Shown: piece after piece, positions 1 through 64,000 of the stretch
Layout of the letters: each line of letters starts with the position of its first letter
Position numbering within the stretch: position 1 is the first letter of the stretch
Assembly: GCF_000172555.1 (NCBI RefSeq)
Contig: NZ_ABOX02000026.1
Span: 1-64,000 of the forward strand
Source: Pedosphaera parvula Ellin514
Lineage (GTDB): Bacteria; Verrucomicrobiota; Verrucomicrobiia; Limisphaerales; Pedosphaeraceae
Length of the DNA stretch: 64,000 nucleotides
Direction: 5' to 3'
Notes under the pieces: model-generated
What the model saw: the letters and a program-made list of their open reading frames with translations, nothing else
Told to the model about the DNA's origin: nothing
Databases searched by the model: none
Position numbers and translations under genes: made by a program

Positions 1-2
1 GC

Positions 3-263
3 TTCACCGATGCCGAATGCCTGGCCCTCGCGAAGGCCTTAACCGGCAAAACCGACTGGCTGGTGGATCATGATGACGTGCACGAAAGGGAATGGAGTTG
101 TGCCTCCTTCAGAGCAACCAAATTGAAGCTGGACAAGGGTAATCAGTTGGAGGTCAGCGGCAAGGCCTATACAGATTTTCTGGAGGCCATGACCAGACAG
201 AAGGAACTGGACAGCATCAAGAACATCGAGGACAAATTTGGCTCTGCGTCCAGGTCCAAATAA
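3..263 (+). CDS. 3' end of a hypothetical protein (truncated by the window edge)
   Basis: An open frame runs in from the left edge with no stop and ends at TAA 261-263, so this is the C-terminal ~86 residues of a longer gene. A GTG at 63 could be an internal start, but the frame stays open upstream with coding-like composition (FTDAECLALAKALTG...), so it is more likely internal. The tail is hydrophilic and helical (KNIEDKFGSASRSK) with no recognisable domain. It converges with the minus-strand glycosyltransferase ending at 302. The function is unknown. Confidence 0.5.
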   Translation, partial: FTDAECLALAKALTGKTDWLVDHDDVHEREWSCASFRATKLKLDKGNQLEVSGKAYTDFLEAMTRQKELDSIKNIEDKFGSASRSK

Positions 264-301
264 TCCATGATGGTCCGGCCCTCATCGACCGGCCGCACGT
301 C

Positions 302-1438
302 CTATTTGCCCAGCACTTCCCGATAAATCTCCACATGTCGGCGGGCAATGATTGAAGGATGATATTTCTCGCGGGCGATTCGCTTTGCATTGACTGCCAG
401 ACTTTTGGCCAGGCCGGCATCAGTGAGCATCTTGGCAACGCCCTGCTCCATGCTGGAGACATCTGTCGGATCCATGAAGAGCCCATTACCCCCTTCTTCA
501 ATGAGATCAGGCAGCCCTCCCACCTTTGCGGCCAGGACTGGCACTCCTGCAGCCATGGCCTCCAAAACAACCATTGGGCAATTATCTTCCAGGGATGGAA
601 GAGCCAGCAATGAAGCACTCTTCAGGTGAGTTTTTAGTTTCTCCCGATCAGCAAAACCACCGTACTCACACCAGGATCGGGTCGCAATGATCTCGAAGAA
701 TTCTTGCACATAGGGCTCCTCCTTGTTCGCCTGCCCCAGAAAGAGTAATTTGATTTTGTTCTTCGCGGCCCAGGAATCCAGCGCCTTAATAAAAGGATTT
801 TGATTTTTTCGGTACGATATGTTCCCCACACACAGGACAGTCCTTGTTTCGTCTGGTGCGGTTTCGACATCAAAAAAGGATGCATCCACGGCATTTGGCA
901 CCAGCCAGGTTTTAGGTGCCAAACCCTTCACGGCCTCTTCGGTATAGTGAGTGATGCAAACCACCCCTTTGGTTTTTTGCAAAGCTATGTTCTCAAGTTG
1001 CGCCGCCAGCCAGTAAAATGACAGCGGTTTGGCTACATTGACCTGGGCAATCAATCGCATGTTTCCATGAATGGTCAGCACATTGGGAAATTTCGAAAAA
1101 ACCGCACTCACCGCACACTCCCGTTCCGTCCCCTGCCCATGCACAATGTCGGGCCGGATGACTTTTAACCGGCGCCGCACGGCCCGCACGCATCCTTGAT
1201 AGGACGTGCGCATCCATCCAAGCTTCGGCACATACAGGCTGTGAAAGAAAATATTTTCCGCCAGCTTCTCCGGCGATTTCACCGGCTTCTGCACGCACGA
1301 TACCACGTGCACTTCCAATTCCGGCATCGCTGCAAAGCCTTGCAACAATGCCTCGGGCGCAGTTCCAAAGCCCGGCACCGGCACGTTGTAAGTCCCGTAG
1401 TGCTGGCGATTATCTGTTGTAATGACGGCAATCTTCAT
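302..1438 (-). CDS. Glycosyltransferase family 4 (GT-B fold)
   Basis: This 378-residue protein has the GT-B organisation of retaining family-4 enzymes. The N-terminal half starts with MKIAVITTDNRQHYGTYN and carries the acceptor-side Rossmann fold. The C-terminal Glycos_transf_1 half begins near residue 200 (VLCVGNISYRKNQ) and contains the nucleotide-sugar loop around residues 285-315 (SLEDNCPMVVLEAMAAG, then VPVLAAKVGGLPDLI). It would transfer a sugar from an NDP-sugar to a growing surface glycan at the cytoplasmic membrane face. Donor and acceptor cannot be read from sequence. It lies next to three other GT4 genes (3900-7494), which supports a polysaccharide role. The ATG at 1438 begins directly with the first beta strand, as is typical. 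Confidence 0.9.
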   Translation of the reverse strand: MKIAVITTDNRQHYGTYNVPVPGFGTAPEALLQGFAAMPELEVHVVSCVQKPVKSPEKLAENIFFHSLYVPKLGWMRTSYQGCVRAVRRRLKVIRPDIVHGQGTERECAVSAVFSKFPNVLTIHGNMRLIAQVNVAKPLSFYWLAAQLENIALQKTKGVVCITHYTEEAVKGLAPKTWLVPNAVDASFFDVETAPDETRTVLCVGNISYRKNQNPFIKALDSWAAKNKIKLLFLGQANKEEPYVQEFFEIIATRSWCEYGGFADREKLKTHLKSASLLALPSLEDNCPMVVLEAMAAGVPVLAAKVGGLPDLIEEGGNGLFMDPTDVSSMEQGVAKMLTDAGLAKSLAVNAKRIAREKYHPSIIARRHVEIYREVLGK

Positions 1439-1734
1439 TTCAAAAATCTACGCAATATAATCCCGTCTCTGGCAACCACCGAAAATGCTGTCGTTTATTT
1501 AACCCGCGGTTGGAATTTCAAGACTCGCTCTCCTCCATCACCACGTGCGGAGAAGGACACCGAGTGGGTCAATGGCTTATCTGTTGCCTTCCACTCACTC
1601 CATGGGTAAGGCCATGGCGCGAAGAATACCATCATTGACTTCTTATCAGACATTTTTTCAGTAATCGCGCTAACTCGTGCTAGCAAAGCATTTCCCATTC
1701 CAGCCCGGAAACTGAAACTGATTTTGCCATTGGT
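1439..1734. other. Intergenic gap, no supported gene
   Basis: About 296 bases separate two minus-strand genes. The only open frame of note (minus, 1495-1698, 67 codons) has low-complexity, noncoding-like composition. The segment around 1528-1600 (CTCTCCTCCATCACC..., GGAGAAGG) resembles the degenerate intergenic filler also seen near 53160-53210. Nothing else is seen. Confidence 0.4.
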
Positions 1735-2595
1735 TTAGGCAATCTTCTGAAAAACCCGATTGTGCCCCACTTGTAAAATTTCACGAAACCGCTTCGTGTC
1801 AATCTCCTGCGCCAACCGCGAAGGACCAGGATGCCCCCCCGTGGCGAACAGTGGCGGCCGATACGCCGTCGTCAATCCCGAATCATCCAACACAATCACA
1901 CCCCCAGCCTTCACACTCTCGGAACAATTTTGCCAGTCCTGCAGCGCAATCTCGTAATCATGATTGCCATCAATGTAAATCAGGTCCCAACTTTGCGATT
2001 TGATCAATTCCTTCGCCGGGACATCGGTTGAATAAGCCTTGAGCAATATCGGTGCACGCAGCGAAAAATGCCGGAAGTTGGTCAGCGTATCTTCGTAATA
2101 ATTGATCCCTTTATCATACTTCGAAACCGCATCGCCCGCCGTCGAGAATGGTGAAATGCCAAACACCGTGCACGGCACCCCTTTCAATCGCGCCAGCAGT
2201 GCCACCAAACTCGTCGTCTGCCCGCGATACACTCCGATCTCCAAAAAATTCGCTGGTTTCAAGGTTTCAAACAAGGAATACCACATCACATGCATGGCAT
2301 CCTCGCCGAACCCCCGGCGATTCTGACTGAAATAAGTGCGATGCTCCCGGATTTCAGCCGGAAGGCGTTGATGAAAGAACCGAAAACACTCAAGATAAAA
2401 ACCGGTGGGATCCTTTAAACTGCGCGGCCAATCGGCCTGGGTAAGACGCTCCGGAGCGGGCGTTTTCAACACCTGCTTTTTCATCCAGGCACTCGCCACC
2501 CGCCAGTAATGGGCATAAAGGAAGCCGGTTATCGACATGCTTAAAACGCTAACTTTAAAGGACAACCCTGTGAAAGCAAAAAACATCACTGCCAC
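1735..2595 (-). CDS. Class I SAM-dependent methyltransferase (Methyltransf_24-like)
   Basis: This 286-residue protein carries the compact methyltransferase core used on sugars and glycan intermediates. Motif I is NFLEIGVYRGQTTSLVALL (residues ~138-156) and binds AdoMet. The later DLIYIDGNHDYEIALQDW and VKAGGVIVLDDSG segments are typical of the family, in which H/D residues near YIDG-H often bind metal. A GTG at 2595 has a GGAGG about 12 bases upstream. An ATG at 2538 (MSITGFLYAHYW) is an alternative start that would remove a hydrophobic leader. The position in the glycan cluster suggests modification of a surface sugar, but the substrate is not evident. Confidence 0.8.
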   Translation of the reverse strand: MAVMFFAFTGLSFKVSVLSMSITGFLYAHYWRVASAWMKKQVLKTPAPERLTQADWPRSLKDPTGFYLECFRFFHQRLPAEIREHRTYFSQNRRGFGEDAMHVMWYSLFETLKPANFLEIGVYRGQTTSLVALLARLKGVPCTVFGISPFSTAGDAVSKYDKGINYYEDTLTNFRHFSLRAPILLKAYSTDVPAKELIKSQSWDLIYIDGNHDYEIALQDWQNCSESVKAGGVIVLDDSGLTTAYRPPLFATGGHPGPSRLAQEIDTKRFREILQVGHNRVFQKIA

Positions 2596-2821
2596 AACGG
2601 CGGATTGCCTCCATCCGCCAACAGGTCATCACAAACTTCGACCTATGCCCGGGAATCCTGGCCGCTCAACCACCATAACATGGGGACAACGATGCTTAAA
2701 ATGCTTTCCGCAACGGGCAAGGTGAACTCCCAATTGCAGGAGAATCACGTACGGACGATATTTAAAAGTGAAGGTTTATGGATATCACTCCGCAGACTGT
2801 AAAAAGAAGGAGAGTCAAATC

Positions 2822-3043
2822 ATGAAATATGTACTTTGTTTGGCCGGTCTTGCCGGCTTATTGACAGTAATCGGCTGCGAATCAGAACATCATGACCATG
2901 GCGGCCAGGGCGGGTATGGCAACGACACTTACTATGGCTCCGGTTACGGCCCTTCAGGAGACCGCTTCCGTGGCTACGATAAAGCCCCTCCACAATATCG
3001 AGAGGGCCAGTGGGACCGGGACTACCGGAACTATCCCCAGTAA
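2822..3043 (+). CDS. Small predicted lipoprotein
   Basis: This is a 73-residue secreted protein. The ATG at 2822 follows a good Shine-Dalgarno stretch (AAGGAGAG), better than the upstream in-frame ATG at 2768. Residues 1-19 form a signal peptide with a lipobox ending VIGC (Cys at about residue 19), so lipidation and membrane anchoring are expected. The mature part is rich in His, Gly, Tyr and Asp (HHDHGGQGGYGNDTYYGSGYG) with no known domain. The early HHDH motif could bind metal, but this is only a suggestion. It stands alone between unrelated genes. Confidence 0.75.
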   Translation: MKYVLCLAGLAGLLTVIGCESEHHDHGGQGGYGNDTYYGSGYGPSGDRFRGYDKAPPQYREGQWDRDYRNYPQ

Positions 3044-3210
3044 AGTCCCGGATATTTCTCACCATTAAGCAGTGATACCCTGGACGCCAGCTAGCCTGCT
3101 TGCAACCGCTTAAAACACCTTGGATCAATAAAACCAGGGTGTTTGGCCGCTTCAGACTTCCAGCCCATTCTCTTTCCCTCAGCCAATCAGATGGAGGCAT
3201 TCGGTTCCGA

Positions 3211-3534
3211 TCACGGCTTGAACAGGCCATTTTCTTTCACGATTAGCCGCTCAATTGCATATTTTTGAAAGATTTGCCATTTCCGATACGTAGTTATTAT
3301 GACAGCAGAGGCAAAATATTCCCGCACATGGCGGGCGCTGCTCACCAAATGAATAAATGCATAAGCACCAAACTTCATGCCTGGAAAGAAGTATGCTGGT
3401 TCCTTGCCAAGTCCCGTCAAAATTTCGAATTGAAAGACGTCGAAAGAACGGAACATTTGGAATTCTGCTCTGACGTGTGTACGGCTTATAACTACTCCCA
3501 CTACTTTGAGACTCCCACCACGGCGGTTTTCCAA
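3211..3534 (-). CDS. Unrecognised ORF, possible gene remnant
   Basis: This 107-codon frame reads like protein in its central and C-terminal part (GMKFGAYAFIHLVSSA, YFASAVIITTYRKWQIF, ending ENGLFKP), with ordinary codon use and aromatic-rich helices. The first ~25 residues look random, and no ribosome-binding site is evident at the ATG, so it may be the 3' part of a decayed gene. I do not recognise a family. Chance cannot be excluded. Confidence 0.25.
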   Translation of the reverse strand: MENRRGGSLKVVGVVISRTHVRAEFQMFRSFDVFQFEILTGLGKEPAYFFPGMKFGAYAFIHLVSSARHVREYFASAVIITTYRKWQIFQKYAIERLIVKENGLFKP

Positions 3535-3812
3535 CCGACCTGTCTCTCTGGCCCCAAACTAGAAACTTGACCGGCAACCTGTCCTAGGTAGTCAGACCGA
3601 AATCGATCGATGCCAAAAGTCAATTTGCAGACGCTTTCCTGAAACCGCGCGCCACCCTGGAATAGTTCTTATTAAAACGCGTCGACGCCCCTACTCCCAA
3701 CCCTTTTGAACACTGCCTTCATGCTCAGCCAGAGAGTGATATTGTAACTTCGCTCACTGCCATTTCGAAAACCCTCAGGAACTCCCCCTCAAGAACGGGC
3801 CAATAACGGTAG

Positions 3813-3827
3813 AATTGTCTTTTTTGC
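3813..3827 (+). repeat. Upstream box shared by the two tandem glycosyltransferases (copy 1)
   Basis: The 15-mer AATTGTCTTTTTTGC lies 73 bases before the ATG at 3900. The identical 15-mer occurs at 5079-5093, 82 bases before the paralogous start at 5175. It could be a regulatory element or simply the left part of the duplicated unit. Confidence 0.55.
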
Positions 3828-3899
3828 AAAAGGAATGTCTCTAAAATGCCTGCTCACTTTTGAACTAAATCGGATCGAATGAATCGAAGCTGTTGTTGA

Positions 3900-5072
3900 A
3901 TGGCGGCCAAACGAAAAATTGCCCTCTGCCTCGAATACCCGCTCGCCTTGCGCGGCGGCGTCAGCGTGCTCGTCGAAACCTTGCTGCAAGGCCTCGCGGC
4001 TCAATACGATCTGGTTCTCGTTTCCAGGGATTCCGAAAAGGACTTCTCCCGGCTCCCTGTTGCTTCATTTATCCAAAATCATTTCGAGTGGAATCCTGCC
4101 ACGGTATCCCCCCGCACCTCCCGGACTCTGGCGGAACAACTCGCCCAGGCAGGAGTGCACCTGTCTCATTTTCATTTTGGCGGCAATTTCGGCTGGGGAA
4201 ATCGTTTTATTGGCCATTGCCCCATCCCTTTCGTCCACTCCAAAGGAATCCAAGCGGTCAGCACCATACATTCCTTCAAGGGCTTGTTGGACGGTTATTG
4301 CGGCTCCCAGCGTGCCCTTATGGTCAAGCTCGCCATGCTGCCGCTGGCCTACGCTGGAAAGCTCCACGGGCTGTTCCATTTACGCCGCGAGATTGCCGTT
4401 TCCAAATCCAACTTTAACAAATTGCGCCGCGTCTATTGGCCCGCGCGGTCAAGGTTCGTCCAGATTTATCATTCGCGACTGAAGAGTGCTGACGCTCCGC
4501 CAAACAACCCGGTTCGCCAACCTCTCATCTTGAATGTCGGCCATCTGGCGGATGTCAAAGGGCAGGATGTGCTCGCCGAAGCCTTTGTGCAAATCGCACC
4601 AAAATATCCGGAATGGAAGTTGTGCCTTGTCGGTGACGTGCTGGAAGCAGAAATGGGCGAACGTATTAATGCACTCGCCCAAACTCACGGCCTGCAAAAC
4701 CGCATTATCCTGGCTGGTCCACGGAACGATGTCCCTGAATTGATGGCCCAAGCCTCCATTTACGTGCAACCTTCGCGGAGCGAGGCATTGGGACTTGCTC
4801 TCCAGGAGGCCATGTTCTGCGGTTGTCCCACCATCGGCTCGCGGGTTGGCGGCATCCCTGAATTGATCCAGGACCAAAAAAATGGCTTGCTGGTCGAGCC
4901 TGGAAATCCAGCCCGCCTCGCCAAAGCGCTGGAAATGCTGATTCAAAACCCTGCATTACGTGAAAGCTATGGCCATGCGGCCAACACCTTCATTCGCGAA
5001 AGCGGCATGACCTATGAGGCGATGCTTGAGAGCCACCTCCACCTGTATGAATCCATCCTGGAAAAGAGCTGA
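3900..5072 (+). CDS. Glycosyltransferase family 4, tandem copy 1
   Basis: This 390-residue GT-B enzyme starts MAAKRKIALCLEYPLALRGG and has a GGVSVLVETL glycine-rich loop for the acceptor domain. The C-terminal donor domain begins near residue 205 (LILNVGHLADVKGQDVLAEA) and contains YVQPSRSEALGLALQEAMFCG, with the E-x7-E arrangement around residues 297-305 expected for retaining GT4 enzymes. It probably adds a hexose to a lipid-linked glycan in the cytoplasm. The next gene (5175-6335) is a close paralogue along its whole length, so the pair arose by tandem duplication. The specificity is unknown. Confidence 0.9.
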   Translation: MAAKRKIALCLEYPLALRGGVSVLVETLLQGLAAQYDLVLVSRDSEKDFSRLPVASFIQNHFEWNPATVSPRTSRTLAEQLAQAGVHLSHFHFGGNFGWGNRFIGHCPIPFVHSKGIQAVSTIHSFKGLLDGYCGSQRALMVKLAMLPLAYAGKLHGLFHLRREIAVSKSNFNKLRRVYWPARSRFVQIYHSRLKSADAPPNNPVRQPLILNVGHLADVKGQDVLAEAFVQIAPKYPEWKLCLVGDVLEAEMGERINALAQTHGLQNRIILAGPRNDVPELMAQASIYVQPSRSEALGLALQEAMFCGCPTIGSRVGGIPELIQDQKNGLLVEPGNPARLAKALEMLIQNPALRESYGHAANTFIRESGMTYEAMLESHLHLYESILEKS

Positions 5073-5078
5073 CGAGAA

Positions 5079-5093
5079 AATTGTCTTTTTTGC
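5079..5093 (+). repeat. Upstream box shared by the two tandem glycosyltransferases (copy 2)
   Basis: An exact copy of the 15-mer at 3813-3827, located just after the stop codon of the first glycosyltransferase and 82 bases before the start of the second. Its presence shows that the duplicated unit included upstream DNA. Confidence 0.55.
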
Positions 5094-5174
5094 CGGAGCC
5101 ATTCCATTAAATTATCTCCTTATTGTTGAAACAAATCGTCACCGGCCAACCTGAGATTGAACCGCACTGATTAA

Positions 5175-6335
5175 ATGGCGCGCAGAAAAAACATTGCCCT
5201 CTGTCTCGAATATCAGTTGGCCTTGCGCGGGGGCGTCAGTGTGCTGGTGGAGAATTTATTGGCGGGCCTGGCGCCGCATTACGACCTGGTGCTGGTGTCC
5301 CGCGATTCCGCCAAAGAATTTGCCACGTCGCCCATGGCATCACTGGTTCAGCAACACTTCCACTGGGAATTAACCGCTGCTTCACCGATGACCGCGCGCG
5401 AACTGGCCGGCATTGGAGTCGACCTCGCGCATTTCCATCTCGGCGGCAATTACGGCTTTGGCAATCGTTATATTGGCCATTGCCCGATTCCCCTGCTCAA
5501 CAAAAAAGGCATCCCCTGCTGTTCGACCGTGCATTCGGTCATTGATCCGCTGAATGGTTTTTGCGGGCCTGAGAAACCGCTCTGGTTCAAGCTCGCTTTG
5601 CTGCCAATCGCCTGGGCAGGCAAAATGCATTCTCTCCTGCACACGAAAAAGGAGATCGCCGTATCTCAACACGATCTGGCCAAACTGCAACGCTGGCATT
5701 TTCCGCTTAAAGGCAGGTATCTGCAAATCTACCACTCCCGTCTCAAACAAGCGCCGCTCGCTACCAATGAGCTGGCCAGAGAGTCGATCATATTGAATGT
5801 AGGGCACATCGCCTTTCCGAAAGGCCAGGTCGTGCTGGCGGAAGCCTTCACTCAAATCGCGGCCAAATATCCGGATTGGAAATTGTGTCTCATCGGGCAT
5901 GTGGCTGAAAAGGAAGCTGCCGCCCGGGTCAGGGAAACAGCCAAAGCTCACAAGCTCGAAGATCGCATTCAGCTCGTCGGCGAGCGCCATGACGTCATGG
6001 ATTGGATGACCCGCGCCGGCATTTACGTTCAGCCTTCATTTTTCGAGGCTCTCGGTCTGGCCCTGCAGGAAGCGATGTTCCGCGGCTGCCCTGCCATCGG
6101 TTCCCGCGTCGGCGGCATACCGGAGTTGATCGATCATCAGAAAACAGGTTTGCTGGTCGAACACAACAATGCTGCGGAACTGGCCCGTGCTCTGGAATCG
6201 CTCATTGCGAACTCCGCACTCCGCGAACAGTATGGCAAAGCGGGCGCGGTCTCAATTCGGGAACGGGGCATGACTTTCGAGGATATGGTCGCAAACCATA
6301 TTCGTCTCTATGAATCCATCTTACAAAATGCCTAA
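5175..6335 (+). CDS. Glycosyltransferase family 4, tandem copy 2
   Basis: This 386-residue paralogue of the preceding gene shares the start (ARRKNIALCLEYQLALRGG), the HFHLGGNYGFGNRYIGHCPIP region and the donor-site segment YVQPSFFEALGLALQEAMFRG. Most differences lie in the acceptor-side N-terminal half (for example residues 55-75 and 90-120), which fits duplication followed by a change in acceptor or linkage. The 3' end overlaps the start of the next gene, indicating co-transcription with it. Donor and acceptor are unknown. Confidence 0.9.
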   Translation: MARRKNIALCLEYQLALRGGVSVLVENLLAGLAPHYDLVLVSRDSAKEFATSPMASLVQQHFHWELTAASPMTARELAGIGVDLAHFHLGGNYGFGNRYIGHCPIPLLNKKGIPCCSTVHSVIDPLNGFCGPEKPLWFKLALLPIAWAGKMHSLLHTKKEIAVSQHDLAKLQRWHFPLKGRYLQIYHSRLKQAPLATNELARESIILNVGHIAFPKGQVVLAEAFTQIAAKYPDWKLCLIGHVAEKEAAARVRETAKAHKLEDRIQLVGERHDVMDWMTRAGIYVQPSFFEALGLALQEAMFRGCPAIGSRVGGIPELIDHQKTGLLVEHNNAAELARALESLIANSALREQYGKAGAVSIRERGMTFEDMVANHIRLYESILQNA

Positions 6336-7494
6336 AGAAAACTTTGTTGTCGCCACACCCGGCCGCTCGGTTTGCGACGACAATGCGCGCGCGCTGGAGC
6401 ACCATGGGTTACTCCGTTTCCTGGCCCTGGCCACCCGCAACGGATCCAAAGGCATCCCCCCCGAGCGAACCCGCCTCAAACCCGCCGTCGGACTCGCCGC
6501 CTATGCCGCCGCACGCATGCTCTCCACTTTCGCCGCCGAATCCTTTCGCATGCGGTTGCACCCTTGGTTCGATCATTGGGTCAAAAAGCAACTGGAGCCG
6601 GGCAATCATATCATTTCCAGCTACGGCTATGTGAACGCTTCCTTCCAGTGGGTGCGCAAGCATGGCGGCAAAACCCTCCTCGATGGCGGCAACTCTCATC
6701 CTGAAAATTTCTGGACCATCCTAAGTGAAGAACATAAACGCTGGAATTGCCCTTACCCTCCCGTGGCCCGCCATCATTACGAACGCTCAATGGCAATGAT
6801 GGAGCATGTCGATTATGTCCTCTCGCCCAGTTCCTTCGTGAGCCGCTCCTTTTTGGAACGTGGCTTCAAGCCTGAGCAAATGATCAGGAATATTTATCCG
6901 CTCGACCTCTCCTGCTTCAAACCGCCAACCGAAGGGAGGCCGAAGGACCGACCGCTGACAATAATTTCAACTGGGGCACTGTCCCTGCGAAAGGGTGCTC
7001 CATATATGCTTGAGGCGTTTAAAATTGTTCATCAAAAGCATCCCTCAGCCAGGTTCCGTCTAACGAACGTTGTTCAAAATAGTGCTGCTCCCATTTTAGA
7101 AAAATATCGTGACCTGCCAATCGATTGGGCTCCCAGCCTGCCGCATCCACAGCTAGCTCAGAGACTTCAGAATTCAGACATTTTTGTTCTCGCCTCTTTG
7201 GAGGAAGGATTGGCGAGGACAGCCTTGGAAGCCATGGCGTGCGGTGTACCGGTAATTTTAACACCAAATACTGGAGCAAATGATTTTGTTGAAGCAGGGA
7301 AAATCGGCGAAGTCGTACCTATCCGCGATCCCCAGGCGATCGCGGATGCAATCCTAAAATGGGGTGATCTGATTATGACAAGATCAACTCCTCCAACACG
7401 CATGTTTGATCCTAATCTTATCTCTTTTGAGAGCTTCGAAGCAGACTTCATAAGCCAACTGGCCGATCGCGGCGTTCTAAACTCACCGGCCTAA
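6328..7494 (+). CDS. Glycosyltransferase family 4
   Basis: A third GT4 in this run, 388 residues from the ATG at 6328, which overlaps the previous stop by 8 bases. An upstream in-frame ATG at 6310 would add six residues. The Glycos_transf_1 domain starts near residue 210 (LTIISTGALSLRKGAPYMLEA) and contains FVLASLEEGLARTALEAMACG followed by VPVILTPNTGANDFV, the typical NDP-sugar phosphate and ribose contacts. The N-terminal part has HIISSYGYVNASF and LLDGGNSHPENFW, as in family members acting on capsular or exopolysaccharide intermediates. Its 3' end overlaps the convergent flippase gene by 12 bases. Confidence 0.88.
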   Translation: MPKENFVVATPGRSVCDDNARALEHHGLLRFLALATRNGSKGIPPERTRLKPAVGLAAYAAARMLSTFAAESFRMRLHPWFDHWVKKQLEPGNHIISSYGYVNASFQWVRKHGGKTLLDGGNSHPENFWTILSEEHKRWNCPYPPVARHHYERSMAMMEHVDYVLSPSSFVSRSFLERGFKPEQMIRNIYPLDLSCFKPPTEGRPKDRPLTIISTGALSLRKGAPYMLEAFKIVHQKHPSARFRLTNVVQNSAAPILEKYRDLPIDWAPSLPHPQLAQRLQNSDIFVLASLEEGLARTALEAMACGVPVILTPNTGANDFVEAGKIGEVVPIRDPQAIADAILKWGDLIMTRSTPPTRMFDPNLISFESFEADFISQLADRGVLNSPA

Positions 7495-9033
7495 CATTCC
7501 TTTGATGATACTCCATTCCCTGGAGATCATCTCCCGGTTAACACCTGCGGCCAGCGCTGCCACCAGCAAAATCAAACCAAAGCTTACCACCAGCATTATC
7601 ACATGAGCCACTGAGTCAGGCTTCAACACTGTTCGACACAATCCACCAATTCCCACCACGGCCAATGGCAGCAGACAGCTTTTCGCGGACCATGATAACG
7701 GAGAGAGTTTCAGGTACCGGCAGGTAATCCACCCCAGGCTCAGGCTGAGTACAATCTGAGCTATCGCCGTTGCAATGGCAATGCCCGTAAGAAATCCCAG
7801 CCGCATTGATAAATACGATAATCCGAGGTTCAACAACCCCGTTCCACCGACAGCGATTCCAGTCTGTTTTATGCCGTTGTTTCCACATCGTCCCGCCACC
7901 TGGATGCCCGCGTCTCCCCCGGTGGTGGCAGCGAGGTTGCAGGCGAAGGCTATTTGAAGCGACAGAGGCATTTGATACTCCGCTCCCTGCCACAAGGCAA
8001 TGAACAGATCATTAAAGGCCAAATAACCCAACGCCGCAGTACACCCCATCAAGATCTGAGCTGTGTTAAGAAAATTGACTTCCTTTAGCGCCCTGGTCTT
8101 TTCTGCCTCCTGCCCGCTCGCCAACCATTGTGTAATCTTGGGAATACTGACAAAACTCGCGGTCAAAATCAGCATGGTCGCCAGATCGCAAATTTTATAA
8201 TTGAAAAAATATTTGGTCACGGCCGCACCACCGAAGCCAGGCAAAATGAGCACTCTATCAGTCGCAAAATATATGGCATTTCCTATGCTCGATAGATAGA
8301 CCCACCCACTGGTGCCAGCCAACTCCTTCCAGAGTTTCAGATTAAACCCGAGCGGCCAAATGGTCCCTACCCACGGGTGCGCCCACTTAACCATCGAGCA
8401 GGCGAGCGCTCCAACAGCAATTGTTGCCGCTGAATAAGGCAACAACTGCACCCAGAGAGGAAAGTCATAAATGGCGAGCCAAACCTGTACCGCCGGCGCT
8501 AGTATTTGGCCGATAAGAACAGTAGGAATGACAGGCCAGGTCACCGTCCCCAAAGCAAAGTTCAAACTGTGAAAGTATCCCGCCAGCAGGACTACTGCGA
8601 CGTTCATTCCACCTACTATCATCAGCAAAGTCAACGAACCAGAACCGGGAGCGCTATCAAACTTAAGCCATCGCGGCAACCAGGGCGAAAGGGCTACGAA
8701 CGCCAGGAAGCACACCGAGGAGAGCAGTAGAACAATCGATCGCGCAGAGGCAAGCAGTTCACGAAGTTTTGAATCCTGCTTCTGTCCGAGATACTGCCCG
8801 GTGCGCAGAGCTATGGCGCCACCCATCCCCAGGTCGCTGAGTCCGCCCAGGCGCGTTACACTTTGAAAAGTAAGCCAGAGTCCGTACAAGTCAGCTCCCA
8901 TCGCCTGCACCAACAAACGTGGAAATAATAATCCAAGCAATGAACCCAGTCCCATGGAGACAATGCGCATGCCGAAAGCCGACCGCACGGAAGTCCGGTT
9001 CTCCTTAAGCCATGAAATAAAGCTGCCTCTCAT
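7483..9033 (-). CDS. Wzx/MOP-type polysaccharide flippase
   Basis: This 516-residue integral membrane protein shows about 12-14 hydrophobic helices along its length and opens with a short basic cytoplasmic leader, then SAFGMRIVSMGLGSLLGLLFPRLLVQAMG, typical of oligosaccharide flippases of the MATE/MurJ superfamily. It would move undecaprenyl-linked oligosaccharide units across the inner membrane. The start at 9033 overlaps the stop of the upstream GT2 gene by ATGA, so it is translationally coupled to two GT2 enzymes that could build the flipped unit. No polymerase (Wzy) or chain-length regulator is visible in the cluster. Confidence 0.85.
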   Translation of the reverse strand: MRGSFISWLKENRTSVRSAFGMRIVSMGLGSLLGLLFPRLLVQAMGADLYGLWLTFQSVTRLGGLSDLGMGGAIALRTGQYLGQKQDSKLRELLASARSIVLLLSSVCFLAFVALSPWLPRWLKFDSAPGSGSLTLLMIVGGMNVAVVLLAGYFHSLNFALGTVTWPVIPTVLIGQILAPAVQVWLAIYDFPLWVQLLPYSAATIAVGALACSMVKWAHPWVGTIWPLGFNLKLWKELAGTSGWVYLSSIGNAIYFATDRVLILPGFGGAAVTKYFFNYKICDLATMLILTASFVSIPKITQWLASGQEAEKTRALKEVNFLNTAQILMGCTAALGYLAFNDLFIALWQGAEYQMPLSLQIAFACNLAATTGGDAGIQVAGRCGNNGIKQTGIAVGGTGLLNLGLSYLSMRLGFLTGIAIATAIAQIVLSLSLGWITCRYLKLSPLSWSAKSCLLPLAVVGIGGLCRTVLKPDSVAHVIMLVVSFGLILLVAALAAGVNREMISREWSIIKGMLGR

Positions 9034-9854
9034 TCGCCTGCGAGCATGCCTTGCCCGTTAAAAAAACTTCCGCAAAGACCGGAAGCAACGCCTGTTTTCG
9101 ACCAGGGTAATTTCGCGGCCAGGCAATAATTTTTCATCTGGCGCAACATCAGCCAGGTCTCGATCATGCGATTCATTCGGGTGCTCATCACTGCCCTGGC
9201 AGGACTCTTCGCCGTTTCACCTGTGGCTACGAGGCTTTCAGAAATATTTTCCAACCCGTAATGCAGCGCGAGAATGGCATTCAAATTCAAAGCCGCGCAC
9301 GCAGGCAAATGAGCGGAAAAGCCTCCGGTGGCCAGCCAGGCCGTGCGCGTATAAGCAACATTGATCGAGCGTGAAATCCAACTCATCTGCCGGGGAAAAT
9401 AATTGAGGAAATCCAACGGACTTATCGAACTCTGCCCGGTCGGGGCTCGCATTGTTTCCTTTCCCCAATCAGTCGCAACTTCGGCGTCACAGCGCACGAA
9501 CTGTGCTTTGGGGCGTTCAGTGACCCGCTGCTTCAACCGCTCGAAATACGCAGGCTTTAATTCCTCTCCCGGCAACAACATTTTCAGCCACTCCGCCTCG
9601 GACTGCGAGTGAGCCCAGTTCCACTGCTCGGTGCGTTTTAGCTGAAAGGGTGCCTTCACCCTGCGCACAGGGATGCCGGCTGCCTGCAATTGTCTTTCCG
9701 CCTCGTTCACCTCAATGGAGACAGGCGCGAGAGCACTCTCGTTCAACTGAACCACAAAGCCGCGCTCCCTTTGTGCCACCAGCGAACCGATGGTCTCACC
9801 CAAGCAAGCCTCCGGGTGGGCAACGGGAATGATGATGTCCAACCAGGCACTCAT
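9030..9854 (-). CDS. Glycosyltransferase family 2 (GT-A fold), copy 2
   Basis: A 274-residue GT2-like protein starting MSAWLDIIIPVAHPEACL. The ATG at 9854 is preferred over 9875 because it makes an ATGA overlap with the upstream paralogue. The first beta-alpha unit (DIIIPV, then GETIGSLVAQRERGF) matches the nucleotide-binding half. The usual DxD-like position is weak: the region reads EWLKMLLPGEELKPAYFERL, where the upstream paralogue has LFAGDWLDGNY. It could therefore have unusual metal dependence or be a poor catalyst. It is paralogous to the next gene (shared IPVRRVKAPFQL and EQWNWAHSQSE). Position implies a role in building the unit exported by the flippase. Confidence 0.78.
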   Translation of the reverse strand: MSAWLDIIIPVAHPEACLGETIGSLVAQRERGFVVQLNESALAPVSIEVNEAERQLQAAGIPVRRVKAPFQLKRTEQWNWAHSQSEAEWLKMLLPGEELKPAYFERLKQRVTERPKAQFVRCDAEVATDWGKETMRAPTGQSSISPLDFLNYFPRQMSWISRSINVAYTRTAWLATGGFSAHLPACAALNLNAILALHYGLENISESLVATGETAKSPARAVMSTRMNRMIETWLMLRQMKNYCLAAKLPWSKTGVASGLCGSFFNGQGMLAGE

Positions 9855-10675
9855 GGCTTCCTCATTTGTACCCAATAATTCCGCACCTCCCGTGCCATCA
9901 TGCGCGCGAATGTCACCTTGGAATATCGAACCCGCTCAGCCCAGGCACGATACCCGAGCATGCAATAATAGGTCATGGTTTCGCGAAAGGTGTCCTTTTG
10001 CCGCCCAGGAAGACTTGTCGAGAATCGAGCATCGTGAATATTAAAGTGGCACAGCGGCTCTTCGATCCCATAAACGCCATACCTTGCGGCCAGCGTGCAA
10101 AACATCAAACTGTCCGAACAAATCGGCAGCGGTGTGGGATATCCGCCCACGGTAATAAAAGCGGTCTTTTCAATGGCCGCGGCACTGGGTGGCCCGAATT
10201 GCATGCCGTAACCCAACACTTTCAACTCCATTTCTGCTGCGGAACGGAAACGTCCAGCCCACGGGCTGCCACTGGTGATGGTCGGATTATTTCCGGGATG
10301 CAAAACATAATTACAAAAAATATAACGGCAATGGGCATTGGCCGAAATGACCTCGCGCAACCGGGAGATGTAATTTCCATCCAGCCAGTCACCCGCAAAC
10401 AACGGCTTCAACCAACTCGCGTGGGATTCGTAATGCGCCCAGTTCCAATGCTCCACGCGGCCCAATTCAAAGGGCGGCTTCACGCGCCGCACCGCAATGC
10501 CCACGCTTTGCAACTGAACGGCTGCGGCATCAATGATCTCTCCACCCTTGGTGGTATAATTATCACTCAGCAGCACTGAGAAGTTGCGATCTGTTTGCGT
10601 GGCCAAGGATTCAATGCTCCGCTGCAGGACGGCAGGCGGATTGCGCAAGGGCAGAATGACTTCAATCGTGCTCAA
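9851..10675 (-). CDS. Glycosyltransferase family 2 (GT-A fold), copy 1
   Basis: A 274-residue GT2 protein with N-terminal IEVILPLRNPPAVLQRSIESL and LLSDNYTTKGGEII, a GRVEHWNWAHYESHASWLKP segment and an acidic LFAGDWLDGNYISRL near residues 90-105 that can serve as the metal/nucleotide site. It is the first gene of a minus-strand unit of GT2, GT2 and flippase joined by ATGA overlaps. It likely transfers a sugar to a lipid-linked precursor. The two GT2 copies are diverged duplicates. Confidence 0.82.
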   Translation of the reverse strand: MSTIEVILPLRNPPAVLQRSIESLATQTDRNFSVLLSDNYTTKGGEIIDAAAVQLQSVGIAVRRVKPPFELGRVEHWNWAHYESHASWLKPLFAGDWLDGNYISRLREVISANAHCRYIFCNYVLHPGNNPTITSGSPWAGRFRSAAEMELKVLGYGMQFGPPSAAAIEKTAFITVGGYPTPLPICSDSLMFCTLAARYGVYGIEEPLCHFNIHDARFSTSLPGRQKDTFRETMTYYCMLGYRAWAERVRYSKVTFARMMAREVRNYWVQMRKP

Positions 10676-10770
10676 ATGTTCTTTTACGCCTGTTCTTCTA
10701 CGTGATTAACGGAACAGATTCAAGCGCGGACCGGCGGAGGCGAAGACGAACACCAAATTCATAAATCACC

Positions 10771-10776
10771 TTGACA
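10771..10776 (+). promoter_or_regulatory. Possible -35 box
   Basis: TTGACA lies 52 bases before the ATG at 10828. At normal spacing the -10 region is weak (CGACCT); TAGACT at 10803-10808 fits better in sequence but not in spacing. Suggestive only. Confidence 0.25.
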
Positions 10777-10827
10777 TTTCTTTCCGCTGCAAACGACCTT
10801 GGTAGACTGATCGTGCAGTCTGCTAAT

Positions 10828-11928
10828 ATGAAGAAATACTTTGCGTTGTCCGCCATGCTGCTGATTTCAATTTCGACATTGGTGGCCGAAGAACCGGGCA
10901 AGCTGATCTGGGAAACCTCCGTGGGATACTACTGCGATGCCTCAGCAGCATTGGCAGAGGACGGAACCATTTATATTACCTCTTCAAACAGTAAACTGGA
11001 TGCCATTTCCACCACCGGGACAAAGAAATGGTCATTCAACTCCATGTCCGACATCAAGTCCTCACCCGCCATTGGTTCAGATGGCACCATCTATTTCGGA
11101 AGTAGAGACAGGCACTTTTATGCTGTCACCCCTGAAGGAAAAGAAAAATGGCACTTTAGAACTGGCGGCTGGGTGGACTCTTCCCCTGCGATAGCAGCCG
11201 ATGGCACAATCTTTTTCGGATCATGGGATAAGGCTTTTTATGCAATTGATAGTAATGGCAAACAGAAGTGGAAAATGGAAACCGGTGGGCCGATCGACTC
11301 TTCCCCTGTGATTTCCGCTGACGGAACCGTGTATATCGGATCTCACGACCAAAAGTTCTATGCCCTCACTCCCGATGGTAAACTGAAATGGGCTTTTGAA
11401 ACGAAAGGACCTATTGTCGCATCGCCAGCTATCGCAATGGATGGCACAATCTACATTAGTTCAGTGGATGGCAACCTGTACGCACTCAATCCTGATGGTT
11501 CCATGAAATGGAAATTTCATACTGGCGGAACACGAACTTCCTCACCAGTTCTGGATAAGGACGGAATCATCTACATAGGCGTAAACAATTTCTATTACTC
11601 AATAAAGCCGGATGGTACTAAAAATGCGGATTTTGGAAATGACGACTTTGACGGATCAGCCGCAGTTATGGACAACGGAGTTGTTGTCTTCGGCTCTCAG
11701 CAAGGAACTTTGTACGCATTTAACTCTCAATTCGAAATTCAATGGTACCTTGCTTTAGGCGGCGCCATGACCTGCTCGCCGACGATATCATCCAACGGTA
11801 TGATTTATGTCGGCTCAAATGCTTTTAAATTCCGAGCTATTAAAGGCCCTTCCGGCCTTGCAAAAAGTTCCTGGCCATGCTTCCGTGGGAATAATAAGCA
11901 GACTGGAAGAGTAGTAGAAACGAAATAG
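10828..11928 (+). CDS. Secreted PQQ-type beta-propeller repeat protein
   Basis: A 366-residue protein from the ATG at 10828; the in-frame ATG at 10771 would put extra residues before the signal peptide. Residues 1-20 (MKKYFALSAMLLISISTLVA) are a Sec signal. The rest is a run of about seven to eight blades built on the repeat DGTIYIGS-x-D-x-x-YAL-x-PDGK-x-KW-x-F-x-TGG-x-x-x-SSP. This is the WD-like/PQQ repeat of BamB and quinoprotein dehydrogenases, but the catalytic residues of dehydrogenases are not apparent. A scaffold or binding propeller in the periplasm or outside the cell is most likely. It ends with SSWPCFRGNNKQTGRV. It is monocistronic, and a possible terminator lies at 12053. Confidence 0.85.
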   Translation: MKKYFALSAMLLISISTLVAEEPGKLIWETSVGYYCDASAALAEDGTIYITSSNSKLDAISTTGTKKWSFNSMSDIKSSPAIGSDGTIYFGSRDRHFYAVTPEGKEKWHFRTGGWVDSSPAIAADGTIFFGSWDKAFYAIDSNGKQKWKMETGGPIDSSPVISADGTVYIGSHDQKFYALTPDGKLKWAFETKGPIVASPAIAMDGTIYISSVDGNLYALNPDGSMKWKFHTGGTRTSSPVLDKDGIIYIGVNNFYYSIKPDGTKNADFGNDDFDGSAAVMDNGVVVFGSQQGTLYAFNSQFEIQWYLALGGAMTCSPTISSNGMIYVGSNAFKFRAIKGPSGLAKSSWPCFRGNNKQTGRVVETK

Positions 11929-11953
11929 ATTTTTATCTCAGATTTTACAAACC

Positions 11954-11971
11954 CTCACCCACGTGGGTGAG
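11954..11971. other. Perfect 18-base palindrome
   Basis: CTCACCCACGTGGGTGAG lies 26 bases after the stop of the propeller gene. It is perfectly palindromic, with no loop, and no T-run follows. It could be a binding site or a weak stem. The ACCCTCACCC context is also common intergenic filler in such genomes. Confidence 0.4.
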
Positions 11972-12052
11972 TGGAGTGTCTCAGGACAATACCACTCCGC
12001 TTGGCAAGCAAACAGTTTGAAGCGCAGAATCCGCCTCCGAACCTAACCATGG

Positions 12053-12083
12053 AGCCGCATCGAGAAATCGGTGCGGCTTTTTC
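12053..12083 (+). terminator. Possible rho-independent terminator
   Basis: A 7-bp stem AGCCGCA/TGCGGCT with a 12-base loop is followed directly by TTTTT. It is 125 bases downstream of the propeller gene on the same strand and is the nearest T-tailed hairpin, so it may end that transcript. Confidence 0.5.
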
Positions 12084-12226
12084 TGCATCCCGGTTCAATG
12101 GGACGAGCTTGCCACTTGGCAGGGAAGCGTAAAGAAGAACGAGGCGGCTTTTCCCACAGCCGATTCCGCCCGGATGCATCCATCTGGCTTGCTGAATTAA
12201 CCAACTGCCCTTCATCCGTTTGGAAT

Positions 12227-12239
12227 GGCATTCGGTATA
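12227..12239. repeat. Remnant of a family A terminal repeat
   Basis: GGCATTCGGTATA is identical to the outer 13 bases of the family A terminal repeat found at 54197, 60817 and 38564. No further element sequence is recognisable beside it, so it is either a decayed copy or chance. Confidence 0.35.
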
Positions 12240-12313
12240 ATCAACGAAATTGAACACTGATCCATTTACCCCATGCGGGAGTCATGACTCCAAAAAATAT
12301 CGGTCAAAGCTTA

Positions 12314-12601
12314 GAGCCCGTTTTAAAATTCTGGAGGGTGCTGTTTTTGCGCAAAAGGCTGTATGGCAAGGCGCGACGAAGGAGAATATCCCTGGTGGAT
12401 CTTCGACTGAGGAGCAACGCCGCCAGACGGCCTTTTGCGCGAAAACCCTCCGGGCGGCGGTGCTTTTGGTCACGGCCTGCGTTGGCTCGGCCCTCACAGC
12501 CCGCTGCGGGGATGCTTGGTGCCCGTGCGGAAGCACCTCGCCACCTTGGCCGCAGCCAAAATCCCCAACCGCAGCACCCTCCATAATTTTAAAACAGGCT
12601 C
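12314..12601. mobile_element. MITE-like element, family B (288 bp, TTA target duplication)
   Basis: The terminal inverted repeats begin GAGCCCGTTTTAAAATT on the left and, read on the other strand, GAGCCTGTTTTAAAATT on the right. They match at 28 of 30 positions up to GGAGGGTGCTG. A TTA flanks each end (12311-12313 and 12602-12604), consistent with a 3-bp target duplication. A nested inverted repeat lies inside (12343-12360 and 12429-12446, around TTTGCGCAAAAGGC). It has no credible coding capacity, so it would be a non-autonomous element mobilised in trans. The right flanking TTA is the stop codon of the response regulator on the minus strand. Confidence 0.75.
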
Positions 12602-13285
12602 TTAGAGCAGCGGGACCGCATTTTTTTCCACCATTCCTTTGGAGATGGCATAACGCGTGAGACTGGCCACATCGTGAATATTCAGCTTGTTCATCACCTG
12701 CTGCCGGTGTTTCTCAACCGTCTTGATGCTGATGGCAAGATCGTCCGCAATCTGTTTATTAGCCCTGCCCTCCGCAATCAATTGCAGAACCTCCCGCTCA
12801 CGGGCGGTAAGATGAACGCCGCTTTCTCTGAACGCGTGGCCATTGGTAAACGCTTCGCGCTTTAATTCACTCAGGCCTTTGGCAATTGCGGGGCTGAAAA
12901 AGTTGTTCCCTTTATAAACTTCGCGAATGGCCGTCAACAAATCGTCCGCCGCGGATTGTTTGACGAGATAACCCAAGGCACCGGCTTCCATTACCTTCTG
13001 AACATATTCCTGGTCGCTGTACGACGAAAGCACGACCACCTTGATGCCAGGCTTGTTCTTCACAATCTGCCGGGTCGCCTCCAAACCGTTGAGCTTGGGC
13101 ATGGCTAGGTCCATGACCACAACCTGTGGCGACAACTTTTTGGTCAGCTCCACAGCTTCACGACCATCGCCCGCCTCACCCACAACTTCCACATCACCAG
13201 CCGCCGCCAGCAGGGCCCGAAGACCTTGCCGGACAATGATATGATCGTCAGCCAGTAATACAGTGATCTTCTGCATATTCTTCAA
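12602..13285 (-). CDS. NarL/FixJ-family response regulator with LuxR-type HTH
   Basis: A 227-residue two-domain regulator. The receiver domain (residues ~5-125) has the acidic pair in VLLADDHIIVRQGL, the phospho-acceptor Asp in VVVMDLAMPKLNG (~57), Ser/Thr in VVLSSYSD and Lys in GYLVKQ (~108). The C-terminal LuxR HTH (~160-220) reads LTAREREVLQLIAEG and ISIKTVEKHRQQVM. It would bind DNA after phosphorylation by a histidine kinase. No kinase is encoded nearby, so it is an orphan here. Its stop codon is the TTA that borders the family B element, so the element begins immediately after the coding sequence. Confidence 0.93.
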   Translation of the reverse strand: MKNMQKITVLLADDHIIVRQGLRALLAAAGDVEVVGEAGDGREAVELTKKLSPQVVVMDLAMPKLNGLEATRQIVKNKPGIKVVVLSSYSDQEYVQKVMEAGALGYLVKQSAADDLLTAIREVYKGNNFFSPAIAKGLSELKREAFTNGHAFRESGVHLTAREREVLQLIAEGRANKQIADDLAISIKTVEKHRQQVMNKLNIHDVASLTRYAISKGMVEKNAVPLL

Positions 13286-13365
13286 AACAAAGGTAAAGGC
13301 GGAGACGGGAGGACGCTAGGGTTATTTTTCAAAACCTGTCCTGGTTCCCTGGCATAACCGGTCGA

Positions 13366-13401
13366 AATAAATAAAAAGACCAGCCCCACTCAGGGCTGGC
13401 C
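13366..13401 (-). terminator. Rho-independent terminator
   Basis: On the minus strand a CCAGCCC/GGGCTGG stem (13380-13399, 6-base loop, extended by one outer pair) is followed by TTTTTATTTATT (13366-13377). It lies 120 bases downstream of the nucleotidyltransferase gene ending at 13522 and is the best terminator in the window. Confidence 0.85.
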
Positions 13402-13521
13402 AACTTGCGATCTGGACGCAGTGAGCTTACCAAACATATTTTTAATCCCAATGAGGTGCTTCCCGCAAAGAGGGGTGTGCGGATCACCCTGTTCCTAAAA
13501 ACTCAACAACCTGACCACCGT

Positions 13522-14286
13522 TTATACGGATTGCGCCCGCTTCCGATAATACTCCGTTTTTTTGAACAACTTCAAATCCTCCGGTGTTCCAATGCCGTAC
13601 ATCCCTTGCAGCTCGCGGCCGGTTTTCATGGTGATAATCTTCGCACCTTCGCCGATAAGTTGGTTGTAGGTGGGCGCAACATAGAACTCATTGTTCACCC
13701 GCAGATTCGCCGCAATCATGGCATCCGCCGCACGAACATATTCCCTGCCCTGCCGAAAATTATAAATGCCCACCGTCGCTTCGTTGCTCACAACCTGTTT
13801 CTCAACTACTTCCTGCACGCTGCCATCCGATTTCATGCGACAATAAGACCATTTCGGATGATCAGACCAGAAGGTCATGATGAGACCGGCCACCTCCCGC
13901 GCATCAGCCGCCGCCAGGTAATCGTTGATGTCCAGGTCAACAATTTGATCGCTGTTGGCTATCATCAACGGGTCGGTATTGTCAATGAACTTGCGGGCGA
14001 GCAACACCGTGCACGCCGCGCCTTCAGTGACCTGTGCGACTGGAACAATTTCACACCCGGGACAAAGCCGCTTCAGTTCCGCCGGCACTTCGGGATAATT
14101 TTCCAGATGCTCAGCCAGGCAAAGAAAAATAAATCGGTGCGGACGATTCGGCCGGATATTATCGATCACCCACTGGATCATGGGCCGTCCACCGACGGGA
14201 ATCAGCGGCTTGGGTGTGGTATAACCGACCTTGGCAAAACGTGAACCGCGACCGGCCATGGGAATGACGATTTGTAATGTGCTCAT
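13522..14286 (-). CDS. Sugar-phosphate nucleotidyltransferase
   Basis: A 254-residue NTP_transferase protein. Its N-terminus has the signature MAGRGSRFAKVGYTTPKPLIPVGG (G-x-G-x-R and PKPL), which binds the NTP triphosphate. LMIANSDQIVDLDIND (~residues 110-125) carries the catalytic Asp that binds Mg2+. EVVEKQVVSNEATVGIYNF covers the sugar pocket and GTPEDLKLF the C-terminus. It activates a sugar 1-phosphate, or possibly a polyol or amino-alcohol phosphate, to an NDP derivative. A diverged paralogue lies at 42892-43629 in another glycan cluster. It is monocistronic with its own terminator. The nucleotide and sugar are not determinable from sequence. Confidence 0.87.
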   Translation of the reverse strand: MSTLQIVIPMAGRGSRFAKVGYTTPKPLIPVGGRPMIQWVIDNIRPNRPHRFIFLCLAEHLENYPEVPAELKRLCPGCEIVPVAQVTEGAACTVLLARKFIDNTDPLMIANSDQIVDLDINDYLAAADAREVAGLIMTFWSDHPKWSYCRMKSDGSVQEVVEKQVVSNEATVGIYNFRQGREYVRAADAMIAANLRVNNEFYVAPTYNQLIGEGAKIITMKTGRELQGMYGIGTPEDLKLFKKTEYYRKRAQSV

Positions 14287-14398
14287 TTAGATAATTCCAC
14301 CTCTATCCTTGGAAATTACTGAAATGGTGACAAGCACGAAAGAGCTGACCACCTGCCCGATTGGCGCCAGAGCTCGTGCAAAAAGCAGTCGTTGGCAT

Positions 14399-15202
14399 TT
14401 AACTCAACGTCTCCGCGCTGTATCTGGCAATGAGCCCGGTGCGCACGGCATGCTTATAGACCCGCGTGAAATACCAGCAGGCGAGCAGAATATAAAGCAG
14501 CGCCAGGCAAATACCCCACAGCAATGTGATGCCCGAAATGGGGCGACCGGCGACGACATTGCGCATTCCCTCAAACACATACGAAGGCGGCAAGAGGCGT
14601 CCGATCACCTGCATCCAGGGCGGCAAAGTCGAGAGTGGATAGAATACCCCGGCAAAAGGGGACAACAGCGCTGGGATCGGCCAGACAAACCATTCTGAAG
14701 CCGGCCCAAACCGCAGCACCACCGCGCTGCCAATAATCCCCAGCGCAATCCCCGTCAAAAAAAGCACCAGCAGAAATGGAATCAGCATCAACCCATAGGC
14801 AAAAAAGGAAAGCCCGAACACCGTTGTCGCCAGAACGAGCATGAAGACCAGCCCAATCAGGCTCGTCACGATGCTGGTAAGCACGAGTCCGCTCAAATAT
14901 TCCGGAATCGAGAGCGGTGACGCAAAAAAATTAAGGAAATTACGCGACCAGACGTCCTCGAAAAATGCCGTCGTTACGCCGTGCATAACCCGCGTGAAGA
15001 AATCCCAGAGCAGCACCGCTCCCAGGAGCGTGGGCACAAAATTGAAACCGGAAGCCGTGACGCTATTGAGATACTTGGTGATGAAACCCCAAAGCACGAT
15101 ATCGATGGCGACCCATATGAACAGCGGCAAAGTGCGCGCCGGACTGCCACGCAGAAGATAAAACTGTCGCAATACAATGGCTGAGGTGCGTTTAAGAAAC
15201 AT
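14399..15202 (-). CDS. ABC-2 type transporter permease
   Basis: A 267-residue membrane protein with six predicted transmembrane helices and the ABC2_membrane pattern: an N-terminal cytoplasmic segment (RTSAIVLRQFYLLRGSPARTL), helices through PLFIWVAIDIVLWGF and LGAVLLWDFFTRVMHG, and the late loop FYPLSTLPPWMQVIGRLLPP typical of NodJ/drug-type exporters. It pairs with the ATPase ending 16 bases upstream (15219-15986). The substrate could be a glycolipid, polysaccharide or drug. Confidence 0.88.
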   Translation of the reverse strand: MFLKRTSAIVLRQFYLLRGSPARTLPLFIWVAIDIVLWGFITKYLNSVTASGFNFVPTLLGAVLLWDFFTRVMHGVTTAFFEDVWSRNFLNFFASPLSIPEYLSGLVLTSIVTSLIGLVFMLVLATTVFGLSFFAYGLMLIPFLLVLFLTGIALGIIGSAVVLRFGPASEWFVWPIPALLSPFAGVFYPLSTLPPWMQVIGRLLPPSYVFEGMRNVVAGRPISGITLLWGICLALLYILLACWYFTRVYKHAVRTGLIARYSAETLS

Positions 15203-15218
15203 ATTAATTAGACACTAA

Positions 15219-15986
15219 TTAGACACGCTCCAGCGCTAGTGGCTCACGCGCAATGGTGATGAATAATTCCTCCAGGCTCGTTTTACCGTGCTCAGCCGGA
15301 AGAGTTTTCGGATTCCCCTCGAGCAAAATCTTTCCATGCGAAAGGAAAAGCACCCGGTCGCACACCTCCTCGACCTCATACATATTGTGGGAGGTCCAGA
15401 GCACGCCGCCGCAATCACGAGCGGTAAACTCGCGAATCTTCGTGCGGATGTCCCGCGCCGTGGCCGGGTCAAGCGAGGCGGTCGGCTCATCCAGCAGCAG
15501 CAGGTGCGGCTGGTTCAACATTGCCTTGGCCAGACAAACACGCGTTTGCTCGCCCGAAGAGAGCACACCGCACTTGGTATTGCGAAACGCCTCGAGATCG
15601 AATTGCTTCAGCAAGGCTTCAATGCGATCGGAAAGTTTCTTCACTGCATAAATAAGGCCGAAGATCCGAAGGTTCTGATATACGGTCAGGTTTCCCGGCA
15701 GTGGCGCGTAAACTGCGGCAAAGTTCGTGCGTGATAAGGCCTGCGTGCGCTGTTTGGCAATATCAATGCCTTCAATGCGAATGCTCCCTGAACTGGGCTC
15801 GAGCACCCCAAGAATCATATTGATGGTCGTCGTCTTCCCTGCCCCGTTCGGTCCCAGGAGACCCACAATTTCGTTGCGGCCAACCTCAAAGGAAATGCCA
15901 TCCACTGCCACTGTGGTGCCATACACCTTGCACAGTTGCGAGACGGACAGCACTTTCGATGTGGCTGTTTTTGGCTCTACAATCAT
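15219..15986 (-). CDS. ABC transporter ATP-binding protein
   Basis: A 255-residue ABC ATPase. Walker A is GLLGPNGAGKTTTI (residues ~43-56), the signature is LSSGEQTRVCLAKAML (~144-159) and Walker B is LLLLDEPTASLD (~163-174), followed by a switch His in LWTSHNMYEVE. The signature is LSSGE rather than LSGGQ, as in many ABC-2 exporters. It energises the permease encoded 16 bases downstream. The upstream reductase gene ends only 4 bases before this start, so the three form a likely operon. Confidence 0.93.
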   Translation of the reverse strand: MIVEPKTATSKVLSVSQLCKVYGTTVAVDGISFEVGRNEIVGLLGPNGAGKTTTINMILGVLEPSSGSIRIEGIDIAKQRTQALSRTNFAAVYAPLPGNLTVYQNLRIFGLIYAVKKLSDRIEALLKQFDLEAFRNTKCGVLSSGEQTRVCLAKAMLNQPHLLLLDEPTASLDPATARDIRTKIREFTARDCGGVLWTSHNMYEVEEVCDRVLFLSHGKILLEGNPKTLPAEHGKTSLEELFITIAREPLALERV

Positions 15987-15990
15987 CTGT

Positions 15991-16674
15991 TTATTTCTGA
16001 ACCTTATACCGCAGCCACAAGATATCGCTGGTTAACTTCTTCGTGGCAAGCAGCTTCAGCCTCGACACAGATTTTTTTCGACTGGGCGTTTCGATGTCGA
16101 AGAGACTCGCAGTGCCAATGGTGCCATCGGCAACCGGCATGAGCAGCAAGCTCAGCTCATCAATCAAACCCGCCGCCAGGAACGAGCCGTTGATTTTCCC
16201 GCCACCTTCGAGCAACAATTTCTTGATCTGAAAATATTTACCCAACTTCTCGAGCACCCGCTTCAAATCGATTTGCGTTTTCCCGCCAAAAATATAGGAG
16301 ATGTTTTTCTTTTGAAGAAATTCCAAATAACTGTCCGACACCTTTTCCGCCAATATCTCAACGATGTGATCCGCGTCAATGTGGTTTGATTTCCAATTCA
16401 GCCGGCCCGATGGATCGAGGGCGACTGCATACGATTTGCCTTTGTGCGGCGCTATGAAGTCTTCTCTCGGGATATTTCTCCCCACGGCTTTGCCCGAAAA
16501 ACTGGCTTTTCCGGCATAACCCTCCATGGTAACCCGTCCACACATCCAGCCATCGGTTTTAAAACTGGCGCCGGTCCTCTCGTATTCCTTGTAGCCGCCG
16601 GTAATCTTCCAGCGATCTCCCACGATGCGGCCATCCACCGATGGCATCATATGACAAATAAGATATGGTTTCAT
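15991..16674 (-). CDS. RibD C-terminal/dihydrofolate reductase-like protein
   Basis: A 227-residue RibD_C family reductase. The N-terminus PYLICHMMPSVDGRIVGDRW is the substrate/NADPH strand. KTDGWMCGRVTMEGY matches the G-R-x-T dinucleotide loop. The C-terminal half has KKLLLEGGGKINGSFLAAGLIDEL, the classic EGGG motif. Members reduce pteridine- or flavin-like substrates with NADPH, and this one lacks the deaminase half of RibD. The strong RBS (AGGAGCTGCG) just upstream of the ATG supports the start. It is first in an apparent operon with the ABC exporter, an unusual pairing. Substrate unknown. Confidence 0.85.
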   Translation of the reverse strand: MKPYLICHMMPSVDGRIVGDRWKITGGYKEYERTGASFKTDGWMCGRVTMEGYAGKASFSGKAVGRNIPREDFIAPHKGKSYAVALDPSGRLNWKSNHIDADHIVEILAEKVSDSYLEFLQKKNISYIFGGKTQIDLKRVLEKLGKYFQIKKLLLEGGGKINGSFLAAGLIDELSLLLMPVADGTIGTASLFDIETPSRKKSVSRLKLLATKKLTSDILWLRYKVQK

Positions 16675-16932
16675 CTAATCGCAGCTCCTTTCAAGCTTGG
16701 TGAATTACACTATACGCCGAAATCAATGTCTTGCCACCGGAGCACCAAGGCTGTGCGTATTCTTTCTACCTGTTGCTAGGAGTTTACCCCACTAGGCGAA
16801 AGCGGTTCCTCCCCTATCTTAAGCAACCTTCATAGACACTGAGGAGAACAGGCCGATCCGTTTTTGTTCAAAACCTGTTCGGAATGGAAAAATCAGAATT
16901 CCGTTTTTGAATTAATTTCACGAGGGGAAACC

Positions 16933-19900
16933 ATGCAAAACGTAAACCATTCATTGGTTGTTAAAGGGAACAGAGGTCGCTTGCTGTGGACGATCGCGCT
17001 CGCACATCTGCTGCTGACCGGAACGGTGGCGTTTGCCCAGGTGAATTCGTGGACGAAGCCGACGAGTGGCGCCTGGGAGGAGCCGGTCTGGTCCCTTGGC
17101 ATCCTGCCCAATAGTTCCCAGACCATTGAGATTACCAATGCCGGATTCAAGGCCGTCGGAATCAATCCTTCAACCGCGACCGGTTTTCCAGGTTCACTCA
17201 CCATCAATCACCTGGACATCTTTGGTCCAGCCAATTCGTCCAATACTCTTTTGATGAACTTCTTCGGCACCAATCCGCCCCTGCGCGTACTCAACGGAGT
17301 GAATGTCGGCACCAATGGCCGCATTCTCAATCTGTTCTCCGGCCTGCTGGTGGTCAACGCTGGCCATCTGGCCATCACCAACGGTTCCGTGCAACAGGAG
17401 GGCGGCTTTGTGAGCGTGGGTGACGAAATCGATGTGGACGGCACCTACAACCTGACCAACGGGCTCGTGCAGACTCCCCATCTCGTGGTGGGCGGAGATA
17501 ATAACGTGGGCCTCTTCACCCAGGAGGGAGGCACCAATTCCACGTCTGATCTCGTGGTGCAGGCCGATTCGGCACCGGCCACTTACGATCTGGGCGGAGG
17601 TGTTTTGAATGCCGGGAGCGAGGAGATTTTCAGCAGCCTCACCGCCATGGGCATCTTTAACCAGACGGGCGGGCGCAACACGGTCACCAACACCCTCAGG
17701 CTGGCGGGTTCCGCGGTAAGCAGTAATCCTTTTGGCCCCAGTGTTGCCCTTTACGCGATGAACGGCGGACAACTCTCGGTCGGCACCCTGCTCCTGAATG
17801 CTTACAGTTCCTTTGCGCAGTCCAACGGCACCACTATGGTTTCTGGTGCAGTGGAGTTTAATACGGGCAGTCCTTTTTTCCTCACTACCTCATTCCTGAC
17901 CGGTGGCACGCTGGCGGCGGCGAATGTTAGTTTCAGCGGCGCGGGGGAGGGCCTGGAGCAAACCGGCGGCACTTTGATTGTGAGCAATCTCTTCTCCTTC
18001 GGCGGCTTCACCTTTGAGCCGCCGATTGGCTTTGCGCCCTATGACTTTGCCGGTGGCCTGCTGATGGCGAGCAACATTGAAATCCTGGCGAACTTTTCCA
18101 TCGGCTCTGCCGGTGGGCAGACGCGGCGCATCACCAACCCGGGCTTTTTCCGGCTGGGTGCTGGGGGCACGGTAACCACGGCCACCATCGATGAGCAGTT
18201 GGGACGCTTCATCCTAGCCTCCTCCGCCGCCATCGATATGGGTGCAGGTGCCAGCAAGCTGGCCTTTGCCGACAGCAGCTCGCAGACGTGGGCTGCCGGG
18301 GCCATCCTCTCGATCCTCAACTGGAGCGGTTCCACCAATGGCGGGGGTTCGGACCAGCTCTTCTTCGGCACCAACTCGAGCGGGCTCACCCTGGCGCAAC
18401 TGAGCCAGATCCGGTTTGTCAACCCAGCCGGCTTTCCTCCGGGCAGCACCAACTTTGCCCGTATTCTCAGCACCGGTGAAGTCGTGCCATCGGGCACTCA
18501 GGTCGTAGCCCAGGTGAATTCGTGGACGAAGCCGACGAGTGGCGCCTGGGAGGAGCCGGTCTGGTCCCTTGGCATCCTGCCCAACAGTTCCCAGACCATT
18601 GAGATTACCAATGCTGGATTCAAGGCGGTGGGCATTTTTCCTGCAACCGCGACCGGTTTTCCGGGTTCACTGACCATCAATCACCTGGACATCTTTGGTC
18701 CGGCCAATTCGTCCAATACTCTTTTGATGAACTTCTTCGGCACCAATCCGCCCCTGCGCGTACTCAACGGAGTGAATGTCGGCACCAATGGCCGCATCCT
18801 CAATCTGTTCTCCGGCATGCTGGTGGATGGCGGCCATCTGGGCATCACCAACGGTTCCGTGCAACAGGAAGGCGGCTTTGTGATCGTGGGTGACGAAATT
18901 GATGTGGAGGGAACCTATGACCTCACCAACGGGCTCGTGCAAACTCCCAATATTCTGGTGGACGGAGACATTAACGTGGGCCTCTTTACCCAGGACGGAG
19001 GCACCAATAGCACCACCGACCTGGTGCTGCGGGCCGGTTCCGCTCCAGCCATTTATGATCTGAGCGGAGGTTTTTTAAATGCCGGAAGCGAGGAGATTTT
19101 CAGCAGCCTCACCGCCATGGCCACCTTCAACCAGACGGGCGGGTTCAACACGGTTACCAATACCCTCAGGCTGGAGGGAGCCGCAACGGATCGCAATCCC
19201 TTTGGCCCCAGCGTGGCCCTCTACGCGATGAACGGCGGCCAACTCTCAGCCACCACCCTGCTCCTGGATCCGTACAGTTCCTTTGCGCAGTCCAACGGCA
19301 CCACCACCGTTTCCGGAACGGTGCAGTTTAATGCGCTCAGCCCCTTTTTCCGCACCACCTCCTTCCTGGCCGGTGGCACACTCTCAGCGGCCAATGTTAG
19401 CTTCGCCGGTGCGGGGGAAAACCTGGTGCAAACCGGCGGCACCTTGGTTGTGAGCAATCTCTTCTCCTTCGGCGGCTTTGCCTTCTCCCCGCCGCTGGGC
19501 TTTGCGCTCTACGACTTTATTGGCGGCACATTAATAGCATCCAACATTGAAATCCTGGGCAACTTTTCCATCGATTCCGCTGGCGGGCAGACGCGGCGGA
19601 TCACCAATCCGGGCTTCTTCCGGCTCGGTAGCGGCGGCACCGTGACCACCGCCACCATTGATGAGCGACTGGGACGCTTCATCCTAGCCTCCTCCGCCGC
19701 CATCGATATGGGTGCAGGTGCCAGCAAGCTGGCCTTTGCCGACAGCAGCTCGCAGACGTGGGCCGCCGGGGCCATACTCTCGATCCTCAACTGGAGCGGC
19801 TCCACCAATGGCGGGGGTTCGGACCAGCTCTTCTTCGGCACCAACTCGAGCGGGCTCACCCTGGCGCAACTGAGCCAGATCCGGTTTGTCAATCCGGCCG

Positions 19901-20145
19901 GCTTTCCTCCAGGCAGCACCAACTTTGCACGTATTCTCAGCACCGGTGAAGTCGTGCCATCCGTTCAACCGGTATTGGTTGCCATGAAGCAAGGCACAAC
20001 GATGGTGCTGCAATGGCCCGCCCCCTTCAAACTTCTAACCTCCACGAACGTGCTGGGTCCTTACCTGGTGGTGCCGGGAGCAGTCAGCCCGTATGTGATC
20101 GATATCAAGAGTAGTCCGAAGGCCTTTTTCAGGTTGATGAACTAA
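16933..20145 (+). CDS. Large secreted beta-strand-repeat protein made of two near-identical halves
   Basis: 1070 residues from the ATG at 16933, which follows ACGAGGGGAAACC; an upstream in-frame ATG at 16864 is less likely. Residues ~1-36 (ending TGTVAFAQ) are a signal peptide. Two ~485-residue units follow, both beginning VNSWTKPTSGAWEEPVWSLG and ending with ARILSTGEVVPS. Each holds many short beta-helix-like repeats (LTNGLVQTP, QEGGTNSTSDLVV, NGGQLS). A 60-residue C-terminal module ends SPKAFFRLMN and is shared with other secreted proteins in this window. It is probably a long parallel beta-helix at the surface or released. The ligand or enzyme role is unknown. No autotransporter barrel is present. 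Confidence 0.85.
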   Translation: MQNVNHSLVVKGNRGRLLWTIALAHLLLTGTVAFAQVNSWTKPTSGAWEEPVWSLGILPNSSQTIEITNAGFKAVGINPSTATGFPGSLTINHLDIFGPANSSNTLLMNFFGTNPPLRVLNGVNVGTNGRILNLFSGLLVVNAGHLAITNGSVQQEGGFVSVGDEIDVDGTYNLTNGLVQTPHLVVGGDNNVGLFTQEGGTNSTSDLVVQADSAPATYDLGGGVLNAGSEEIFSSLTAMGIFNQTGGRNTVTNTLRLAGSAVSSNPFGPSVALYAMNGGQLSVGTLLLNAYSSFAQSNGTTMVSGAVEFNTGSPFFLTTSFLTGGTLAAANVSFSGAGEGLEQTGGTLIVSNLFSFGGFTFEPPIGFAPYDFAGGLLMASNIEILANFSIGSAGGQTRRITNPGFFRLGAGGTVTTATIDEQLGRFILASSAAIDMGAGASKLAFADSSSQTWAAGAILSILNWSGSTNGGGSDQLFFGTNSSGLTLAQLSQIRFVNPAGFPPGSTNFARILSTGEVVPSGTQVVAQVNSWTKPTSGAWEEPVWSLGILPNSSQTIEITNAGFKAVGIFPATATGFPGSLTINHLDIFGPANSSNTLLMNFFGTNPPLRVLNGVNVGTNGRILNLFSGMLVDGGHLGITNGSVQQEGGFVIVGDEIDVEGTYDLTNGLVQTPNILVDGDINVGLFTQDGGTNSTTDLVLRAGSAPAIYDLSGGFLNAGSEEIFSSLTAMATFNQTGGFNTVTNTLRLEGAATDRNPFGPSVALYAMNGGQLSATTLLLDPYSSFAQSNGTTTVSGTVQFNALSPFFRTTSFLAGGTLSAANVSFAGAGENLVQTGGTLVVSNLFSFGGFAFSPPLGFALYDFIGGTLIASNIEILGNFSIDSAGGQTRRITNPGFFRLGSGGTVTTATIDERLGRFILASSAAIDMGAGASKLAFADSSSQTWAAGAILSILNWSGSTNGGGSDQLFFGTNSSGLTLAQLSQIRFVNPAGFPPGSTNFARILSTGEVVPSVQPVLVAMKQGTTMVLQWPAPFKLLTSTNVLGPYLVVPGAVSPYVIDIKSSPKAFFRLMN
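17041..19960 (+). repeat. Tandem internal gene duplication (unit ~1.47 kb)
   Basis: The segment starting GTGAATTCGTGGACGAAGCC at 17041 recurs at 18514, offset 1473 bases. The closing GTCGTGCCAT recurs at 18481 and 19951, offset 1470. Long blocks are identical at DNA level (for example 18214-18420 against 19684-19890), which implies recent duplication or gene conversion. The offset stays in frame. Confidence 0.9.
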
Positions 20146-20166
20146 AAGGATTTTTAGAAGAAGTCT

Positions 20167-20469
20167 CTACACATCATGCTTGGCCGCCAGCACCTCGACC
20201 TTTTCCAGCGTAGGTGGTTTGGCCAGCAAGTCAGGGGACTTGTTCATGAGGGCTTCGGCAACGCGACCCGACAAATGCGCCTGCCTGCCGTTCTCATCTG
20301 CAAAGGCGTCAAAGATGCCAAATGTGGATGGCCCCATGCGAATCGCAAACCATTCGAGCGTCCCCGGCTCCTGCCTGACCAAATCCAAACCGCCACGGAG
20401 AAATTTCTCCACCTCCGCTTCTTTTCCCGGCTTTGCTTCCATACGAACAAATAATCCTACGTTAACCAT
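20167..20469 (-). CDS. Antibiotic biosynthesis monooxygenase (ABM) domain protein
   Basis: A 100-residue dimeric alpha/beta-barrel protein. The ATG at 20469 is preceded by AGGAAGGAGATTATT, so the longer frame to 20532 is not used. VNVGLFVRMEAKPGKEAEVEKFL and RQEPGTLEWFAIRMGPSTFGIFDAF match the ABM fold (quinol monooxygenase YgiN type). The later part, LSGRVAEALMNKSPDLLAKPP, also fits the family. These proteins act on quinones or small aromatics, often without a cofactor. It lies 72 bases downstream of the MRJP-like gene on the same strand, a plausible two-gene unit. Confidence 0.85.
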   Translation of the reverse strand: MVNVGLFVRMEAKPGKEAEVEKFLRGGLDLVRQEPGTLEWFAIRMGPSTFGIFDAFADENGRQAHLSGRVAEALMNKSPDLLAKPPTLEKVEVLAAKHDV

Positions 20470-20541
20470 AATAATCTCCTTCCTAATCCGTCTCCGGCTT
20501 TTTGCTTTCTCGATTACTGCCGCAACTCGCAAGCCTACCGC

Positions 20542-21675
20542 TCAGCGCAGCAGAATGGGCTGAGTGCCTATGGCCACGCGAAAGAGCGTGTAAGGCTTGC
20601 GACGAAGGTCCTTCCCGTGATGGAAGCGCGCCTGGCGATGGAATTGGTTTGCCGTGACGTAAATATATCCATCTGTTGCGACTGACAATGTATCCGGCCA
20701 GAGGAGACGCGCATCGTGGGCCACCGTATCCCAAAGCCCATCGGGTGTGCGGCGCAGGATTGCATTGTGCTCGTAATTCGTTGCGTAAATATTTCCCTCA
20801 GCATCCGATTCCAATCCATCCCCAGCGCCGCCCTTGTCCCCATGATCGTTAATCGTCTGGGCGACAGTTTCATCGTCCAGCCAGGGATCGGCCAAAGCCT
20901 CGGTAGCCACGCTGTAAAGCCATCTACTTATCAGTGGGCAGTAATAAAGGCGTGACCCATCAGCGCTGATGGCAATGCCATCGGCACCCACCTTCATCGG
21001 TTGGGTTTTTCCATCCGGGCTGCGCTCCAGAAAAGGAGTGCCCTCGACCACCGGAAGACAGCCTCGCGGCGCACCGGCCTTCGTGGTGGGATGGTCGTGA
21101 AGCCGCCGCCAGCTTTGGCCGGTCCCCAGGTCAACCACGATGATTCCGTTCGGCCCCGTATCGGAGGAGTCAGTGATAAAAGCCATGCCCTCGGCGCCGC
21201 GCCGCAGGTCAAAGCGCATATCATTAAGGTAGCTGGTCGGCAAAACGACATCCTGCGGAAAGAGTATCTTCTTTACGATTGCATCCATCTCCAAATCCAC
21301 ACAAATGAGTTTAGGCCCGCCATATTGGGTCAGCTCGAATCTCGGGCTGCCGGTGTCAAGTATCCATAAACGGTTCGCAGGGTCCACCACCACGCTCTGG
21401 ACCGATATGAAGGCCGCCGCGGGATCAATAGGCACCGAGCGGTTGGCCTCCTCATTTGGAAATGCCACCAGTCGCCCCTTCCAATACTCACATACCGTAT
21501 ATCGAACTTCGTCGCCCCATTTTGGAAAGCAGACAAAAATTCGCCCATCATGAGAAACGGTCACACCGGTCGGCATCGCACCGTCAAAGTAGGCCACCGG
21601 TTCAAGCAGGCCATAGGACTCATCCGCTGGCAGATTCCGTGTTGAGTCTTCCGGGGATAATGTTGCTACAGGCAT
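20542..21675 (-). CDS. Major royal jelly/yellow-family (MRJP) beta-propeller protein
   Basis: A 377-residue protein with the MRJP/yellow organisation: AYFDGAMPTGVTVSHDGRIF with FVCFPKW, VQSVVVDPANRLWILDTGS (residues ~95-112), a GIIVVDLGTGQSWRRLHDHP segment, GIAISADGSRLYYCPLISRW and a final SVATDGYIYVTANQFHRQ. The family is best known from insects but occurs in scattered bacteria. Its bacterial function is uncertain; a six-bladed propeller binding or converting a small ligand is likely, similar to SMP-30/lactonase-like proteins. No signal peptide is visible. It is upstream of the ABM monooxygenase. Confidence 0.83.
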   Translation of the reverse strand: MPVATLSPEDSTRNLPADESYGLLEPVAYFDGAMPTGVTVSHDGRIFVCFPKWGDEVRYTVCEYWKGRLVAFPNEEANRSVPIDPAAAFISVQSVVVDPANRLWILDTGSPRFELTQYGGPKLICVDLEMDAIVKKILFPQDVVLPTSYLNDMRFDLRRGAEGMAFITDSSDTGPNGIIVVDLGTGQSWRRLHDHPTTKAGAPRGCLPVVEGTPFLERSPDGKTQPMKVGADGIAISADGSRLYYCPLISRWLYSVATEALADPWLDDETVAQTINDHGDKGGAGDGLESDAEGNIYATNYEHNAILRRTPDGLWDTVAHDARLLWPDTLSVATDGYIYVTANQFHRQARFHHGKDLRRKPYTLFRVAIGTQPILLR

Positions 21676-21872
21676 GGAAAATACACCATCCTTTCAGAGT
21701 CAGCGTAAGCCTGTCCTCCACCATATCAAAAGGGGTGTTGAACCCATTAGTGAGGAGTCTCTCTGCACGCAAGCAACTTACTTGCGTGATGAAGGTCCAA
21801 ACTCGGCGGCGGAGCCTTCTGAAGAACTGGACTATGAACTCGAATTAATCCATTTTTAAGGTGGAATAGCGG

Positions 21873-22937
21873 GTGAATAAAAACGCACATAAGTGGTCGG
21901 GCGTGATCGCTGCTTTGCTGGCTGCGTTCCTCTTCGGCGCCAGCACGCCGTTCTCCAAGGCGTTCCTGCCGCAGATGAGTCCCCAACTAATGGCGGGACT
22001 GCTCTACCTTTCCTCCGGCGTTGGGCTCGGCGTTTACTGGATTCTGCGTGGACGCAGCAACCGCACGGATAAGGAAGCCCGTTTAACTGGCAAAGATGTA
22101 CCCTGGCTGGCCGGGGCGTTTCTTTCCGGCGGTGTGATTGGGCCGGTTTTGCTTTTAATAGGCTTGCGGGAAACTCCCGCGTCGAGTGCCTCCCTGCTGC
22201 TGAATCTGGAGGGAGTTTTCACCGCCTTGCTCGCCTGGTTTGTGTTCAAGGAGAATTTTGATTCACGCATCGCGGCAGGAATGGCGCTTATTGCCGGAGG
22301 TGGAGTGGTGCTGGCCTGGAACGGTCAACGTATCGAAGGTTTTCCCTGGGGATCATTGGCCATTATTGGAGCCTGCCTCGCGTGGGCCATCGACAATAAC
22401 CTGACCCGAAAAGCGTCGGCCAGTGACCCGGTGCAAATCGCCATGCTCAAGGGCCTGGTGGCAGGAACCGTAAATACGACGCTCGGTCTTTTGCTGGGCA
22501 GCAAACTGCCTGGCCTATCCACGCTGCTGGCTACCAGCTTGATTGGACTCTTTGGATATGGAATAAGCCTCACGCTGTTTATTCGGGGATTGCGCCACAT
22601 TGGAGCGGCCCGGACTGGGGCTTACTTTTCGACCGCACCTTTCATCGGGGCGATTATTTCACTCCTGCTCTTCCGCGACCCTATCACTGCAACGCTGCTC
22701 TTAGCCGGCTGTCTCATGGCCGCTGGCGTCTGGCTGCACCTGACGGAGCACCACGAGCACTGGCACGTTCATGAGCCGCTGGAGCACGAACATCTCCACT
22801 ATCACGACGAGCATCATCATCATGCACATGGCCCCCATGATCCACCAGGCGAACCTCACAGCCATTGGCATCAACACGAACCACTGGGCCATTCCCACCC
22901 ACACCAGCCGGACATCCATCATCGGCATGGTCATTAA
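21873..22937 (+). CDS. DMT-family (EamA) transporter with histidine-rich C-terminal tail
   Basis: 354 residues from a GTG at 21873, with AAGGTGG a few bases upstream. Ten predicted transmembrane helices form two EamA repeats (residues ~8-150 and ~160-290), for example SGVIAALLAAFLFGAS and GSLAIIGACLAWAIDNN. Residues ~292-354 are an extreme His-rich tail (HHEHWHVHEPLEHEHLH and later blocks, ending HHRHGH). EamA proteins export metabolites. The tail suggests binding of Ni, Co or Zn and perhaps metal export or sensing. It is not near a metal operon here. The direction of transport is unproven. Confidence 0.88.
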   Translation: MNKNAHKWSGVIAALLAAFLFGASTPFSKAFLPQMSPQLMAGLLYLSSGVGLGVYWILRGRSNRTDKEARLTGKDVPWLAGAFLSGGVIGPVLLLIGLRETPASSASLLLNLEGVFTALLAWFVFKENFDSRIAAGMALIAGGGVVLAWNGQRIEGFPWGSLAIIGACLAWAIDNNLTRKASASDPVQIAMLKGLVAGTVNTTLGLLLGSKLPGLSTLLATSLIGLFGYGISLTLFIRGLRHIGAARTGAYFSTAPFIGAIISLLLFRDPITATLLLAGCLMAAGVWLHLTEHHEHWHVHEPLEHEHLHYHDEHHHHAHGPHDPPGEPHSHWHQHEPLGHSHPHQPDIHHRHGH

Positions 22938-23112
22938 CATGCGTGCGATGAAACCCTTTTCTCCTCCTTGCTTTTTTCCGGCACAAAAGATGCCGAGTCA
23001 ACAGCATGGTCATGCCCAGGAAAGGCAGACAAGTAGTTAAAACAACATCCAATAGTAGGGTTTTAGTCGATTGTGATTTGGAGCTTGGAGTGGCACATAC
23101 CCATAAGAGTCT

Positions 23113-23628
23113 ATGAAGCCACGGCATAAACCTTTGGACTTCCCCGATATCTTCTATCTGATGGCGGCGGAAGGATGGGTGGAACTCGGTAATCCTGTTG
23201 AAGCCAGCCTGGAATTGGAACAGTTCAACCGCGAGCATCGATCGCATCCGGATGTGCTCATCGTTCGCTGGGCCATTCATGCCGATTTAAAGGACTGGGA
23301 CGCCTGCCTCCAGATCGCCGCCACTCTGGTTAAAACAGCTCCCCGACGCTGCCGCGGCTGGTTGCAATATTCCATCTCGCTCCATCGCCTCGATCGAACA
23401 CAGGAAGCCTACAATAATCTGTTCAAGGTCGCCAAAAAATTCCCCAAGGAATGGGCGATACCTTACAACCTGGCTTGCTATTGCGCCCAACTGGGGAAAA
23501 CGGAAGAAGCCTGGCACTGGTTGGAGCAAGCCTGCCTCGTTGGTATTGCCAAAGATGTGAAACGCACCGCCGTCACTGATCCAGACCTTGAACCCTTGTG
23601 GAAGCAGATGGGGCTGGAGAAGGCGTAA
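23113..23628 (+). CDS. TPR-repeat protein
   Basis: A 171-residue soluble helical protein with about four degenerate tetratricopeptide units: FYLMAAEGWVELGNPVEASLEL, VIRWAIHADLKDWDACLQIA, LQYSISLHRLDRTQEAYNNLF and PYNLACYCAQLGKTEEAWHWLE. TPRs mediate protein-protein contacts, and no enzymatic domain accompanies them. The last residues (DPDLEPLWKQMGL) form the usual closing helix of small bacterial TPR proteins. It sits alone downstream of the EamA transporter, and the stop abuts a receiver-domain remnant on the opposite strand. Partner unknown. Confidence 0.8.
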   Translation: MKPRHKPLDFPDIFYLMAAEGWVELGNPVEASLELEQFNREHRSHPDVLIVRWAIHADLKDWDACLQIAATLVKTAPRRCRGWLQYSISLHRLDRTQEAYNNLFKVAKKFPKEWAIPYNLACYCAQLGKTEEAWHWLEQACLVGIAKDVKRTAVTDPDLEPLWKQMGLEKA

Positions 23629-23629
23629 C

Positions 23630-23834
23630 CAGTCATCAAAACGATTGGCTGCTTCAGGTCCTGCCTCTTAATCGCGTGGGCCAGCTCGACTCCCTTCATC
23701 TTAAGCATGGAATAATCGGTCATTACCAGGTCGCACTTACCCATCTTAGATTTAGCCAGACCTTCGGCTCCATTTCGAGTCGCACCAACCTTGTGTCTGC
23801 CGTGCGATAATTGGAGGCGCACTGTTCCGGCCAA
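23630..23834 (-). pseudogene. Truncated receiver-domain (response regulator) remnant
   Basis: The minus-strand frame reads a receiver core: HKVGATRNGAEGLAKSKMG, CDLVMTDYSMLKMKGVELA with the phospho-acceptor Asp, and QPIVLMTGYAF. The N-terminal acidic-pair strand and the Lys/alpha-5 end are missing, because the frame then runs into the antisense of the TPR gene. No start codon in the right context is seen. It is probably the leftover of a CheY-like gene cut by a rearrangement. Confidence 0.6.
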
Positions 23835-24106
23835 ACTAGCCAGCCTTCATTGGATGCGGGATGAAATGTAGATTTCTGTTTCCACTCTGTGCAATTTGAA
23901 TCAACGGATTGCATGAAATCGGTCGCGCAGTACTGATTGCTACATCAAGCCGATCTGCCTCGTCACGCCTGCCCTGCCCGTTTTAAAAACATGCACTATC
24001 GAGCTTGCAAATAGAAACCCCGCCTTATAAAACTAAAGCACATAATTTCAAACGGCGAATTCCTATACTTGGAGTCCTGCCTGTTTGTTGTACGTGCATC
24101 AGATTT

Positions 24107-26008
24107 ATGAACTCAGATCGCCCCTTTTCCTCCTGGCTACAGGTTATCATCATCACTCTCGGACTTGTCATTGCGCCCACGCTCGCCCTGGCTCAGCGGC
24201 CGATAGGAATCGATGTGTCCGACTACCAGAGCGCGAGCATAAACTGGGCGACCTTAAAGAATACTTACAACATCAGCTTTGCCTGGGCCAAAGCCTCGGA
24301 AGGCACAAGCTCCGGCAGCGGTTCCGGTGGCGGGAATTTCCCAACCTACAACGCCAACGCCAAAGCCGCCGGAGTAATCATCGGCGCTTACCATTATGCC
24401 CGGTATGACTTGCATGCCGGCACATCTGGCGCCACTTCGGAAGCAAATGTGTTCTGGAATGCCATCAAGACTTACACGAAAACTGATGGTCTGACCCTGA
24501 TGCCGATGCTCGATGTTGAGGCCAGCTTCACCAACCAAACCAAAGCCACAATTACGGCATGGGTCAACCAATGGTGTCTCACGGTCTCCAACAACGCGGC
24601 GACTGCCGGCCTCAAGCTCAAACCATGCGTCTATATTTCAAGCTCCAAAGCCGCCACCTATCTTGACAGCACGGTGAACCAATGGAACACAGACATCGCC
24701 AGCTGGTATTCAAACCACGCCACCGCCGAATCCTCGGCGCAGGGAGCGGGAACTCCGATTGGCGGCATTACTCCATGGACCACCTGGCAGTTCTGGCAAT
24801 ACGACGACCAAAACGTCGCTCAAGCTCTCACTACCGGCGATGGCGATATTTTCAACGGCACCCTCGCCCAATTAACTAACAATATGGTGGTAAAACCCCT
24901 CGGGCCCGTCATCACCACCCAGCCTGTGACTATCACAGCCGTTGAAGGCGCGAACGCAAGTTTCACCGTGGCTGCGACCGGCAGCGGGACAATCCACTAC
25001 CAATGGCAGTTTAACGGGACAAACATCGCCACCGCCACGGCCAGCAGGCTTACCCTCACCAATATCGTTATTACGAATGGCGGCGGCTACTCAGTGGCAC
25101 TGACTGACTCGATTGGAACCACCCCCAGTTCCACTGCATATCTCAACGTCCAGATACCTTTGGTCAATGCCGCAGGGAGCATCGTGGCTCCCACCGGCAT
25201 GGTGAACTGGTGGCCGGCGGATGGCAGCGCCAATGACATTTTTGGCACGGCAAACTGCCTCCCGCAGGGCGGATTTTACTACGCACCCGGCGAGAGCGGC
25301 ACCGCTTTCCACTTTGATGGCTCAACCGGCCTGATGACAAACGGCGCTGCAAACCTGGCAGTTCCCTGGACGCTTAGCATGTGGGTCAACCGCCAAGACT
25401 CGCCCCAGACTTCGGCTATCTTGATGTCCGATGGCACCTACTCTTTGAAGCTCGAACAGTACAACGGCACTCACCAGGTGGGATTGACGATTTTGGGCGT
25501 GGGCGATTATGTCTTCAGCCCGGCTTACACCGTCCCGATCGGAACCTGGACCCATTTGGCCTTCGTCGGCACGAGCTCGGGCACCAGCTTATATGCCAAT
25601 GGCATTTACAAAGGTTCGCTTACCAACATTCCCCTGCCCCGCAAGTTTATTGGAGCGGCGTACATTACATCCTCCGCCAAATATGTCGATTTCATGCTGG
25701 GCAGCCTCGATGAAATCATGACCTTCAACCGGGCTTTGAGCGCCTCGGAAATCAGTGCGATTTATTCCTCAGGCAGCGCAGGAATGGTTCGGGCGCCTCA
25801 GATTGTCAGTTCCCTGTCTTCCGGCCCGAACCAGATGACCCTCAAATTCAAAGGTCAAACCGGCAAAAATTACACCCTTTACTCTTCCACCAACCTGATT
25901 GACTGGATCTCATTGGGAAATGTCGCGAACACCCTTGGCACCAATCAATACATCGACACCTCCGCCACCAACGATCAGGAATTCTATCGCCTCTCGCAGA
26001 CCTATTAA
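24107..26008 (+). CDS. Secreted GH25 lysozyme with Ig-like and LamG domains
   Basis: 633 residues from the ATG at 24107, which places the signal peptide (ending APTLALAQ, ~29) correctly; an ATG at 24005 is less likely. Residues ~30-265 are a GH25 muramidase: GIDVSDYQSASINW, AWAKASEG, GAYHYARYD, PMLDVEAS (catalytic D-x-E) and TTWQFWQYDD. An Ig-like domain (~270-365, VTAVEGANASFTVAATGSG style) and a LamG/concanavalin-like domain (~380-555, with AAYITSSAKYVDFMLGSLDE) follow. The last ~70 residues carry the shared module ending DQEFYRLSQTY. It would cleave peptidoglycan outside the cell, in predation, debris use or self-remodelling. The lectin-like modules may target it. Confidence 0.9.
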   Translation: MNSDRPFSSWLQVIIITLGLVIAPTLALAQRPIGIDVSDYQSASINWATLKNTYNISFAWAKASEGTSSGSGSGGGNFPTYNANAKAAGVIIGAYHYARYDLHAGTSGATSEANVFWNAIKTYTKTDGLTLMPMLDVEASFTNQTKATITAWVNQWCLTVSNNAATAGLKLKPCVYISSSKAATYLDSTVNQWNTDIASWYSNHATAESSAQGAGTPIGGITPWTTWQFWQYDDQNVAQALTTGDGDIFNGTLAQLTNNMVVKPLGPVITTQPVTITAVEGANASFTVAATGSGTIHYQWQFNGTNIATATASRLTLTNIVITNGGGYSVALTDSIGTTPSSTAYLNVQIPLVNAAGSIVAPTGMVNWWPADGSANDIFGTANCLPQGGFYYAPGESGTAFHFDGSTGLMTNGAANLAVPWTLSMWVNRQDSPQTSAILMSDGTYSLKLEQYNGTHQVGLTILGVGDYVFSPAYTVPIGTWTHLAFVGTSSGTSLYANGIYKGSLTNIPLPRKFIGAAYITSSAKYVDFMLGSLDEIMTFNRALSASEISAIYSSGSAGMVRAPQIVSSLSSGPNQMTLKFKGQTGKNYTLYSSTNLIDWISLGNVANTLGTNQYIDTSATNDQEFYRLSQTY

Positions 26009-26094
26009 TAGTCACCGCCCTGGTTCATGTCGCCTAGGATTTGCCTGGAAGAGATTTCTGAAGGCGAATCGGAATCAGCCATCAGTGAAATGGA

Positions 26095-26556
26095 TTATGA
26101 ACACTTTTCCGGGGGCCGTGGTTTTTGAGAGATCTCCCAAAAGCCTAAACTTTTTCCAATCATTTCGGTAAGCTCCTTCAAAGTTGAGGGCTTTACCAAA
26201 TAAGCATTAGCTCCCAATTCAAAAGCTCGCTTGACGTCCGATTCCTGCGCGGAAGCAGTAAGAATAATAAAAGGAATCACGGAACAATCGGTATGGCTTT
26301 TAATCCATGTCAGCAGCTCGAAACCATTCATTAGGGGCATTTTCAGGTCACTATAAATAATGTAGGGAAAAGGATATTTGTTGCGGTCATCATAAGGCGG
26401 GAGGCCACGCAAATAATCGACGGCTTCCTGTCCATTACTCACAATACACACCTGCCCCTGAACCTCATTGCGCTTCAAGGCCATCTGGAGCAACAGAACA
26501 TCATCCTCCAAGTCTTCCACGATCAATATGGGTTCCGTTTTTGAGTTTGTGAGCAT
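26095..26556 (-). CDS. Stand-alone receiver-domain protein (Rcp1-like)
   Basis: A 153-residue CheY-type protein without an output domain. The acidic cluster is ILIVEDLEDDVLL, the phospho-acceptor is in YIIYSDLKMPLMNGFE (~residue 68), Ser/Thr is in FIILTASAQESD and Lys in AYLVKPSTLKEL. The long beta3-alpha3 insert (LRGLPPYDDRNKYPFP) is typical of regulators partnered with phytochrome-like or hybrid kinases. It is a paralogue of the next gene. No kinase is encoded nearby, so signalling partners are in trans. Confidence 0.9.
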   Translation of the reverse strand: MLTNSKTEPILIVEDLEDDVLLLQMALKRNEVQGQVCIVSNGQEAVDYLRGLPPYDDRNKYPFPYIIYSDLKMPLMNGFELLTWIKSHTDCSVIPFIILTASAQESDVKRAFELGANAYLVKPSTLKELTEMIGKSLGFWEISQKPRPPEKCS

Positions 26557-26705
26557 GTCTTAAGCCGTTGCTATTAACGTCGCACTTCCGGAATGGTTGT
26601 AAAGAATCGGGGCTGCCACGGTTATGCCCGAACCACGATAGGAAGAGGTGTTTGATTTCTGATTATAAGCTTGAACCGTTTCAGACTGGTTGGGACGGCG
26701 GTAAT

Positions 26706-27143
26706 TCATCTCTGCTTACTCATTAAATCCCAATACTCCACGATGATTCGATTGATGCGCTGAAGTTCTTTAGCCTCCATCGGTTTGCTAACGTAAGCCG
26801 CCGCCCCCAGTTCTCGCGCCCTTTCCTTGTCCGATTCCGTGCTGGAAGAACTGAGCATTACCACCGGAATGTGTTTTAATTCGGGGCGATTGCGCAGCCA
26901 TTCCAGTACCTCAAAGCCATTTATCCGCGGCATTTTGATGTCCATGACAATCAGCATGGGAATGGGAAACTTTTCGCGGTCGGCATAGGCTTCCGCGCCA
27001 CTAAGGTAAGCAATGGCATTTTCACCGTTCTCGGCCACTTGCAGGGGATTGGAAAGGCCGCTTAGGAGAAAAGCTCTCTTGAAGAAAAACACATCGTTTT
27101 CATCATCTTCGACCAAAAGAATTGTCGAATTTTCCAGCATCAA
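26706..27143 (-). CDS. Stand-alone receiver-domain protein (Rcp1-like), paralogue
   Basis: A 145-residue single receiver domain: STILLVEDDENDVFFFKRAF, VMDIKMPRINGFEVLEW with the phospho-acceptor Asp (~68), VVMLSSSSTESDKERA and AAYVSKPMEAKEL with the conserved Lys. It has the same long insert as its neighbour (YLSGAEAYADREKFPIP). The two genes are 149 bases apart on the same strand and arose by duplication. They most likely act as phospho-relay or phosphate-sink components. Confidence 0.9.
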   Translation of the reverse strand: MMLENSTILLVEDDENDVFFFKRAFLLSGLSNPLQVAENGENAIAYLSGAEAYADREKFPIPMLIVMDIKMPRINGFEVLEWLRNRPELKHIPVVMLSSSSTESDKERARELGAAAYVSKPMEAKELQRINRIIVEYWDLMSKQR

Positions 27144-27353
27144 TAACTTAGCCTACGCTTCAAATATATTCGCGGAATGGGGTAAAATCCCAATTGCGAA
27201 ATGAGAGTTTACCGGGCGACGCGCCTGCCTTATGACGCGTAATCTTCATATTCTTCGGATTGTTGAAGCGAAATGACTGATTGGATATTGATCAAGCCCT
27301 CGGCTGAAGATCGCTGTCAAAGTTTACCAGAACGCATTATTGCGGATTGTACT

Positions 27354-29504
27354 TTACTCATATCGGAGCGCCTCAATCGGGTTGAGCCGCGACGCTTTCC
27401 AGGCGGGGTAATAGCCGAAGATGATTCCCACCGTCAGCGAGACGGCGACCGCCGCAATGATGGCGGGCAAGGATGGCAAGGTTGGCCAGTGCAGCAATGC
27501 GGTAACGAGGAGCGAAATGCCGCGGCCAGTAAGAATCCCGACGATGCCTCCGGCGAGGCAGAGCACGACGGCTTCGACCAGAAATTGCCTGAGAATGTCA
27601 CGCGCACGTGCGCCCAAAGCCATGCGCAATCCAATTTCCCGCGTTCTCTCGGTCACCGAAACCAGCATGATGTTCATGATTCCAACTCCGCCGACGACCA
27701 GCGAAATGAGGGCGACAATCAGCAGCAAATTCGTCATGACCCGGCTGGTGGAGGCGAGTGCCTGCGAAAGCTCAGTCAAATCGCGAATTCTGAAATCGTC
27801 CGGTCTTCCAGCACGAATCCGGTGCCGCTCCCGCAGCACGCTGGTGATTTGCCGAATGGCGATCGGAATATCGTGTGGACTGGCAGCGGAAACCCAAACG
27901 TCGTCCAGGTCCGCGAACCGCGTCATTTGGGGCATGTCGGCCGCTTGCACGGCGGACTGCTGTGGGTAAAGCTGCACCTGCTGGTTTGGATAAAGTGGCT
28001 TGAGGGAGTTAATTTGGCTGGACGAGGACGCGGCTCCTGCAGTTTGAGTGGCCTGTCTTACTCCGGACACCCGGAATTTAATGGTTGTCCAGGGAGCAAT
28101 CATATAATCGTCCTGATCTCTTCCCATCATGTTGGCTCCCTTCGGACTCAGGACGCCGATCACTTTCAAGCCGATGTTTTTGATTCTGATTTCCTTGCCA
28201 ACTGGCGACTCGTCGCCGAACAACTGTTTGACCACCGTTTGACCAATCAGACAAACTGCCGCCGCGCTGCGGACATCGTCGGTAGTGAACGGTTGGCCCG
28301 CTGACAAATCCCATTTGCGGACCGTCAGGAAATCCGGTGTTGTGCCGAGGATATTGTTTGGTTGCCAATTGCGGTTGCCGTACAGCACCTGCGCCCGGGA
28401 GTCCACGCTCGGAGCCACCGCCTGAACGGCGGTACATTCCTGTCGAATGGCATCAGCATCTTCGGGAGTCAGCGTCACCTGCCCGCCGCCGCCCGAACTT
28501 ACTCCGCCCACTGAAGTGTCACTCGGATCAAGCTGGATGACATTGGCTCCCAGACTGGCAATGGTCTGTTCGATGGAATGCGAGGAGCCCCGGCCGATTT
28601 CCATCATGGCAATTACGGCAGCGATGCCGATGATGATGCCAATGCACGTCAGCACCGAGCGCATGACGTTGCGCCGCAGCGCATGCAAAGCCATCCGCAG
28701 GATTCGGTAGGCTGTGCTGAAGGAAAAGGCCGGCCAATCTGCCGCAACTTCAGGTTGTTGCCGCCTGCCTGTGGTAACGGTTTCCGCCTTGCCAGCCGGC
28801 ACTGGATTTTGTGGCGGTCCATCTTCAACGATGATTCCATCGCTGACGCGAATCACGCGCTTAGCATGCCGGGCGACGTTCATATCGTGAGTCACGATAA
28901 TGATCGTAATGCCTTCCTCCTCGTTCAGCTTTTGAAACATCCGCAGCACTTCCTCAGTCGTGCGTGAATCGAGGTTGCCGGTTGGTTCATCGGCGAAGAG
29001 TACCGGCGGACGATTGATTAACGCGCGAGCAATGGCGACGCGCTGCTGCTGGCCACCCGATAGCTGGGAAGGTTCGTGATCCATCCGCTCCTGCAACCCG
29101 ACGAGTTGCAACATTTCCCGGGCACGCTGACGACACTCATGCTGGGACAGATGAGTGGCAGTGTAGTTCAGCGGCAACAGCACATTGTCCAGCGCACTGG
29201 TCCGGGGCAACAAATTAAAGTTTTGGAATACAAATCCAATTTTTGTATTGCGCGCCAGGGCACGGCCATCCTCGGAGAGCGCAGACATCTCCTGTCCATC
29301 GAGCCAGTAGGTGCCGGAGGTCGGCTGGTCGAGGCAGCCTAAAATGTTCATGAGCGTGCTCTTACCCGAACCGCTGACGCCCACGAGAGCAACCAACTCA
29401 CCCTGATTAATTTGCAGGGAGACTCCCTGCAGCACGGGTATCTCGAGTTCACCCCGGCGGTAAACCTTGAGAACGTTTTCTAATGTGATGAGAGCCTTGC
29501 TCAA
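27354..29504 (-). CDS. MacB-type ABC exporter (ATPase fused to FtsX-like permease)
   Basis: A 716-residue fusion. ATPase (residues ~5-235): Walker [16 protein letters not shown], signature [15 protein letters not shown], Walker [13 protein letters not shown] and H-loop [13 protein letters not shown]. The periplasmic MacB_PCD domain starts after the first helix ([18 protein letters not shown], ~290), and three FtsX helices sit at the end ([37 protein letters not shown]-like, and the last ~680-700). With the adaptor 36 bases upstream it would form a mechanotransmitting tripartite pump for a peptide, lipid or macrolide-like substrate. No outer-membrane TolC-type gene is adjacent. Confidence 0.93.
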
Positions 29505-29540
29505 TGACTTTATTTCCCTTTTCGATTTGAATCAGGCAGT

Positions 29541-30875
29541 TCAACGCTTGCGAACAGGCGGCAGGAAAGGATTTTGGGTGCCGGTCTGTGTGTTTTCAGC
29601 GGTTTCCCCGGTGACGACTTCCTGGCCTTCGCGCAAACCATCGGTAACGACAGCAGTGCTTGCACCATCTGAGGCCCCGCATTTCACCTCCATGGGCCGG
29701 ACGAATTCGCCATCCTTCACCCAGACCAGGCCCTGAGTTTGTTTGGAATTTTCGTCCTTCCTGGCGGGCTTCGATTCGCCATGAGGTTCCTCCTGCGCCG
29801 GGCTGGTGGATTTCCACGAACGGAAGTCCGGCGCTATCTGCGCGAGCGAGGAAGGGTTCCAGCGCAAGGCGGCGTTGGGCACCAAAAGTGCATTCGAGTC
29901 CTTCTTCACGATGAAATGCACGTTGGCGGTCAGATAAGGCAGTAAAATATTGTCTGGATTCTCCGTGTTCACCTCGACGGTGTACATGACCACATTCTGT
30001 GTCATGGTGGCGTTCAGGCGCACCTTCCCCACAGTGCCAGCGAATTCCCGGTCGGGAAAAGTGTCACAGGCGAACGTAGCCGGTCCCCCGCAAACGATGC
30101 GGCCTATGTCCGCCTCGTTCACGGCAACCCAGATCTGCATTTTGGTGAGGTCGTTGGCGATGAGAAACAGGCTGGGGGCGTTAAGGCTGCTCACGACGGT
30201 CTGCCCGATGTTCACGCGGCGGTCGATGATCACGCCTTTGACCGGCGATTTGATGGTGCAGAAATCCAGGTTGCGTTGCGCCTTATCGATGGCTGCCTGG
30301 GCTTGCACGGTGCTTGCCTTGGCTCGCGCGAGGGCCGCTTCGGCAACGGCCACGTTGGCTTTGGCGACTGCGTCAGCGGACTTGAAGGAATCGAAGTCGG
30401 AGCCGGAAATTAACTTGGCAGCGCTGAGCGCCTGCGCGCGATCCCATTCCGTCCCGGCCTGAAGCAGTTTGGCTTTGACCTGTTCGATATTGGCGGCAGC
30501 GCTCAGTTCGTCAGCCTTGTCCTGTTCCATTTGCGCCCTGGCCACGGAAAGCTCGGCGGTGTAAACCGACTCGTCGATCTTGGCGAGAATACCTCCCTCT
30601 TCGACAACCGAGCCGTAGTCAATCGTTTTGCCATCCTTGTCCTTGCCGAAAGAACTGATTTGACCCGCCACCTGGGCGCCGACATCCACGACTTCCACCG
30701 GCTCTATCGTTCCCGTTGCGCTGATGGTGGTGGCGACATCACCGCGCTTCACGATTGCGGTGCGGAATGACAGTTTGGGACCATTTTGCGCATGCCAGCG
30801 CCATGCTCCATATCCGCCGGCAAGGGCAAGGATGACGATGGCGATGATTGGTTTTTTCAAAAAGCGTTGCATCAT
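29541..30875 (-). CDS. MacA/HlyD-type periplasmic adaptor
   Basis: 444 residues from the ATG at 30875 (MMQRFLKKPIIAIVILALAGG); the frame extends to 30980, but that stretch is not signal-like. After the N-terminal anchor comes the beta-barrel/lipoyl region (GDVATTISATGTIEPVEVVDVG and later GVIIDRRVNIGQTV), a long coiled-coil hairpin rich in Ala, Glu, Lys and Gln (~115-220) and a C-terminal barrel ending REGQEVVTGETAENTQ. The insertion around TSPAQEEPHGESKPARKDENSK is a disordered linker. It connects the MacB exporter to an outer-membrane channel. The gene is divergent from the TonB locus. Confidence 0.9.
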   Translation of the reverse strand: MMQRFLKKPIIAIVILALAGGYGAWRWHAQNGPKLSFRTAIVKRGDVATTISATGTIEPVEVVDVGAQVAGQISSFGKDKDGKTIDYGSVVEEGGILAKIDESVYTAELSVARAQMEQDKADELSAAANIEQVKAKLLQAGTEWDRAQALSAAKLISGSDFDSFKSADAVAKANVAVAEAALARAKASTVQAQAAIDKAQRNLDFCTIKSPVKGVIIDRRVNIGQTVVSSLNAPSLFLIANDLTKMQIWVAVNEADIGRIVCGGPATFACDTFPDREFAGTVGKVRLNATMTQNVVMYTVEVNTENPDNILLPYLTANVHFIVKKDSNALLVPNAALRWNPSSLAQIAPDFRSWKSTSPAQEEPHGESKPARKDENSKQTQGLVWVKDGEFVRPMEVKCGASDGASTAVVTDGLREGQEVVTGETAENTQTGTQNPFLPPVRKR

Positions 30876-31096
30876 TTGATTCTGATTTGTCAGCGGATCA
30901 GGCGAATGCAAGTGAGCAGTGCGCGGCGGCTGATTTACATGACTCAAAGCAATAAAGACAAACAGCCTACCGCTCAACACTTAATTTGCATGCTGTTTGA
31001 CATTCTCTTTTCCAGGCACAGCCGTCAAATTAAACAAAATTCATTCCCACTTCGCAGCACTGGAACGTATGAAATGCTTGCAAAAGGATTCTGCGC

Positions 31097-31459
31097 ATGC
31101 TAACTGAACAATGCGGTTGCTCAGACATGCGCTTTTTTGATAAACAAAGCAGGATCGGCAAATCCATTCTGGCATTTTTGCTGGCTGGTTTAGTGTTGCT
31201 CGTCGGCGCGTCCGCAGCCAGTTCTTCGCTCCACAAATTCCTTCACTCTGACGCCGGCTCATCTGACCATGAGTGTTTGATAACCGCCTTTCACAAAGGC
31301 AAGGTATCAACGGCCGCTGCCGCGCCAGTTCAGGTTAGTGTGGAGACCTCAGTTAGCTGGAGCCTCCCGGTCATTGAAACTTTTGTTCCCGCTTCCGCAG
31401 ATTATCGGTTTTCTTCAAGTCGCGCTCCTCCTTCCCACCCCTTCTCCCATCTCATCTAG
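31097..31459 (+). CDS. Small membrane protein upstream of a TonB-dependent receptor
   Basis: 120 residues (or 110 from the ATG at 31127) with one transmembrane or signal helix (ILAFLLAGLVLLVGASA, ~24-40). A conserved-looking HKFLHSDAGSSDHECLITAF segment (~46-65) resembles DUF2946-like or metal-linked small proteins that accompany TonB receptors; I infer this rather than recognise it. The rest is low-complexity and secreted. The next gene on the same strand is the receptor, 150 bases away. The His/Cys pattern H-x3-H-x6-D/H-x-C is compatible with metal binding. Confidence 0.6.
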   Translation: MLTEQCGCSDMRFFDKQSRIGKSILAFLLAGLVLLVGASAASSSLHKFLHSDAGSSDHECLITAFHKGKVSTAAAAPVQVSVETSVSWSLPVIETFVPASADYRFSSSRAPPSHPFSHLI

Positions 31460-31608
31460 TTCTCAGGTCGTTTTTTAGACGTTCAGTATTCCGTAAATAG
31501 ACCTCTTTGTCGTGGGTGCGTGTGCATTCATGCCAGAGCCTTGGAACACGTAAAACTTATTAACCGTAAATTTTTTAGTTGTGATTAATTTCAAATTTGA
31601 GCGCAGTT

Positions 31609-33825
31609 ATGAAAACCTTTTCCATCATTCAGAAGCATTCTGTCCTTAATAAAACCAAAGTCTCCTTTGTCAACCAACGTGCGTATTGGGCAGCCATCTG
31701 GCTGGCTTCATTAAGCTGTGGCAGCATTGCCCAGGCACAAACCAATGAGGTTTCAGCATCGGCTGCGACCGCAAGTTCAGGCAGTTCGACCAACGTTTCC
31801 AAGCTGGAGAATGTGACCGTGTTCGGCCAGTTGGAGGAGGCGCGCAACAAGATCGTGGCCGATCTTGGCGCGACCACCTACACAATCACCCAACAACAAA
31901 TTGAGGCGCAATCCCAAGGGCAAAACGCTTCCTTTAACCAGGTGCTGCTCCGCGCTCCCGGCGTGGCACAGGATTCCTTTGGACAGATTCACGTCCGGGG
32001 TGAACACGCCAATCTCCAATATCGCATCAACGACGTCATCCTGCCGGAGGGCATCAGCGGGTTCGGCCAGACATTGGATACCCGTTTTGTGAATCAGTTG
32101 GAACTCATCACCGGCACCCTGCCCGCCCAGTATGGCTTCCGCACTGCGGGAGTGGTGGACATTCATACCAAGAACGGCGCTTTTAACAGTGGCGGCGATG
32201 CTTCCCTCTATGGCGGCAGTTTTTCCACGATCCAGCCGAGTTTTGAATATGGCGGCAAGCAGGGCGACCTGAACTATTATTACACCGGAAGCTATCTGCA
32301 CACCGGCCAGGGAATTGAAAATCCCACGGGCAGCAATGATCCGATTCACGATAATTCCGATCAGTTCAAAGGTTTCGCTTATCTCTCCTACGTCTTGGAT
32401 GACACCAGCCGGCTGAGTCTGATGTTGAGCGGGGCGCATGGCTACTTTCAGGTGCCGAACAATCCCAATCAACCTCCGGGCACCGATCCGAATGGCAATC
32501 CCTTCCCACTTGGAGGCGTTGCCTTTAATTCTTCGAGTCTCAACGAAAATCAAACCGAGCAAAATTACTACGGAGTGCTCGCCTATCAGAAGATCCTGGG
32601 CGACCTGAACTTTCAACTCGCGGGATTCAGCAGCTACAGCAGTGTGTTGTTCCGCCCCGACTCAACCGGCGACCTGTTCTTCAACGGTGTGGCCAGCCGG
32701 GTGGATCGACACATTCTCACGCAGGGTGTTCAAGGCGATTCCAGCTATGACATTAATGAAGCGCACACCCTGCGCGGCGGAATTCAGGGGACTGCCTCCA
32801 AAGCCGTTGCTGATACCAGCACCACGGTGTTTGCCATCGACGGCGCAGGTAACGCCGTGCCGCCTCCATTCGCCATCGTGGACAACAACTCCCTCTGGGG
32901 CTATCTCTTCGGCGCGTATCTCCAGGACGAGTGGAAAATCACGGATAAATGGACCGTCAACTTCGGCGCTCGCGTTGATGCCTACCATGCGGTCATCACG
33001 GAATCCGAGTTCGAGCCGCGTCTCAATGCCATCTTCAAAGCGACGGAGAAAACCACGTTGCATGCAGGTTATGCGCGCTACTTCACTCCGCCACCGCTGG
33101 AATCGATCTCACGAACCACCGTCGCGAAGTTCGAAAACACCTCCAACGCGGCGGCCAATTCGCAGAACGATCCGGTTAGAGCCGAGCGGTCGCATTATTT
33201 CGATGTGGGTGCCACGCAGACACTCGTGCCCGGGCTGAACCTGGGGCTTGATGGCTATTACAAGATCGCCAAGAACCAACTGGATGAAGGCCAGTTTGGC
33301 CAGGCGCTTATTGAGACACCTTTTAATTACAACCACGGCGAGGTGTATGGGGTCGAACTTTCTGCGACTTACAAAAAAGATGGCTTCTCGGCCTTCGGCA
33401 ACTTTGCGTATTCCGTCGCGAAGGCGCATGACATCAATTCGGCACAGTTCAACTTTGATCCCGCCGATCTCGCCTACATTAAAAACCATGATATTTTTGT
33501 CGATCACAATCAAACCTTCACCGGTTCGGTTGGCGTGTCCTATCAATGGAGGAAGACCCTGGCCTACGTCGATATGCTTTACGGCAACGGTCTGAGAGCC
33601 GATGGCGCGGTTCCGAACGGTCGTAAACTTAATTCTTACAGCCCGGTCAACCTGGGAATTGAACATAGCTTTCAGGTGGGCAAAAACCTGTTAAAGGCCC
33701 GCTTCGATGTAGTGAATGTGTTCGACGAAACCTATGAATTGCGCGATGGGACCGGCATTGGCGTTGGCGCGCCGCAGTTCGGTTCCCGCAGAGGTTTCTA
33801 CGGCACGCTCAGCTATGTGTTTTAA
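31609..33825 (+). CDS. TonB-dependent outer-membrane receptor
   Basis: 738 residues from the ATG at 31609; a TTG four codons upstream is the alternative. The signal peptide ends near SIAQAQ. The plug domain (~60-190) has TITQQQIEAQSQGQNASFNQVL, VHVRGEHANLQYRINDV-like text and ELITGTLPAQYGFRTAGVVD. The 22-strand barrel follows, and the C-terminus FYGTLSYVF ends in Phe as needed for Bam insertion. It imports an unidentified ligand with energy from the TonB-ExbB-ExbD genes downstream. The ligand could be a metal complex, vitamin or oligosaccharide. No riboswitch was found upstream. Confidence 0.92.
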   Translation: MKTFSIIQKHSVLNKTKVSFVNQRAYWAAIWLASLSCGSIAQAQTNEVSASAATASSGSSTNVSKLENVTVFGQLEEARNKIVADLGATTYTITQQQIEAQSQGQNASFNQVLLRAPGVAQDSFGQIHVRGEHANLQYRINDVILPEGISGFGQTLDTRFVNQLELITGTLPAQYGFRTAGVVDIHTKNGAFNSGGDASLYGGSFSTIQPSFEYGGKQGDLNYYYTGSYLHTGQGIENPTGSNDPIHDNSDQFKGFAYLSYVLDDTSRLSLMLSGAHGYFQVPNNPNQPPGTDPNGNPFPLGGVAFNSSSLNENQTEQNYYGVLAYQKILGDLNFQLAGFSSYSSVLFRPDSTGDLFFNGVASRVDRHILTQGVQGDSSYDINEAHTLRGGIQGTASKAVADTSTTVFAIDGAGNAVPPPFAIVDNNSLWGYLFGAYLQDEWKITDKWTVNFGARVDAYHAVITESEFEPRLNAIFKATEKTTLHAGYARYFTPPPLESISRTTVAKFENTSNAAANSQNDPVRAERSHYFDVGATQTLVPGLNLGLDGYYKIAKNQLDEGQFGQALIETPFNYNHGEVYGVELSATYKKDGFSAFGNFAYSVAKAHDINSAQFNFDPADLAYIKNHDIFVDHNQTFTGSVGVSYQWRKTLAYVDMLYGNGLRADGAVPNGRKLNSYSPVNLGIEHSFQVGKNLLKARFDVVNVFDETYELRDGTGIGVGAPQFGSRRGFYGTLSYVF

Positions 33826-33836
33826 AAGATTGGCCC

Positions 33837-33870
33837 GTTGCGGCCAGCCTATAAATGGGCTGGCCGCAAC
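33837..33870. other. Strong intergenic hairpin between the receptor and tonB
   Basis: A perfect 13-bp stem GTTGCGGCCAGCC/GGCTGGCCGCAAC with an 8-base loop (TATAAATG). It starts 12 bases after the receptor stop and ends 21 bases before the tonB-like start. No T-run follows on the plus strand, so an mRNA-stabilising or processing element fits better than a terminator. It could set different levels of receptor and TonB. Confidence 0.6.
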
Positions 33871-33891
33871 CCAACCTGAACTTGATCCAAG

Positions 33892-34599
33892 ATGAAGGCA
33901 GATGATTTAACGCCAAAAGCTGGCTACCTGTTGAAGTCCGAACTGGCACGCGTCTGCCTGCCTTCCGCACGCAAGGACACGGATCGGAAGTTGGCCTGGA
34001 TTAATTCCATCTGCATTTTGTTTCTGGTGATTGGCCTTGTTGGTTCCCAACCTGCAGCCGTCAAAATGAAGCCATTGCCTTCGATGGAGGAAGTCATTCC
34101 AGCCATGGTGGAACCCATTGTTCAACCGGTTGCGAGCACCACCCAGGAACAGAGCCAGGACTCGACCGATCAGGACCAGCCGGATACTCCCCAAGTGGTG
34201 ATCGTCACACCTGAAACGCCCAACATCAATTTCTCAATTCCCACCGTAGGAACTTTGGTGGTGCCTTCCGCGCTCGCCAAAGCGCCTCCAGCGACCGCGC
34301 TGAGACCAATTGCGCCGGTAAAACAGGGGCCGGTTTCGGTCGCCAGCACTGGTGCGGGAGGTGAGCGACCACAACCACCCTATCCCAAAATTGCCTTGCA
34401 GGAACATGAACAGGGCACCGTCACGGTGCTGATAAATGTTAACGACACCGGGGGTGTCAGCTCCATCGAGGTTAAGGAATCATCCGGTTTCCCAATCCTG
34501 GATCGCAGCACGGTCGATTACATCAAACGACGCTGGGTTGTGCCGCCCATGAATGGCACACGGACTTTCGAAACCTCAATCACCTATAAACTGAAATAA
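33892..34599 (+). CDS. TonB-family energy-transducing protein
   Basis: A 235-residue protein with one N-terminal membrane helix (INSICILFLVIGLVG, ~38-52), a Pro/Val-rich linker (~60-150) and a C-terminal TonB domain (~160-235) with the family hallmark PPYPKIALQEHEQGTVTVLI, SSGFPILDRSTVDYIKRRW and a final TYKLK. It links inner-membrane ExbB/ExbD proton flow to the receptor just upstream. The short cytoplasmic N-terminus (~38 residues) is longer than in classical TonB. It is co-directional with exbB. Confidence 0.88.
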   Translation: MKADDLTPKAGYLLKSELARVCLPSARKDTDRKLAWINSICILFLVIGLVGSQPAAVKMKPLPSMEEVIPAMVEPIVQPVASTTQEQSQDSTDQDQPDTPQVVIVTPETPNINFSIPTVGTLVVPSALAKAPPATALRPIAPVKQGPVSVASTGAGGERPQPPYPKIALQEHEQGTVTVLINVNDTGGVSSIEVKESSGFPILDRSTVDYIKRRWVVPPMNGTRTFETSITYKLK

Positions 34600-34636
34600 A
34601 ACGATCCCATAATCCCCAATAAAATATTCGTCTCTT

Positions 34637-35296
34637 ATGCTCGCAAATATCGTAGTTCAATTCTTTCTCAAAGGCGGCCCGGTGATGTGGCCGATCCTGG
34701 TTTGTGCCGTAATTGCGGTTGCGGTCGTTGGCGAGCGCACATTCTGGTGGCTGCGCGAAAGCCGTAAACGCGATCCTCAAAAGCTGGAGCAACTGTTGGC
34801 GGCACTGGAGAATTCCGACGTGCCACAGGCCACGAAACTCTCAAAAGGCTCGGAAGATCCAGTTATTCGGATGATCTACCGTGGCCTTAATCATGTGAAT
34901 GCTTCGATGCAAGGGGCTTTGCAACTAGCCGCTGGCATTGAATTGGAACGCGCCGGTCGCTTCCTGACCGTCATGGACACGTTGGTAACCCTTGCGCCGC
35001 TCCTCGGACTGCTGGGAACGGTCACCGGGTTGATGAGGGCCTTTCTCAGTATTGGAGACGCTGAATTATCGGTCATGGCGGTCACGGGGGGAATCGGGGA
35101 GGCGTTGATTGCGACGGCGTGCGGACTTGGAATCGCGATCATTTCCCTGATTCCCTACAACTACTTCAACCGGAAGATCACCCGTTTGCAGTTTGAACTG
35201 GAGACGGCGGCCACGAATGTCGAGGTGATGGTGAACGCAACCAAGATGAATGAAGTCAATAACCGACAGTTGTCGCCCGCCCCTGCCGCCCGATGA
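34637..35296 (+). CDS. exbB: ExbB/TolQ/MotA-family proton channel protein
   Basis: A 219-residue membrane protein of the ExbB/TolQ type. It has three membrane helices (PVMWPILVCAVIAVAVVG near the N-terminus, then two in the C-terminal half, TLVTLAPLLGLLGTVTGLMRAF and GLGIAIISLIPYNYF). The LLGTVTGLMRAF and GGIGEALIATACGLGIAI signatures form the channel. It assembles a pentamer around the ExbD dimer to energise TonB. Its stop overlaps the first exbD by ATGA, so stoichiometry is likely set by coupling. Confidence 0.9.
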   Translation: MLANIVVQFFLKGGPVMWPILVCAVIAVAVVGERTFWWLRESRKRDPQKLEQLLAALENSDVPQATKLSKGSEDPVIRMIYRGLNHVNASMQGALQLAAGIELERAGRFLTVMDTLVTLAPLLGLLGTVTGLMRAFLSIGDAELSVMAVTGGIGEALIATACGLGIAIISLIPYNYFNRKITRLQFELETAATNVEVMVNATKMNEVNNRQLSPAPAAR

Positions 35297-35718
35297 AACT
35301 AACCTCGCCAGTTCAAGGCCGCCATTCGCGCATCGAGATCATTCCGTTGATCGACATCATGTTCTTTCTCCTGGCCTCGTTCATGATGGTCAGCCTGCAG
35401 ATGAACCGGACCCAAAACATCAAGGTCAACCTGCCATCCGCCACCCAGTCCCGGCATGATTTCAAGCCGGACATGGTCAACGTCGCCGTCGATAAGAATG
35501 GAGGCGTCTGGCTGGAGAAAAAGCAAATCTCATTGCCTGAACTCGGCGCCGTGCTCAGCAACCGTTTCCGGTTGGACACCAACCTGCCGGTCTATATCAG
35601 CGGCGATCGCGACACACTGCATGGAGCCATGGCAGATGTTTTGGAAACGGTGCGCGGAGCGGGAGTTCAAAAGGTGGCCTTCACCGTGGGCGCGAATGAA
35701 ACCCAGAATAACAAATGA
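35293..35718 (+). CDS. exbD: ExbD/TolR-family protein, copy 1
   Basis: A 141-residue protein with a short cytoplasmic start, then IEIIPLIDIMFFLLASFMMV carrying the essential membrane Asp (LIDIMF, ~residue 19), followed by a periplasmic ExbD domain (NVAVDKNGGVWLEKK and VYISGDRDTLHGAMADVLE). It forms the rotor of the ExbB channel. It is coupled by ATGA overlaps on both sides. A close paralogue follows immediately. Confidence 0.92.
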   Translation: MKLTSPVQGRHSRIEIIPLIDIMFFLLASFMMVSLQMNRTQNIKVNLPSATQSRHDFKPDMVNVAVDKNGGVWLEKKQISLPELGAVLSNRFRLDTNLPVYISGDRDTLHGAMADVLETVRGAGVQKVAFTVGANETQNNK

Positions 35719-36134
35719 AAATCCGCTCCCCTCTGCCGCGAAGAAAGACGCGTATCGAGATCATACCCTTGATCGACATCATGTTCTTTCTGCTCGCCTC
35801 GTTTATGATGGTCAGCCTGCAAATGCAAAAAGTGCGGACGCTCAAGGCCAGTCTGCCCACAGCCACGCTGGCCAAAGCCAGCGCCAAGCCGGATATGATT
35901 AACCTGACCGTGGACAAGTACGGGCAGGTATCCCTGGATAAAAAGCCCGTGTCCTTCCCCGAACTGCTGCCCATTCTTACGAACCGTTATAACCTGAATA
36001 CCAACCTGCCCGTATACATTTCCGGCACCAGGGACGCCACGCATGGTTCAATGATCTATCTCCTGGACTTTGTAAAGCGCGCCGGCATCCAGCGTGTGGC
36101 CATCGCGATAAAGAGTGCGCCCGATCATCCGTAA
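35715..36134 (+). CDS. exbD: ExbD/TolR-family protein, copy 2
   Basis: A 139-residue paralogue of the previous gene with the same start IEIIPLIDIMFFLLASFMMV and the same Asp, and a diverged periplasmic part (LTVDKYGQVSLDKK, YISGTRDATHGSMIYLLD). Two ExbD proteins in one operon would allow a heterodimer, or two devices sharing one ExbB. It overlaps the first copy by ATGA. Confidence 0.9.
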   Translation: MKIRSPLPRRKTRIEIIPLIDIMFFLLASFMMVSLQMQKVRTLKASLPTATLAKASAKPDMINLTVDKYGQVSLDKKPVSFPELLPILTNRYNLNTNLPVYISGTRDATHGSMIYLLDFVKRAGIQRVAIAIKSAPDHP

Positions 36135-36141
36135 AAACATA

Positions 36142-36672
36142 ATGAAAAGTTTCCAACAAAACCTGCTTATTCTGCTGGCACTCAGCCTCTGCGCCTTGTG
36201 CGCCTACCAATGGTATGGCCAGACTCTCCAGCGGAAGGAAATCGCCGGTCTCAATCAACTTCTCTATGACAAATCGGCTGCCGTTCAGAGCTACACCAAT
36301 TCCATCAAGACCATGGACCGGCAGATTGCGCAAATGGATGGGCGGATTACGGAGTTAAAGGAGATTGCCAAAACCAACGATCAACTGGTGCTCAGTCAGA
36401 AGCGCGACCTCAGCCGATTGCAGGCGAGCAATAGTGGTCTGACAAATCAGATAACGGAATACAAAAAGGCGGTGGAGAGTCTGGAAACAAAAATCAAGGA
36501 TGCCTACGCAGGCATCAAAAAGCAAAATGACGCCATGAAAGAGTTGGCAACACAAAGAGACGACTTCATCAAGAAATTGAATGATGCCGTGAAGGATCGC
36601 AATGATGTGGCAAGCAAGTATAACGAGCTGGTGGATAGATTCGATAAGCTGCAGGCTGTGGGTAACAAGTGA
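36142..36672 (+). CDS. Inner-membrane-anchored coiled-coil protein of the TonB operon
   Basis: 176 residues from the ATG at 36142 (MKSFQQNLLILLALSLCALC), 8 bases after the second exbD stop. One N-terminal helix is followed by about 150 residues of heptad-rich Lys/Glu/Gln/Asp sequence (SIKTMDRQIAQMDGRITELK, KAVESLETKIKDAYAGIKKQ), which should form a long periplasmic coiled coil. I do not recognise a named family. Spacing and orientation make it part of the ExbBD operon, perhaps a structural spacer across the periplasm, analogous in position to TolA or an accessory factor. Confidence 0.7.
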   Translation: MKSFQQNLLILLALSLCALCAYQWYGQTLQRKEIAGLNQLLYDKSAAVQSYTNSIKTMDRQIAQMDGRITELKEIAKTNDQLVLSQKRDLSRLQASNSGLTNQITEYKKAVESLETKIKDAYAGIKKQNDAMKELATQRDDFIKKLNDAVKDRNDVASKYNELVDRFDKLQAVGNK

Positions 36673-37172
36673 TCGAATGATTTGCCCGGCAAGGATGACG
36701 GGGTGCGCTGGATTGCACGGGTGGGTTCCGCTTCGGGTCGCGTGGGTTGAGCTGTTTTGCAGCTTATGGATAAGTTCACCACGGATACACGCAGGGCACG
36801 GAGAATATGGGAATGGAATGGCGGGTTGGGTGTGGCCTGGGAGTATGGGGAGGGTAAGATAGTGGATATTATTGGAGATGTACGCCGGTTTGGAAACCAG
36901 CGCTCTGAAAAAACCAGTTCTTTTCCGCGCTCGCATCGGAGTGCGACATTGGTTGGGGCGATTACGTTTCCCTGGGAGAAGTATGATCCCGCTTACGCGT
37001 AGATGCTACGGGAGAGTTGATGCCCAGGGGTGGCACTGGGGCATGGGTCGCGTACGCGAATCCAGGCGAGTTCGAGTGTTGCGATTGTGAGCCATGTCAG
37101 TGCGGCACGCGGGAGTGACGCGCGGGAGTTAATTTTCTCGTAAGCCGTAGCGAAGCATTTTATATCTTTGGT
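36673..37172. other. Intergenic region between the TonB locus and the HEAT-like genes
   Basis: About 500 bases with no supported gene. The frames here (for example plus 36757-37002) lack conserved-looking protein text and a good RBS. The text near 36777-36800 (TTCACCACGGATACACGC...) is common repetitive intergenic filler in such genomes. No terminator with a T-run was seen after the coiled-coil gene. Confidence 0.4.
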
Positions 37173-37772
37173 GTGGGGAAAAAGTGGAGAATTATCATCG
37201 TGGTTGCCGTGGTTACCCTTGTAATTGGAGGGATGGTCTGGCGCAGACCTCGCCCGCATGAACCGGAGCCGGTTTATCAAGGGCAACCGCAGAGTGCGTG
37301 GATCAATAGTCTTCAGGGAGGAATCGTGGGAATTGATAATGAGCACACCTGGCAAAGCCTCTTCACTGAAGATGAGGTAACCATCCTGATAAAAGCATTG
37401 GAAGCGCGTGACACTCGGAGTCAGAAGGTTTACAGGGCTGTGTGGCACAAGTTGCCATCGGCCCTGAGACGCCGACCCTTGCCTTATCCAGCGCAATCTG
37501 CGGAGGACGCTCATGTCACAGCGGCTGTGATCATTGGATTTTTGAGAGAGGATGCTCAATCAGCGATTCCGGCGCTAATTCGAGTGCTTCAGCAGGATGA
37601 CATGGAATTCGCACGACGCCGAGCGGTAATGGCTTTGCCAGAAATCGGGCCAAGAGACAAACGGGTGGTGACGGCCCTCCGCGAAGCATTGAATGATCGA
37701 TCACCTAAAGTGCGCGAGGCGGCGACGAATGCTCTTGCACAAATGTCGCCCCGGGTTCGGTCTATGAAATGA
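37173..37772 (+). CDS. Membrane-anchored HEAT-repeat-like protein
   Basis: A 199-residue protein from a GTG at 37173. An N-terminal helix (WRIIIVVAVVTLVIGGMVW) is followed by VYQGQPQSAWINSL, which resembles the P-x-Y-x-GK-x-L-x-x-WL segment typical of verrucomicrobial HEAT-like anchored proteins, and then helical pairs such as AIPALIRVLQQDDMEFARRR and RVVTALREALNDRSPKVREA. This suggests a periplasmic protein-binding scaffold. Its stop overlaps the next, related gene by ATGA. Function unknown. Confidence 0.75.
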   Translation: MGKKWRIIIVVAVVTLVIGGMVWRRPRPHEPEPVYQGQPQSAWINSLQGGIVGIDNEHTWQSLFTEDEVTILIKALEARDTRSQKVYRAVWHKLPSALRRRPLPYPAQSAEDAHVTAAVIIGFLREDAQSAIPALIRVLQQDDMEFARRRAVMALPEIGPRDKRVVTALREALNDRSPKVREAATNALAQMSPRVRSMK

Positions 37773-38434
37773 AAACGAAGCGGAATATCGAAATTCTCAT
37801 CGTGACCCTGCTCACGGGTTTCGTCGTGATTTATGCCATATGGCCGAGTGAGCCGCGCTACCAAGGGAAGACGTTAACGAAGTGGCTGGAGTATTATTAC
37901 ATCAAGTATGGAAGCGGGACGGGGCGTAACAGGCCACTGCCACCCAAGGAACACGAGGCGGTTGACGCCATTGGTGTAAAGGCCATCCCCACGCTTTTAT
38001 CGATGTTGAAAGCGAAGGATTCGCCAACACGAACCAATTTCATTCGCTTCTGGCGTCAGCACGGGTTTCCGAAAATCGATTGGGGAATGGAGGCGAACAA
38101 TCAGCATGAGATGGCTGGAATGGGCTTTGCTATTCTCGGCAAGGAGGCACGTGCCGCCACATCTGGTTTAATCAAGCATACCGTTAATGAAGATCCTAAA
38201 ATCAGACGCACAGCGCTGCTTTGCCTGAACACGATAGAAGCCGATCCGCAAATGTTATTTCCTGTTTTGGTCGAGCGCCTAAAAGATGACGAAGATCTGG
38301 TCAGCCACGTGGCCGCATATATGTTACGCGAGAAGTTCCCCAAGGAAGCAGAAAGGCTTGGCATTTATGAAAGATTTCCAGAATTAAAGCGAAGTTTCAA
38401 ACCAGGCATTCAGCACTTCGATTGGCTACTTTGA
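37769..38434 (+). CDS. Membrane-anchored HEAT-repeat-like protein, paralogue
   Basis: A 221-residue paralogue of the preceding gene: N-terminal anchor (IEILIVTLLTGFVVIYAIW), then PRYQGKTLTKWLEYYY and HEAT-type helices (IPTLLSMLKAKDSP, RRTALLCLNTIEADPQMLFP and LVERLKDDEDLVSHVAAYML). It is coupled by ATGA to the upstream gene. The start of a third related gene follows immediately (ATG at 38435, directly after this stop) but is truncated. No enzymatic motif is seen. Confidence 0.75.
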   Translation: MKTKRNIEILIVTLLTGFVVIYAIWPSEPRYQGKTLTKWLEYYYIKYGSGTGRNRPLPPKEHEAVDAIGVKAIPTLLSMLKAKDSPTRTNFIRFWRQHGFPKIDWGMEANNQHEMAGMGFAILGKEARAATSGLIKHTVNEDPKIRRTALLCLNTIEADPQMLFPVLVERLKDDEDLVSHVAAYMLREKFPKEAERLGIYERFPELKRSFKPGIQHFDWLL

Positions 38435-38569
38435 ATGAAATCCAGAAAACTGACAATTGCGTTAGTGGTGCTATTAATTCCCTTTTGGGCGGGCTATTCG
38501 TGTCGGCCTTGTCTCAAACCAAAATCCTCCTACCATTCGGAAATTTCTTTTGGCATTCGGTATAACTGA
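38435..38569 (+). pseudogene. Third anchored-protein gene of the operon, truncated by a mobile repeat
   Basis: An open frame of 44 codons starts directly after the preceding stop. The first ~22 residues (MKSRKLTIALVVLLIPFWAG) are the same kind of N-terminal membrane anchor as in the two upstream genes. At 38501 the sequence switches to family A mobile-repeat DNA, which encodes the rest of the frame (CRPCLKPKSSYHSEISFGIR) and the TGA at 38567-38569. The original C-terminal domain is absent. A short membrane peptide could still be made. Confidence 0.65.
38501..38564 (-). mobile_element. Half copy of the family A repeat
   Basis: Read on the minus strand from 38564, the sequence TATACCGAATGCCAAAAG, followed by AAATTTCCGAATGG, the purine-rich block GGAGGATTTTGGTTTGAG and ACAAGGCCGACA, matches the left half of the full copies at 53938 and 60597. 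It stops at the loop of the nested hairpin (GGCCGACA). The other half is missing. It truncates the third anchored-protein gene. Confidence 0.8.
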
Positions 38570-38706
38570 AATTTCAAGATAAATATTTCCAAAAAGGGTA
38601 TAAATCGTTCGACATGGTTTCGCAATTTGAGGCAGGATGTGTGGTTTAAGGGGGGAATCCGGAAAGCGACATCAAACCGCTGATGGAATCCCGCCTGAGT
38701 ATTTTT

Positions 38707-41700
38707 ATGAGCTATTGGAATGTGAAATTGAGAGTGCTGCTGGGGATTTGCGCGGGGCTGCTTGGTGTGCAGTCCGCGCAGGCGTTGACCAATGGTTTGG
38801 CGCTGACTCCGCCGATGGGTTACAACACGTGGTATGCGCGGGGCAGCAGCATCAACGAAGACTATATCAAAAGCATTGCCGACACAATGGCCACGAACGG
38901 GATGAAGGCTGCTGGCTACGAGTACGTCAACATGGACGACGGCTGGGCGGGCTACCGCGACACGAATGGAGTGATGATTGCCAACACGAACAAGTTTCCC
39001 AGCGGAATCAAGGCCTTGGCGGATTACGTGCATGGGAAGGGCTTGAAGCTGGGGCTTTATACGGTTTTTGGGCCGACCACCTGCGCGCATCTGCCCGGCT
39101 CCTACGGGCATGAAGTTCAGGATGCGCAGACCTATGCACAGTGGGGCATTGATTACCTGAAGTATGAAGGATGCAGTTTCCCCGATCCACTGGCGCATGA
39201 AACTGAAAAGGCGGTGCAAATGCGGGACGCCTTGGCTGCGACCGGCAGGCCGATTGTATTTACAATGTCGACCGGTCCGGCTGAGTCGTGGATGCCGGAT
39301 GTGTTGAACATGTGGCGCGGTGCGGGCGATAATGTGCCGCACGGTTGGAATACTTTCTTAAGGCATATGGATTTTGTGGCGCAGACGCCGGAATTAGCCG
39401 GCCCCGGACACTGGAATGACCCCGATGTCATGGACCTGGGTTTTGGGGGCACGGAACAGGACAAGGCCATTCTCACCATGTACTGCATTGTGGCGGCGCC
39501 TCTGCTGTCACCAACTGTTAGTTCGGGTTACCTCAATATTTTGACGAATGCCGAGGCGCTGCAGGTGAATCAAGATCCGGCAGGCATACAAGGAGCGTGC
39601 GTGGCCACGAACGGTGACTTGCAAGTGTGGAGTAAGCCTTTGAGCGAAGGGGTGAATGTGCGCGCCGTGGCGCTGTTGAATCGAGGCACCAACACGGCGG
39701 ATATTACAGCCAACTGGGGTGATCTGGGTTTCCCGGCAGGAGTGGCAAAAGTTCGGGATTTGTGGGCACGGGCCTATGAAGGGAATTTCACGAACAGCTT
39801 CACTGCCACAGTGCCGGGCCAGAGTGTGAAGTTTTTGAAAATTGCCTGGGGTTCAACTCTTAATCCGCCGGTCGCGGGAACGAATTATCTCAGCGACCTC
39901 AATTGGCTGGCCGGCACCACCTGGACGGTGTTTCCTCCGGGCATTCAGATGGACAAAAGCGGCGCAACGCAACCGATGAGCATGCATGGCATACACTACA
40001 GCAAAGGCCTGGGAACAATTGCGTATACCCGTGCTGAATATTTCCTGGGAGGAGTGGCAACGCGATTTCAGGCCACCGTGGGCGTGGATGACGTGGCGGG
40101 AGGTGTTTTGGGTTCCGTGGTATTCCGTGTCTATGCAGATGGAATCAAGATTTACGACAGTGGATTAATGAGGAACTCTTCGGCGTTGCAGCTCATTGAT
40201 GTGGACATCACTGGCCGTCAACGGCTGGTGCTGGAAGTGAACGACGGTGGGGACGGCAACGTAAACGATTATGGCGATTGGGCCAATGCCCTGATTACTG
40301 CGCTTCCACAGCCCCCGGCAGCCCCCGTTGGCCTTGCCACCATCTCGACAGGAAATCAAGTGAGCCTGACCTGGTATGCCATTCCCGGAGCGACCAGTTA
40401 CACGGTCAAGCGGTCCAGTACCAGCGGCGGCCCATATCAGGTAGTGGGCACTTCCACCAATTCTTCCTTTGCAGATATCAACAGCTCCGGGAGCACCTAT
40501 TATTATGTTGTTTCAGCGGCGAACCTTTATGGACAGAGCACCAATTCCCTCGAAGCCGCGGCAGTTCCTCCTTCCTATTGGGCGAACACCATCACTGCGG
40601 CGCCTCAGAACTGGGAGGCAACCCCCAATTGGACCAACACCATTTCATTTCCCAACAATCTTTACGTCGAGGCCGTGATCAACGCGAATATTGTTTCCAA
40701 TCAAACCATCAATGTGAATCAGCCCATCTCGATCGGCTCGCTCACCCTGGGAGGCACGGATGCGTCTGCATCCTACACCATCGCGGGAAACGGAGGCACG
40801 TTGACCTTTAATAACGGCTCCGGTGTCAGTGTCTTGACACAACTGGCCGGCAGCAAGGGAGACACATTGGCTGTTCCCATCACGCTCAACAACCAGACCA
40901 CGGTTAGAACCCTCTCTTCTTATCCGTTGAATATTTCAGCTGCGCTATCCGGAGGAGGTGCGCTGGTTAAAAATGGTTCCGGGACACTTTCGCTGGGCGG
41001 CTCCAATTCGTTCACCGGCGGTTTAAAGATTGCCCAGGGAACTCTGCTGCCAGGCAATGCTTTCGCATTGGGCTCCACGGCTGGCGGAACAATTGTGGAC
41101 AATTTTGCCACCTTGGACCTGAACGGTGTTGATGTGGGGGGGGAGCAGGTGACGGTATCAGGAACGGGTTCGGGATTTGCGGGAGCCATCGTCGATAATA
41201 ACACCAATGGAAGCCCGGGGAGACTTCAAGCTGTAACTCTGGGAGCTAATGCGACATTTGGCGGGCAAAACAATTGGTCGATCAGAGGCACGAATGGGTC
41301 TGCGCCCTCCGGCTCTTTGAGCACAGGGGGAATGGCTTATAATCTTACCAAAATGGGAACGAACCTGGTTTGGCTCAGCTCGATTGATGTGGATTCCAGT
41401 TTGGGAGATATCGATATTGAGCAAGGGTTTCTGGGTTTCGAAGGCGCAACTACATCGATGGGAAATCCGGCCCGCACGCTCACTGTGAAACCGGGAGCCT
41501 CCTTGGTTTTCAATCAAACCACAACTCCGTGGAATAAAGTCATTGTGCTCAATGGGGATGGGCTGAACCAAACTCTTGGGGGTAATGGTGGCAGCAACAC
41601 TATTGCGGGTCCAATCACGCTCAACGGCTCCTGCCGGATTGATGTCAGCGCCGGTTCGCTTACCTTTGCCGGCCTCCTTGGCGGCAATGGCACTCTTCGC

Positions 41701-42744
41701 AAGAACTTGACCGGCACACTTTATCTCTCTGCAACCAACAACTTCACGGGAGACACCCTGGTCAATGCAGGGGTACTGGCCGTGAAAGACGGCGGATCGA
41801 TCGCCAGCAAAAATATCGTCATTAACTCCGGCGCCACACTTGATGGAACCAGTGCAAATCAAGGTGAGATCACTCTGGGAGATGGGCAGACACTGGGCGG
41901 CCAGGGAACGATCAAAGGCAACCTGACACTTGCCGCAGGAGCAACGCTGCTGTCGAGCATTGGTAATGGAACACCGGTGTTCAACAATTCACTGATACTG
42001 GGCGCGGGCAGCAAATGTGCGTTTGAATGGAGCAAGCCGCCCATAACCAACAGCCTGGTGCAAGCGGCCAGCTTGACGTATGGCGGACAACTGGCTTTGA
42101 CTTCCTTAACGAGCAATTCGCCGGTCATTGGCGATGTTTTCAAACTCTTTAATGCCAGCAGCTATGCCGGCGCCTTCCAGACCATCTCCCCTCAAATTCC
42201 CGGACCCGGAATGCTATGGGACACCACGGGCTTAACCACCGACGGCACCATCCGCATTATCGCGGGAACATTGCCCCACATTGATTCATTTTCAATGACT
42301 GGAAACAGCCTGCGAATTTCCGGCCTCGACGGCAAACCGAACGCCCCTTACCACGTGCTGGCATCCACAAACTCGGCGCTGCCGCTCTACCAGTGGATTC
42401 GGATTTCAACCAACACCTTCGACGCAGCCGGTCACTTCTCCTTTACCAACCTCATTGACCACGCCGTTCCAGGAATGTTTTTTAGCCTGGACCTCTCACT
42501 GGCTGAATCGCTGCCACAATTGAGGTTGGTATCCCTGCCGGGAAATAATTTGGTTTTGACCGCGGGCGGCGGCCCGGCCAATGCCAGTTGCACAATATTG
42601 GCCTCGACAAATATCGCCCTCCCGCTGGCTCAATGGACGCACATCGCCACCAATCAACTGGATGCCTACGGAAACTTCTCCCTGACGAACACTATCAGTC
42701 CCGGCGTGACTAAAAGGTTTTATTTTCTGCAAATTGCCAGGTGA
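38707..42744 (+). CDS. Secreted GH27-family protein (alpha-galactosidase-like) with NPCBM, Fn3 and beta-strand repeats
   Basis: 1345 residues from the ATG at 38707; an ATG at 38683 adds eight. A signal peptide ends near VQSAQA. Residues ~28-360 are a GH27 barrel (LTPPMGYNTWYARG, YEYVNMDDGWAGYRD, AGPGHWNDPDVMDLG). The presumed nucleophile motif reads DYLKYEGC instead of the family's LKYDxC, so Asp is replaced by Glu; the acid/base Asp in MWRGAGDNV is present. Then come an NPCBM sugar-binding domain (~400-540), Fn3 (~545-625), autotransporter-type repeats (ALVKNGSGTLSLGGSNSF, TGTLYLSATNNFTGDTLV) and two C-terminal modules ending RFYFLQIAR. Activity on alpha-galactosides is plausible but uncertain. 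Confidence 0.88.
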   Translation: MSYWNVKLRVLLGICAGLLGVQSAQALTNGLALTPPMGYNTWYARGSSINEDYIKSIADTMATNGMKAAGYEYVNMDDGWAGYRDTNGVMIANTNKFPSGIKALADYVHGKGLKLGLYTVFGPTTCAHLPGSYGHEVQDAQTYAQWGIDYLKYEGCSFPDPLAHETEKAVQMRDALAATGRPIVFTMSTGPAESWMPDVLNMWRGAGDNVPHGWNTFLRHMDFVAQTPELAGPGHWNDPDVMDLGFGGTEQDKAILTMYCIVAAPLLSPTVSSGYLNILTNAEALQVNQDPAGIQGACVATNGDLQVWSKPLSEGVNVRAVALLNRGTNTADITANWGDLGFPAGVAKVRDLWARAYEGNFTNSFTATVPGQSVKFLKIAWGSTLNPPVAGTNYLSDLNWLAGTTWTVFPPGIQMDKSGATQPMSMHGIHYSKGLGTIAYTRAEYFLGGVATRFQATVGVDDVAGGVLGSVVFRVYADGIKIYDSGLMRNSSALQLIDVDITGRQRLVLEVNDGGDGNVNDYGDWANALITALPQPPAAPVGLATISTGNQVSLTWYAIPGATSYTVKRSSTSGGPYQVVGTSTNSSFADINSSGSTYYYVVSAANLYGQSTNSLEAAAVPPSYWANTITAAPQNWEATPNWTNTISFPNNLYVEAVINANIVSNQTINVNQPISIGSLTLGGTDASASYTIAGNGGTLTFNNGSGVSVLTQLAGSKGDTLAVPITLNNQTTVRTLSSYPLNISAALSGGGALVKNGSGTLSLGGSNSFTGGLKIAQGTLLPGNAFALGSTAGGTIVDNFATLDLNGVDVGGEQVTVSGTGSGFAGAIVDNNTNGSPGRLQAVTLGANATFGGQNNWSIRGTNGSAPSGSLSTGGMAYNLTKMGTNLVWLSSIDVDSSLGDIDIEQGFLGFEGATTSMGNPARTLTVKPGASLVFNQTTTPWNKVIVLNGDGLNQTLGGNGGSNTIAGPITLNGSCRIDVSAGSLTFAGLLGGNGTLRKNLTGTLYLSATNNFTGDTLVNAGVLAVKDGGSIASKNIVINSGATLDGTSANQGEITLGDGQTLGGQGTIKGNLTLAAGATLLSSIGNGTPVFNNSLILGAGSKCAFEWSKPPITNSLVQAASLTYGGQLALTSLTSNSPVIGDVFKLFNASSYAGAFQTISPQIPGPGMLWDTTGLTTDGTIRIIAGTLPHIDSFSMTGNSLRISGLDGKPNAPYHVLASTNSALPLYQWIRISTNTFDAAGHFSFTNLIDHAVPGMFFSLDLSLAESLPQLRLVSLPGNNLVLTAGGGPANASCTILASTNIALPLAQWTHIATNQLDAYGNFSLTNTISPGVTKRFYFLQIAR

Positions 42745-42891
42745 GTGAAACCGTCCTCCAAGCCTTATTTTTACTGGCCGAGGGCTCCGAGACTACCGGG
42801 ATGTGCCTGCCAGTGGCAGCGCAGAGCCATGACTTTTTTGCGAATCCAGAAGACCGCACGTGTGCCGTGGGCTCTTAAAGGCCGCATCAGT

Positions 42892-43629
42892 TTAAGCTTT
42901 GCCGGAAAGATAATATTTCATGAACATCTCCACATCCTCAGGCGTGCCCAGGCTGTGCATCGTGCCCTCAGGCAGGTGATGGGTCCGAATATTTTTGCCG
43001 GCGAGAATCAGCTCGTTGTAAACCGGGCATACAAAAAATTGACCGCTGGTGGTCAGCCCTTTCAAAATCATTCTCTCCGATGCCTCGACCAAGTCCCGCG
43101 CCCGTCGAAAATAATACAAACCCACAGTCGCCTGCTTGCTGATGGGCCGCTTTTCCGCAACCGCAATCACTTTTCCATTCGCATCCGTTTTTGCGAACGA
43201 CCACCGTGGATGTGTGGCGGTGAAGGTGAGAATGCAACCATCAATTCCAGATTCGCGGCAGGCTGCATAAAATGGATCCAGGCTCGATGTAATAATTTGA
43301 TCTCCGTTGGCGATCAAGAGCTCATCATCCAGGTTCAACTCATCCACCGCCAACAGCACGGAACAGAGCGCTCCGGCGGTTTCATTTTCGAGCCCAATCA
43401 CCCGGCAGTTTGGCGCCAGCAAACGCAGCATGTCGCCCAGGTAAAACTGCGACAAATGTTCCTTGCGACAAATGAAGGTGTATTGAACCGGCTGCGGTGG
43501 CGCCAGATTTTCGAGCACCATCTCAATCATGGAACGATTACCGATCTCCAGCAAAGGTTTCGGAAAAGTGTGACCTCTTTCGGCAAAACGGCTTGCCTTT
43601 CCGGCCATGGGTATGATGACTTGCAACAT
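42892..43629 (-). CDS. Nucleotidyltransferase of the second glycan cluster
   Basis: A 245-residue NTP_transferase protein: VIIPMAGKASRFAERGHTFPKPLLEIGN (G-x-x-S/G-R and PKPL), LLIANGDQIITSSLDPFY with the Mg-binding Asp, WSFAKTDANGKVIAVAEKRP and a final LGTPEDVEMF. It is paralogous to 13522-14286 but diverged. It lies 3 bases after the end of the HAD gene, in one operon with HAD and cupin genes. It activates a phosphorylated sugar or alcohol to an NDP derivative. The substrate is unknown. Confidence 0.87.
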   Translation of the reverse strand: MLQVIIPMAGKASRFAERGHTFPKPLLEIGNRSMIEMVLENLAPPQPVQYTFICRKEHLSQFYLGDMLRLLAPNCRVIGLENETAGALCSVLLAVDELNLDDELLIANGDQIITSSLDPFYAACRESGIDGCILTFTATHPRWSFAKTDANGKVIAVAEKRPISKQATVGLYYFRRARDLVEASERMILKGLTTSGQFFVCPVYNELILAGKNIRTHHLPEGTMHSLGTPEDVEMFMKYYLSGKA

Positions 43630-43632
43630 AAC

Positions 43633-44256
43633 TTATCCCCTCGCCCCTTCCAACGCGCGCTTTACGCGATCGTAATCAACTTCAGTAAAACCACTCACCT
43701 GGCAAACCTGTGCCCCGCTCCGCTTCGCGGCTTCGATTCCGTGCGGCGCGTCTTCAACAATGATTACTTCCTCCGCTTTGACACCCAATTTTTGGAACGC
43801 GGCCAGGTAAATCTCCGGGTCGGGCTTCGCGTGAGTTACATCCTCGTTGCTCAACACGAAATCAAATAAATCAAAAATGCCACTGCCCCGCAACATGAGT
43901 TCGACACTCTCACGAATGGAATTGGAGCAGACAGCGAGTTTGTAGCCATCGCGCTTGAGTTGATGAACCATGAACTCCTTTTCAAATACCGGTGTGCAAC
44001 TCCGCAAAATCTCCTCGCGGGTATATTTCTGTTTGATCTTGTTGACCAGAGTGTGCAAACCGCGCGGAAACCCTTTTTCAACGGAGAGCATCTCGAGCTT
44101 CTTGCGGGTTGGAAGTCCATTGTAGGTGGTCAGATGTTCGTAACGTGCAATGTTATAACCGAACAATCCCAGCGCCCGATTTAATGCTTCGTAATGCCAC
44201 TCTGTCGCATCTACCAACACTCCATCCAAATCGAATAAAACGGCTTTGATCTTCAT
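43633..44256 (-). CDS. HAD-family phosphatase (beta-phosphoglucomutase-like)
   Basis: A 207-residue HAD-IA protein. Motif I is VLFDLDGVLVDATEWHYEA with the nucleophile Asp and acid Asp, motif II is KLAVCSNSIRESVELML, and motifs III/IV are KPDPEIYLAAFQKLGVKAE and VIIVEDAPHGIEAAKRSG. The helical cap lies between ~18 and 85. It dephosphorylates or isomerises a small phosphorylated metabolite. It overlaps the cupin gene upstream by ATGA and is tightly followed by the nucleotidyltransferase, so it may supply or trim the substrate of that enzyme. Confidence 0.9.
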   Translation of the reverse strand: MKIKAVLFDLDGVLVDATEWHYEALNRALGLFGYNIARYEHLTTYNGLPTRKKLEMLSVEKGFPRGLHTLVNKIKQKYTREEILRSCTPVFEKEFMVHQLKRDGYKLAVCSNSIRESVELMLRGSGIFDLFDFVLSNEDVTHAKPDPEIYLAAFQKLGVKAEEVIIVEDAPHGIEAAKRSGAQVCQVSGFTEVDYDRVKRALEGARG

Positions 44257-44591
44257 GCTTTGAAATCTGGAGAAGGATACTTATCTCCGCTCACACATGG
44301 CAACTTCACCACTACCGTCGTGGTATCTGTGAGCGGCACAAAGTCAGTGGCCTGCCCGGGTTCAATCTTGATAATCTCCCCCGCCCCAACCTCCTCCCCG
44401 CTCATCCGCACCCGTCCCGAGACAATCAGCGTCAATTCAGTTGCCACTTTGTGATAATGAGCCCCTTCGGATTCACCGGCCTTGTAATGCTTTACCGCCA
44501 CTTCCACGGCGTCGCTCTTCACAATGGTCGGGGAAAAATTTCCCACGAACCAACCTTTGGTGAATTCGTCCAGTTTGTAGCGCTTCAACAT
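44253..44591 (-). CDS. Small cupin-fold protein
   Basis: A 112-residue single cupin domain: VAVKHYKAGESEGAHYHKVATELTLIV holds the first motif (G-x5-H-x-H-x3,4-E) and EIIKIEPGQATDFVPLTDTTTVVVKLP the second (P-x-x-x-x-H/T), where the final His is replaced by Asp/Thr-type residues. It may bind a metal and act as a sugar epimerase, isomerase or binding protein. It is coupled by ATGA with the HAD phosphatase downstream, which suggests one pathway. Confidence 0.85.
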   Translation of the reverse strand: MLKRYKLDEFTKGWFVGNFSPTIVKSDAVEVAVKHYKAGESEGAHYHKVATELTLIVSGRVRMSGEEVGAGEIIKIEPGQATDFVPLTDTTTVVVKLPCVSGDKYPSPDFKA

Positions 44592-44654
44592 GATAATGCT
44601 CTGACAGTTGGAATCCGTTTATGTTTCAAGAAATGCTTTTGCTGCACCCAAAAT

Positions 44655-45329
44655 TCAGCCAAAGAAGTCTCTGGCATCCAATGCATAGTCTGTGCAGATC
44701 CCATCGATGTGCCAAGACTTAAAATCCTGCCAGCGACGCCTCATTGCCGCACGGTCAAACCCATGAATCTCCGGGGAAATTACGTAAAAAAGCCGGCCGG
44801 CCTCCTGCACTTTCTTCACTTCACTTTCGGTAAGCCAAAGTGAGTCAAACTCATCAGCCCAAACAACTTCTGCCGGTATCGACAGGCATTGCGCCAAACT
44901 TTCATTACGGTCACTCAGACGTGAGGCCATGCGAACCTGATTGCCACCGGGCAGCGAACGAATCTTTTTTTGGGAAGAACCCGGAGTCCTGGACTCCAAA
45001 AGCTCGAAATCAAAATAAAAACATTTCCGACCCAACCGCCCTGCCTTCATGAGTTCTATCAAGACCGGTTCGTAGCCCAGTTCCTTCACATTAATGGCCA
45101 GTTCCATTTCCGGATGCTGCTTAAATATATTTGTATAGGCGTCGAGGGCATTATCCGGAGTCCGGGGATGTGGATCATGGCTGATGTAAAACTCACCAGC
45201 AGCGTCCCGCCGCAAATCTGTTTCCAGACCGAATCCCAGTTCCAACGCCTTCGCACAGGCCGCCAGGGAATTTTCCACCACCGAACGCGGACCGGTCAGG
45301 TTTGCCCGATGGGCCATAATGGTAATCAT
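44655..45329 (-). CDS. Glycerophosphodiester phosphodiesterase-like protein
   Basis: A 224-residue TIM-barrel protein of the GDPD type: MAHRANLTGPRSVVENSLAAC (HR and E-N), LGFGLETDLRRDAAGEFYISHDPH (E-x-D and HD) and a late ICTDYALDA. These match the metal and catalytic residues of the family (His, Glu, Asp, His). GDPD cleaves glycerophosphodiesters, but relatives inside glycan clusters may act on polyol phosphate links. The start can be 45329 or 45317 (MAHRAN). It is 63 bases upstream of the cupin gene on the same strand, within the same operon-like run. Confidence 0.8.
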   Translation of the reverse strand: MITIMAHRANLTGPRSVVENSLAACAKALELGFGLETDLRRDAAGEFYISHDPHPRTPDNALDAYTNIFKQHPEMELAINVKELGYEPVLIELMKAGRLGRKCFYFDFELLESRTPGSSQKKIRSLPGGNQVRMASRLSDRNESLAQCLSIPAEVVWADEFDSLWLTESEVKKVQEAGRLFYVISPEIHGFDRAAMRRRWQDFKSWHIDGICTDYALDARDFFG

Positions 45330-45397
45330 AAAGCTGCGCTATCAAGCGAGAATCGACCAAAAAAATGGCCGACTGGAAATCTTCGCAGGCATGGCGA

Positions 45398-46066
45398 TCA
45401 GGGTTTGCGGGCAATCACCAGAAACTGTTTGCCGAAAATGCTCCATGCCGGCCGCAACTTTAGATACGTCCGGAGGAAAACAAGCGGATACTCCGGACTA
45501 TTAACCATCGTGTATGGAAGAAATCTTCCTTCGCAGCGATCGACCTGGAATCCACGAGTCGTGACAGCTTCTTTCAGAGACTCCTCGGTCAGCGCCAAAT
45601 GGTGATCCCAAAATTCCCAATATTTGCCGGGCAAATACTTGATATTAGGGCCCATGGCGATCAGGCGGCCGCCCGGTGCCAGGCAACGTCGCGCTTCGTC
45701 AAGAGTCCTGCCCAGGGCAGCCTTATCCGGCAGATGCTCAAAAAAATTGCTCGTGAAAACCACGTTGAGCGAACCTTCCGGTAACTGCCACTTTTGGGAG
45801 CAGTCCTGTTCCAAAAAAGTTACCGACTTCTCCAAAAAACCCGGGGCGTTCGGGTTTAAGTCCATTGCATACCTTTTGCCGCACTGGACCTGATTGATGA
45901 ATTCGCCATAACCGCAACCCAGATCCAAAACCGTCTCCGTCGAACCGATATATTTTTGGAAAAAGTCCCCGAGCAGGATCGACCAGACACGTGAACGATA
46001 CTGGCGCGTGCTTTCAAATCGCGTTTCGTAAATACGCTTTAAATCCTGGGGATCGTTGGCGCTCAT
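45398..46066 (-). CDS. Class I SAM-dependent methyltransferase
   Basis: A 222-residue methyltransferase with motif I ETVLDLGCGYGEFINQV (residues ~44-60), YAMDLNPNAPGFLEKS as motif II, GSLNVVFTSNFFEHLPDKAAL as the post-I acidic/FEHL motif and LAPGGRLIAMGPNIKYLPG. It has the profile of methyltransferases that modify sugars or lipids in cell-surface pathways. It overlaps the GT2 gene upstream by ATGA, so the two are coupled. Confidence 0.88.
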   Translation of the reverse strand: MSANDPQDLKRIYETRFESTRQYRSRVWSILLGDFFQKYIGSTETVLDLGCGYGEFINQVQCGKRYAMDLNPNAPGFLEKSVTFLEQDCSQKWQLPEGSLNVVFTSNFFEHLPDKAALGRTLDEARRCLAPGGRLIAMGPNIKYLPGKYWEFWDHHLALTEESLKEAVTTRGFQVDRCEGRFLPYTMVNSPEYPLVFLRTYLKLRPAWSIFGKQFLVIARKP

Positions 46067-46893
46067 TTCTTTTTGTAATCACCGCGGCTGAAATATTTCT
46101 CGAGCCATATGTAGAGACAAATAAACAAGTACCGACTCCCCATCTCCTTGATCTTGAGCTTTGCCTCACCGGTTCGCCGGTTGCGCCAGGTGATGGGAAT
46201 AACGGTCCAGGTGTATCCGCGCACAATGGCTTTCAACGGCAGCTCCACCGTAAGGTTGAAATGAGGAGAGATTAGCGGCCGGCACCCCTCAATCACGGTT
46301 TTGCGATAACATTTGAAGGCATTGGTCGTGTCATTGAGCTTGACCCGGAAAAGCACCTTCAAAAAGAAATTTGCCAGCCGATTCACAAACAACTTGAAGC
46401 GGGGATAATCAATGACACCGCCACCTTTCATGAAACGGCTGCCAAACACACAGTCGTATCCCTCTTGCAACTTCTTCCAATACCGCACCACATCCCGGGA
46501 ATCATCGGACTCATCCGCCATCATGATGGCCACTGCATCGCCCGTGGCCTGGTCCAGGCCATGGATGATTGCGCGGCCAAATCCATGCAATCCATTGTTT
46601 TGAACCGGCCGCAATTCGCGGATTTGTTTGGCGACCTCCGTCAAAATCTCCCACGTCCGGTCCTTGCTCCCGTCATCAACCACCACGATTTCATGGGGAA
46701 TATTTTGCAGTTTGAGCTCCAGATGCAGATGCTCCACGGTCGAGGCGATGCAACCCTCTTCATCCCTTGCGGGGATTACCACGGAAAGCAACGAAAGCGG
46801 CTTGGCGGCGGACTTTTGTTCGCCTGTTTTCAAGTCATTAACTCCGCCGGGACTTGCCCCTGCTTTTTCAATTGGTTGTGCTTGCAACATCAT
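46063..46893 (-). CDS. Glycosyltransferase family 2 (dolichol-phosphate-sugar synthase-like)
   Basis: A 276-residue GT2 protein: LLSVVIPARDEEGCIASTVEHL, EIVVVDDGSKDRTWEIL (DDGS at ~74-80) and VAIMMADESDDSRDVVRYW (the acidic DESDD motif that binds Mg). The region RNRRTGEAKLKIKEMGSRYLFICLYIW at the C-terminus carries a basic, membrane-proximal tail. It resembles polyprenyl-phosphate-sugar synthases (DPM1/GtrB), which make lipid-linked donors for GT-C enzymes such as 50415-52340. It is coupled by ATGA to both neighbours. Confidence 0.9.
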   Translation of the reverse strand: MMLQAQPIEKAGASPGGVNDLKTGEQKSAAKPLSLLSVVIPARDEEGCIASTVEHLHLELKLQNIPHEIVVVDDGSKDRTWEILTEVAKQIRELRPVQNNGLHGFGRAIIHGLDQATGDAVAIMMADESDDSRDVVRYWKKLQEGYDCVFGSRFMKGGGVIDYPRFKLFVNRLANFFLKVLFRVKLNDTTNAFKCYRKTVIEGCRPLISPHFNLTVELPLKAIVRGYTWTVIPITWRNRRTGEAKLKIKEMGSRYLFICLYIWLEKYFSRGDYKKK

Positions 46894-47960
46894 GGTGCAG
46901 ATAATTCCAGCCAGTCAGGGTGTGCTTCAGCGTGACGCGCGATCTCATCAAGAATGGCTTCGAGCTTTGTCTCCGGCTCCCAGTTCCAGGCTTTGCCGGC
47001 CAGGGTCGAATCCAACACCATCCAGGGAATATCGAAAGCCCGATTGCGTCCATCGCTCTCGACGGTATGCGGACCAAATCGCGCCGCACACCAATCGCTC
47101 AACTGCGCCAATGAAGTGGCACTCGCCTCGCCGCCACTGACGTTGGCGATGCGCGGTTTGCCAGCACCCTTCCCGGCTTCCATTTGCTTTAATACCAGTG
47201 AAACAATATCCCGCGGGTGAAGGCAATCGCGAACTTGAGCTCCCTGGCCATTAAATCCGATATATTTCATCGGCTTCCGGCGCAGCCAGGAATTAATCCA
47301 GAAACTAAAAATGCCCTGGTCTGCCCGGCCAAACTGGCCTGCCCCGGCCAATACTCCGCAACGATTGATCCAAACTGGAAAGCCGAATGTCTCGCCATAC
47401 TCCAGGGCCAGATGTTCCGATGCCAGCTTGGTGCTGCCATAGAGCGATACCGGGGGAGTGGTCGAAAAAGTCTCGGCCACACCCTTTCGGGAAAGCCCAG
47501 GTGGCAGGATGGCCCCGGGGTCGGGCACATAAGCCTTTTTCACTTCCATCACCTTCATTTCCGCCAACGGTGCAATGGAATAAACGCGGCTGGTGCTCAA
47601 CAGCGTGAATCCAGCTTTTCTTGCCTTGCAGTACTCCAGAAGATTGATGGTACCAACCAGATTATGTTCCACCAATTGGCGGCTGCTCACCTGCCCATCC
47701 ACACCGGCGAGGACGCTGGGATTGGCCGCGGCATCGATAACCCAGTCAGCCGGTGGCAGCACTTCCAAATCCGTGGCGCTCCGCACATCGGCGTGCAGGA
47801 CGCGCACCCCCATTCGCTTTAGGTTCACCCGGTTGAGCTCACTTCCAGGCCGAATGAAATTATCGAAGCCGAGCACTTCGATGCTGCTGAAATTCTCACG
47901 CAGATGAGCAGCGATGGTGCTGCCCACAAACCCGCAAATTCCACTAATAATCAGCCTCAT
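46890..47960 (-). CDS. NAD-dependent nucleotide-sugar epimerase/dehydratase (extended SDR)
   Basis: A 356-residue extended SDR. The dinucleotide motif is ISGICGFVGSTIAAHL (GxxGxxG, residues ~6-20) and the active site has VSLYGSTKLASEHLALEYG (Y-x-x-x-K, ~175-190) with Ser/Thr in LLSTSRVYSI. CGVLAGAGQFGRADQGIFSF and VRDCLHPRDIVSLVLKQME are typical of NDP-sugar epimerases. It probably converts one NDP-hexose or NDP-deoxysugar in the cluster. It is coupled by ATGA to the GT2 downstream. The second SDR (48012) lies 51 bases upstream. Confidence 0.88.
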   Translation of the reverse strand: MRLIISGICGFVGSTIAAHLRENFSSIEVLGFDNFIRPGSELNRVNLKRMGVRVLHADVRSATDLEVLPPADWVIDAAANPSVLAGVDGQVSSRQLVEHNLVGTINLLEYCKARKAGFTLLSTSRVYSIAPLAEMKVMEVKKAYVPDPGAILPPGLSRKGVAETFSTTPPVSLYGSTKLASEHLALEYGETFGFPVWINRCGVLAGAGQFGRADQGIFSFWINSWLRRKPMKYIGFNGQGAQVRDCLHPRDIVSLVLKQMEAGKGAGKPRIANVSGGEASATSLAQLSDWCAARFGPHTVESDGRNRAFDIPWMVLDSTLAGKAWNWEPETKLEAILDEIARHAEAHPDWLELSAP

Positions 47961-48011
47961 TCAGTTTTGTGTTTCGGCGCGTAAATGGCGGCGATCAAAG
48001 GCTTACATTGG

Positions 48012-49067
48012 TTATTGCTCGACACAAGCCGCATGGATTTCCTTCAAGATGCCCATTAAGTCGTAGCGATATTTCCATTGCGGATAGTGTGTTTGGAATT
48101 TCCGGACGTCGCTAATCCACCAGATATGGTCGCCGATGCGATTGTCCTCGACATATTTCCAGTCCAATTTACGTCCGCTTATCTGCTGGCAAAGATCGAT
48201 TGCTTCCAACATCGAACAATTGGAATGGCGGCTGCCGCCCATGTTGTAAACCTCTCCCGAGCGCGGCGCCAAAACGAATTGCCAGAAAGCCTCCACGAGA
48301 TCGTGACTATGAATGTTGTCCCGCACCTGTTTCCCTTCATAACCGAAAACGCGGTAAGGTTTGCCGGTGACCGTGCACTTCATGAGGTAGGCTAAAAATC
48401 CATGTAATTCAGTTCCAGCATGACCCGGGCCGGTCAGGCAGCCACCACGGAAACAAACGGTGCGCATTCCAAAATAACGACCATACTCCTGCACGAGGAC
48501 ATCCGCCGCCACCTTGCTCGCGCCAAACAATGAATGCTTCGTCTGGTCAATCGACATGGTTTCATCGATTCCCTCTTTATAAGCATGCGACAAATCGATT
48601 TCCCAGCGTTTCTCCTGCTTCACCAGTGGCAAGCGATTGGGTGTATCTCCGTAAACCTTGTTGGTGCTCGTGAAAACGAAAGCCGACTCCGGACAAAACT
48701 GCCGGGTCGCTTCCAGCAGGTTCAGCGTTCCCACCGCATTAACTCCAAAATCAGTGTGCGGTTCGCGGGCCGCCCAATCGTGGGAAGGCTGAGCCGCTGT
48801 GTGCACCACGGCCTTGATTTCACCGCCGTACTGTTTAAAAATTTTTTCAATCGCCCCAGCGTCACGAATATCGGCATCATAATGCCGATAGTTCTTCAGA
48901 TTTTTTTCCAAAGCCTGGCGGCTGGCGCTGGTGGAGGCTTCAGCTCCAAAAAAACGGGCGCGCATATCATTGTCGATGCCCACAATATGGAAATTCTCCT
49001 TGTGGAATCGCCGGCACGTTTCGGAACCGATCAATCCGGCGGCTCCTGTAACTACGATGACGCTCAT
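48012..49067 (-). CDS. CDP-paratose 2-epimerase-like extended SDR
   Basis: A 351-residue extended SDR with [19 protein letters not shown] (GxxGxxG), [52 protein letters not shown] and [17 protein letters not shown]. These are the landmarks of the RfbE/CDP-tyvelose epimerase group. The catalytic position that is Tyr in the Y-x-x-x-K motif reads [11 protein letters not shown], so Phe replaces Tyr. It would act on an NDP-sugar at C2 or a similar carbon. It sits 51 bases upstream of the other SDR and is co-directional with it. Confidence 0.82.
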
Positions 49068-49183
49068 GCTACCTGAATACCAGCCGTCCGCAAGCGAGGC
49101 AATAACAAAACCCGCGATTGGGCCCGCTCATGATCTGAGTTGAAAGAACCCGCATTCCACACACGCGCCGCTCCCCCAGTGGT

Positions 49184-50380
49184 TTACGTTGCTTCAGGCG
49201 GTGCTGGCGGTTTGCGGGAGGTGGTCTTCAAGCCGAGCACGCTCATGAAAAAGCTCGATGAGATGGTCTGGACGCTGATTACCAGGAGGGTGGCAGCCGG
49301 GATCAATCGGCGCAGGTTTTGGGAGTAATCCAGCGAACCATATCCCGCCTGTTTCCAAACCCACAGCGCACGGACGAGCATACCAAGTCCCAGCAGCAAA
49401 ATTATCAACCCGGCAACGATCCCTTTTTCCAGGGTGAAAATCCTGAATATTCGCGAAAACTTTGGATCGTCCGGCAACAACCCTTCTGCAATTGCAAAAA
49501 CCTTCGTAAAAAAAGCGAGGGCCACAAACTGCACCCCGATGATCATCCACATGCAGGCGACCATGAGCGTTCCCACATCAAAATTCACCGACCCAATTTT
49601 GAAGGGAACCCAATAGGTCAGATTGGCCAGGATAAAACCCGTCAGGCATAAAAGCAGACCGGGAACCAGAAACAGCCAGCGTGGTGAATAAATCAACATG
49701 AACCGCAGATGCCGCCAACCGTCCCGCCACGGCTTGAGATGCGGTGGACGCGAACGTCCGTCCTTATGCAAAGTGATCGGCGTTTCCGAGATCCGCATCG
49801 ATTTCAAAGTCGCGACAATAACCATTTCGGAAGCGAACTCCATGCCGGTAGTCTTCAAGTCCATCCGGTCGTAGGCCTCCTTGGAAAACGCCCGCAGGCC
49901 ACAGTGAAAATCCTGTGCCGGGCTCCGGAAAAAGAGTTGCCCCAGAAATGAAAGGCTGGGATTGCCCAGCCACCGGTTTTTCCAGGGCATCGCCCCGGGC
50001 ATGATCGTGCCGCCGCCTTTGGGCAGCCGGCATCCCATCACCAGATCATCCCCTCCGCGCAATTTTTCCACGAAACCATTGATGTCGGAAAAATCATAGC
50101 TGTCGTCGGAATCTCCCATGATGATCCACTTGCCCAGGGCTGCTTCAATGCCATAACGCAACGCATTGCCATAACCTTTGGGCTTCACATGCACCACGCG
50201 GGCGCCGAGCTTTTCGGCAATTTCGATGGACCCGTCCTTGCTGCCGTTGTCAGCAATCAAAATTTCTCCCTTTACCCCTGCCCGCTCAATACCCACTTTT
50301 GCTTTCTTGATACAGGCAGCCAGGGTTTCAGCCTCGTTCAAGCAGGGCATCAAAATGGTCAGCTCAAATTGCGGTGGCAT
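49184..50380 (-). CDS. Glycosyltransferase family 2 with C-terminal membrane helices
   Basis: 398 residues from the ATG at 50380 (MPPQFELTILMPCLNEAETL). The GT2 domain (1-240) has EILIADNGSKDGSIEIAEKL and WIIMGDSDDSYDFSDI (acidic motif DSDD), plus GCRLPKGGGTIMPGAMPWKN and QDFHCGLRAFSKEAYDRMDL. Four hydrophobic segments follow (WLFLVPGLLLCLTGFILANL, then IIGVQFVALAFF and two more). Proteins with this layout make polyprenyl-phosphate-linked sugars or decorate membrane lipids (GtrB/DPM type). It lies 34 bases downstream of the GT-C gene. Confidence 0.9.
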   Translation of the reverse strand: MPPQFELTILMPCLNEAETLAACIKKAKVGIERAGVKGEILIADNGSKDGSIEIAEKLGARVVHVKPKGYGNALRYGIEAALGKWIIMGDSDDSYDFSDINGFVEKLRGGDDLVMGCRLPKGGGTIMPGAMPWKNRWLGNPSLSFLGQLFFRSPAQDFHCGLRAFSKEAYDRMDLKTTGMEFASEMVIVATLKSMRISETPITLHKDGRSRPPHLKPWRDGWRHLRFMLIYSPRWLFLVPGLLLCLTGFILANLTYWVPFKIGSVNFDVGTLMVACMWMIIGVQFVALAFFTKVFAIAEGLLPDDPKFSRIFRIFTLEKGIVAGLIILLLGLGMLVRALWVWKQAGYGSLDYSQNLRRLIPAATLLVISVQTISSSFFMSVLGLKTTSRKPPAPPEAT

Positions 50381-50414
50381 GGTTTGTTCTTTCAATTCCG
50401 GGTGGCGGATCGCT

Positions 50415-52340
50415 TCAATTTTTTTTCGTTTCTACAGATTTCAATTTTACAAGCCGCCATTCTGATTCTCCCCGGCTCGCGCGAAGATTGAGCCGGATCA
50501 CCTGCACAACTTCCGCGTTTATCCGCCCCAGCCATTCTTCAAAGGGCTCTGTATAATGGAGCGAAAACTGTTCCGAACTTACCAGCACATATTTTATGCC
50601 GCGGTCGCGCAGGTCTTCCGCGGTATCCTTCTGCAAAACATGCTTGATGCGCCGGCTACCGAACGGCTTCCACAATGAGGTCTCCGGGTCATCGAAAGAA
50701 ATTAAGCCGAGCACCGTGGCCTCGGGCGGCAGTTTCTCGAGGATCGGCGCAAAACCATTCGCCCGCTCTCCATACACCGTGTAAACGGATTGAGCCCGCT
50801 GCAGCAATGGATTTTGCCGGTTCGGGGCCATTGCCAACACATGTCGTGCAGGCCAAAGGGGTCTTGCGGGAGAAATAATCAGCAGCATTCCAGCCGCGAT
50901 GAAGAGCAGCAGTGCGAATCGTCTCCACCAAACATTCCGCACCAACCCTTCATTCCCGCGGCCCACCAGAAAAACTGGAATCAGCAAACCGTAGTAGGGT
51001 GTCAGCAACCTGGCCGCTGTGGTCAATCCAGACTTGGCCATAAATGCCAATAGGGAAATGAAAGGTGACATCAGCACCGCGGTCCGATAACCCTTTCCAA
51101 CGGGTTGAGTTTGCAGATTTGAACCTGCAGCCTTGGAACGTCTCAGGGACGCGATCACGCCGGCCACCAATAACACGGATATTCCCAGACCAAGTCCGGC
51201 ATCCTCCTCGATTTGCATTTCACCCAGTGCCAGATGCGCTCCCCCCGGTTCAAAATTCGTTTCCAAAACCTGGAGTGACGAAGGCGGTATTACTTTCATC
51301 ATCATCCGGTTCCAGGCCTTGGCCATGGGGAAGACCGGTGGAACCACGTTCTGCAGACCAATCAACAGGATGTTGTGTCGGATGAAAAACAACGGCGATT
51401 GCTTGTTCGTTTGCCAGTTTTCCGTCGCCAGGCCCGTCCAATCGCCACAATATTTGTAGTTAAGCGCCGCCATCGGGAGAAAGGAGGCTCCAACCGCAAC
51501 CATCCCTACCGCGATGGATGGGACAAATTTTTTGAACAGTAAAGGAACAGTTGGCAGGATTACGATGGCCCAAGGCAACAACAACGGGAGATTGCTGGTC
51601 TTTCCACTGCTCAACAACGCCGCCGCCAGGCAGGAATACCAGACATCGCTGACCCGGGAGGAAACGCGCGCGCGCAATGCGAAATCGACCGCTGCCAATC
51701 CAACCACGGCGCCAAACAGGTCGTTGCCAATGCTTCCCGCTTGCAGAAGAAAACAATAGGCGGTGGGCAACAGCCACATCCAATGCCACGCCACCCGCCG
51801 TCGCACTCCCAACCGGGTGAAAACACTGTAAATTAAACCGGGCAGCAAAAGGTAGCTGATGATGTTGATGAGGAAGAGCAACCGGTCACTTTTAGTGAGA
51901 GCGATGATGGGTACGGAAACCCATTCGAAGCCCACTGACCGGGAGTTCAACCGGTGAAACTCCGTATGAATCCAATGCCACTGCCCTTCGGCAAGCCAGT
52001 TCAAGATGCGCGGCACACGGTAGGACAAGGCATCGTAGTTGGTCGGCGGATAAATGAGTCCTCCCAGAAAAGCCATCGCCGCAAGCACGAGGAAAGCCCG
52101 GGGAAAGGAGCGACGAAACCGGGCTTTGAAGGTTGAAACCCACGAACCAGATGGCTCACCCGCCTTGGCTTGCCTCCACCACACGAACCCCAAGGCAGCT
52201 CCCACCAGCAGGATAACCGCATAGCCAACCGCATTCAGTTGGTGAAGGGCGGAAAGGATCCAACCGGCACAATTCAGGTAGGCACAAAGGATTATCCAAA
52301 ATGCGATACCAAGCGGGGTTCTCGTTCGGTTCTTCAACAT
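50415..52340 (-). CDS. GT-C type membrane glycosyltransferase (PMT/ArnT-like)
   Basis: 641 residues from the ATG at 52340 (the frame extends to 52397). About ten to twelve transmembrane helices occupy most of the protein. Near residues 70-100 the periplasmic loop has LIYPPTNYDALSYRVPRILNWL, with the Asp-containing YDA motif typical of GT39-like enzymes. The C-terminal soluble part (~520-641; GLISFDDPETSLWKPFGSRRIKHV, EWLGRINAEVVQVIRL) faces the periplasm. It would transfer a sugar from a polyprenyl-phosphate donor, which fits the GT2 donor synthases beside it. Confidence 0.8.
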   Translation of the reverse strand: MLKNRTRTPLGIAFWIILCAYLNCAGWILSALHQLNAVGYAVILLVGAALGFVWWRQAKAGEPSGSWVSTFKARFRRSFPRAFLVLAAMAFLGGLIYPPTNYDALSYRVPRILNWLAEGQWHWIHTEFHRLNSRSVGFEWVSVPIIALTKSDRLLFLINIISYLLLPGLIYSVFTRLGVRRRVAWHWMWLLPTAYCFLLQAGSIGNDLFGAVVGLAAVDFALRARVSSRVSDVWYSCLAAALLSSGKTSNLPLLLPWAIVILPTVPLLFKKFVPSIAVGMVAVGASFLPMAALNYKYCGDWTGLATENWQTNKQSPLFFIRHNILLIGLQNVVPPVFPMAKAWNRMMMKVIPPSSLQVLETNFEPGGAHLALGEMQIEEDAGLGLGISVLLVAGVIASLRRSKAAGSNLQTQPVGKGYRTAVLMSPFISLLAFMAKSGLTTAARLLTPYYGLLIPVFLVGRGNEGLVRNVWWRRFALLLFIAAGMLLIISPARPLWPARHVLAMAPNRQNPLLQRAQSVYTVYGERANGFAPILEKLPPEATVLGLISFDDPETSLWKPFGSRRIKHVLQKDTAEDLRDRGIKYVLVSSEQFSLHYTEPFEEWLGRINAEVVQVIRLNLRASRGESEWRLVKLKSVETKKN

Positions 52341-52545
52341 TAAATCACAAACATCTGTAAGGTCACGGCGACAGGAACTCGCATGGCGTACACCCAATAA
52401 TTATTTTACCGGCACCAATACGGGACAACCTATTTAGCCTATCAATCGCGTTCGGACTGGGTCAATGAGAAAGCCTTCCGACTGAGGTGGCATACGTGCC
52501 CGCACTTCCCGCTTTCTTTTTGGCCAAGGCATCTTATTTTAAGGC

Positions 52546-53031
52546 ATGCCTTCGTTTGATATTGTTTCAGAAGTGAACTCGATGGAAATCGAGAACGCCG
52601 TTAACCAGGCCAAAAAGGAATTGGCCACCCGCTTTGATTTCAAGGGGAGCAACGCCGAGATCGTCCTCGAGAAAAATGAGATCAAACTGAGCGCCGAGGA
52701 TAATTTCAAAGTAAAGACGCTCGTTGAAATGGTTCTTGGCAAACTTGCAAAACGTCAGATCAGCCTGAAGAACGTGGACAAGGGCGAACCCGACATCTCA
52801 CCCTTGGGACATGCCCGCCAGGTTATTAAAATCAAACAGGGACTCGAAACTGCGATCGCCAAACAGGTCACCACTTTCATCCGTGATTCCAAACTGAAGG
52901 TAACCACCCAGATTCAGGGAAACGAAGTCCGGGTTTCCGGCAAAAGCCGGGATGACCTGCAATCTGTTATCGCCGCCGTGCAAGGTCACGACTTCCCCGT
53001 CTCCCTACAATTCCAAAACTTCCGGGATTGA
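52546..53031 (+). CDS. yajQ: YajQ-family nucleotide/RNA-binding protein
   Basis: A 161-residue protein with full family length and the diagnostic text MPSFDIVSEVNSMEIENAVN, KELATRFDFKGSNAEIVLEK, GKLAKRQISLKNVDKGEP, GHARQVIKIKQGLETAIAKQ and VRVSGKSRDDLQSVIAAVQG. Members form a two-domain ferredoxin-like fold; in Xanthomonas YajQ binds cyclic di-GMP and acts with a transcription factor. The role here is unknown but conserved. It is unrelated to the glycan cluster and divergent from it. Confidence 0.95.
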   Translation: MPSFDIVSEVNSMEIENAVNQAKKELATRFDFKGSNAEIVLEKNEIKLSAEDNFKVKTLVEMVLGKLAKRQISLKNVDKGEPDISPLGHARQVIKIKQGLETAIAKQVTTFIRDSKLKVTTQIQGNEVRVSGKSRDDLQSVIAAVQGHDFPVSLQFQNFRD

Positions 53032-53377
53032 TCCGAGCCTGCTGCCAGCATTATCTGCACAGTCGGAAAATGCATCGACCCTGCCGATTCGCTTGATGCC
53101 TCCATGATAATAGAACCCACGATGGCATTCGCGCAGCAGAGCCGATTCAACCAGAACATGGCAGACGTTATCTCCTTCTCCCTTTGAAATGGGAGAAGGC
53201 CGGGATGAGGGAAGATGCGCTCGGGCTCTTCGTCGACTCGGGGACCTCCCGCACCTCCAACCGGGGTTGCTCCCCAGTCGCAGATCGCCTTGAACTGCCT
53301 ACTCGACGCTGGTCCAGCCAACCAAGTGATCAGGCACTGATTATGCTCCCTCATCACATCGAAATCTAAGATTTATT
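53032..53377. other. Intergenic region after yajQ
   Basis: About 346 bases without a credible gene. It holds a 9-bp hairpin, CCTTCTCCC/GGGAGAAGG (53174-53199) with an 8-base loop, which resembles the repeated GGGAGAAGG filler seen elsewhere in such genomes. No T-run follows, so a terminator is not supported. Confidence 0.4.
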
Positions 53378-53593
53378 ATGCAAGCCGAAGCATTGATTAA
53401 ATTGATCGAAGAAATGATCGAAATTAAAGTCCGGCAGCAGGCCGGAGCCAACGCTGCCATCAACTCCAAACTCCCCCCTGAATTAGCCCAGCTGATAGCC
53501 CGGACCAAAGTGGCCGATCGCGACCGAATCCTCCGTGTACGGAGCGAATTGCTGCAACTTTTGGGAAACGGAACCGGTGGGTTCGCTTCTTAA
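53378..53593 (+). CDS. Small hypothetical protein
   Basis: A 71-residue helical, soluble protein with heptad-like spacing (LIKLIEEMIEIKVRQQAG, PPELAQLIARTKVADRDRIL, VRSELLQLL). It has no known domain. It is preceded by a weak RBS region, but composition and length support a real gene. It is isolated from its neighbours by about 350 bases upstream and 900 downstream. Function unknown. Confidence 0.55.
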   Translation: MQAEALIKLIEEMIEIKVRQQAGANAAINSKLPPELAQLIARTKVADRDRILRVRSELLQLLGNGTGGFAS

Positions 53594-54508
53594 AGTGAAT
53601 CTATCCTGCAATGGACTGAATGAGCCGGCCGGGTAATCGCCGAAGCTTTCACCGGCGAGATAAGCCAACCTACTCCTGGCGAAAAGCAAATGGCCTTGAA
53701 ATGCCAGGCACCGTGGCAACGGACGTTTGCTCCTGGAATGAAATGGTTTTGATTACCTTGATCACCAATCACCCCGCTTTGTAGTGCGATAATTGCAACG
53801 AGTCCTTCGACTGGGCATCGTTGTCTTAATTGCGGACAACATGGGGAGGAAAGTTCCCTGATAGTGGAGCGGCGGAAGTCCAGCAGAGCGCACTCTCGGC
53901 ATGGTGTTTTAGGTTGGCAGATTTAGTTTGCCAGACTTATACCGAATGCCAAAAGAAATTTCCGAATGGCAGGAGGGATTTTGGTTTGAGGCAAGGCGGA
54001 GACCGCAGGCGCTATCCTTTGATAGCGACAAGGGCGACAACGCCGCCTCAAATCAAAAGCACCCTGCAGCCAACGACTAATGAATTTTCTTGTCCCCAAA
54101 GCCATGACTTTTCAGTCTCCATTTTCCTCAAATTTATTTCCTTCGTTCATTCTGTTTCTTTTCCCCATTTCGGAAATTAATTTTGGCATTCGGTATAGAT
54201 CATGGTTTGCAAACTGGGTGTTCAAAAATCTGTGTGGGTTAAGCAACTTCTGAGTAAACCATTGTACAGCAGAACTGATAAGGGATGTCAGTTGGGCCAT
54301 GACTAATGAATCCAGTTGATCTCTGGCTGGAATTCTGTAGTTTTCGCCCAGAGCGTATATTCAATCCAGACTGCCCGTCGAGGGGCGTTGATGGTTTCGG
54401 AGGACGAACCTCCCAAAAGTAATTGCATCCCCCCTGCATTCATGCAGCGCACTTGTAAAAAATCACGCTCACGTTCGGAATAAAGCGGTCTGTTTAAATT
54501 TGTAACAA
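53594..54508. other. Long intergenic region containing family A copy 1
   Basis: About 915 bases. The only structured part is the family A element (53938-54197). Frames here are short and lack homology-like text. The flanks (53594-53937 and 54198-54508) show nothing I can name. They may hold the promoter of the GH16 gene (54509), but no convincing -35/-10 pair was found. Confidence 0.4.
53938..54197. mobile_element. MITE-like element, family A, copy 1 (260 bp)
   Basis: Terminal inverted repeats start TATACCGAATGCCAAAA on the left and, on the other strand, TATACCGAATGCCAAAATT on the right; they stay alike for about 31 bases (ATTTCCGAA...TGG). A nested inverted repeat (TTTTGGTTTGAGGC against GCCTCAAATCAAAA) makes an inner hairpin, with a smaller one (CGCTATC/GATAGCG) at the centre. 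It has no coding capacity. The TATA ends could reflect a TA target. A second copy at 60597-60817 and a half copy at 38501-38564 share the sequence. Confidence 0.82.
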
Positions 54509-57500
54509 ATGACTTCTCTGTTTGGTGACTTATTTCGGAAGGCGCGGCAACGCGCAATTTTCATCATTCGCCTCGGCGCCATTGTGACAATACTTCAGGC
54601 CGTGAGCTTCAACCCAGCCGCCGCGTCGCCCCCACCCGGCTATTACCTGGCATGGGGTGATGAATTCAACGGAACGTCACTGGACACGAGCAAATGGACC
54701 TATTGGTTGCCCGGAAAGTGGAACGATGCCGTGAATGTCACCAATGCGGTGACCGTTAACGGGAGCAACCTGGTCATCACGACGTATAGTGCCCAGGGAA
54801 CCAATTATTCAGCCATGCTCGCCTCACAGTTTCACTTTCATCCGCGCTACGGTTACTACGAGTCGAGCATCCAGTGGGGCAACTCAAACGGAAATTGGTC
54901 GGCCTTTTGGCTGAGGTCACCGACGATGGGCACTTACCTGGATGACGCTTATGTGTCCGGCGGGGAAATGGACGTCTGCGAACATCGCTACGTGGGCATC
55001 TACGGCACCAACATCAGCAAAATTGTTTCCGACAACATTCACTGGAACGGCTACGGTGCGGCTGAGCAAGACTCAGGCAGCCCCAACGTGGGCAATGTCG
55101 CCACAGGCTTCCACACCTACGGACTTCTCTGGAACGGCGGCACCTACTCCTTTTCCATCGACGGCGGAGAAGTATGGAACGCCAACGGCACCGGCACACC
55201 AGTCTTCGGCAGCGATGCCTACGTAATATTAAGCAGCGAAGTGAATGACACTTCGACGACCTGGGCAGGCTACATTCCTGCCAGCGGTTATGGCAGCCAA
55301 GCAACCAGCACCGTCAAAATGACTGTCGATTACTTCCGATACTACGCGCCAACCAATGTCCTCTTCTGGACGGGCACCAACTCAACTGCATGGAACAACT
55401 CCGCGAACTGGGTTGCCAATCTAACGCCTGGCGCGGCAAGCGATCTCACCTTCTCTTATCTGAGCGCCAATCTGAACAGCGTTTTGGGAGCCAACATGAC
55501 TGTCGATGGATTGGTTTTCCTCGAAACTGCCAACAGCGCTTCCATTGGCGGCGCAAATACGCTCACACTCGGTTCGGGCGGCATTGACATGGTGGCGGCG
55601 AATCAGAACGTCGCGCTGAACGCACCCATCACCGTGGGCAGCAATCAAAGGTGGACGGTTGGCCGCAATAATCCCGGCAATCGTTTGACCGTCAACGGGA
55701 ACATTGGCGGCACGGCATCTCTGACCAAAGCTGGCTACGGCACCTTGGTTTTGAACGGAACGAACAGCTTTTCTGGCGCGTTGAACGTGGATACTGGAGG
55801 CTCAGCCACGAACGACGGCAAATTAATCATCACCAGTTCCGCCGCCATCGCCAACGTTGCTTCGCCAATTTTTATTCGCAACACTGGCACGGCAGTTTCC
55901 ACACTAGAGCTTTCGAACAGTGTTGTCGTTTCGCAGAACGTCAGCCTGGCTGGCCGTAATACAAATGCGGCCGCCATCGAAGCACTTTCGGGTTCCAACT
56001 CTCTGAATGGCGGGATTACCCTAACCGGGGGAGGCTCGAACTACGTGCTCCAGTCTGACTCTGGTCTGCTTCAGGTAAGCGGCTCGATCTCAGCCGGCAG
56101 CACCGCCACTGGCCCCTGTATTCTGACGTTCCAGGGGAGCGGAGATTTTTCCATTCCAGCCACAATCCAAAACGGCAGCTCCTCGGCACTCAGCGTCGTG
56201 AAAACCAATTCCGGCACACTGATACTTTCGGGGCTGACTACCTACACCGGCGGCACCACCAACTGGGGCGGCACCTTGTTCGTCAATGGTTCGCTCGCCG
56301 GTCAATTGGTGATCATGGGTGGTGTCCTGGTTGGCGTCGGGACAGTGGCTGGCGACACCACGCTTCAAGGCGGTGAGATTTCTCCGGGCAGCGCTGTCAC
56401 CAATTCCATCGGCAAACTTTCCTTTGGTGGCAACCTGACTCTGGGACCGGGCGCTGTGACTGCCATGGAAGTAAGCGCGACTGCGCAAACCAACGATCAA
56501 TTGAACGTGGCAGGCACCTTGAACCTTGGAGGAACTTTGTATGTGATAAATCTGGGAGGCACGTTCGCGCCCGGCCAGAGCTTTAAACTCTTCAACAGCG
56601 GTAATTGTGTCGGAACATTTTCCGCGCTGGTTCTCCCGTGGCTCAGTGCCGGGATGGCATGGAATACGAACGACCTGACGAATGGCATCTTGTCCATCGC
56701 ACCTGCTCCACGGCCATTAGGACCGACGACGGCCTACGCAGCAGCCATCCGCGCCTATCAGCCCGCCGGATACTGGCCATTGCAGGAGACCAACGCTCCC
56801 GCCTCCGCGGCCACGGAAACCAACCTCGGTTCGCTCGGCTCCGTGGGCAATGCCTATTACGTCGATACCAATCCAACCGACGTCACGCTGGGCGTCCCGG
56901 GCGGTCTGGCGGCGGATACCGACACCGCAGTGGCGTTCAATTCGGCAGCCCAGACTTTCGCGTTTGTACCGCGCGCCAGTCCGACTTTGACCCTTATGCC
57001 GCCCTTCACAATTGAAACCTGGTTCAAGCCGCAGACGGCGGTTTATGGCGTCATCCTGGGCGAAGGCGGCGGTGCCAGCCTGAATGGTGGCCCAACCTAT
57101 GGCGGCTTCCAATTTGGCTGGGCGGGTGGCAACAAGACGCGGTTTGAATCGCAGCTGTATCATTATGGCATCAATGCCAGCAGCCTGTTTGATACTCCTA
57201 CGGGTTATTCTGTGAATACCTGGTGCCACTACGTCTTTACTTACGACACCTCCTCCACTGCCACTATGTACGTCAACGGGCAGGCGATGGCCAGTGCCAC
57301 CCTCTCATACGTTGCCGATAATTGGTCCCCGCTTACCATCGGCAATGGCAAATGGAACGGCCTCGGTGCCCAGCGCGCGGTCAATGGAACGATTGACGAG
57401 GTGGCCGTGTACACGAACCTCCTCTCACCGTCAGACATTTCAGCGCACTACTCCGCCGGCACCAATAATGCCCCAGCGACTGCCTACAAGCAGTTGGTCC

Positions 57501-58366
57501 TGAACAATCATCCGTTGCTCTATTTCCGGATGAATAATCCGGGTTCCAGCATACCCGGCCCGGCGCCAACTCCGGTCGCGGTCAACTTCGGCTCTGCGCC
57601 GGTGGATGGAGCCTATCTTCCGGGAACTGTTCCGGCTGGCGTCTCGGGCCCCTCTGCCACAGGCATGGGAACCAATCCCGCGGCTTGCATGCTCAACGGC
57701 ATCTTCTCCTGCATTGACGCCGGCTACGACACTGCCTTCAATCCGACAAACACCCAGCCGTTTACGGCCCTGTTGTGGTTCAAAGGCTATCCTGCCGATA
57801 GTTCCGTGCAGACCCTTATGGGCCATGGTGCCACCTCGTGGGCGATCAGTCTGGACGGTTCCACCGGAGACTTGATCTGGAATTCGGGCGCCGGCTTTGC
57901 CACCTCACCCAATGTATACAACGACGGCTCCTGGCATCAGGTGGCAGGCGTTTATGACGGTGCAACTAATTATTTGTATGTTGATGGCGTTCTGAGAGGG
58001 GCAAACGCGGCGACCGGCACCATCGCCGGGAACACGAACAATGTGTATCTGGGCGGCGACCCCGACAATACGAGGGTAGGAGTCAACGAGCGTTACTTTG
58101 CCGGGGCCATCACGCAAGCCGCCTTCTTCACGAACGCGCTGAGCCCGGTGCAGATTCAGGCAACTTACCAGGCCGCCCTCACTCCCCCGCCGCTGTCATT
58201 GGGCATCCGGAATGTGAACGGCAACCAGGTGGAATTGAATTGGAATTACGGCACCCTGCAAGCCGCCAGCAATGTCAACGGCCCATACACTGATCTTCCG
58301 GGAGCGAGCCAGCCTTACACCATTCCAACCACCAGCTCGCAATTATTTTACCGTGTCCGGCGTTGA
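54509..58366 (+). CDS. Secreted GH16 beta-glucanase-like protein with repeats and LamG domains
   Basis: 1285 residues. After a signal region (~1-40, ending NPAAAS) comes a GH16 domain (~41-280): YYLAWGDEFNGTSLDTSKW, GYYESSIQWGNSNGNWSAFW, and the catalytic motif GEMDVCEHRYVG (E-x-D-x-x-E intact). Autotransporter-type repeats follow (ASLTKAGYGTLVLNGTNS, LIITSSAAIANVAS, TNSGTLILSGLTTYTGGTT), then two LamG-like domains (~755-990 and ~1000-1210) and the C-terminal module ending SQLFYRVRR. It would cleave a beta-1,3- or mixed-link glucan or galactan outside the cell. No autotransporter barrel is present. Confidence 0.9.
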   Translation: MTSLFGDLFRKARQRAIFIIRLGAIVTILQAVSFNPAAASPPPGYYLAWGDEFNGTSLDTSKWTYWLPGKWNDAVNVTNAVTVNGSNLVITTYSAQGTNYSAMLASQFHFHPRYGYYESSIQWGNSNGNWSAFWLRSPTMGTYLDDAYVSGGEMDVCEHRYVGIYGTNISKIVSDNIHWNGYGAAEQDSGSPNVGNVATGFHTYGLLWNGGTYSFSIDGGEVWNANGTGTPVFGSDAYVILSSEVNDTSTTWAGYIPASGYGSQATSTVKMTVDYFRYYAPTNVLFWTGTNSTAWNNSANWVANLTPGAASDLTFSYLSANLNSVLGANMTVDGLVFLETANSASIGGANTLTLGSGGIDMVAANQNVALNAPITVGSNQRWTVGRNNPGNRLTVNGNIGGTASLTKAGYGTLVLNGTNSFSGALNVDTGGSATNDGKLIITSSAAIANVASPIFIRNTGTAVSTLELSNSVVVSQNVSLAGRNTNAAAIEALSGSNSLNGGITLTGGGSNYVLQSDSGLLQVSGSISAGSTATGPCILTFQGSGDFSIPATIQNGSSSALSVVKTNSGTLILSGLTTYTGGTTNWGGTLFVNGSLAGQLVIMGGVLVGVGTVAGDTTLQGGEISPGSAVTNSIGKLSFGGNLTLGPGAVTAMEVSATAQTNDQLNVAGTLNLGGTLYVINLGGTFAPGQSFKLFNSGNCVGTFSALVLPWLSAGMAWNTNDLTNGILSIAPAPRPLGPTTAYAAAIRAYQPAGYWPLQETNAPASAATETNLGSLGSVGNAYYVDTNPTDVTLGVPGGLAADTDTAVAFNSAAQTFAFVPRASPTLTLMPPFTIETWFKPQTAVYGVILGEGGGASLNGGPTYGGFQFGWAGGNKTRFESQLYHYGINASSLFDTPTGYSVNTWCHYVFTYDTSSTATMYVNGQAMASATLSYVADNWSPLTIGNGKWNGLGAQRAVNGTIDEVAVYTNLLSPSDISAHYSAGTNNAPATAYKQLVLNNHPLLYFRMNNPGSSIPGPAPTPVAVNFGSAPVDGAYLPGTVPAGVSGPSATGMGTNPAACMLNGIFSCIDAGYDTAFNPTNTQPFTALLWFKGYPADSSVQTLMGHGATSWAISLDGSTGDLIWNSGAGFATSPNVYNDGSWHQVAGVYDGATNYLYVDGVLRGANAATGTIAGNTNNVYLGGDPDNTRVGVNERYFAGAITQAAFFTNALSPVQIQATYQAALTPPPLSLGIRNVNGNQVELNWNYGTLQAASNVNGPYTDLPGASQPYTIPTTSSQLFYRVRR

Positions 58367-58401
58367 GCTTGGTCGAGGCAAATTCATAGTCACCAACAAC
58401 T

Positions 58402-58463
58402 GGGTCAGGTCAAATTGTTGACACTCGTTTGAAGCGGGAGTGTAGATAAGTTGATCTGACCCG
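58402..58463. repeat. REP-like 62-bp imperfect palindrome
   Basis: GGGTCAGGTCAAATTG at 58402 pairs with the reverse complement GGGTCAGATCAACTTA at 58463. The 25-base arms match at about 20 positions and end in ACACTC, around a 12-base loop. The GGGTCAG tip is typical of REP elements mobilised by RAYT (Y1) transposases. It lies between the GH16 gene and the beta-helix gene. Confidence 0.6.
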
Positions 58464-58595
58464 TTTATTATCGGCGCAACACGGCCTACTACCAACGGAG
58501 TATGTCGTCATGATATTTCCGCCGGATTCCCCCGACACTGCGACCACGTTGGTTCCAAAGTGCTATTGTGGCATTTCCAAGGTGCGTATTACAAC

Positions 58596-58620
58596 TGAGG
58601 CGCTATAAAACAACGCCTCA
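58596..58620 (+). other. Hairpin in the leader of the beta-helix gene
   Basis: A perfect 7-bp stem, TGAGGCG/CGCCTCA, with an 11-base loop lies 35 bases upstream of the ATG at 58656. It could affect translation of the next gene, but there is no family match. Confidence 0.35.
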
Positions 58621-58655
58621 CGGCGAAAGCAGAAAAATTAAGCGGCCAAACGATT

Positions 58656-59678
58656 ATGCAAAGAATTTCGAACCTTTTAACTGTGGCTGCCGCTTTTGGC
58701 TGCCTGAACTTCATTACCATCACCGCTCATGCGCAAGGCAGCCTCACGCCGCCGCCCGGTGTTCCCGCACCGGTGATGAAGTCGCTGGATCAAATCGAAG
58801 CGCGCACGCCTCTGATTTCAGGAGCCCCGGGTGTCAGTTATGCCAACGGCCTCTACACCATCACCCAGCCGGGCGGCTATTACCTGACCGGAAACCTGAC
58901 CATGACCAATAAAACTGGCGCAAGTTTCATAACCTTTCTTACGAATAATGTGACCCTGGATCTCAACGGCTTTACGTTGTTCGGCACTGCCGGCAACATG
59001 GGCACTGCAATTGATGGCTCTGGGTTTGGATACCGGATCTTCAACGGTCACATCGTTGGCGGCACAACCCAAACCAACGGTGTATTTACCAAGGCAGGCT
59101 TCTACAAGGGAATCGAGACCTTTAGCGGCAATGTTAATTTCGGCACAGACACAATCATTTCCGATATTACCGTGCGTGGTGTTAGAGATCGCGGAATTCA
59201 AGGTTCCTTAAACAGCGTTGTCGAGCGTTGCCTCGTGGACACAGCGGGTGCTGAAGGAATGATAGTCGGATCCGTCCGCGACAGCCGTGCCATCAATACC
59301 AGCGCTGATGCCATCGAGGCTGCGGCAGTCATGAACAGCGTGGGTAAATGCGTCGGGACGGGTAATGGAATCTCCAGTTATTTGGCTGAACCTTGCAATG
59401 TTCAGAATTCAACCGGCGAGGCGGTTAGCGGGGCTGGGATTTTTGCAAATAATGCCATCAATTGCCGGGGCAAGAGTGTGTCTTACATTGGGTTGACTGC
59501 CAACACCGCCTTGAACTGTTCTGGTGAAAGCACAAGTGGAACCGGCCTTTCAGCATACGTTGCTAATTCCTGTACAGGCAACCGCACTGGCGGCACTGCG
59601 ATTCAGGCTAACATTGGTATCGCCTGCATCTCGCTCGGCGGAACGTTCAGTATCACTTCCAAGTACAACATGCCTTGA
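58656..59678 (+). CDS. Secreted right-handed beta-helix protein
   Basis: A 340-residue protein with signal peptide (MQRISNLLTVAAAFGCLNF, cleavage after AHAQ). Its N-terminus SLTPPPGVPAPVMKSLDQIEAR is a recurrent lead-in of verrucomicrobial beta-helix proteins. Beta-helix-like segments follow (TLDLNGFTLFGTAGN, IISDITVRGVRDRGIQG, VVERCLVDTAGAEG) and short C-terminal repeats rich in NC-x-G and ANTALNCSGES, AYVANSCTGN, AIQANIGIAC. Cysteines recur in these repeats. It may bind or act on polysaccharide, but the pectate-lyase catalytic residues are not identifiable. The next gene is 34 bases downstream. Confidence 0.78.
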   Translation: MQRISNLLTVAAAFGCLNFITITAHAQGSLTPPPGVPAPVMKSLDQIEARTPLISGAPGVSYANGLYTITQPGGYYLTGNLTMTNKTGASFITFLTNNVTLDLNGFTLFGTAGNMGTAIDGSGFGYRIFNGHIVGGTTQTNGVFTKAGFYKGIETFSGNVNFGTDTIISDITVRGVRDRGIQGSLNSVVERCLVDTAGAEGMIVGSVRDSRAINTSADAIEAAAVMNSVGKCVGTGNGISSYLAEPCNVQNSTGEAVSGAGIFANNAINCRGKSVSYIGLTANTALNCSGESTSGTGLSAYVANSCTGNRTGGTAIQANIGIACISLGGTFSITSKYNMP

Positions 59679-59712
59679 TGGAGCGGTGTATTCACAATAA
59701 ACCACAAGGGGC

Positions 59713-60582
59713 ATGAAAACGTTTACCGCTCTTCTCACATTGGCCCTGGCCGCTTCGGCCAACGCCCAATCAACCGTCGCTGAAGACGAAAGCTATGCTT
59801 GGGGCACCAACCTTGGCTGGATCAACTTCCGCGCCGATCGTCCCAACCTCGGTGATGGCGTCCGCGTGGCGGATACATGCCTCGGCGGCTACGTCTGGTC
59901 CCCCAACATCGGATGGATCAATTTTGGTGATGGCACGCCAGCCAACAACCTGCGCTATGCCAACACCGATTCCAGCGATTACGGAGTAAATCAGGATGGT
60001 GCCGGGAATCTTTCGGGCCTGGCCTGGTCGCCAAACATCGGCTGGATCAACTTTGGCTGGGCCAACACCGCCAATCCAAACCGTCCACGCTTTGACCTCT
60101 ACAGCGGCGAATTCTCCGGTTATGCCTGGAGCGCCAATTGTGGCTGGATCAACCTTGGCTCCGGCCTGCTTCGCACGGAAAGCATCGCCATCACGGATAG
60201 TGACGGCGACGGAATCTCCGACTCCTGGGAGTTGGAAAAAGCCGGCAACCTGACGACGCTTACCGCCGAAGGCGATGCCGATGGTGATGGTCTGAAAGAC
60301 AAGGCCGAGTACATCATGGACTCAAATCCACTTGTTCCCAACGAGGGACTTCGCATCCTGTCTGTGGCGCACAATGTCGCAACGCATCTTTCGTTGGTGG
60401 AATGGACCAGTCGTCCCACCCGCACTTATGCCCTTCATCAGAACACAGATCTGGCTGCAAACTTTTGGAACGACCTGGGCACACGGCCCGGTTCATCGGC
60501 GGCATCGACTACAGCACAAGTTTTCTCGTATCAACCGTCTGCGTTCTACCGAATCGAAGCAAAATTGCCACTGACTCCTTGA
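59713..60582 (+). CDS. Secreted GWINF-repeat protein with calcium-type repeats
   Basis: A 289-residue protein with a clean signal peptide (MKTFTALLTLALAASANAQ). Four repeats carry the core W-x-x-N-x-GWINF/L (TNLGWINFRADR, SPNIGWINFGDG, SPNIGWINFGWA, SANCGWINLGS), each spaced by ~30-45 residues. Two thrombospondin-3-like Ca-binding loops follow (DSDGDGISDSWELEK, DADGDGLKDKAEYIMDSNP). The last ~75 residues form the shared module ending PSAFYRIEAKLPLTP. The repeat resembles carbohydrate- or surface-binding modules. The ligand is unknown. The start is 34 bases after the beta-helix gene. Confidence 0.78.
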   Translation: MKTFTALLTLALAASANAQSTVAEDESYAWGTNLGWINFRADRPNLGDGVRVADTCLGGYVWSPNIGWINFGDGTPANNLRYANTDSSDYGVNQDGAGNLSGLAWSPNIGWINFGWANTANPNRPRFDLYSGEFSGYAWSANCGWINLGSGLLRTESIAITDSDGDGISDSWELEKAGNLTTLTAEGDADGDGLKDKAEYIMDSNPLVPNEGLRILSVAHNVATHLSLVEWTSRPTRTYALHQNTDLAANFWNDLGTRPGSSAASTTAQVFSYQPSAFYRIEAKLPLTP

Positions 60583-60596
60583 AGCAACATCAGTTC

Positions 60597-60817
60597 TATA
60601 CCGAAGCCGAAAGAAATTTCCGGATGGCAGGAGAGATTTTGGTTTGAGGCAAGGCCGACAACGCCGCCTCAAATCAAAAGCACCCTGGACACCTGACTAA
60701 CGAGTTTCCTCTTCCTTAAGGTCATGGCTTTTTCAGTCTCCACTTTCATCCGGCTTATTGCCTCCTTTCATTCCGGTTCTTTTCCCCATTCCAGAAATTA
60801 ATTTTGGCATTCGGTAT
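60597..60817. mobile_element. MITE-like element, family A, copy 2 (221 bp)
   Basis: Left end TATACCGAAGCCGAAAGAAA, right end read on the other strand ATACCGAATGCCAAAATTAA. The internal text matches copy 1 (GATTTTGGTTTGAGGCAAGG, CAAATCAAAAGCACCCTG, CAGTCTCCA). About 37 bases of the inner hairpin present in copy 1 are missing here. The left tip differs by two bases from copy 1, so this copy is more decayed. It lies between the GWINF gene and the esterase gene. Confidence 0.8.
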
Positions 60818-60867
60818 TATTCACGATTGCTTCGATAGTGCGTCATGTACAAGCTCTGGAGATTGTG

Positions 60868-61824
60868 ATGAAGCCTTGGATTTTTACTCTCTGTGTTGCG
60901 TTTGTATTTGCGTTTGGCGATCTGCGCGCGCAGACGAATGTTTGGCAGCCATCACCGGGACATACGCAGGTGTCGATATGGCCGGGGGCGGTGCCGGATG
61001 CGCAGCCGGTTCCAGGGCCGGAGATGGCTACGACCGTAACGAACAAATTGATTGCCGGTAAGCCGTGGCTTCGAGTGGACAACGTCTCGCAGCCTACGAT
61101 GACGGTCTATTCGCCGAAGGGAACGAATACGGGCGTTGCGGTAGTCGTGTTTCCTGGGGGAGGCTACAATTGTCTGGCCATCGATCTTGAAGGCACGGAG
61201 ATCTGCGAATGGCTGGCATCCAAGGGGATCACGGGTGTGCTGTTGAAATATCGCGTGCCAGGTTCGGGACCGCATTGGGATCCGCAACGTAAGCGCCGCG
61301 TCGTTCCGAAGGTGCTGACGGCGTTGGAAGATGCGCAGCGGACGTTGGGGTTGGTACGTTTTCACGCCGCTGAATGGCATATTGATCCGCACAAGATTGG
61401 GGTGCTCGGGTTTTCGGCAGGCGGACATTTGGTGGCAGCCATCAGCACGCGTTTTGACAAGCGTTTGTACCGGGCTGTAGATGCGGCTGACAAGAAAAGC
61501 TGCCGCCCTGATTTTGCGGTGCCGGTTTACCCAGGACATATGCTGGAGGACACCTCTACAGAGTTTGAGTTGAATCCGACCATTCCTGTTACCGGCAATA
61601 CGCCGCCTACCTTTTTGCTACAGGCGGAGGATGACCCGGTGGACGAGGTGAGGAACTCGCTGGTTTACTACACTGCGTTGAAGAACGCTGGGGTTCCCGT
61701 GGAAATGCATTTATATGCGCAGGGCGGACATGCATATGGGCTGCGACGCACGAAGTTTCCGATTACGGGCTGGCCTCAGTTGGTGGAGACATGGCTGGGA
61801 ACAATCGGGATGACTCCGCAGTAA
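60868..61824 (+). CDS. Secreted alpha/beta-hydrolase (acetyl-xylan-esterase-like)
   Basis: 318 residues from the ATG at 60868 (signal peptide MKPWIFTLCVAFVFAFGDLRAQ). The oxyanion strand is VVVFPGGGYNCLAIDLEGTEI, the nucleophile elbow IGVLGFSAGGHLVAA (G-x-S-x-G), the acid sits in QAEDDPVDEVRNSL and the base in YAQGGHAYGLRRTKF. This matches the BD-FAE/acetyl-esterase group acting on sugar esters. The N-terminal SIWPGAVPDAQPVP is also typical of this group. It is likely periplasmic or secreted and removes acyl groups from polysaccharides. It follows the family A element. Confidence 0.85.
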   Translation: MKPWIFTLCVAFVFAFGDLRAQTNVWQPSPGHTQVSIWPGAVPDAQPVPGPEMATTVTNKLIAGKPWLRVDNVSQPTMTVYSPKGTNTGVAVVVFPGGGYNCLAIDLEGTEICEWLASKGITGVLLKYRVPGSGPHWDPQRKRRVVPKVLTALEDAQRTLGLVRFHAAEWHIDPHKIGVLGFSAGGHLVAAISTRFDKRLYRAVDAADKKSCRPDFAVPVYPGHMLEDTSTEFELNPTIPVTGNTPPTFLLQAEDDPVDEVRNSLVYYTALKNAGVPVEMHLYAQGGHAYGLRRTKFPITGWPQLVETWLGTIGMTPQ

Positions 61825-61870
61825 GACACAAGTTTTGGCGAGTAGTGTCGAATGACGGTTGGAAGCGACA

Positions 61871-61899
61871 GCCTACTGACAGTTTCACTGTCAGTAGGC
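61871..61899. terminator. Hairpin between convergent genes
   Basis: A perfect 12-bp stem, GCCTACTGACAG/CTGTCAGTAGGC, with a 5-base loop (TTTCA). It lies between the stop of the esterase (61824) and the stop of the methyltransferase (61911). No strong T-run follows on either side, so it is a possible bidirectional terminator or transcript-stabilising structure. Confidence 0.5.
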
Positions 61900-61910
61900 C
61901 ATTCCGACTC

Positions 61911-62927
61911 TCAAGCCACCGCGATTACCGCAGTCTGCACTGACGACGGCAGCGAATGTTGCGTTGTGTCACTAAAGCCCGCGTCGTTGAGCATCTGTTG
62001 AAACTCCGAAAAAGTGTAAGCATCCCCTTCCGGCGTGGTGCCGAGCATGACCAGGCTGAATTCAGCGGCGGGCGGTGGAGTGATGCGGTCGGCGTTCGGC
62101 ATGAACTCGATGATGACCACGCGGCCACCCGGACGCAACGCGGCGTGGACACGGCGAAGGAAACGCGTGCAGTCGGCGAGGTTGAAATGATGCAGGAAGT
62201 TCGGCACAAGCACCGCGTCATAGTCGCGGCCTAGATCCACGGTGAAGGCATCGCCGACGATTTTGCTGAACCGGTTTCCTAGTCCGGCCTTCCGGGCATT
62301 TTCCTCCGTGATGGCGAGCACGGCTTCCCAATCGAGCGCGACGAGGTGAGCGCGGGGATTTTTCTGTGCAACCGCGATGCCGTAAGCGCCGTGACTGGCC
62401 GAGATGTCGAGCACGCGGGTGTCCCGGGCGGAATCGAGCGGTGTGAGATCAGCCGCGCCGCTCGCTGCCGGGCCCATCATCGGCCCCATGCTGCGGGCAA
62501 ATTCGATCCAGGCCGGATGATCGGGGGCGGTGGTGCCCTGCTCCGAGGTGTGAACGCTTCCGCGACGAATCGTGGAAGCGAGATCGGTGAAGGCTTCAGT
62601 AATCGCCGGAGAGAGCAGGAACTTCACGGCCGAGCCAAAGTAGGCAGGCGAGTTTTGATCCAGAAAAACGGCGGATGATGGTGTGAGCGAATAACGGGAA
62701 TCGGCTTTTTCAAGGAAGCCCATGATCGTCAGATTATCGCTTAGAATGCGGATGCCGCGCTCCGGGCATTTGCAACGCGCCGCGATTTCTGCTGCGGTCG
62801 CGGGAGTTTTGCCGATAGCTGTAAACAGGCCAAGTTCAATGGCAGCCTTCAATGCCCCTGTCTTTTGGTGGGCAGTGACGACTTCCATAAATAGTTGCGG
62901 TGAGGGTGGGTTCGTGGGGTTGGACAT
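61911..62927 (-). CDS. SAM-dependent O-methyltransferase (family 2, acetylserotonin-type)
   Basis: A 338-residue protein with an N-terminal dimerisation/winged-helix domain (PATAAEIAARCKCPERGIR and LSDNLTIMGFLEKADSRYSL, ~30-85) and a C-terminal Methyltransf_2 domain: VLDISASHGAYGIAVA as motif I, HLVALDWEAVLAITEENA, YDAVLVPNFLHHF and GGRVVIIEFMPNADRITPPP. The family methylates small hydroxylated molecules such as pigments, polyketides or aromatics. No biosynthetic partners are adjacent, so the substrate is unknown. Convergent with the esterase gene. Confidence 0.88.
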   Translation of the reverse strand: MSNPTNPPSPQLFMEVVTAHQKTGALKAAIELGLFTAIGKTPATAAEIAARCKCPERGIRILSDNLTIMGFLEKADSRYSLTPSSAVFLDQNSPAYFGSAVKFLLSPAITEAFTDLASTIRRGSVHTSEQGTTAPDHPAWIEFARSMGPMMGPAASGAADLTPLDSARDTRVLDISASHGAYGIAVAQKNPRAHLVALDWEAVLAITEENARKAGLGNRFSKIVGDAFTVDLGRDYDAVLVPNFLHHFNLADCTRFLRRVHAALRPGGRVVIIEFMPNADRITPPPAAEFSLVMLGTTPEGDAYTFSEFQQMLNDAGFSDTTQHSLPSSVQTAVIAVA

Positions 62928-63072
62928 GAGATTAAAATTTGCTTTCTCTGAAGATACCGGCGCTCAGGCGGGTGGCAATAATTATCGAGTGAGGTCCATC
63001 GCACTGACGTTGCGGAGTTCGCCTAAACAGCTGCTCTTGACAAGAGCAATTAGCTACGTGAAAAAATCCGCA

Positions 63073-63417
63073 TCAACTGACCTCAAACTTGAACTCCTTC
63101 TGGTCTTTGCCGTCTCGACTAATAAATGTGACGTCGACACGTCCTAGCTGGAGAAACAATGGGCGAAGCGGCTCCTCTTGCTGAATCAGAGACATCACGT
63201 AGGTCATCAAACTTTCCTCGTGCTCCGGCCCCGTCACAAAACCGATCGTGATCTCGCCACACATCTCAGTATGCTGGGAATACCATTTGTAAATGGTGTC
63301 CACCATTAGACCAAACTCCGTCTCAACGTTGTCGCCGGGACGGATGGAGACCATGAACCCAATTCCCTGCAAGTTACGGCCGTCTCGGACGAATTGTTTA
63401 GTGCCTGCTTTGACCAT
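63073..63417 (-). CDS. Hypothetical protein (114 aa), possibly frameshifted at its 5' end
   Basis: A soluble mixed alpha/beta protein with text such as GRNLQGIGFMVSIRPGDNVET, MVDTIYKWYSQHTEMCGEIT and VDVTFISRDGKDQKEFKFEVS. I do not recognise a family. The reading frame stays open a little upstream of the ATG (QPGRRVPPIPQVDF). Just upstream, in another frame, lies a signal-like ORF (63398-63532). A single frameshift could have split one secreted protein. Function unknown. Confidence 0.55.
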   Translation of the reverse strand: MVKAGTKQFVRDGRNLQGIGFMVSIRPGDNVETEFGLMVDTIYKWYSQHTEMCGEITIGFVTGPEHEESLMTYVMSLIQQEEPLRPLFLQLGRVDVTFISRDGKDQKEFKFEVS

Positions 63418-63532
63418 AAAATCTACCTGCGGTATTGGCGGAACCCGACGACCGGGCTGTAGCGTAGTGGTTCAAAGCGAATCCGCCGGCGACGGCAAGC
63501 GACAGCAAAAGAAAACGGCGTGATTTACTCAT
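63398..63532 (-). CDS. Small signal-peptide-like ORF upstream of 63417
   Basis: A 44-codon frame starting ATG at 63532: MSKSRRFLLLSLAVAGGFAL, followed by a short polar tail and a stop (TAA) at 63398. It overlaps the next gene's start by 20 bases in another frame. It looks like a Sec leader with no mature domain. Either it is a tiny secreted peptide or the start of a gene that lost its frame. Confidence 0.35.
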   Translation of the reverse strand: MSKSRRFLLLSLAVAGGFALNHYATARSSGSANTAGRFYGQSRH

Positions 63533-63577
63533 TAGTCGTCTTATTGTTTATTCCACCAGGATTTGAAATTTGCCCCT

Positions 63578-63910
63578 TCAGCGTTTGCATATGTCCAACT
63601 CTCGAATCAAATCTTCGCGTGTGTGAATCCTTGGTCCCGGCTCGACGGAAACTGTGTCATCAAAAATACTCCGCAACAACTCTGGCCGGTGCTCGTCTGT
63701 GGCTGCAAGCGAAAAACTATCCGGCGAACACAAAATACCAAACATGGTGCGTCTTGTCGGACTCGCCAGAATTGGGCGCAATACTGCTGCTCGCTCATCA
63801 ATGAATGTATAAACGCCATCCTCGACATCAATGACCTCGCAATAGCGGTTGGCTTCAGAAATATCATCAACCGCCCGCGTCGTGGAATCATTTTCAAATA
63901 TAAGAATCAT
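63578..63910 (-). CDS. Hypothetical protein (110 aa)
   Basis: An acidic soluble protein: MILIFENDSTTRAVDDISEA, NRYCEVIDVEDGVYTFIDER, AVLRPILASPTRRTMFGILC and a C-terminal HTREDLIRELDICKR. The pattern EV-I-DVEDG-Y-FIDE-G/A is reminiscent of small proteins found beside toxins or secreted genes, but I cannot assign a family. It lies just upstream of the 63398-63532 ORF on the same strand, so the three small frames may be one transcriptional unit. Confidence 0.55.
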   Translation of the reverse strand: MILIFENDSTTRAVDDISEANRYCEVIDVEDGVYTFIDERAAVLRPILASPTRRTMFGILCSPDSFSLAATDEHRPELLRSIFDDTVSVEPGPRIHTREDLIRELDICKR

Positions 63911-64000
63911 AACGCACCTAGGCCTTATGGCTTGGCGAAGGGTTTAGCAGGGTGTTTGGATCCGATATAACGCGCGTTGCTTCGCGTGAGCGGAGTAGAG

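Follow-up and report, generated by a model that had tools for sequence, protein, structure and literature searches.

The window, by which we mean the whole 64,000-nucleotide stretch of DNA analysed here (from Pedosphaera parvula Ellin514, a soil member of the Verrucomicrobia; contig NZ_ABOX02000026.1, positions 1 to 64,000), holds two full copies and one half copy of a short repeat, family A, whose positions and parts are listed in Table 1. An earlier note, made from the letters alone, had described this set of copies together with a nested inverted repeat inside the element, and both are present. Comparison with copy 1 also bore out that some 37 bases of the inner hairpin loop are missing from copy 2. 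The start given for copy 2 (60597) stands, while its end moves by one base: the last base of the element, in TATT, is 60818 and not 60817. Fourteen bases lie between this copy and the stop codon (end 60582) of the neighbouring ORF. The half copy, read from 38564 down to 38500, has 92% identity over 66 bases. The 13-base tip noted at 12227-12239 exists as well, but no further similarity to the family was seen in the adjacent sequence, so that at best it represents a small remnant. The only ORF of at least 100 aa that enters copy 1 comes in from outside, so the element has no gene of its own.

Table 1. Family A copies in the window and the parts of copy 1.
Feature	Position	Strand	Remarks
Full MITE copy 1	53938..54197	+	260 bp, ends TATA...TATA (TATACCG...CGGTATA)
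Left terminal inverted repeat of copy 1	53938..53969	+	outermost TA is the presumed target duplication
Right terminal inverted repeat of copy 1	54166..54197	-	
Conserved nested hairpin of copy 1, left arm	53974..53992	+	
Conserved nested hairpin of copy 1, right arm	54045..54065	+	
Inner-loop module of copy 1, ~37 bp	53994..54030	+	missing in 8 of 40 non-nested two-tipped copies
Spacer of copy 1	54068..54163	+	pyrimidine-rich, fast-diverging, 16.2% from consensus
Full MITE copy 2	60597..60818	+	222 bp, without the inner-loop module
Left-end half copy, ~65 bp	38500..38564	-	broken within the nested hairpin
Possible 13-bp tip remnant	12227..12239	-	

Across the genome, the tip matches 115 places with up to two mismatches (62 forward and 53 reverse), compared with one forward and no reverse match for a control in which the tip was read backwards. 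Family A is thus repeated far above chance, and the whole-genome count that the earlier note had proposed as a check returned many further copies. BLAST with copy 1 scored at least 40 places out of 90 candidates. In the genome stretches examined there are 44 two-tipped copies (46 tip pairings minus two alternative pairings), and at least some 21 half copies were found among about 100 of the 115 tip places that were listed. The latter number is what remains of 26 single-tip places once five are set aside, namely: L085 and L086, which consist of the tip only; L083:114 and L095, which lie at contig ends; and L082, whose second end is decayed. The family is therefore multi-copy, short (220-260 bp), gene-less and bounded by terminal inverted repeats (TIRs) of about 32 bp, as is characteristic of an IS630-related MITE. 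Identity to the consensus goes down to 76%; at the other extreme, two copies in different flanks agree fully (100%) over 260 bp, with a third copy at 99.6%. Identical copies with different flanks point to fairly recent transposition.

The copies avoid predicted genes: 3 of the 44 lie within one, compared with 506 of 880 random TA sites (5 copies and 99 random sites could not be classed). In an alignment of the 40 non-nested two-tipped copies, from which four nested copies were left out, the arms of the nested hairpin diverge from the consensus by 2.2-4.1%, which is as low as for the terminal repeats; for the spacer the figure is 16.2%, about four-fold higher. Among the 8 copies that lack the inner-loop module, one has the hairpin sequence inverted. 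The idea that the element is built of two modules, raised in the earlier note, is borne out in part by this separable loop and by arms conserved like the tips. With up to three mismatches, 54 places in the genome match the 24-base left arm, and a comparison by eye with the tip lists, in which some of the 54 were read, showed none to be a free, tip-less hairpin. Two candidates for such a hairpin were rejected: C17:45751 keeps TATACCG and has part of the tip deleted, and C8:174587 sits in a copy that has lost its left tip. C44:60190 and C41:58694 stand as candidates.

The intergenic bias and the slow divergence of the arms would also be expected if the copies were kept as functional hairpin RNAs or intergenic regulatory elements, with mobility being secondary, and the whole element does fold well on the plus strand (z -7.4). 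Much of this fold is accounted for by the terminal repeats, however, as the interior alone gives z values of -2.3 and -1.5 for copy 1 and -1.7 and +0.3 for copy 2. Moreover, none of the 20 hairpin pairs changes on both sides among 40 distinct sequences, and covariation is no better than in shuffles; since the changes are only one-sided, we do not claim a conserved RNA structure. A search of Rfam returned no match up to E 0.1 within 53800-61000, no promoter-like or terminator-like site was found in 53900-54240, and the purging of harmful insertions would likewise yield an intergenic bias. We consider this functional explanation unlikely. Selection on the copies that proliferate has probably kept the nested hairpin as a cis element.

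TA or TATA ends had been read in the earlier note as fitting IS630/Tc1-like targets. A pyrimidine precedes TATA at 72 of 88 ends, as opposed to 47% before background TA; a pyrimidine thus usually stands 5′ of the target TA, and the target tends towards YTAR. The clearest empty site belongs to a sister family with like tips, in which a MITE of genome G069 is missing from G070; the alignment there favours a single TA (scores of 125.5 for TA, 119.0 for TATA and 115.0 for none), resting on one readable alignment of two. For family A itself, the copy present in G001, a genome of the same genus, corresponds to an empty site in P. parvula that has TA at the insertion point. The alignment fits TA and AATA equally (209.0 each, with 206.0 for TATA and 203.5 for none), the junction contains about 3-4 diverged bases, and in the filled copy the positions expected to read TA read AA and TT. 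Comparison of empty sites, another check put forward in the earlier note, thus gave a single TA in the sister family and, in family A, a site with TA that is compatible with either length. A TA duplication is likely in family A too, with its own empty site supporting this without deciding it. Among the examined loci of the P. parvula genome no usable paralogous empty site was found, and G001 offered no usable orthologous site for the two full copies of the window, which made up the query: its matches near copy 1 reached only to 53445, and there were none close to copy 2. For insertions within genes, the joined flanks gave no consistent repair of the reading frame that could serve as evidence for a target duplication.

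The tip pattern extends to 26 of the 320 genomes of the order, in 18 of 118 genera, with none for the control. In G029 (C3:2149-3288), both tips, with 0 and 1 mismatch, enclose a complete element of 1140 bp that encodes a 364-aa protein. This protein matches the NCBIfam model transpos_IS630 (NF033545) with 197 bits, against a cut-off of 100, and Pfam DDE_3 (PF13358) with 94 bits, as a DDE transposase of IS630 type does. By motif, we take its catalytic residues to be D203, D285 and E316, with 30 residues between the last two. Relatives of this protein (P0001) at E 1e-20 are present in 9 of the 320 genomes, in 14 rows that represent 12 distinct loci. An inward-pointing tip with up to 3 mismatches in 17 lies about 320 bp or less from the match at 8 of the 12 loci, and at 11 of 12 if 4 mismatches are allowed, compared with 0 and 1 of 12, respectively, for a reversed-tip control. 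At 7 loci the best tip is 21 bp from the C-terminal match, although at one of these, L170, it has 5 mismatches. The end of the IS630 element in G103 reads TATACCGAATGCCAAAA and is the same as the window tip over 17 bases. The element at L137 has one tip only. In G001, a tip of this kind (3 mismatches) accompanies a transposase remnant, and the genome also contains one 197-bp MITE of family A. Similarity of the element body, searched in 58 genomes, is confined to the genus (P. parvula and G001), with G012 matching at the ends only, and the MITE interior resembles the IS ends only weakly, with p below 0.01 in 1 of 22 comparisons. When the tip was scanned against the DNA of named genomes, 0 matches came up, although P. 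parvula itself and very near records may be left out of that set, and P0001 had no match among PLSDB plasmids at 1e-20.

Being palindromic, intergenic and multi-copy, family A also recalls REP/REPIN elements, which would be moved by a tyrosine (RAYT) transposase. The REP/REPIN unit is, according to the part of the source available, a small palindrome of 20-40 bp (PMC3733652), and identity with it was rejected on the size and terminal repeats of family A. The long terminal repeats, the TA at both ends, the single-TA empty site of the sister family and, in relatives, the DDE transposase enclosed by like tips are all misfits, which makes such an origin extremely improbable.

Within the P. parvula genome itself, an intact IS630 transposase was not found: none of 13 matches to NF033545 exceeds the cut-off, the best reaching 50 bits, P0001 has no match at 1e-20, and PF13358 finds one fragment of 42 positions at 28.9 bits, just above the cut-off of 28.6. 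The IS with the same terminal repeats, for which the earlier note had suggested a search, therefore turned up in relatives as an IS630-family transposase between like tips, but not intact in this genome. A transposase-like match on C36, beside a half copy, was rejected as IS630; from its motifs it is presumably an IS481-like gene. On contig C43, a decayed IS630-like gene directly adjoins a truncated family A copy, and another IS630 subgroup such as this one could have moved the family. The copy stops at consensus position 186 without a right tip, however, within the 6 kb examined no family tip closes off the far side of the remnant, and the tips in relatives bound the P0001 lineage; we regard such a mover as very unlikely.

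Family A is very probably a non-autonomous element (MITE) of the IS630/Tc1 type, moved by an IS630-family transposase that is encoded elsewhere. The IS630 lineage with matching tips would be its mover, and the partner has presumably disappeared from this genome or escaped its draft assembly. As the draft genome yielded no intact transposase of the IS630 family, mobilisation in trans is what we infer. The encoded DDE transposase would bind the ~32-bp terminal repeats, excise the element and insert it at TA, which would be duplicated. The failure to find an intact partner, the number of half copies and the range of identities would also suit a dead relic whose partner is gone and whose copies merely decay, immobile now. 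This alternative concerns present activity and not origin, so that its chances overlap with those of the trans-mobilised MITE, and we place it somewhat short of an even chance: the near-identical copies in different flanks speak for fairly recent transposition, and a draft of 102 contigs (95.9% complete) can miss a multi-copy IS.

Several known systems offer parallels, as far as the portions of the sources consulted describe them. The RUP element of Streptococcus pneumoniae, associated with IS630-Spn1, is also short, non-coding and intergenic, targets TA, and has terminal repeats that resemble those of the IS630 element, with mobilisation in trans having been proposed (PMC2229807, PMC3049150). 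For RUP, 108 copies are reported (PMC2229807, PMC3049150). Its distribution compared with that of BOX gives no clear evidence for greater RUP mobility (PMC3049150). RUP differs in its size (107 bp) and its 9-bp TIRs, in having its IS in the same species, whereas the partner of family A was found only in relatives, and in the conserved nested hairpin of family A. Correia/NEMIS elements of Neisseria share TA ends and two size classes with family A; their TIRs are 24 bp long, and the two classes are set apart by an internal sequence of 50 bp (PMC2229807). They come from another organism, and the partial description on which this comparison is based gives no nested hairpin. ISY100, an IS630/Tc1/mariner element, provides the model for an IS630-family transposase that binds TIRs and duplicates TA, as proposed here; in the part of the account available, 34 of 39 insertions in vitro were at TA and two at AA/TT (PMC2170065). 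Unlike the gene-less family A, ISY100 is autonomous and active, and by analogy family A may share its cut-and-paste chemistry. No earlier description of family A was found in the titles and abstract openings listed on Pedosphaera parvula, Verrucomicrobia, IS630 or nested/palindromic MITEs, nor did a text search with the 13-base tip find a paper.

Family A very probably belongs to the IS630-related MITEs, a well-understood kind of element, and what is unusual about it is the well-conserved internal hairpin. Other repeats are found as cargo within some copies, and one composite copy is present at two unrelated loci with 97.8% identity, which suggests that such shells are able to carry other repeats. 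It is conceivable, though we hold it with considerable doubt, that across the order IS630-type tips serve as a 'shell' which has time and again taken up palindromic repeats as cargo and spread them. In family A the cargo would be the nested hairpin, by now no less essential to proliferation than the terminal repeats; it might enhance transposition, or help insertions between genes to be tolerated. The link to one IS630 lineage means that short repeats of 18 genera in one order of Verrucomicrobia can be annotated, and such repeats can be used for testing trans-mobilisation beyond a few model cases. With its conservation on a par with that of the terminal repeats, the nested hairpin offers a concrete target for asking which sequences other than the ends a bacterial MITE requires.

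Family A is very probably a MITE moved by an IS630 transposase. In the window, the two full copies and the minus-strand half copy that the earlier note had described are borne out, with their coordinates read in the sequence itself. The genome-wide search it had proposed also yielded further copies: in the draft genome of Pedosphaera parvula Ellin514 (G000; 7.41 Mb, 102 contigs), the tip, i.e. the outer 17 bases of the element's ends, gave 62 forward and 53 reverse matches with at most 2 mismatches, against 1 forward and 0 reverse for the reversed-tip control. The stretches examined hold 44 two-tipped copies (at most 4 mismatches per tip), which fall into size classes of 218-225 bp (8 copies), 246-263 bp (32) and 407-554 bp (4). 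There are also at least 21 half copies (10 left and 11 right ends), five of 26 single-tip places having been set aside, and further left-end fragments lie on contigs C60, C14, C17 and C43. The 40 non-nested copies share 67%-100% pairwise identity (median 86%). Among 58 genomes searched, the body of the element was matched only in its own genome and in G001, of the same genus, while G012 was matched at the ends. A G001 contig stops ~45 bp short of the site of a G000 copy (locus L101 3025 / L090 2967), perhaps an assembly break at the repeat. About 170 bp from one right-end half copy lies what we take to be an IS481-like transposase remnant (L072 2320-3033, contig C36).

Repeat features located in the window
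Feature	Position	Strand	Description
Family A copy 1	53938-54197		260 bp
Family A copy 2	60597-60818		222 bp
Family A half copy	38564 down to 38500	minus	
Separate MITE-like repeat	12314-12601		288 bp, ~30-bp inverted ends, TTA on both sides

The earlier note had also called for an IS with the same terminal repeats. Like tips do bound IS630 transposases in relatives, but no intact one was found in the own genome. Searched with a relaxed tip pattern, the order gave matches in 26 of 320 genomes, from 18 of 118 genera (control, 0 matches). Genome G029 encodes, between two tips spaced 1140 bp apart, a 364-aa protein identified as an IS630 transposase (NCBIfam 197 bits, cut-off 100; also Pfam DDE_3). 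Its relatives at E 1e-20 are found in 9 of the 320 genomes, which include 7 of the 26 tip-bearing ones; thus, the other 19 carry tips without a detected partner. Allowing up to 3 mismatches in 17, an inward tip is present at 8 of 12 distinct transposase loci, and allowing up to 4, at 11; the reversed tip gives 0 and 1. The end in G103 matches the window tip in all 17 bases. A scan of named genomes gave 9 loci, one of which, in a Methylacidiphilales MAG (L215), has a further open transposase reading frame with an inward tip on either side; these tips have 5 and 6 mismatches, compared to 7 and 7 in the control. The same IS630 lineage occurs on a MAG contig titled Akkermansia muciniphila (L216), a title that may be wrong. 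Descent of the MITE from the IS by way of its interior was set aside as too weakly supported, since only one comparison out of 22, that with G112 (p <0.01), showed likeness to an IS end beyond the tips.

In the own draft genome, none of 13 NF033545 matches reaches the cut-off, the G029 protein as query finds nothing at 1e-20, and PF13358 returns a single 42-position fragment barely above cut-off. This failure to detect a partner argues for Family A being a relic, or for a partner hidden by an assembly gap; the near-identical copies argue for recent movement.

The insertion sites were compared with empty ones. The G001 copy at C136:15352-15548, whose outer ends are AA and TT, is missing at the orthologous G000 site, which reads ...CCACCAACTAAATGCACC.... 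A single TA, the duplication envisaged earlier, fits here but ties with AATA (209.0 each), ahead of TATA (206.0) and of none (203.5). For a sister element, a different MITE with like tips, one comparison of filled G069 (...GTGGC-[element]-ACCGGCATG) with empty G070 (...CTGGTTAACTGGCATG) favours a single TA (125.5 vs. 119.0 and 115.0). The flanks of 30 copies, inspected by eye, show no repeat past TATA. A pyrimidine precedes the element end in 72 of 88 cases (background before TA, 47%), a bias resembling the CTAG preference reportedly described for IS630, going by the title of a paper by Tenzen and Ohtsubo. Only 3 of 44 copies lie inside predicted genes, compared to 506 of 880 TA sites drawn at random from the same stretches, as judged by a crude purpose-made gene caller that left edge cases unclassed (5 copies and 99 sites).

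By analogy with ISY100, whose chemistry is borrowed here (PMC2170065), an IS630-type transposase would move Family A by cut-and-paste. To judge from the RUP reports (PMC2229807, PMC3049150), Family A would work as RUP does with IS630-Spn1, the likeness being one of mode of working.

Family A has ~32-bp inverted repeats at both ends, beginning TATACCG, and a nested hairpin in its left half (GCAGGAGGGATTTTGGTTTGAGGC ... GCCTCAAATCAAAAGCACCCTGC). The plus strand of the whole element folds at -97 kcal/mol (z -7.4 vs. shuffles). The terminal repeats supply much of this whole-element fold, the interior alone giving z of -2.3 and -1.5 on the two strands of copy 1 and -1.7 and +0.3 in copy 2. By substitutions, the two terminal repeats depart from the consensus by 3.6% and 3.9% and the two hairpin arms by 2.2% and 4.1%, whereas the inner loop departs by 7.7% and the spacer by 16.2%; it should be noted that tips were partly used to find copies, which biases towards conservation of tips and not of the hairpin. 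The G001 element keeps the hairpin and has lost most of the spacer. We infer that selection on proliferating copies may have kept the hairpin arms. An RNA role for the hairpin is not supported, since its pairs show no two-sided changes and covariation is not above shuffles. The two-module structure previously offered for the shorter copy 2 is partly upheld: 8 of 40 non-nested copies lack the inner-loop module. In one of these (L093, 3329-3548), the nested hairpin runs in the opposite orientation from that of other copies, as though it had been turned around between its own arms.

Some copies carry nested repeats. L087 (C3) and L088 (C30) hold a second repeat of ~270-290 bp at the same hairpin position with the same adjoining substitution. 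Over an alignment of 495 bases (61 gapped) these composites show 97.8% identity, with no similarity between their outer flanks. The separate repeat in the window is the standalone form of this cargo (93% identity). The simplest reading of these two loci is that the nested composite moved as one unit through a trans-acting transposase. Another cargo is found in L075 and a shortened C43 copy, which have a common right junction; the left junctions match if L075 lost its inner-loop module (94% over 277 bases). L067 holds a third cargo. The C43 copy (L206 2241-3150, G000:C43:17740-18649) stops at consensus position 186 and abuts a decayed IS630-like transposase gene of a different subgroup.

Elements with like tips in relatives differ in their interiors. 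Among 15 elements folded, the interior has z < -3.9 on at least one strand in 8, both window copies being among the other 7. A ~52-bp piece of a sister MITE interior (L113 1549-1600) recurs about 50 times among the matches listed, in G068, G070 and G071 (g19), over spans of 45-54 bp that leave the tips unaligned. Two 137-bp elements in genomes of different families, L119 524-660 (G114) and L123 1501-1637 (G031), have much the same inner CCCCTCACCC palindrome, suggesting that it spread horizontally or that a common palindrome was captured. Because interiors differ, about half fold strongly and an interior piece recurs without aligned tips, a bold reading is that the like tips may act as a shell for palindromic cargo.
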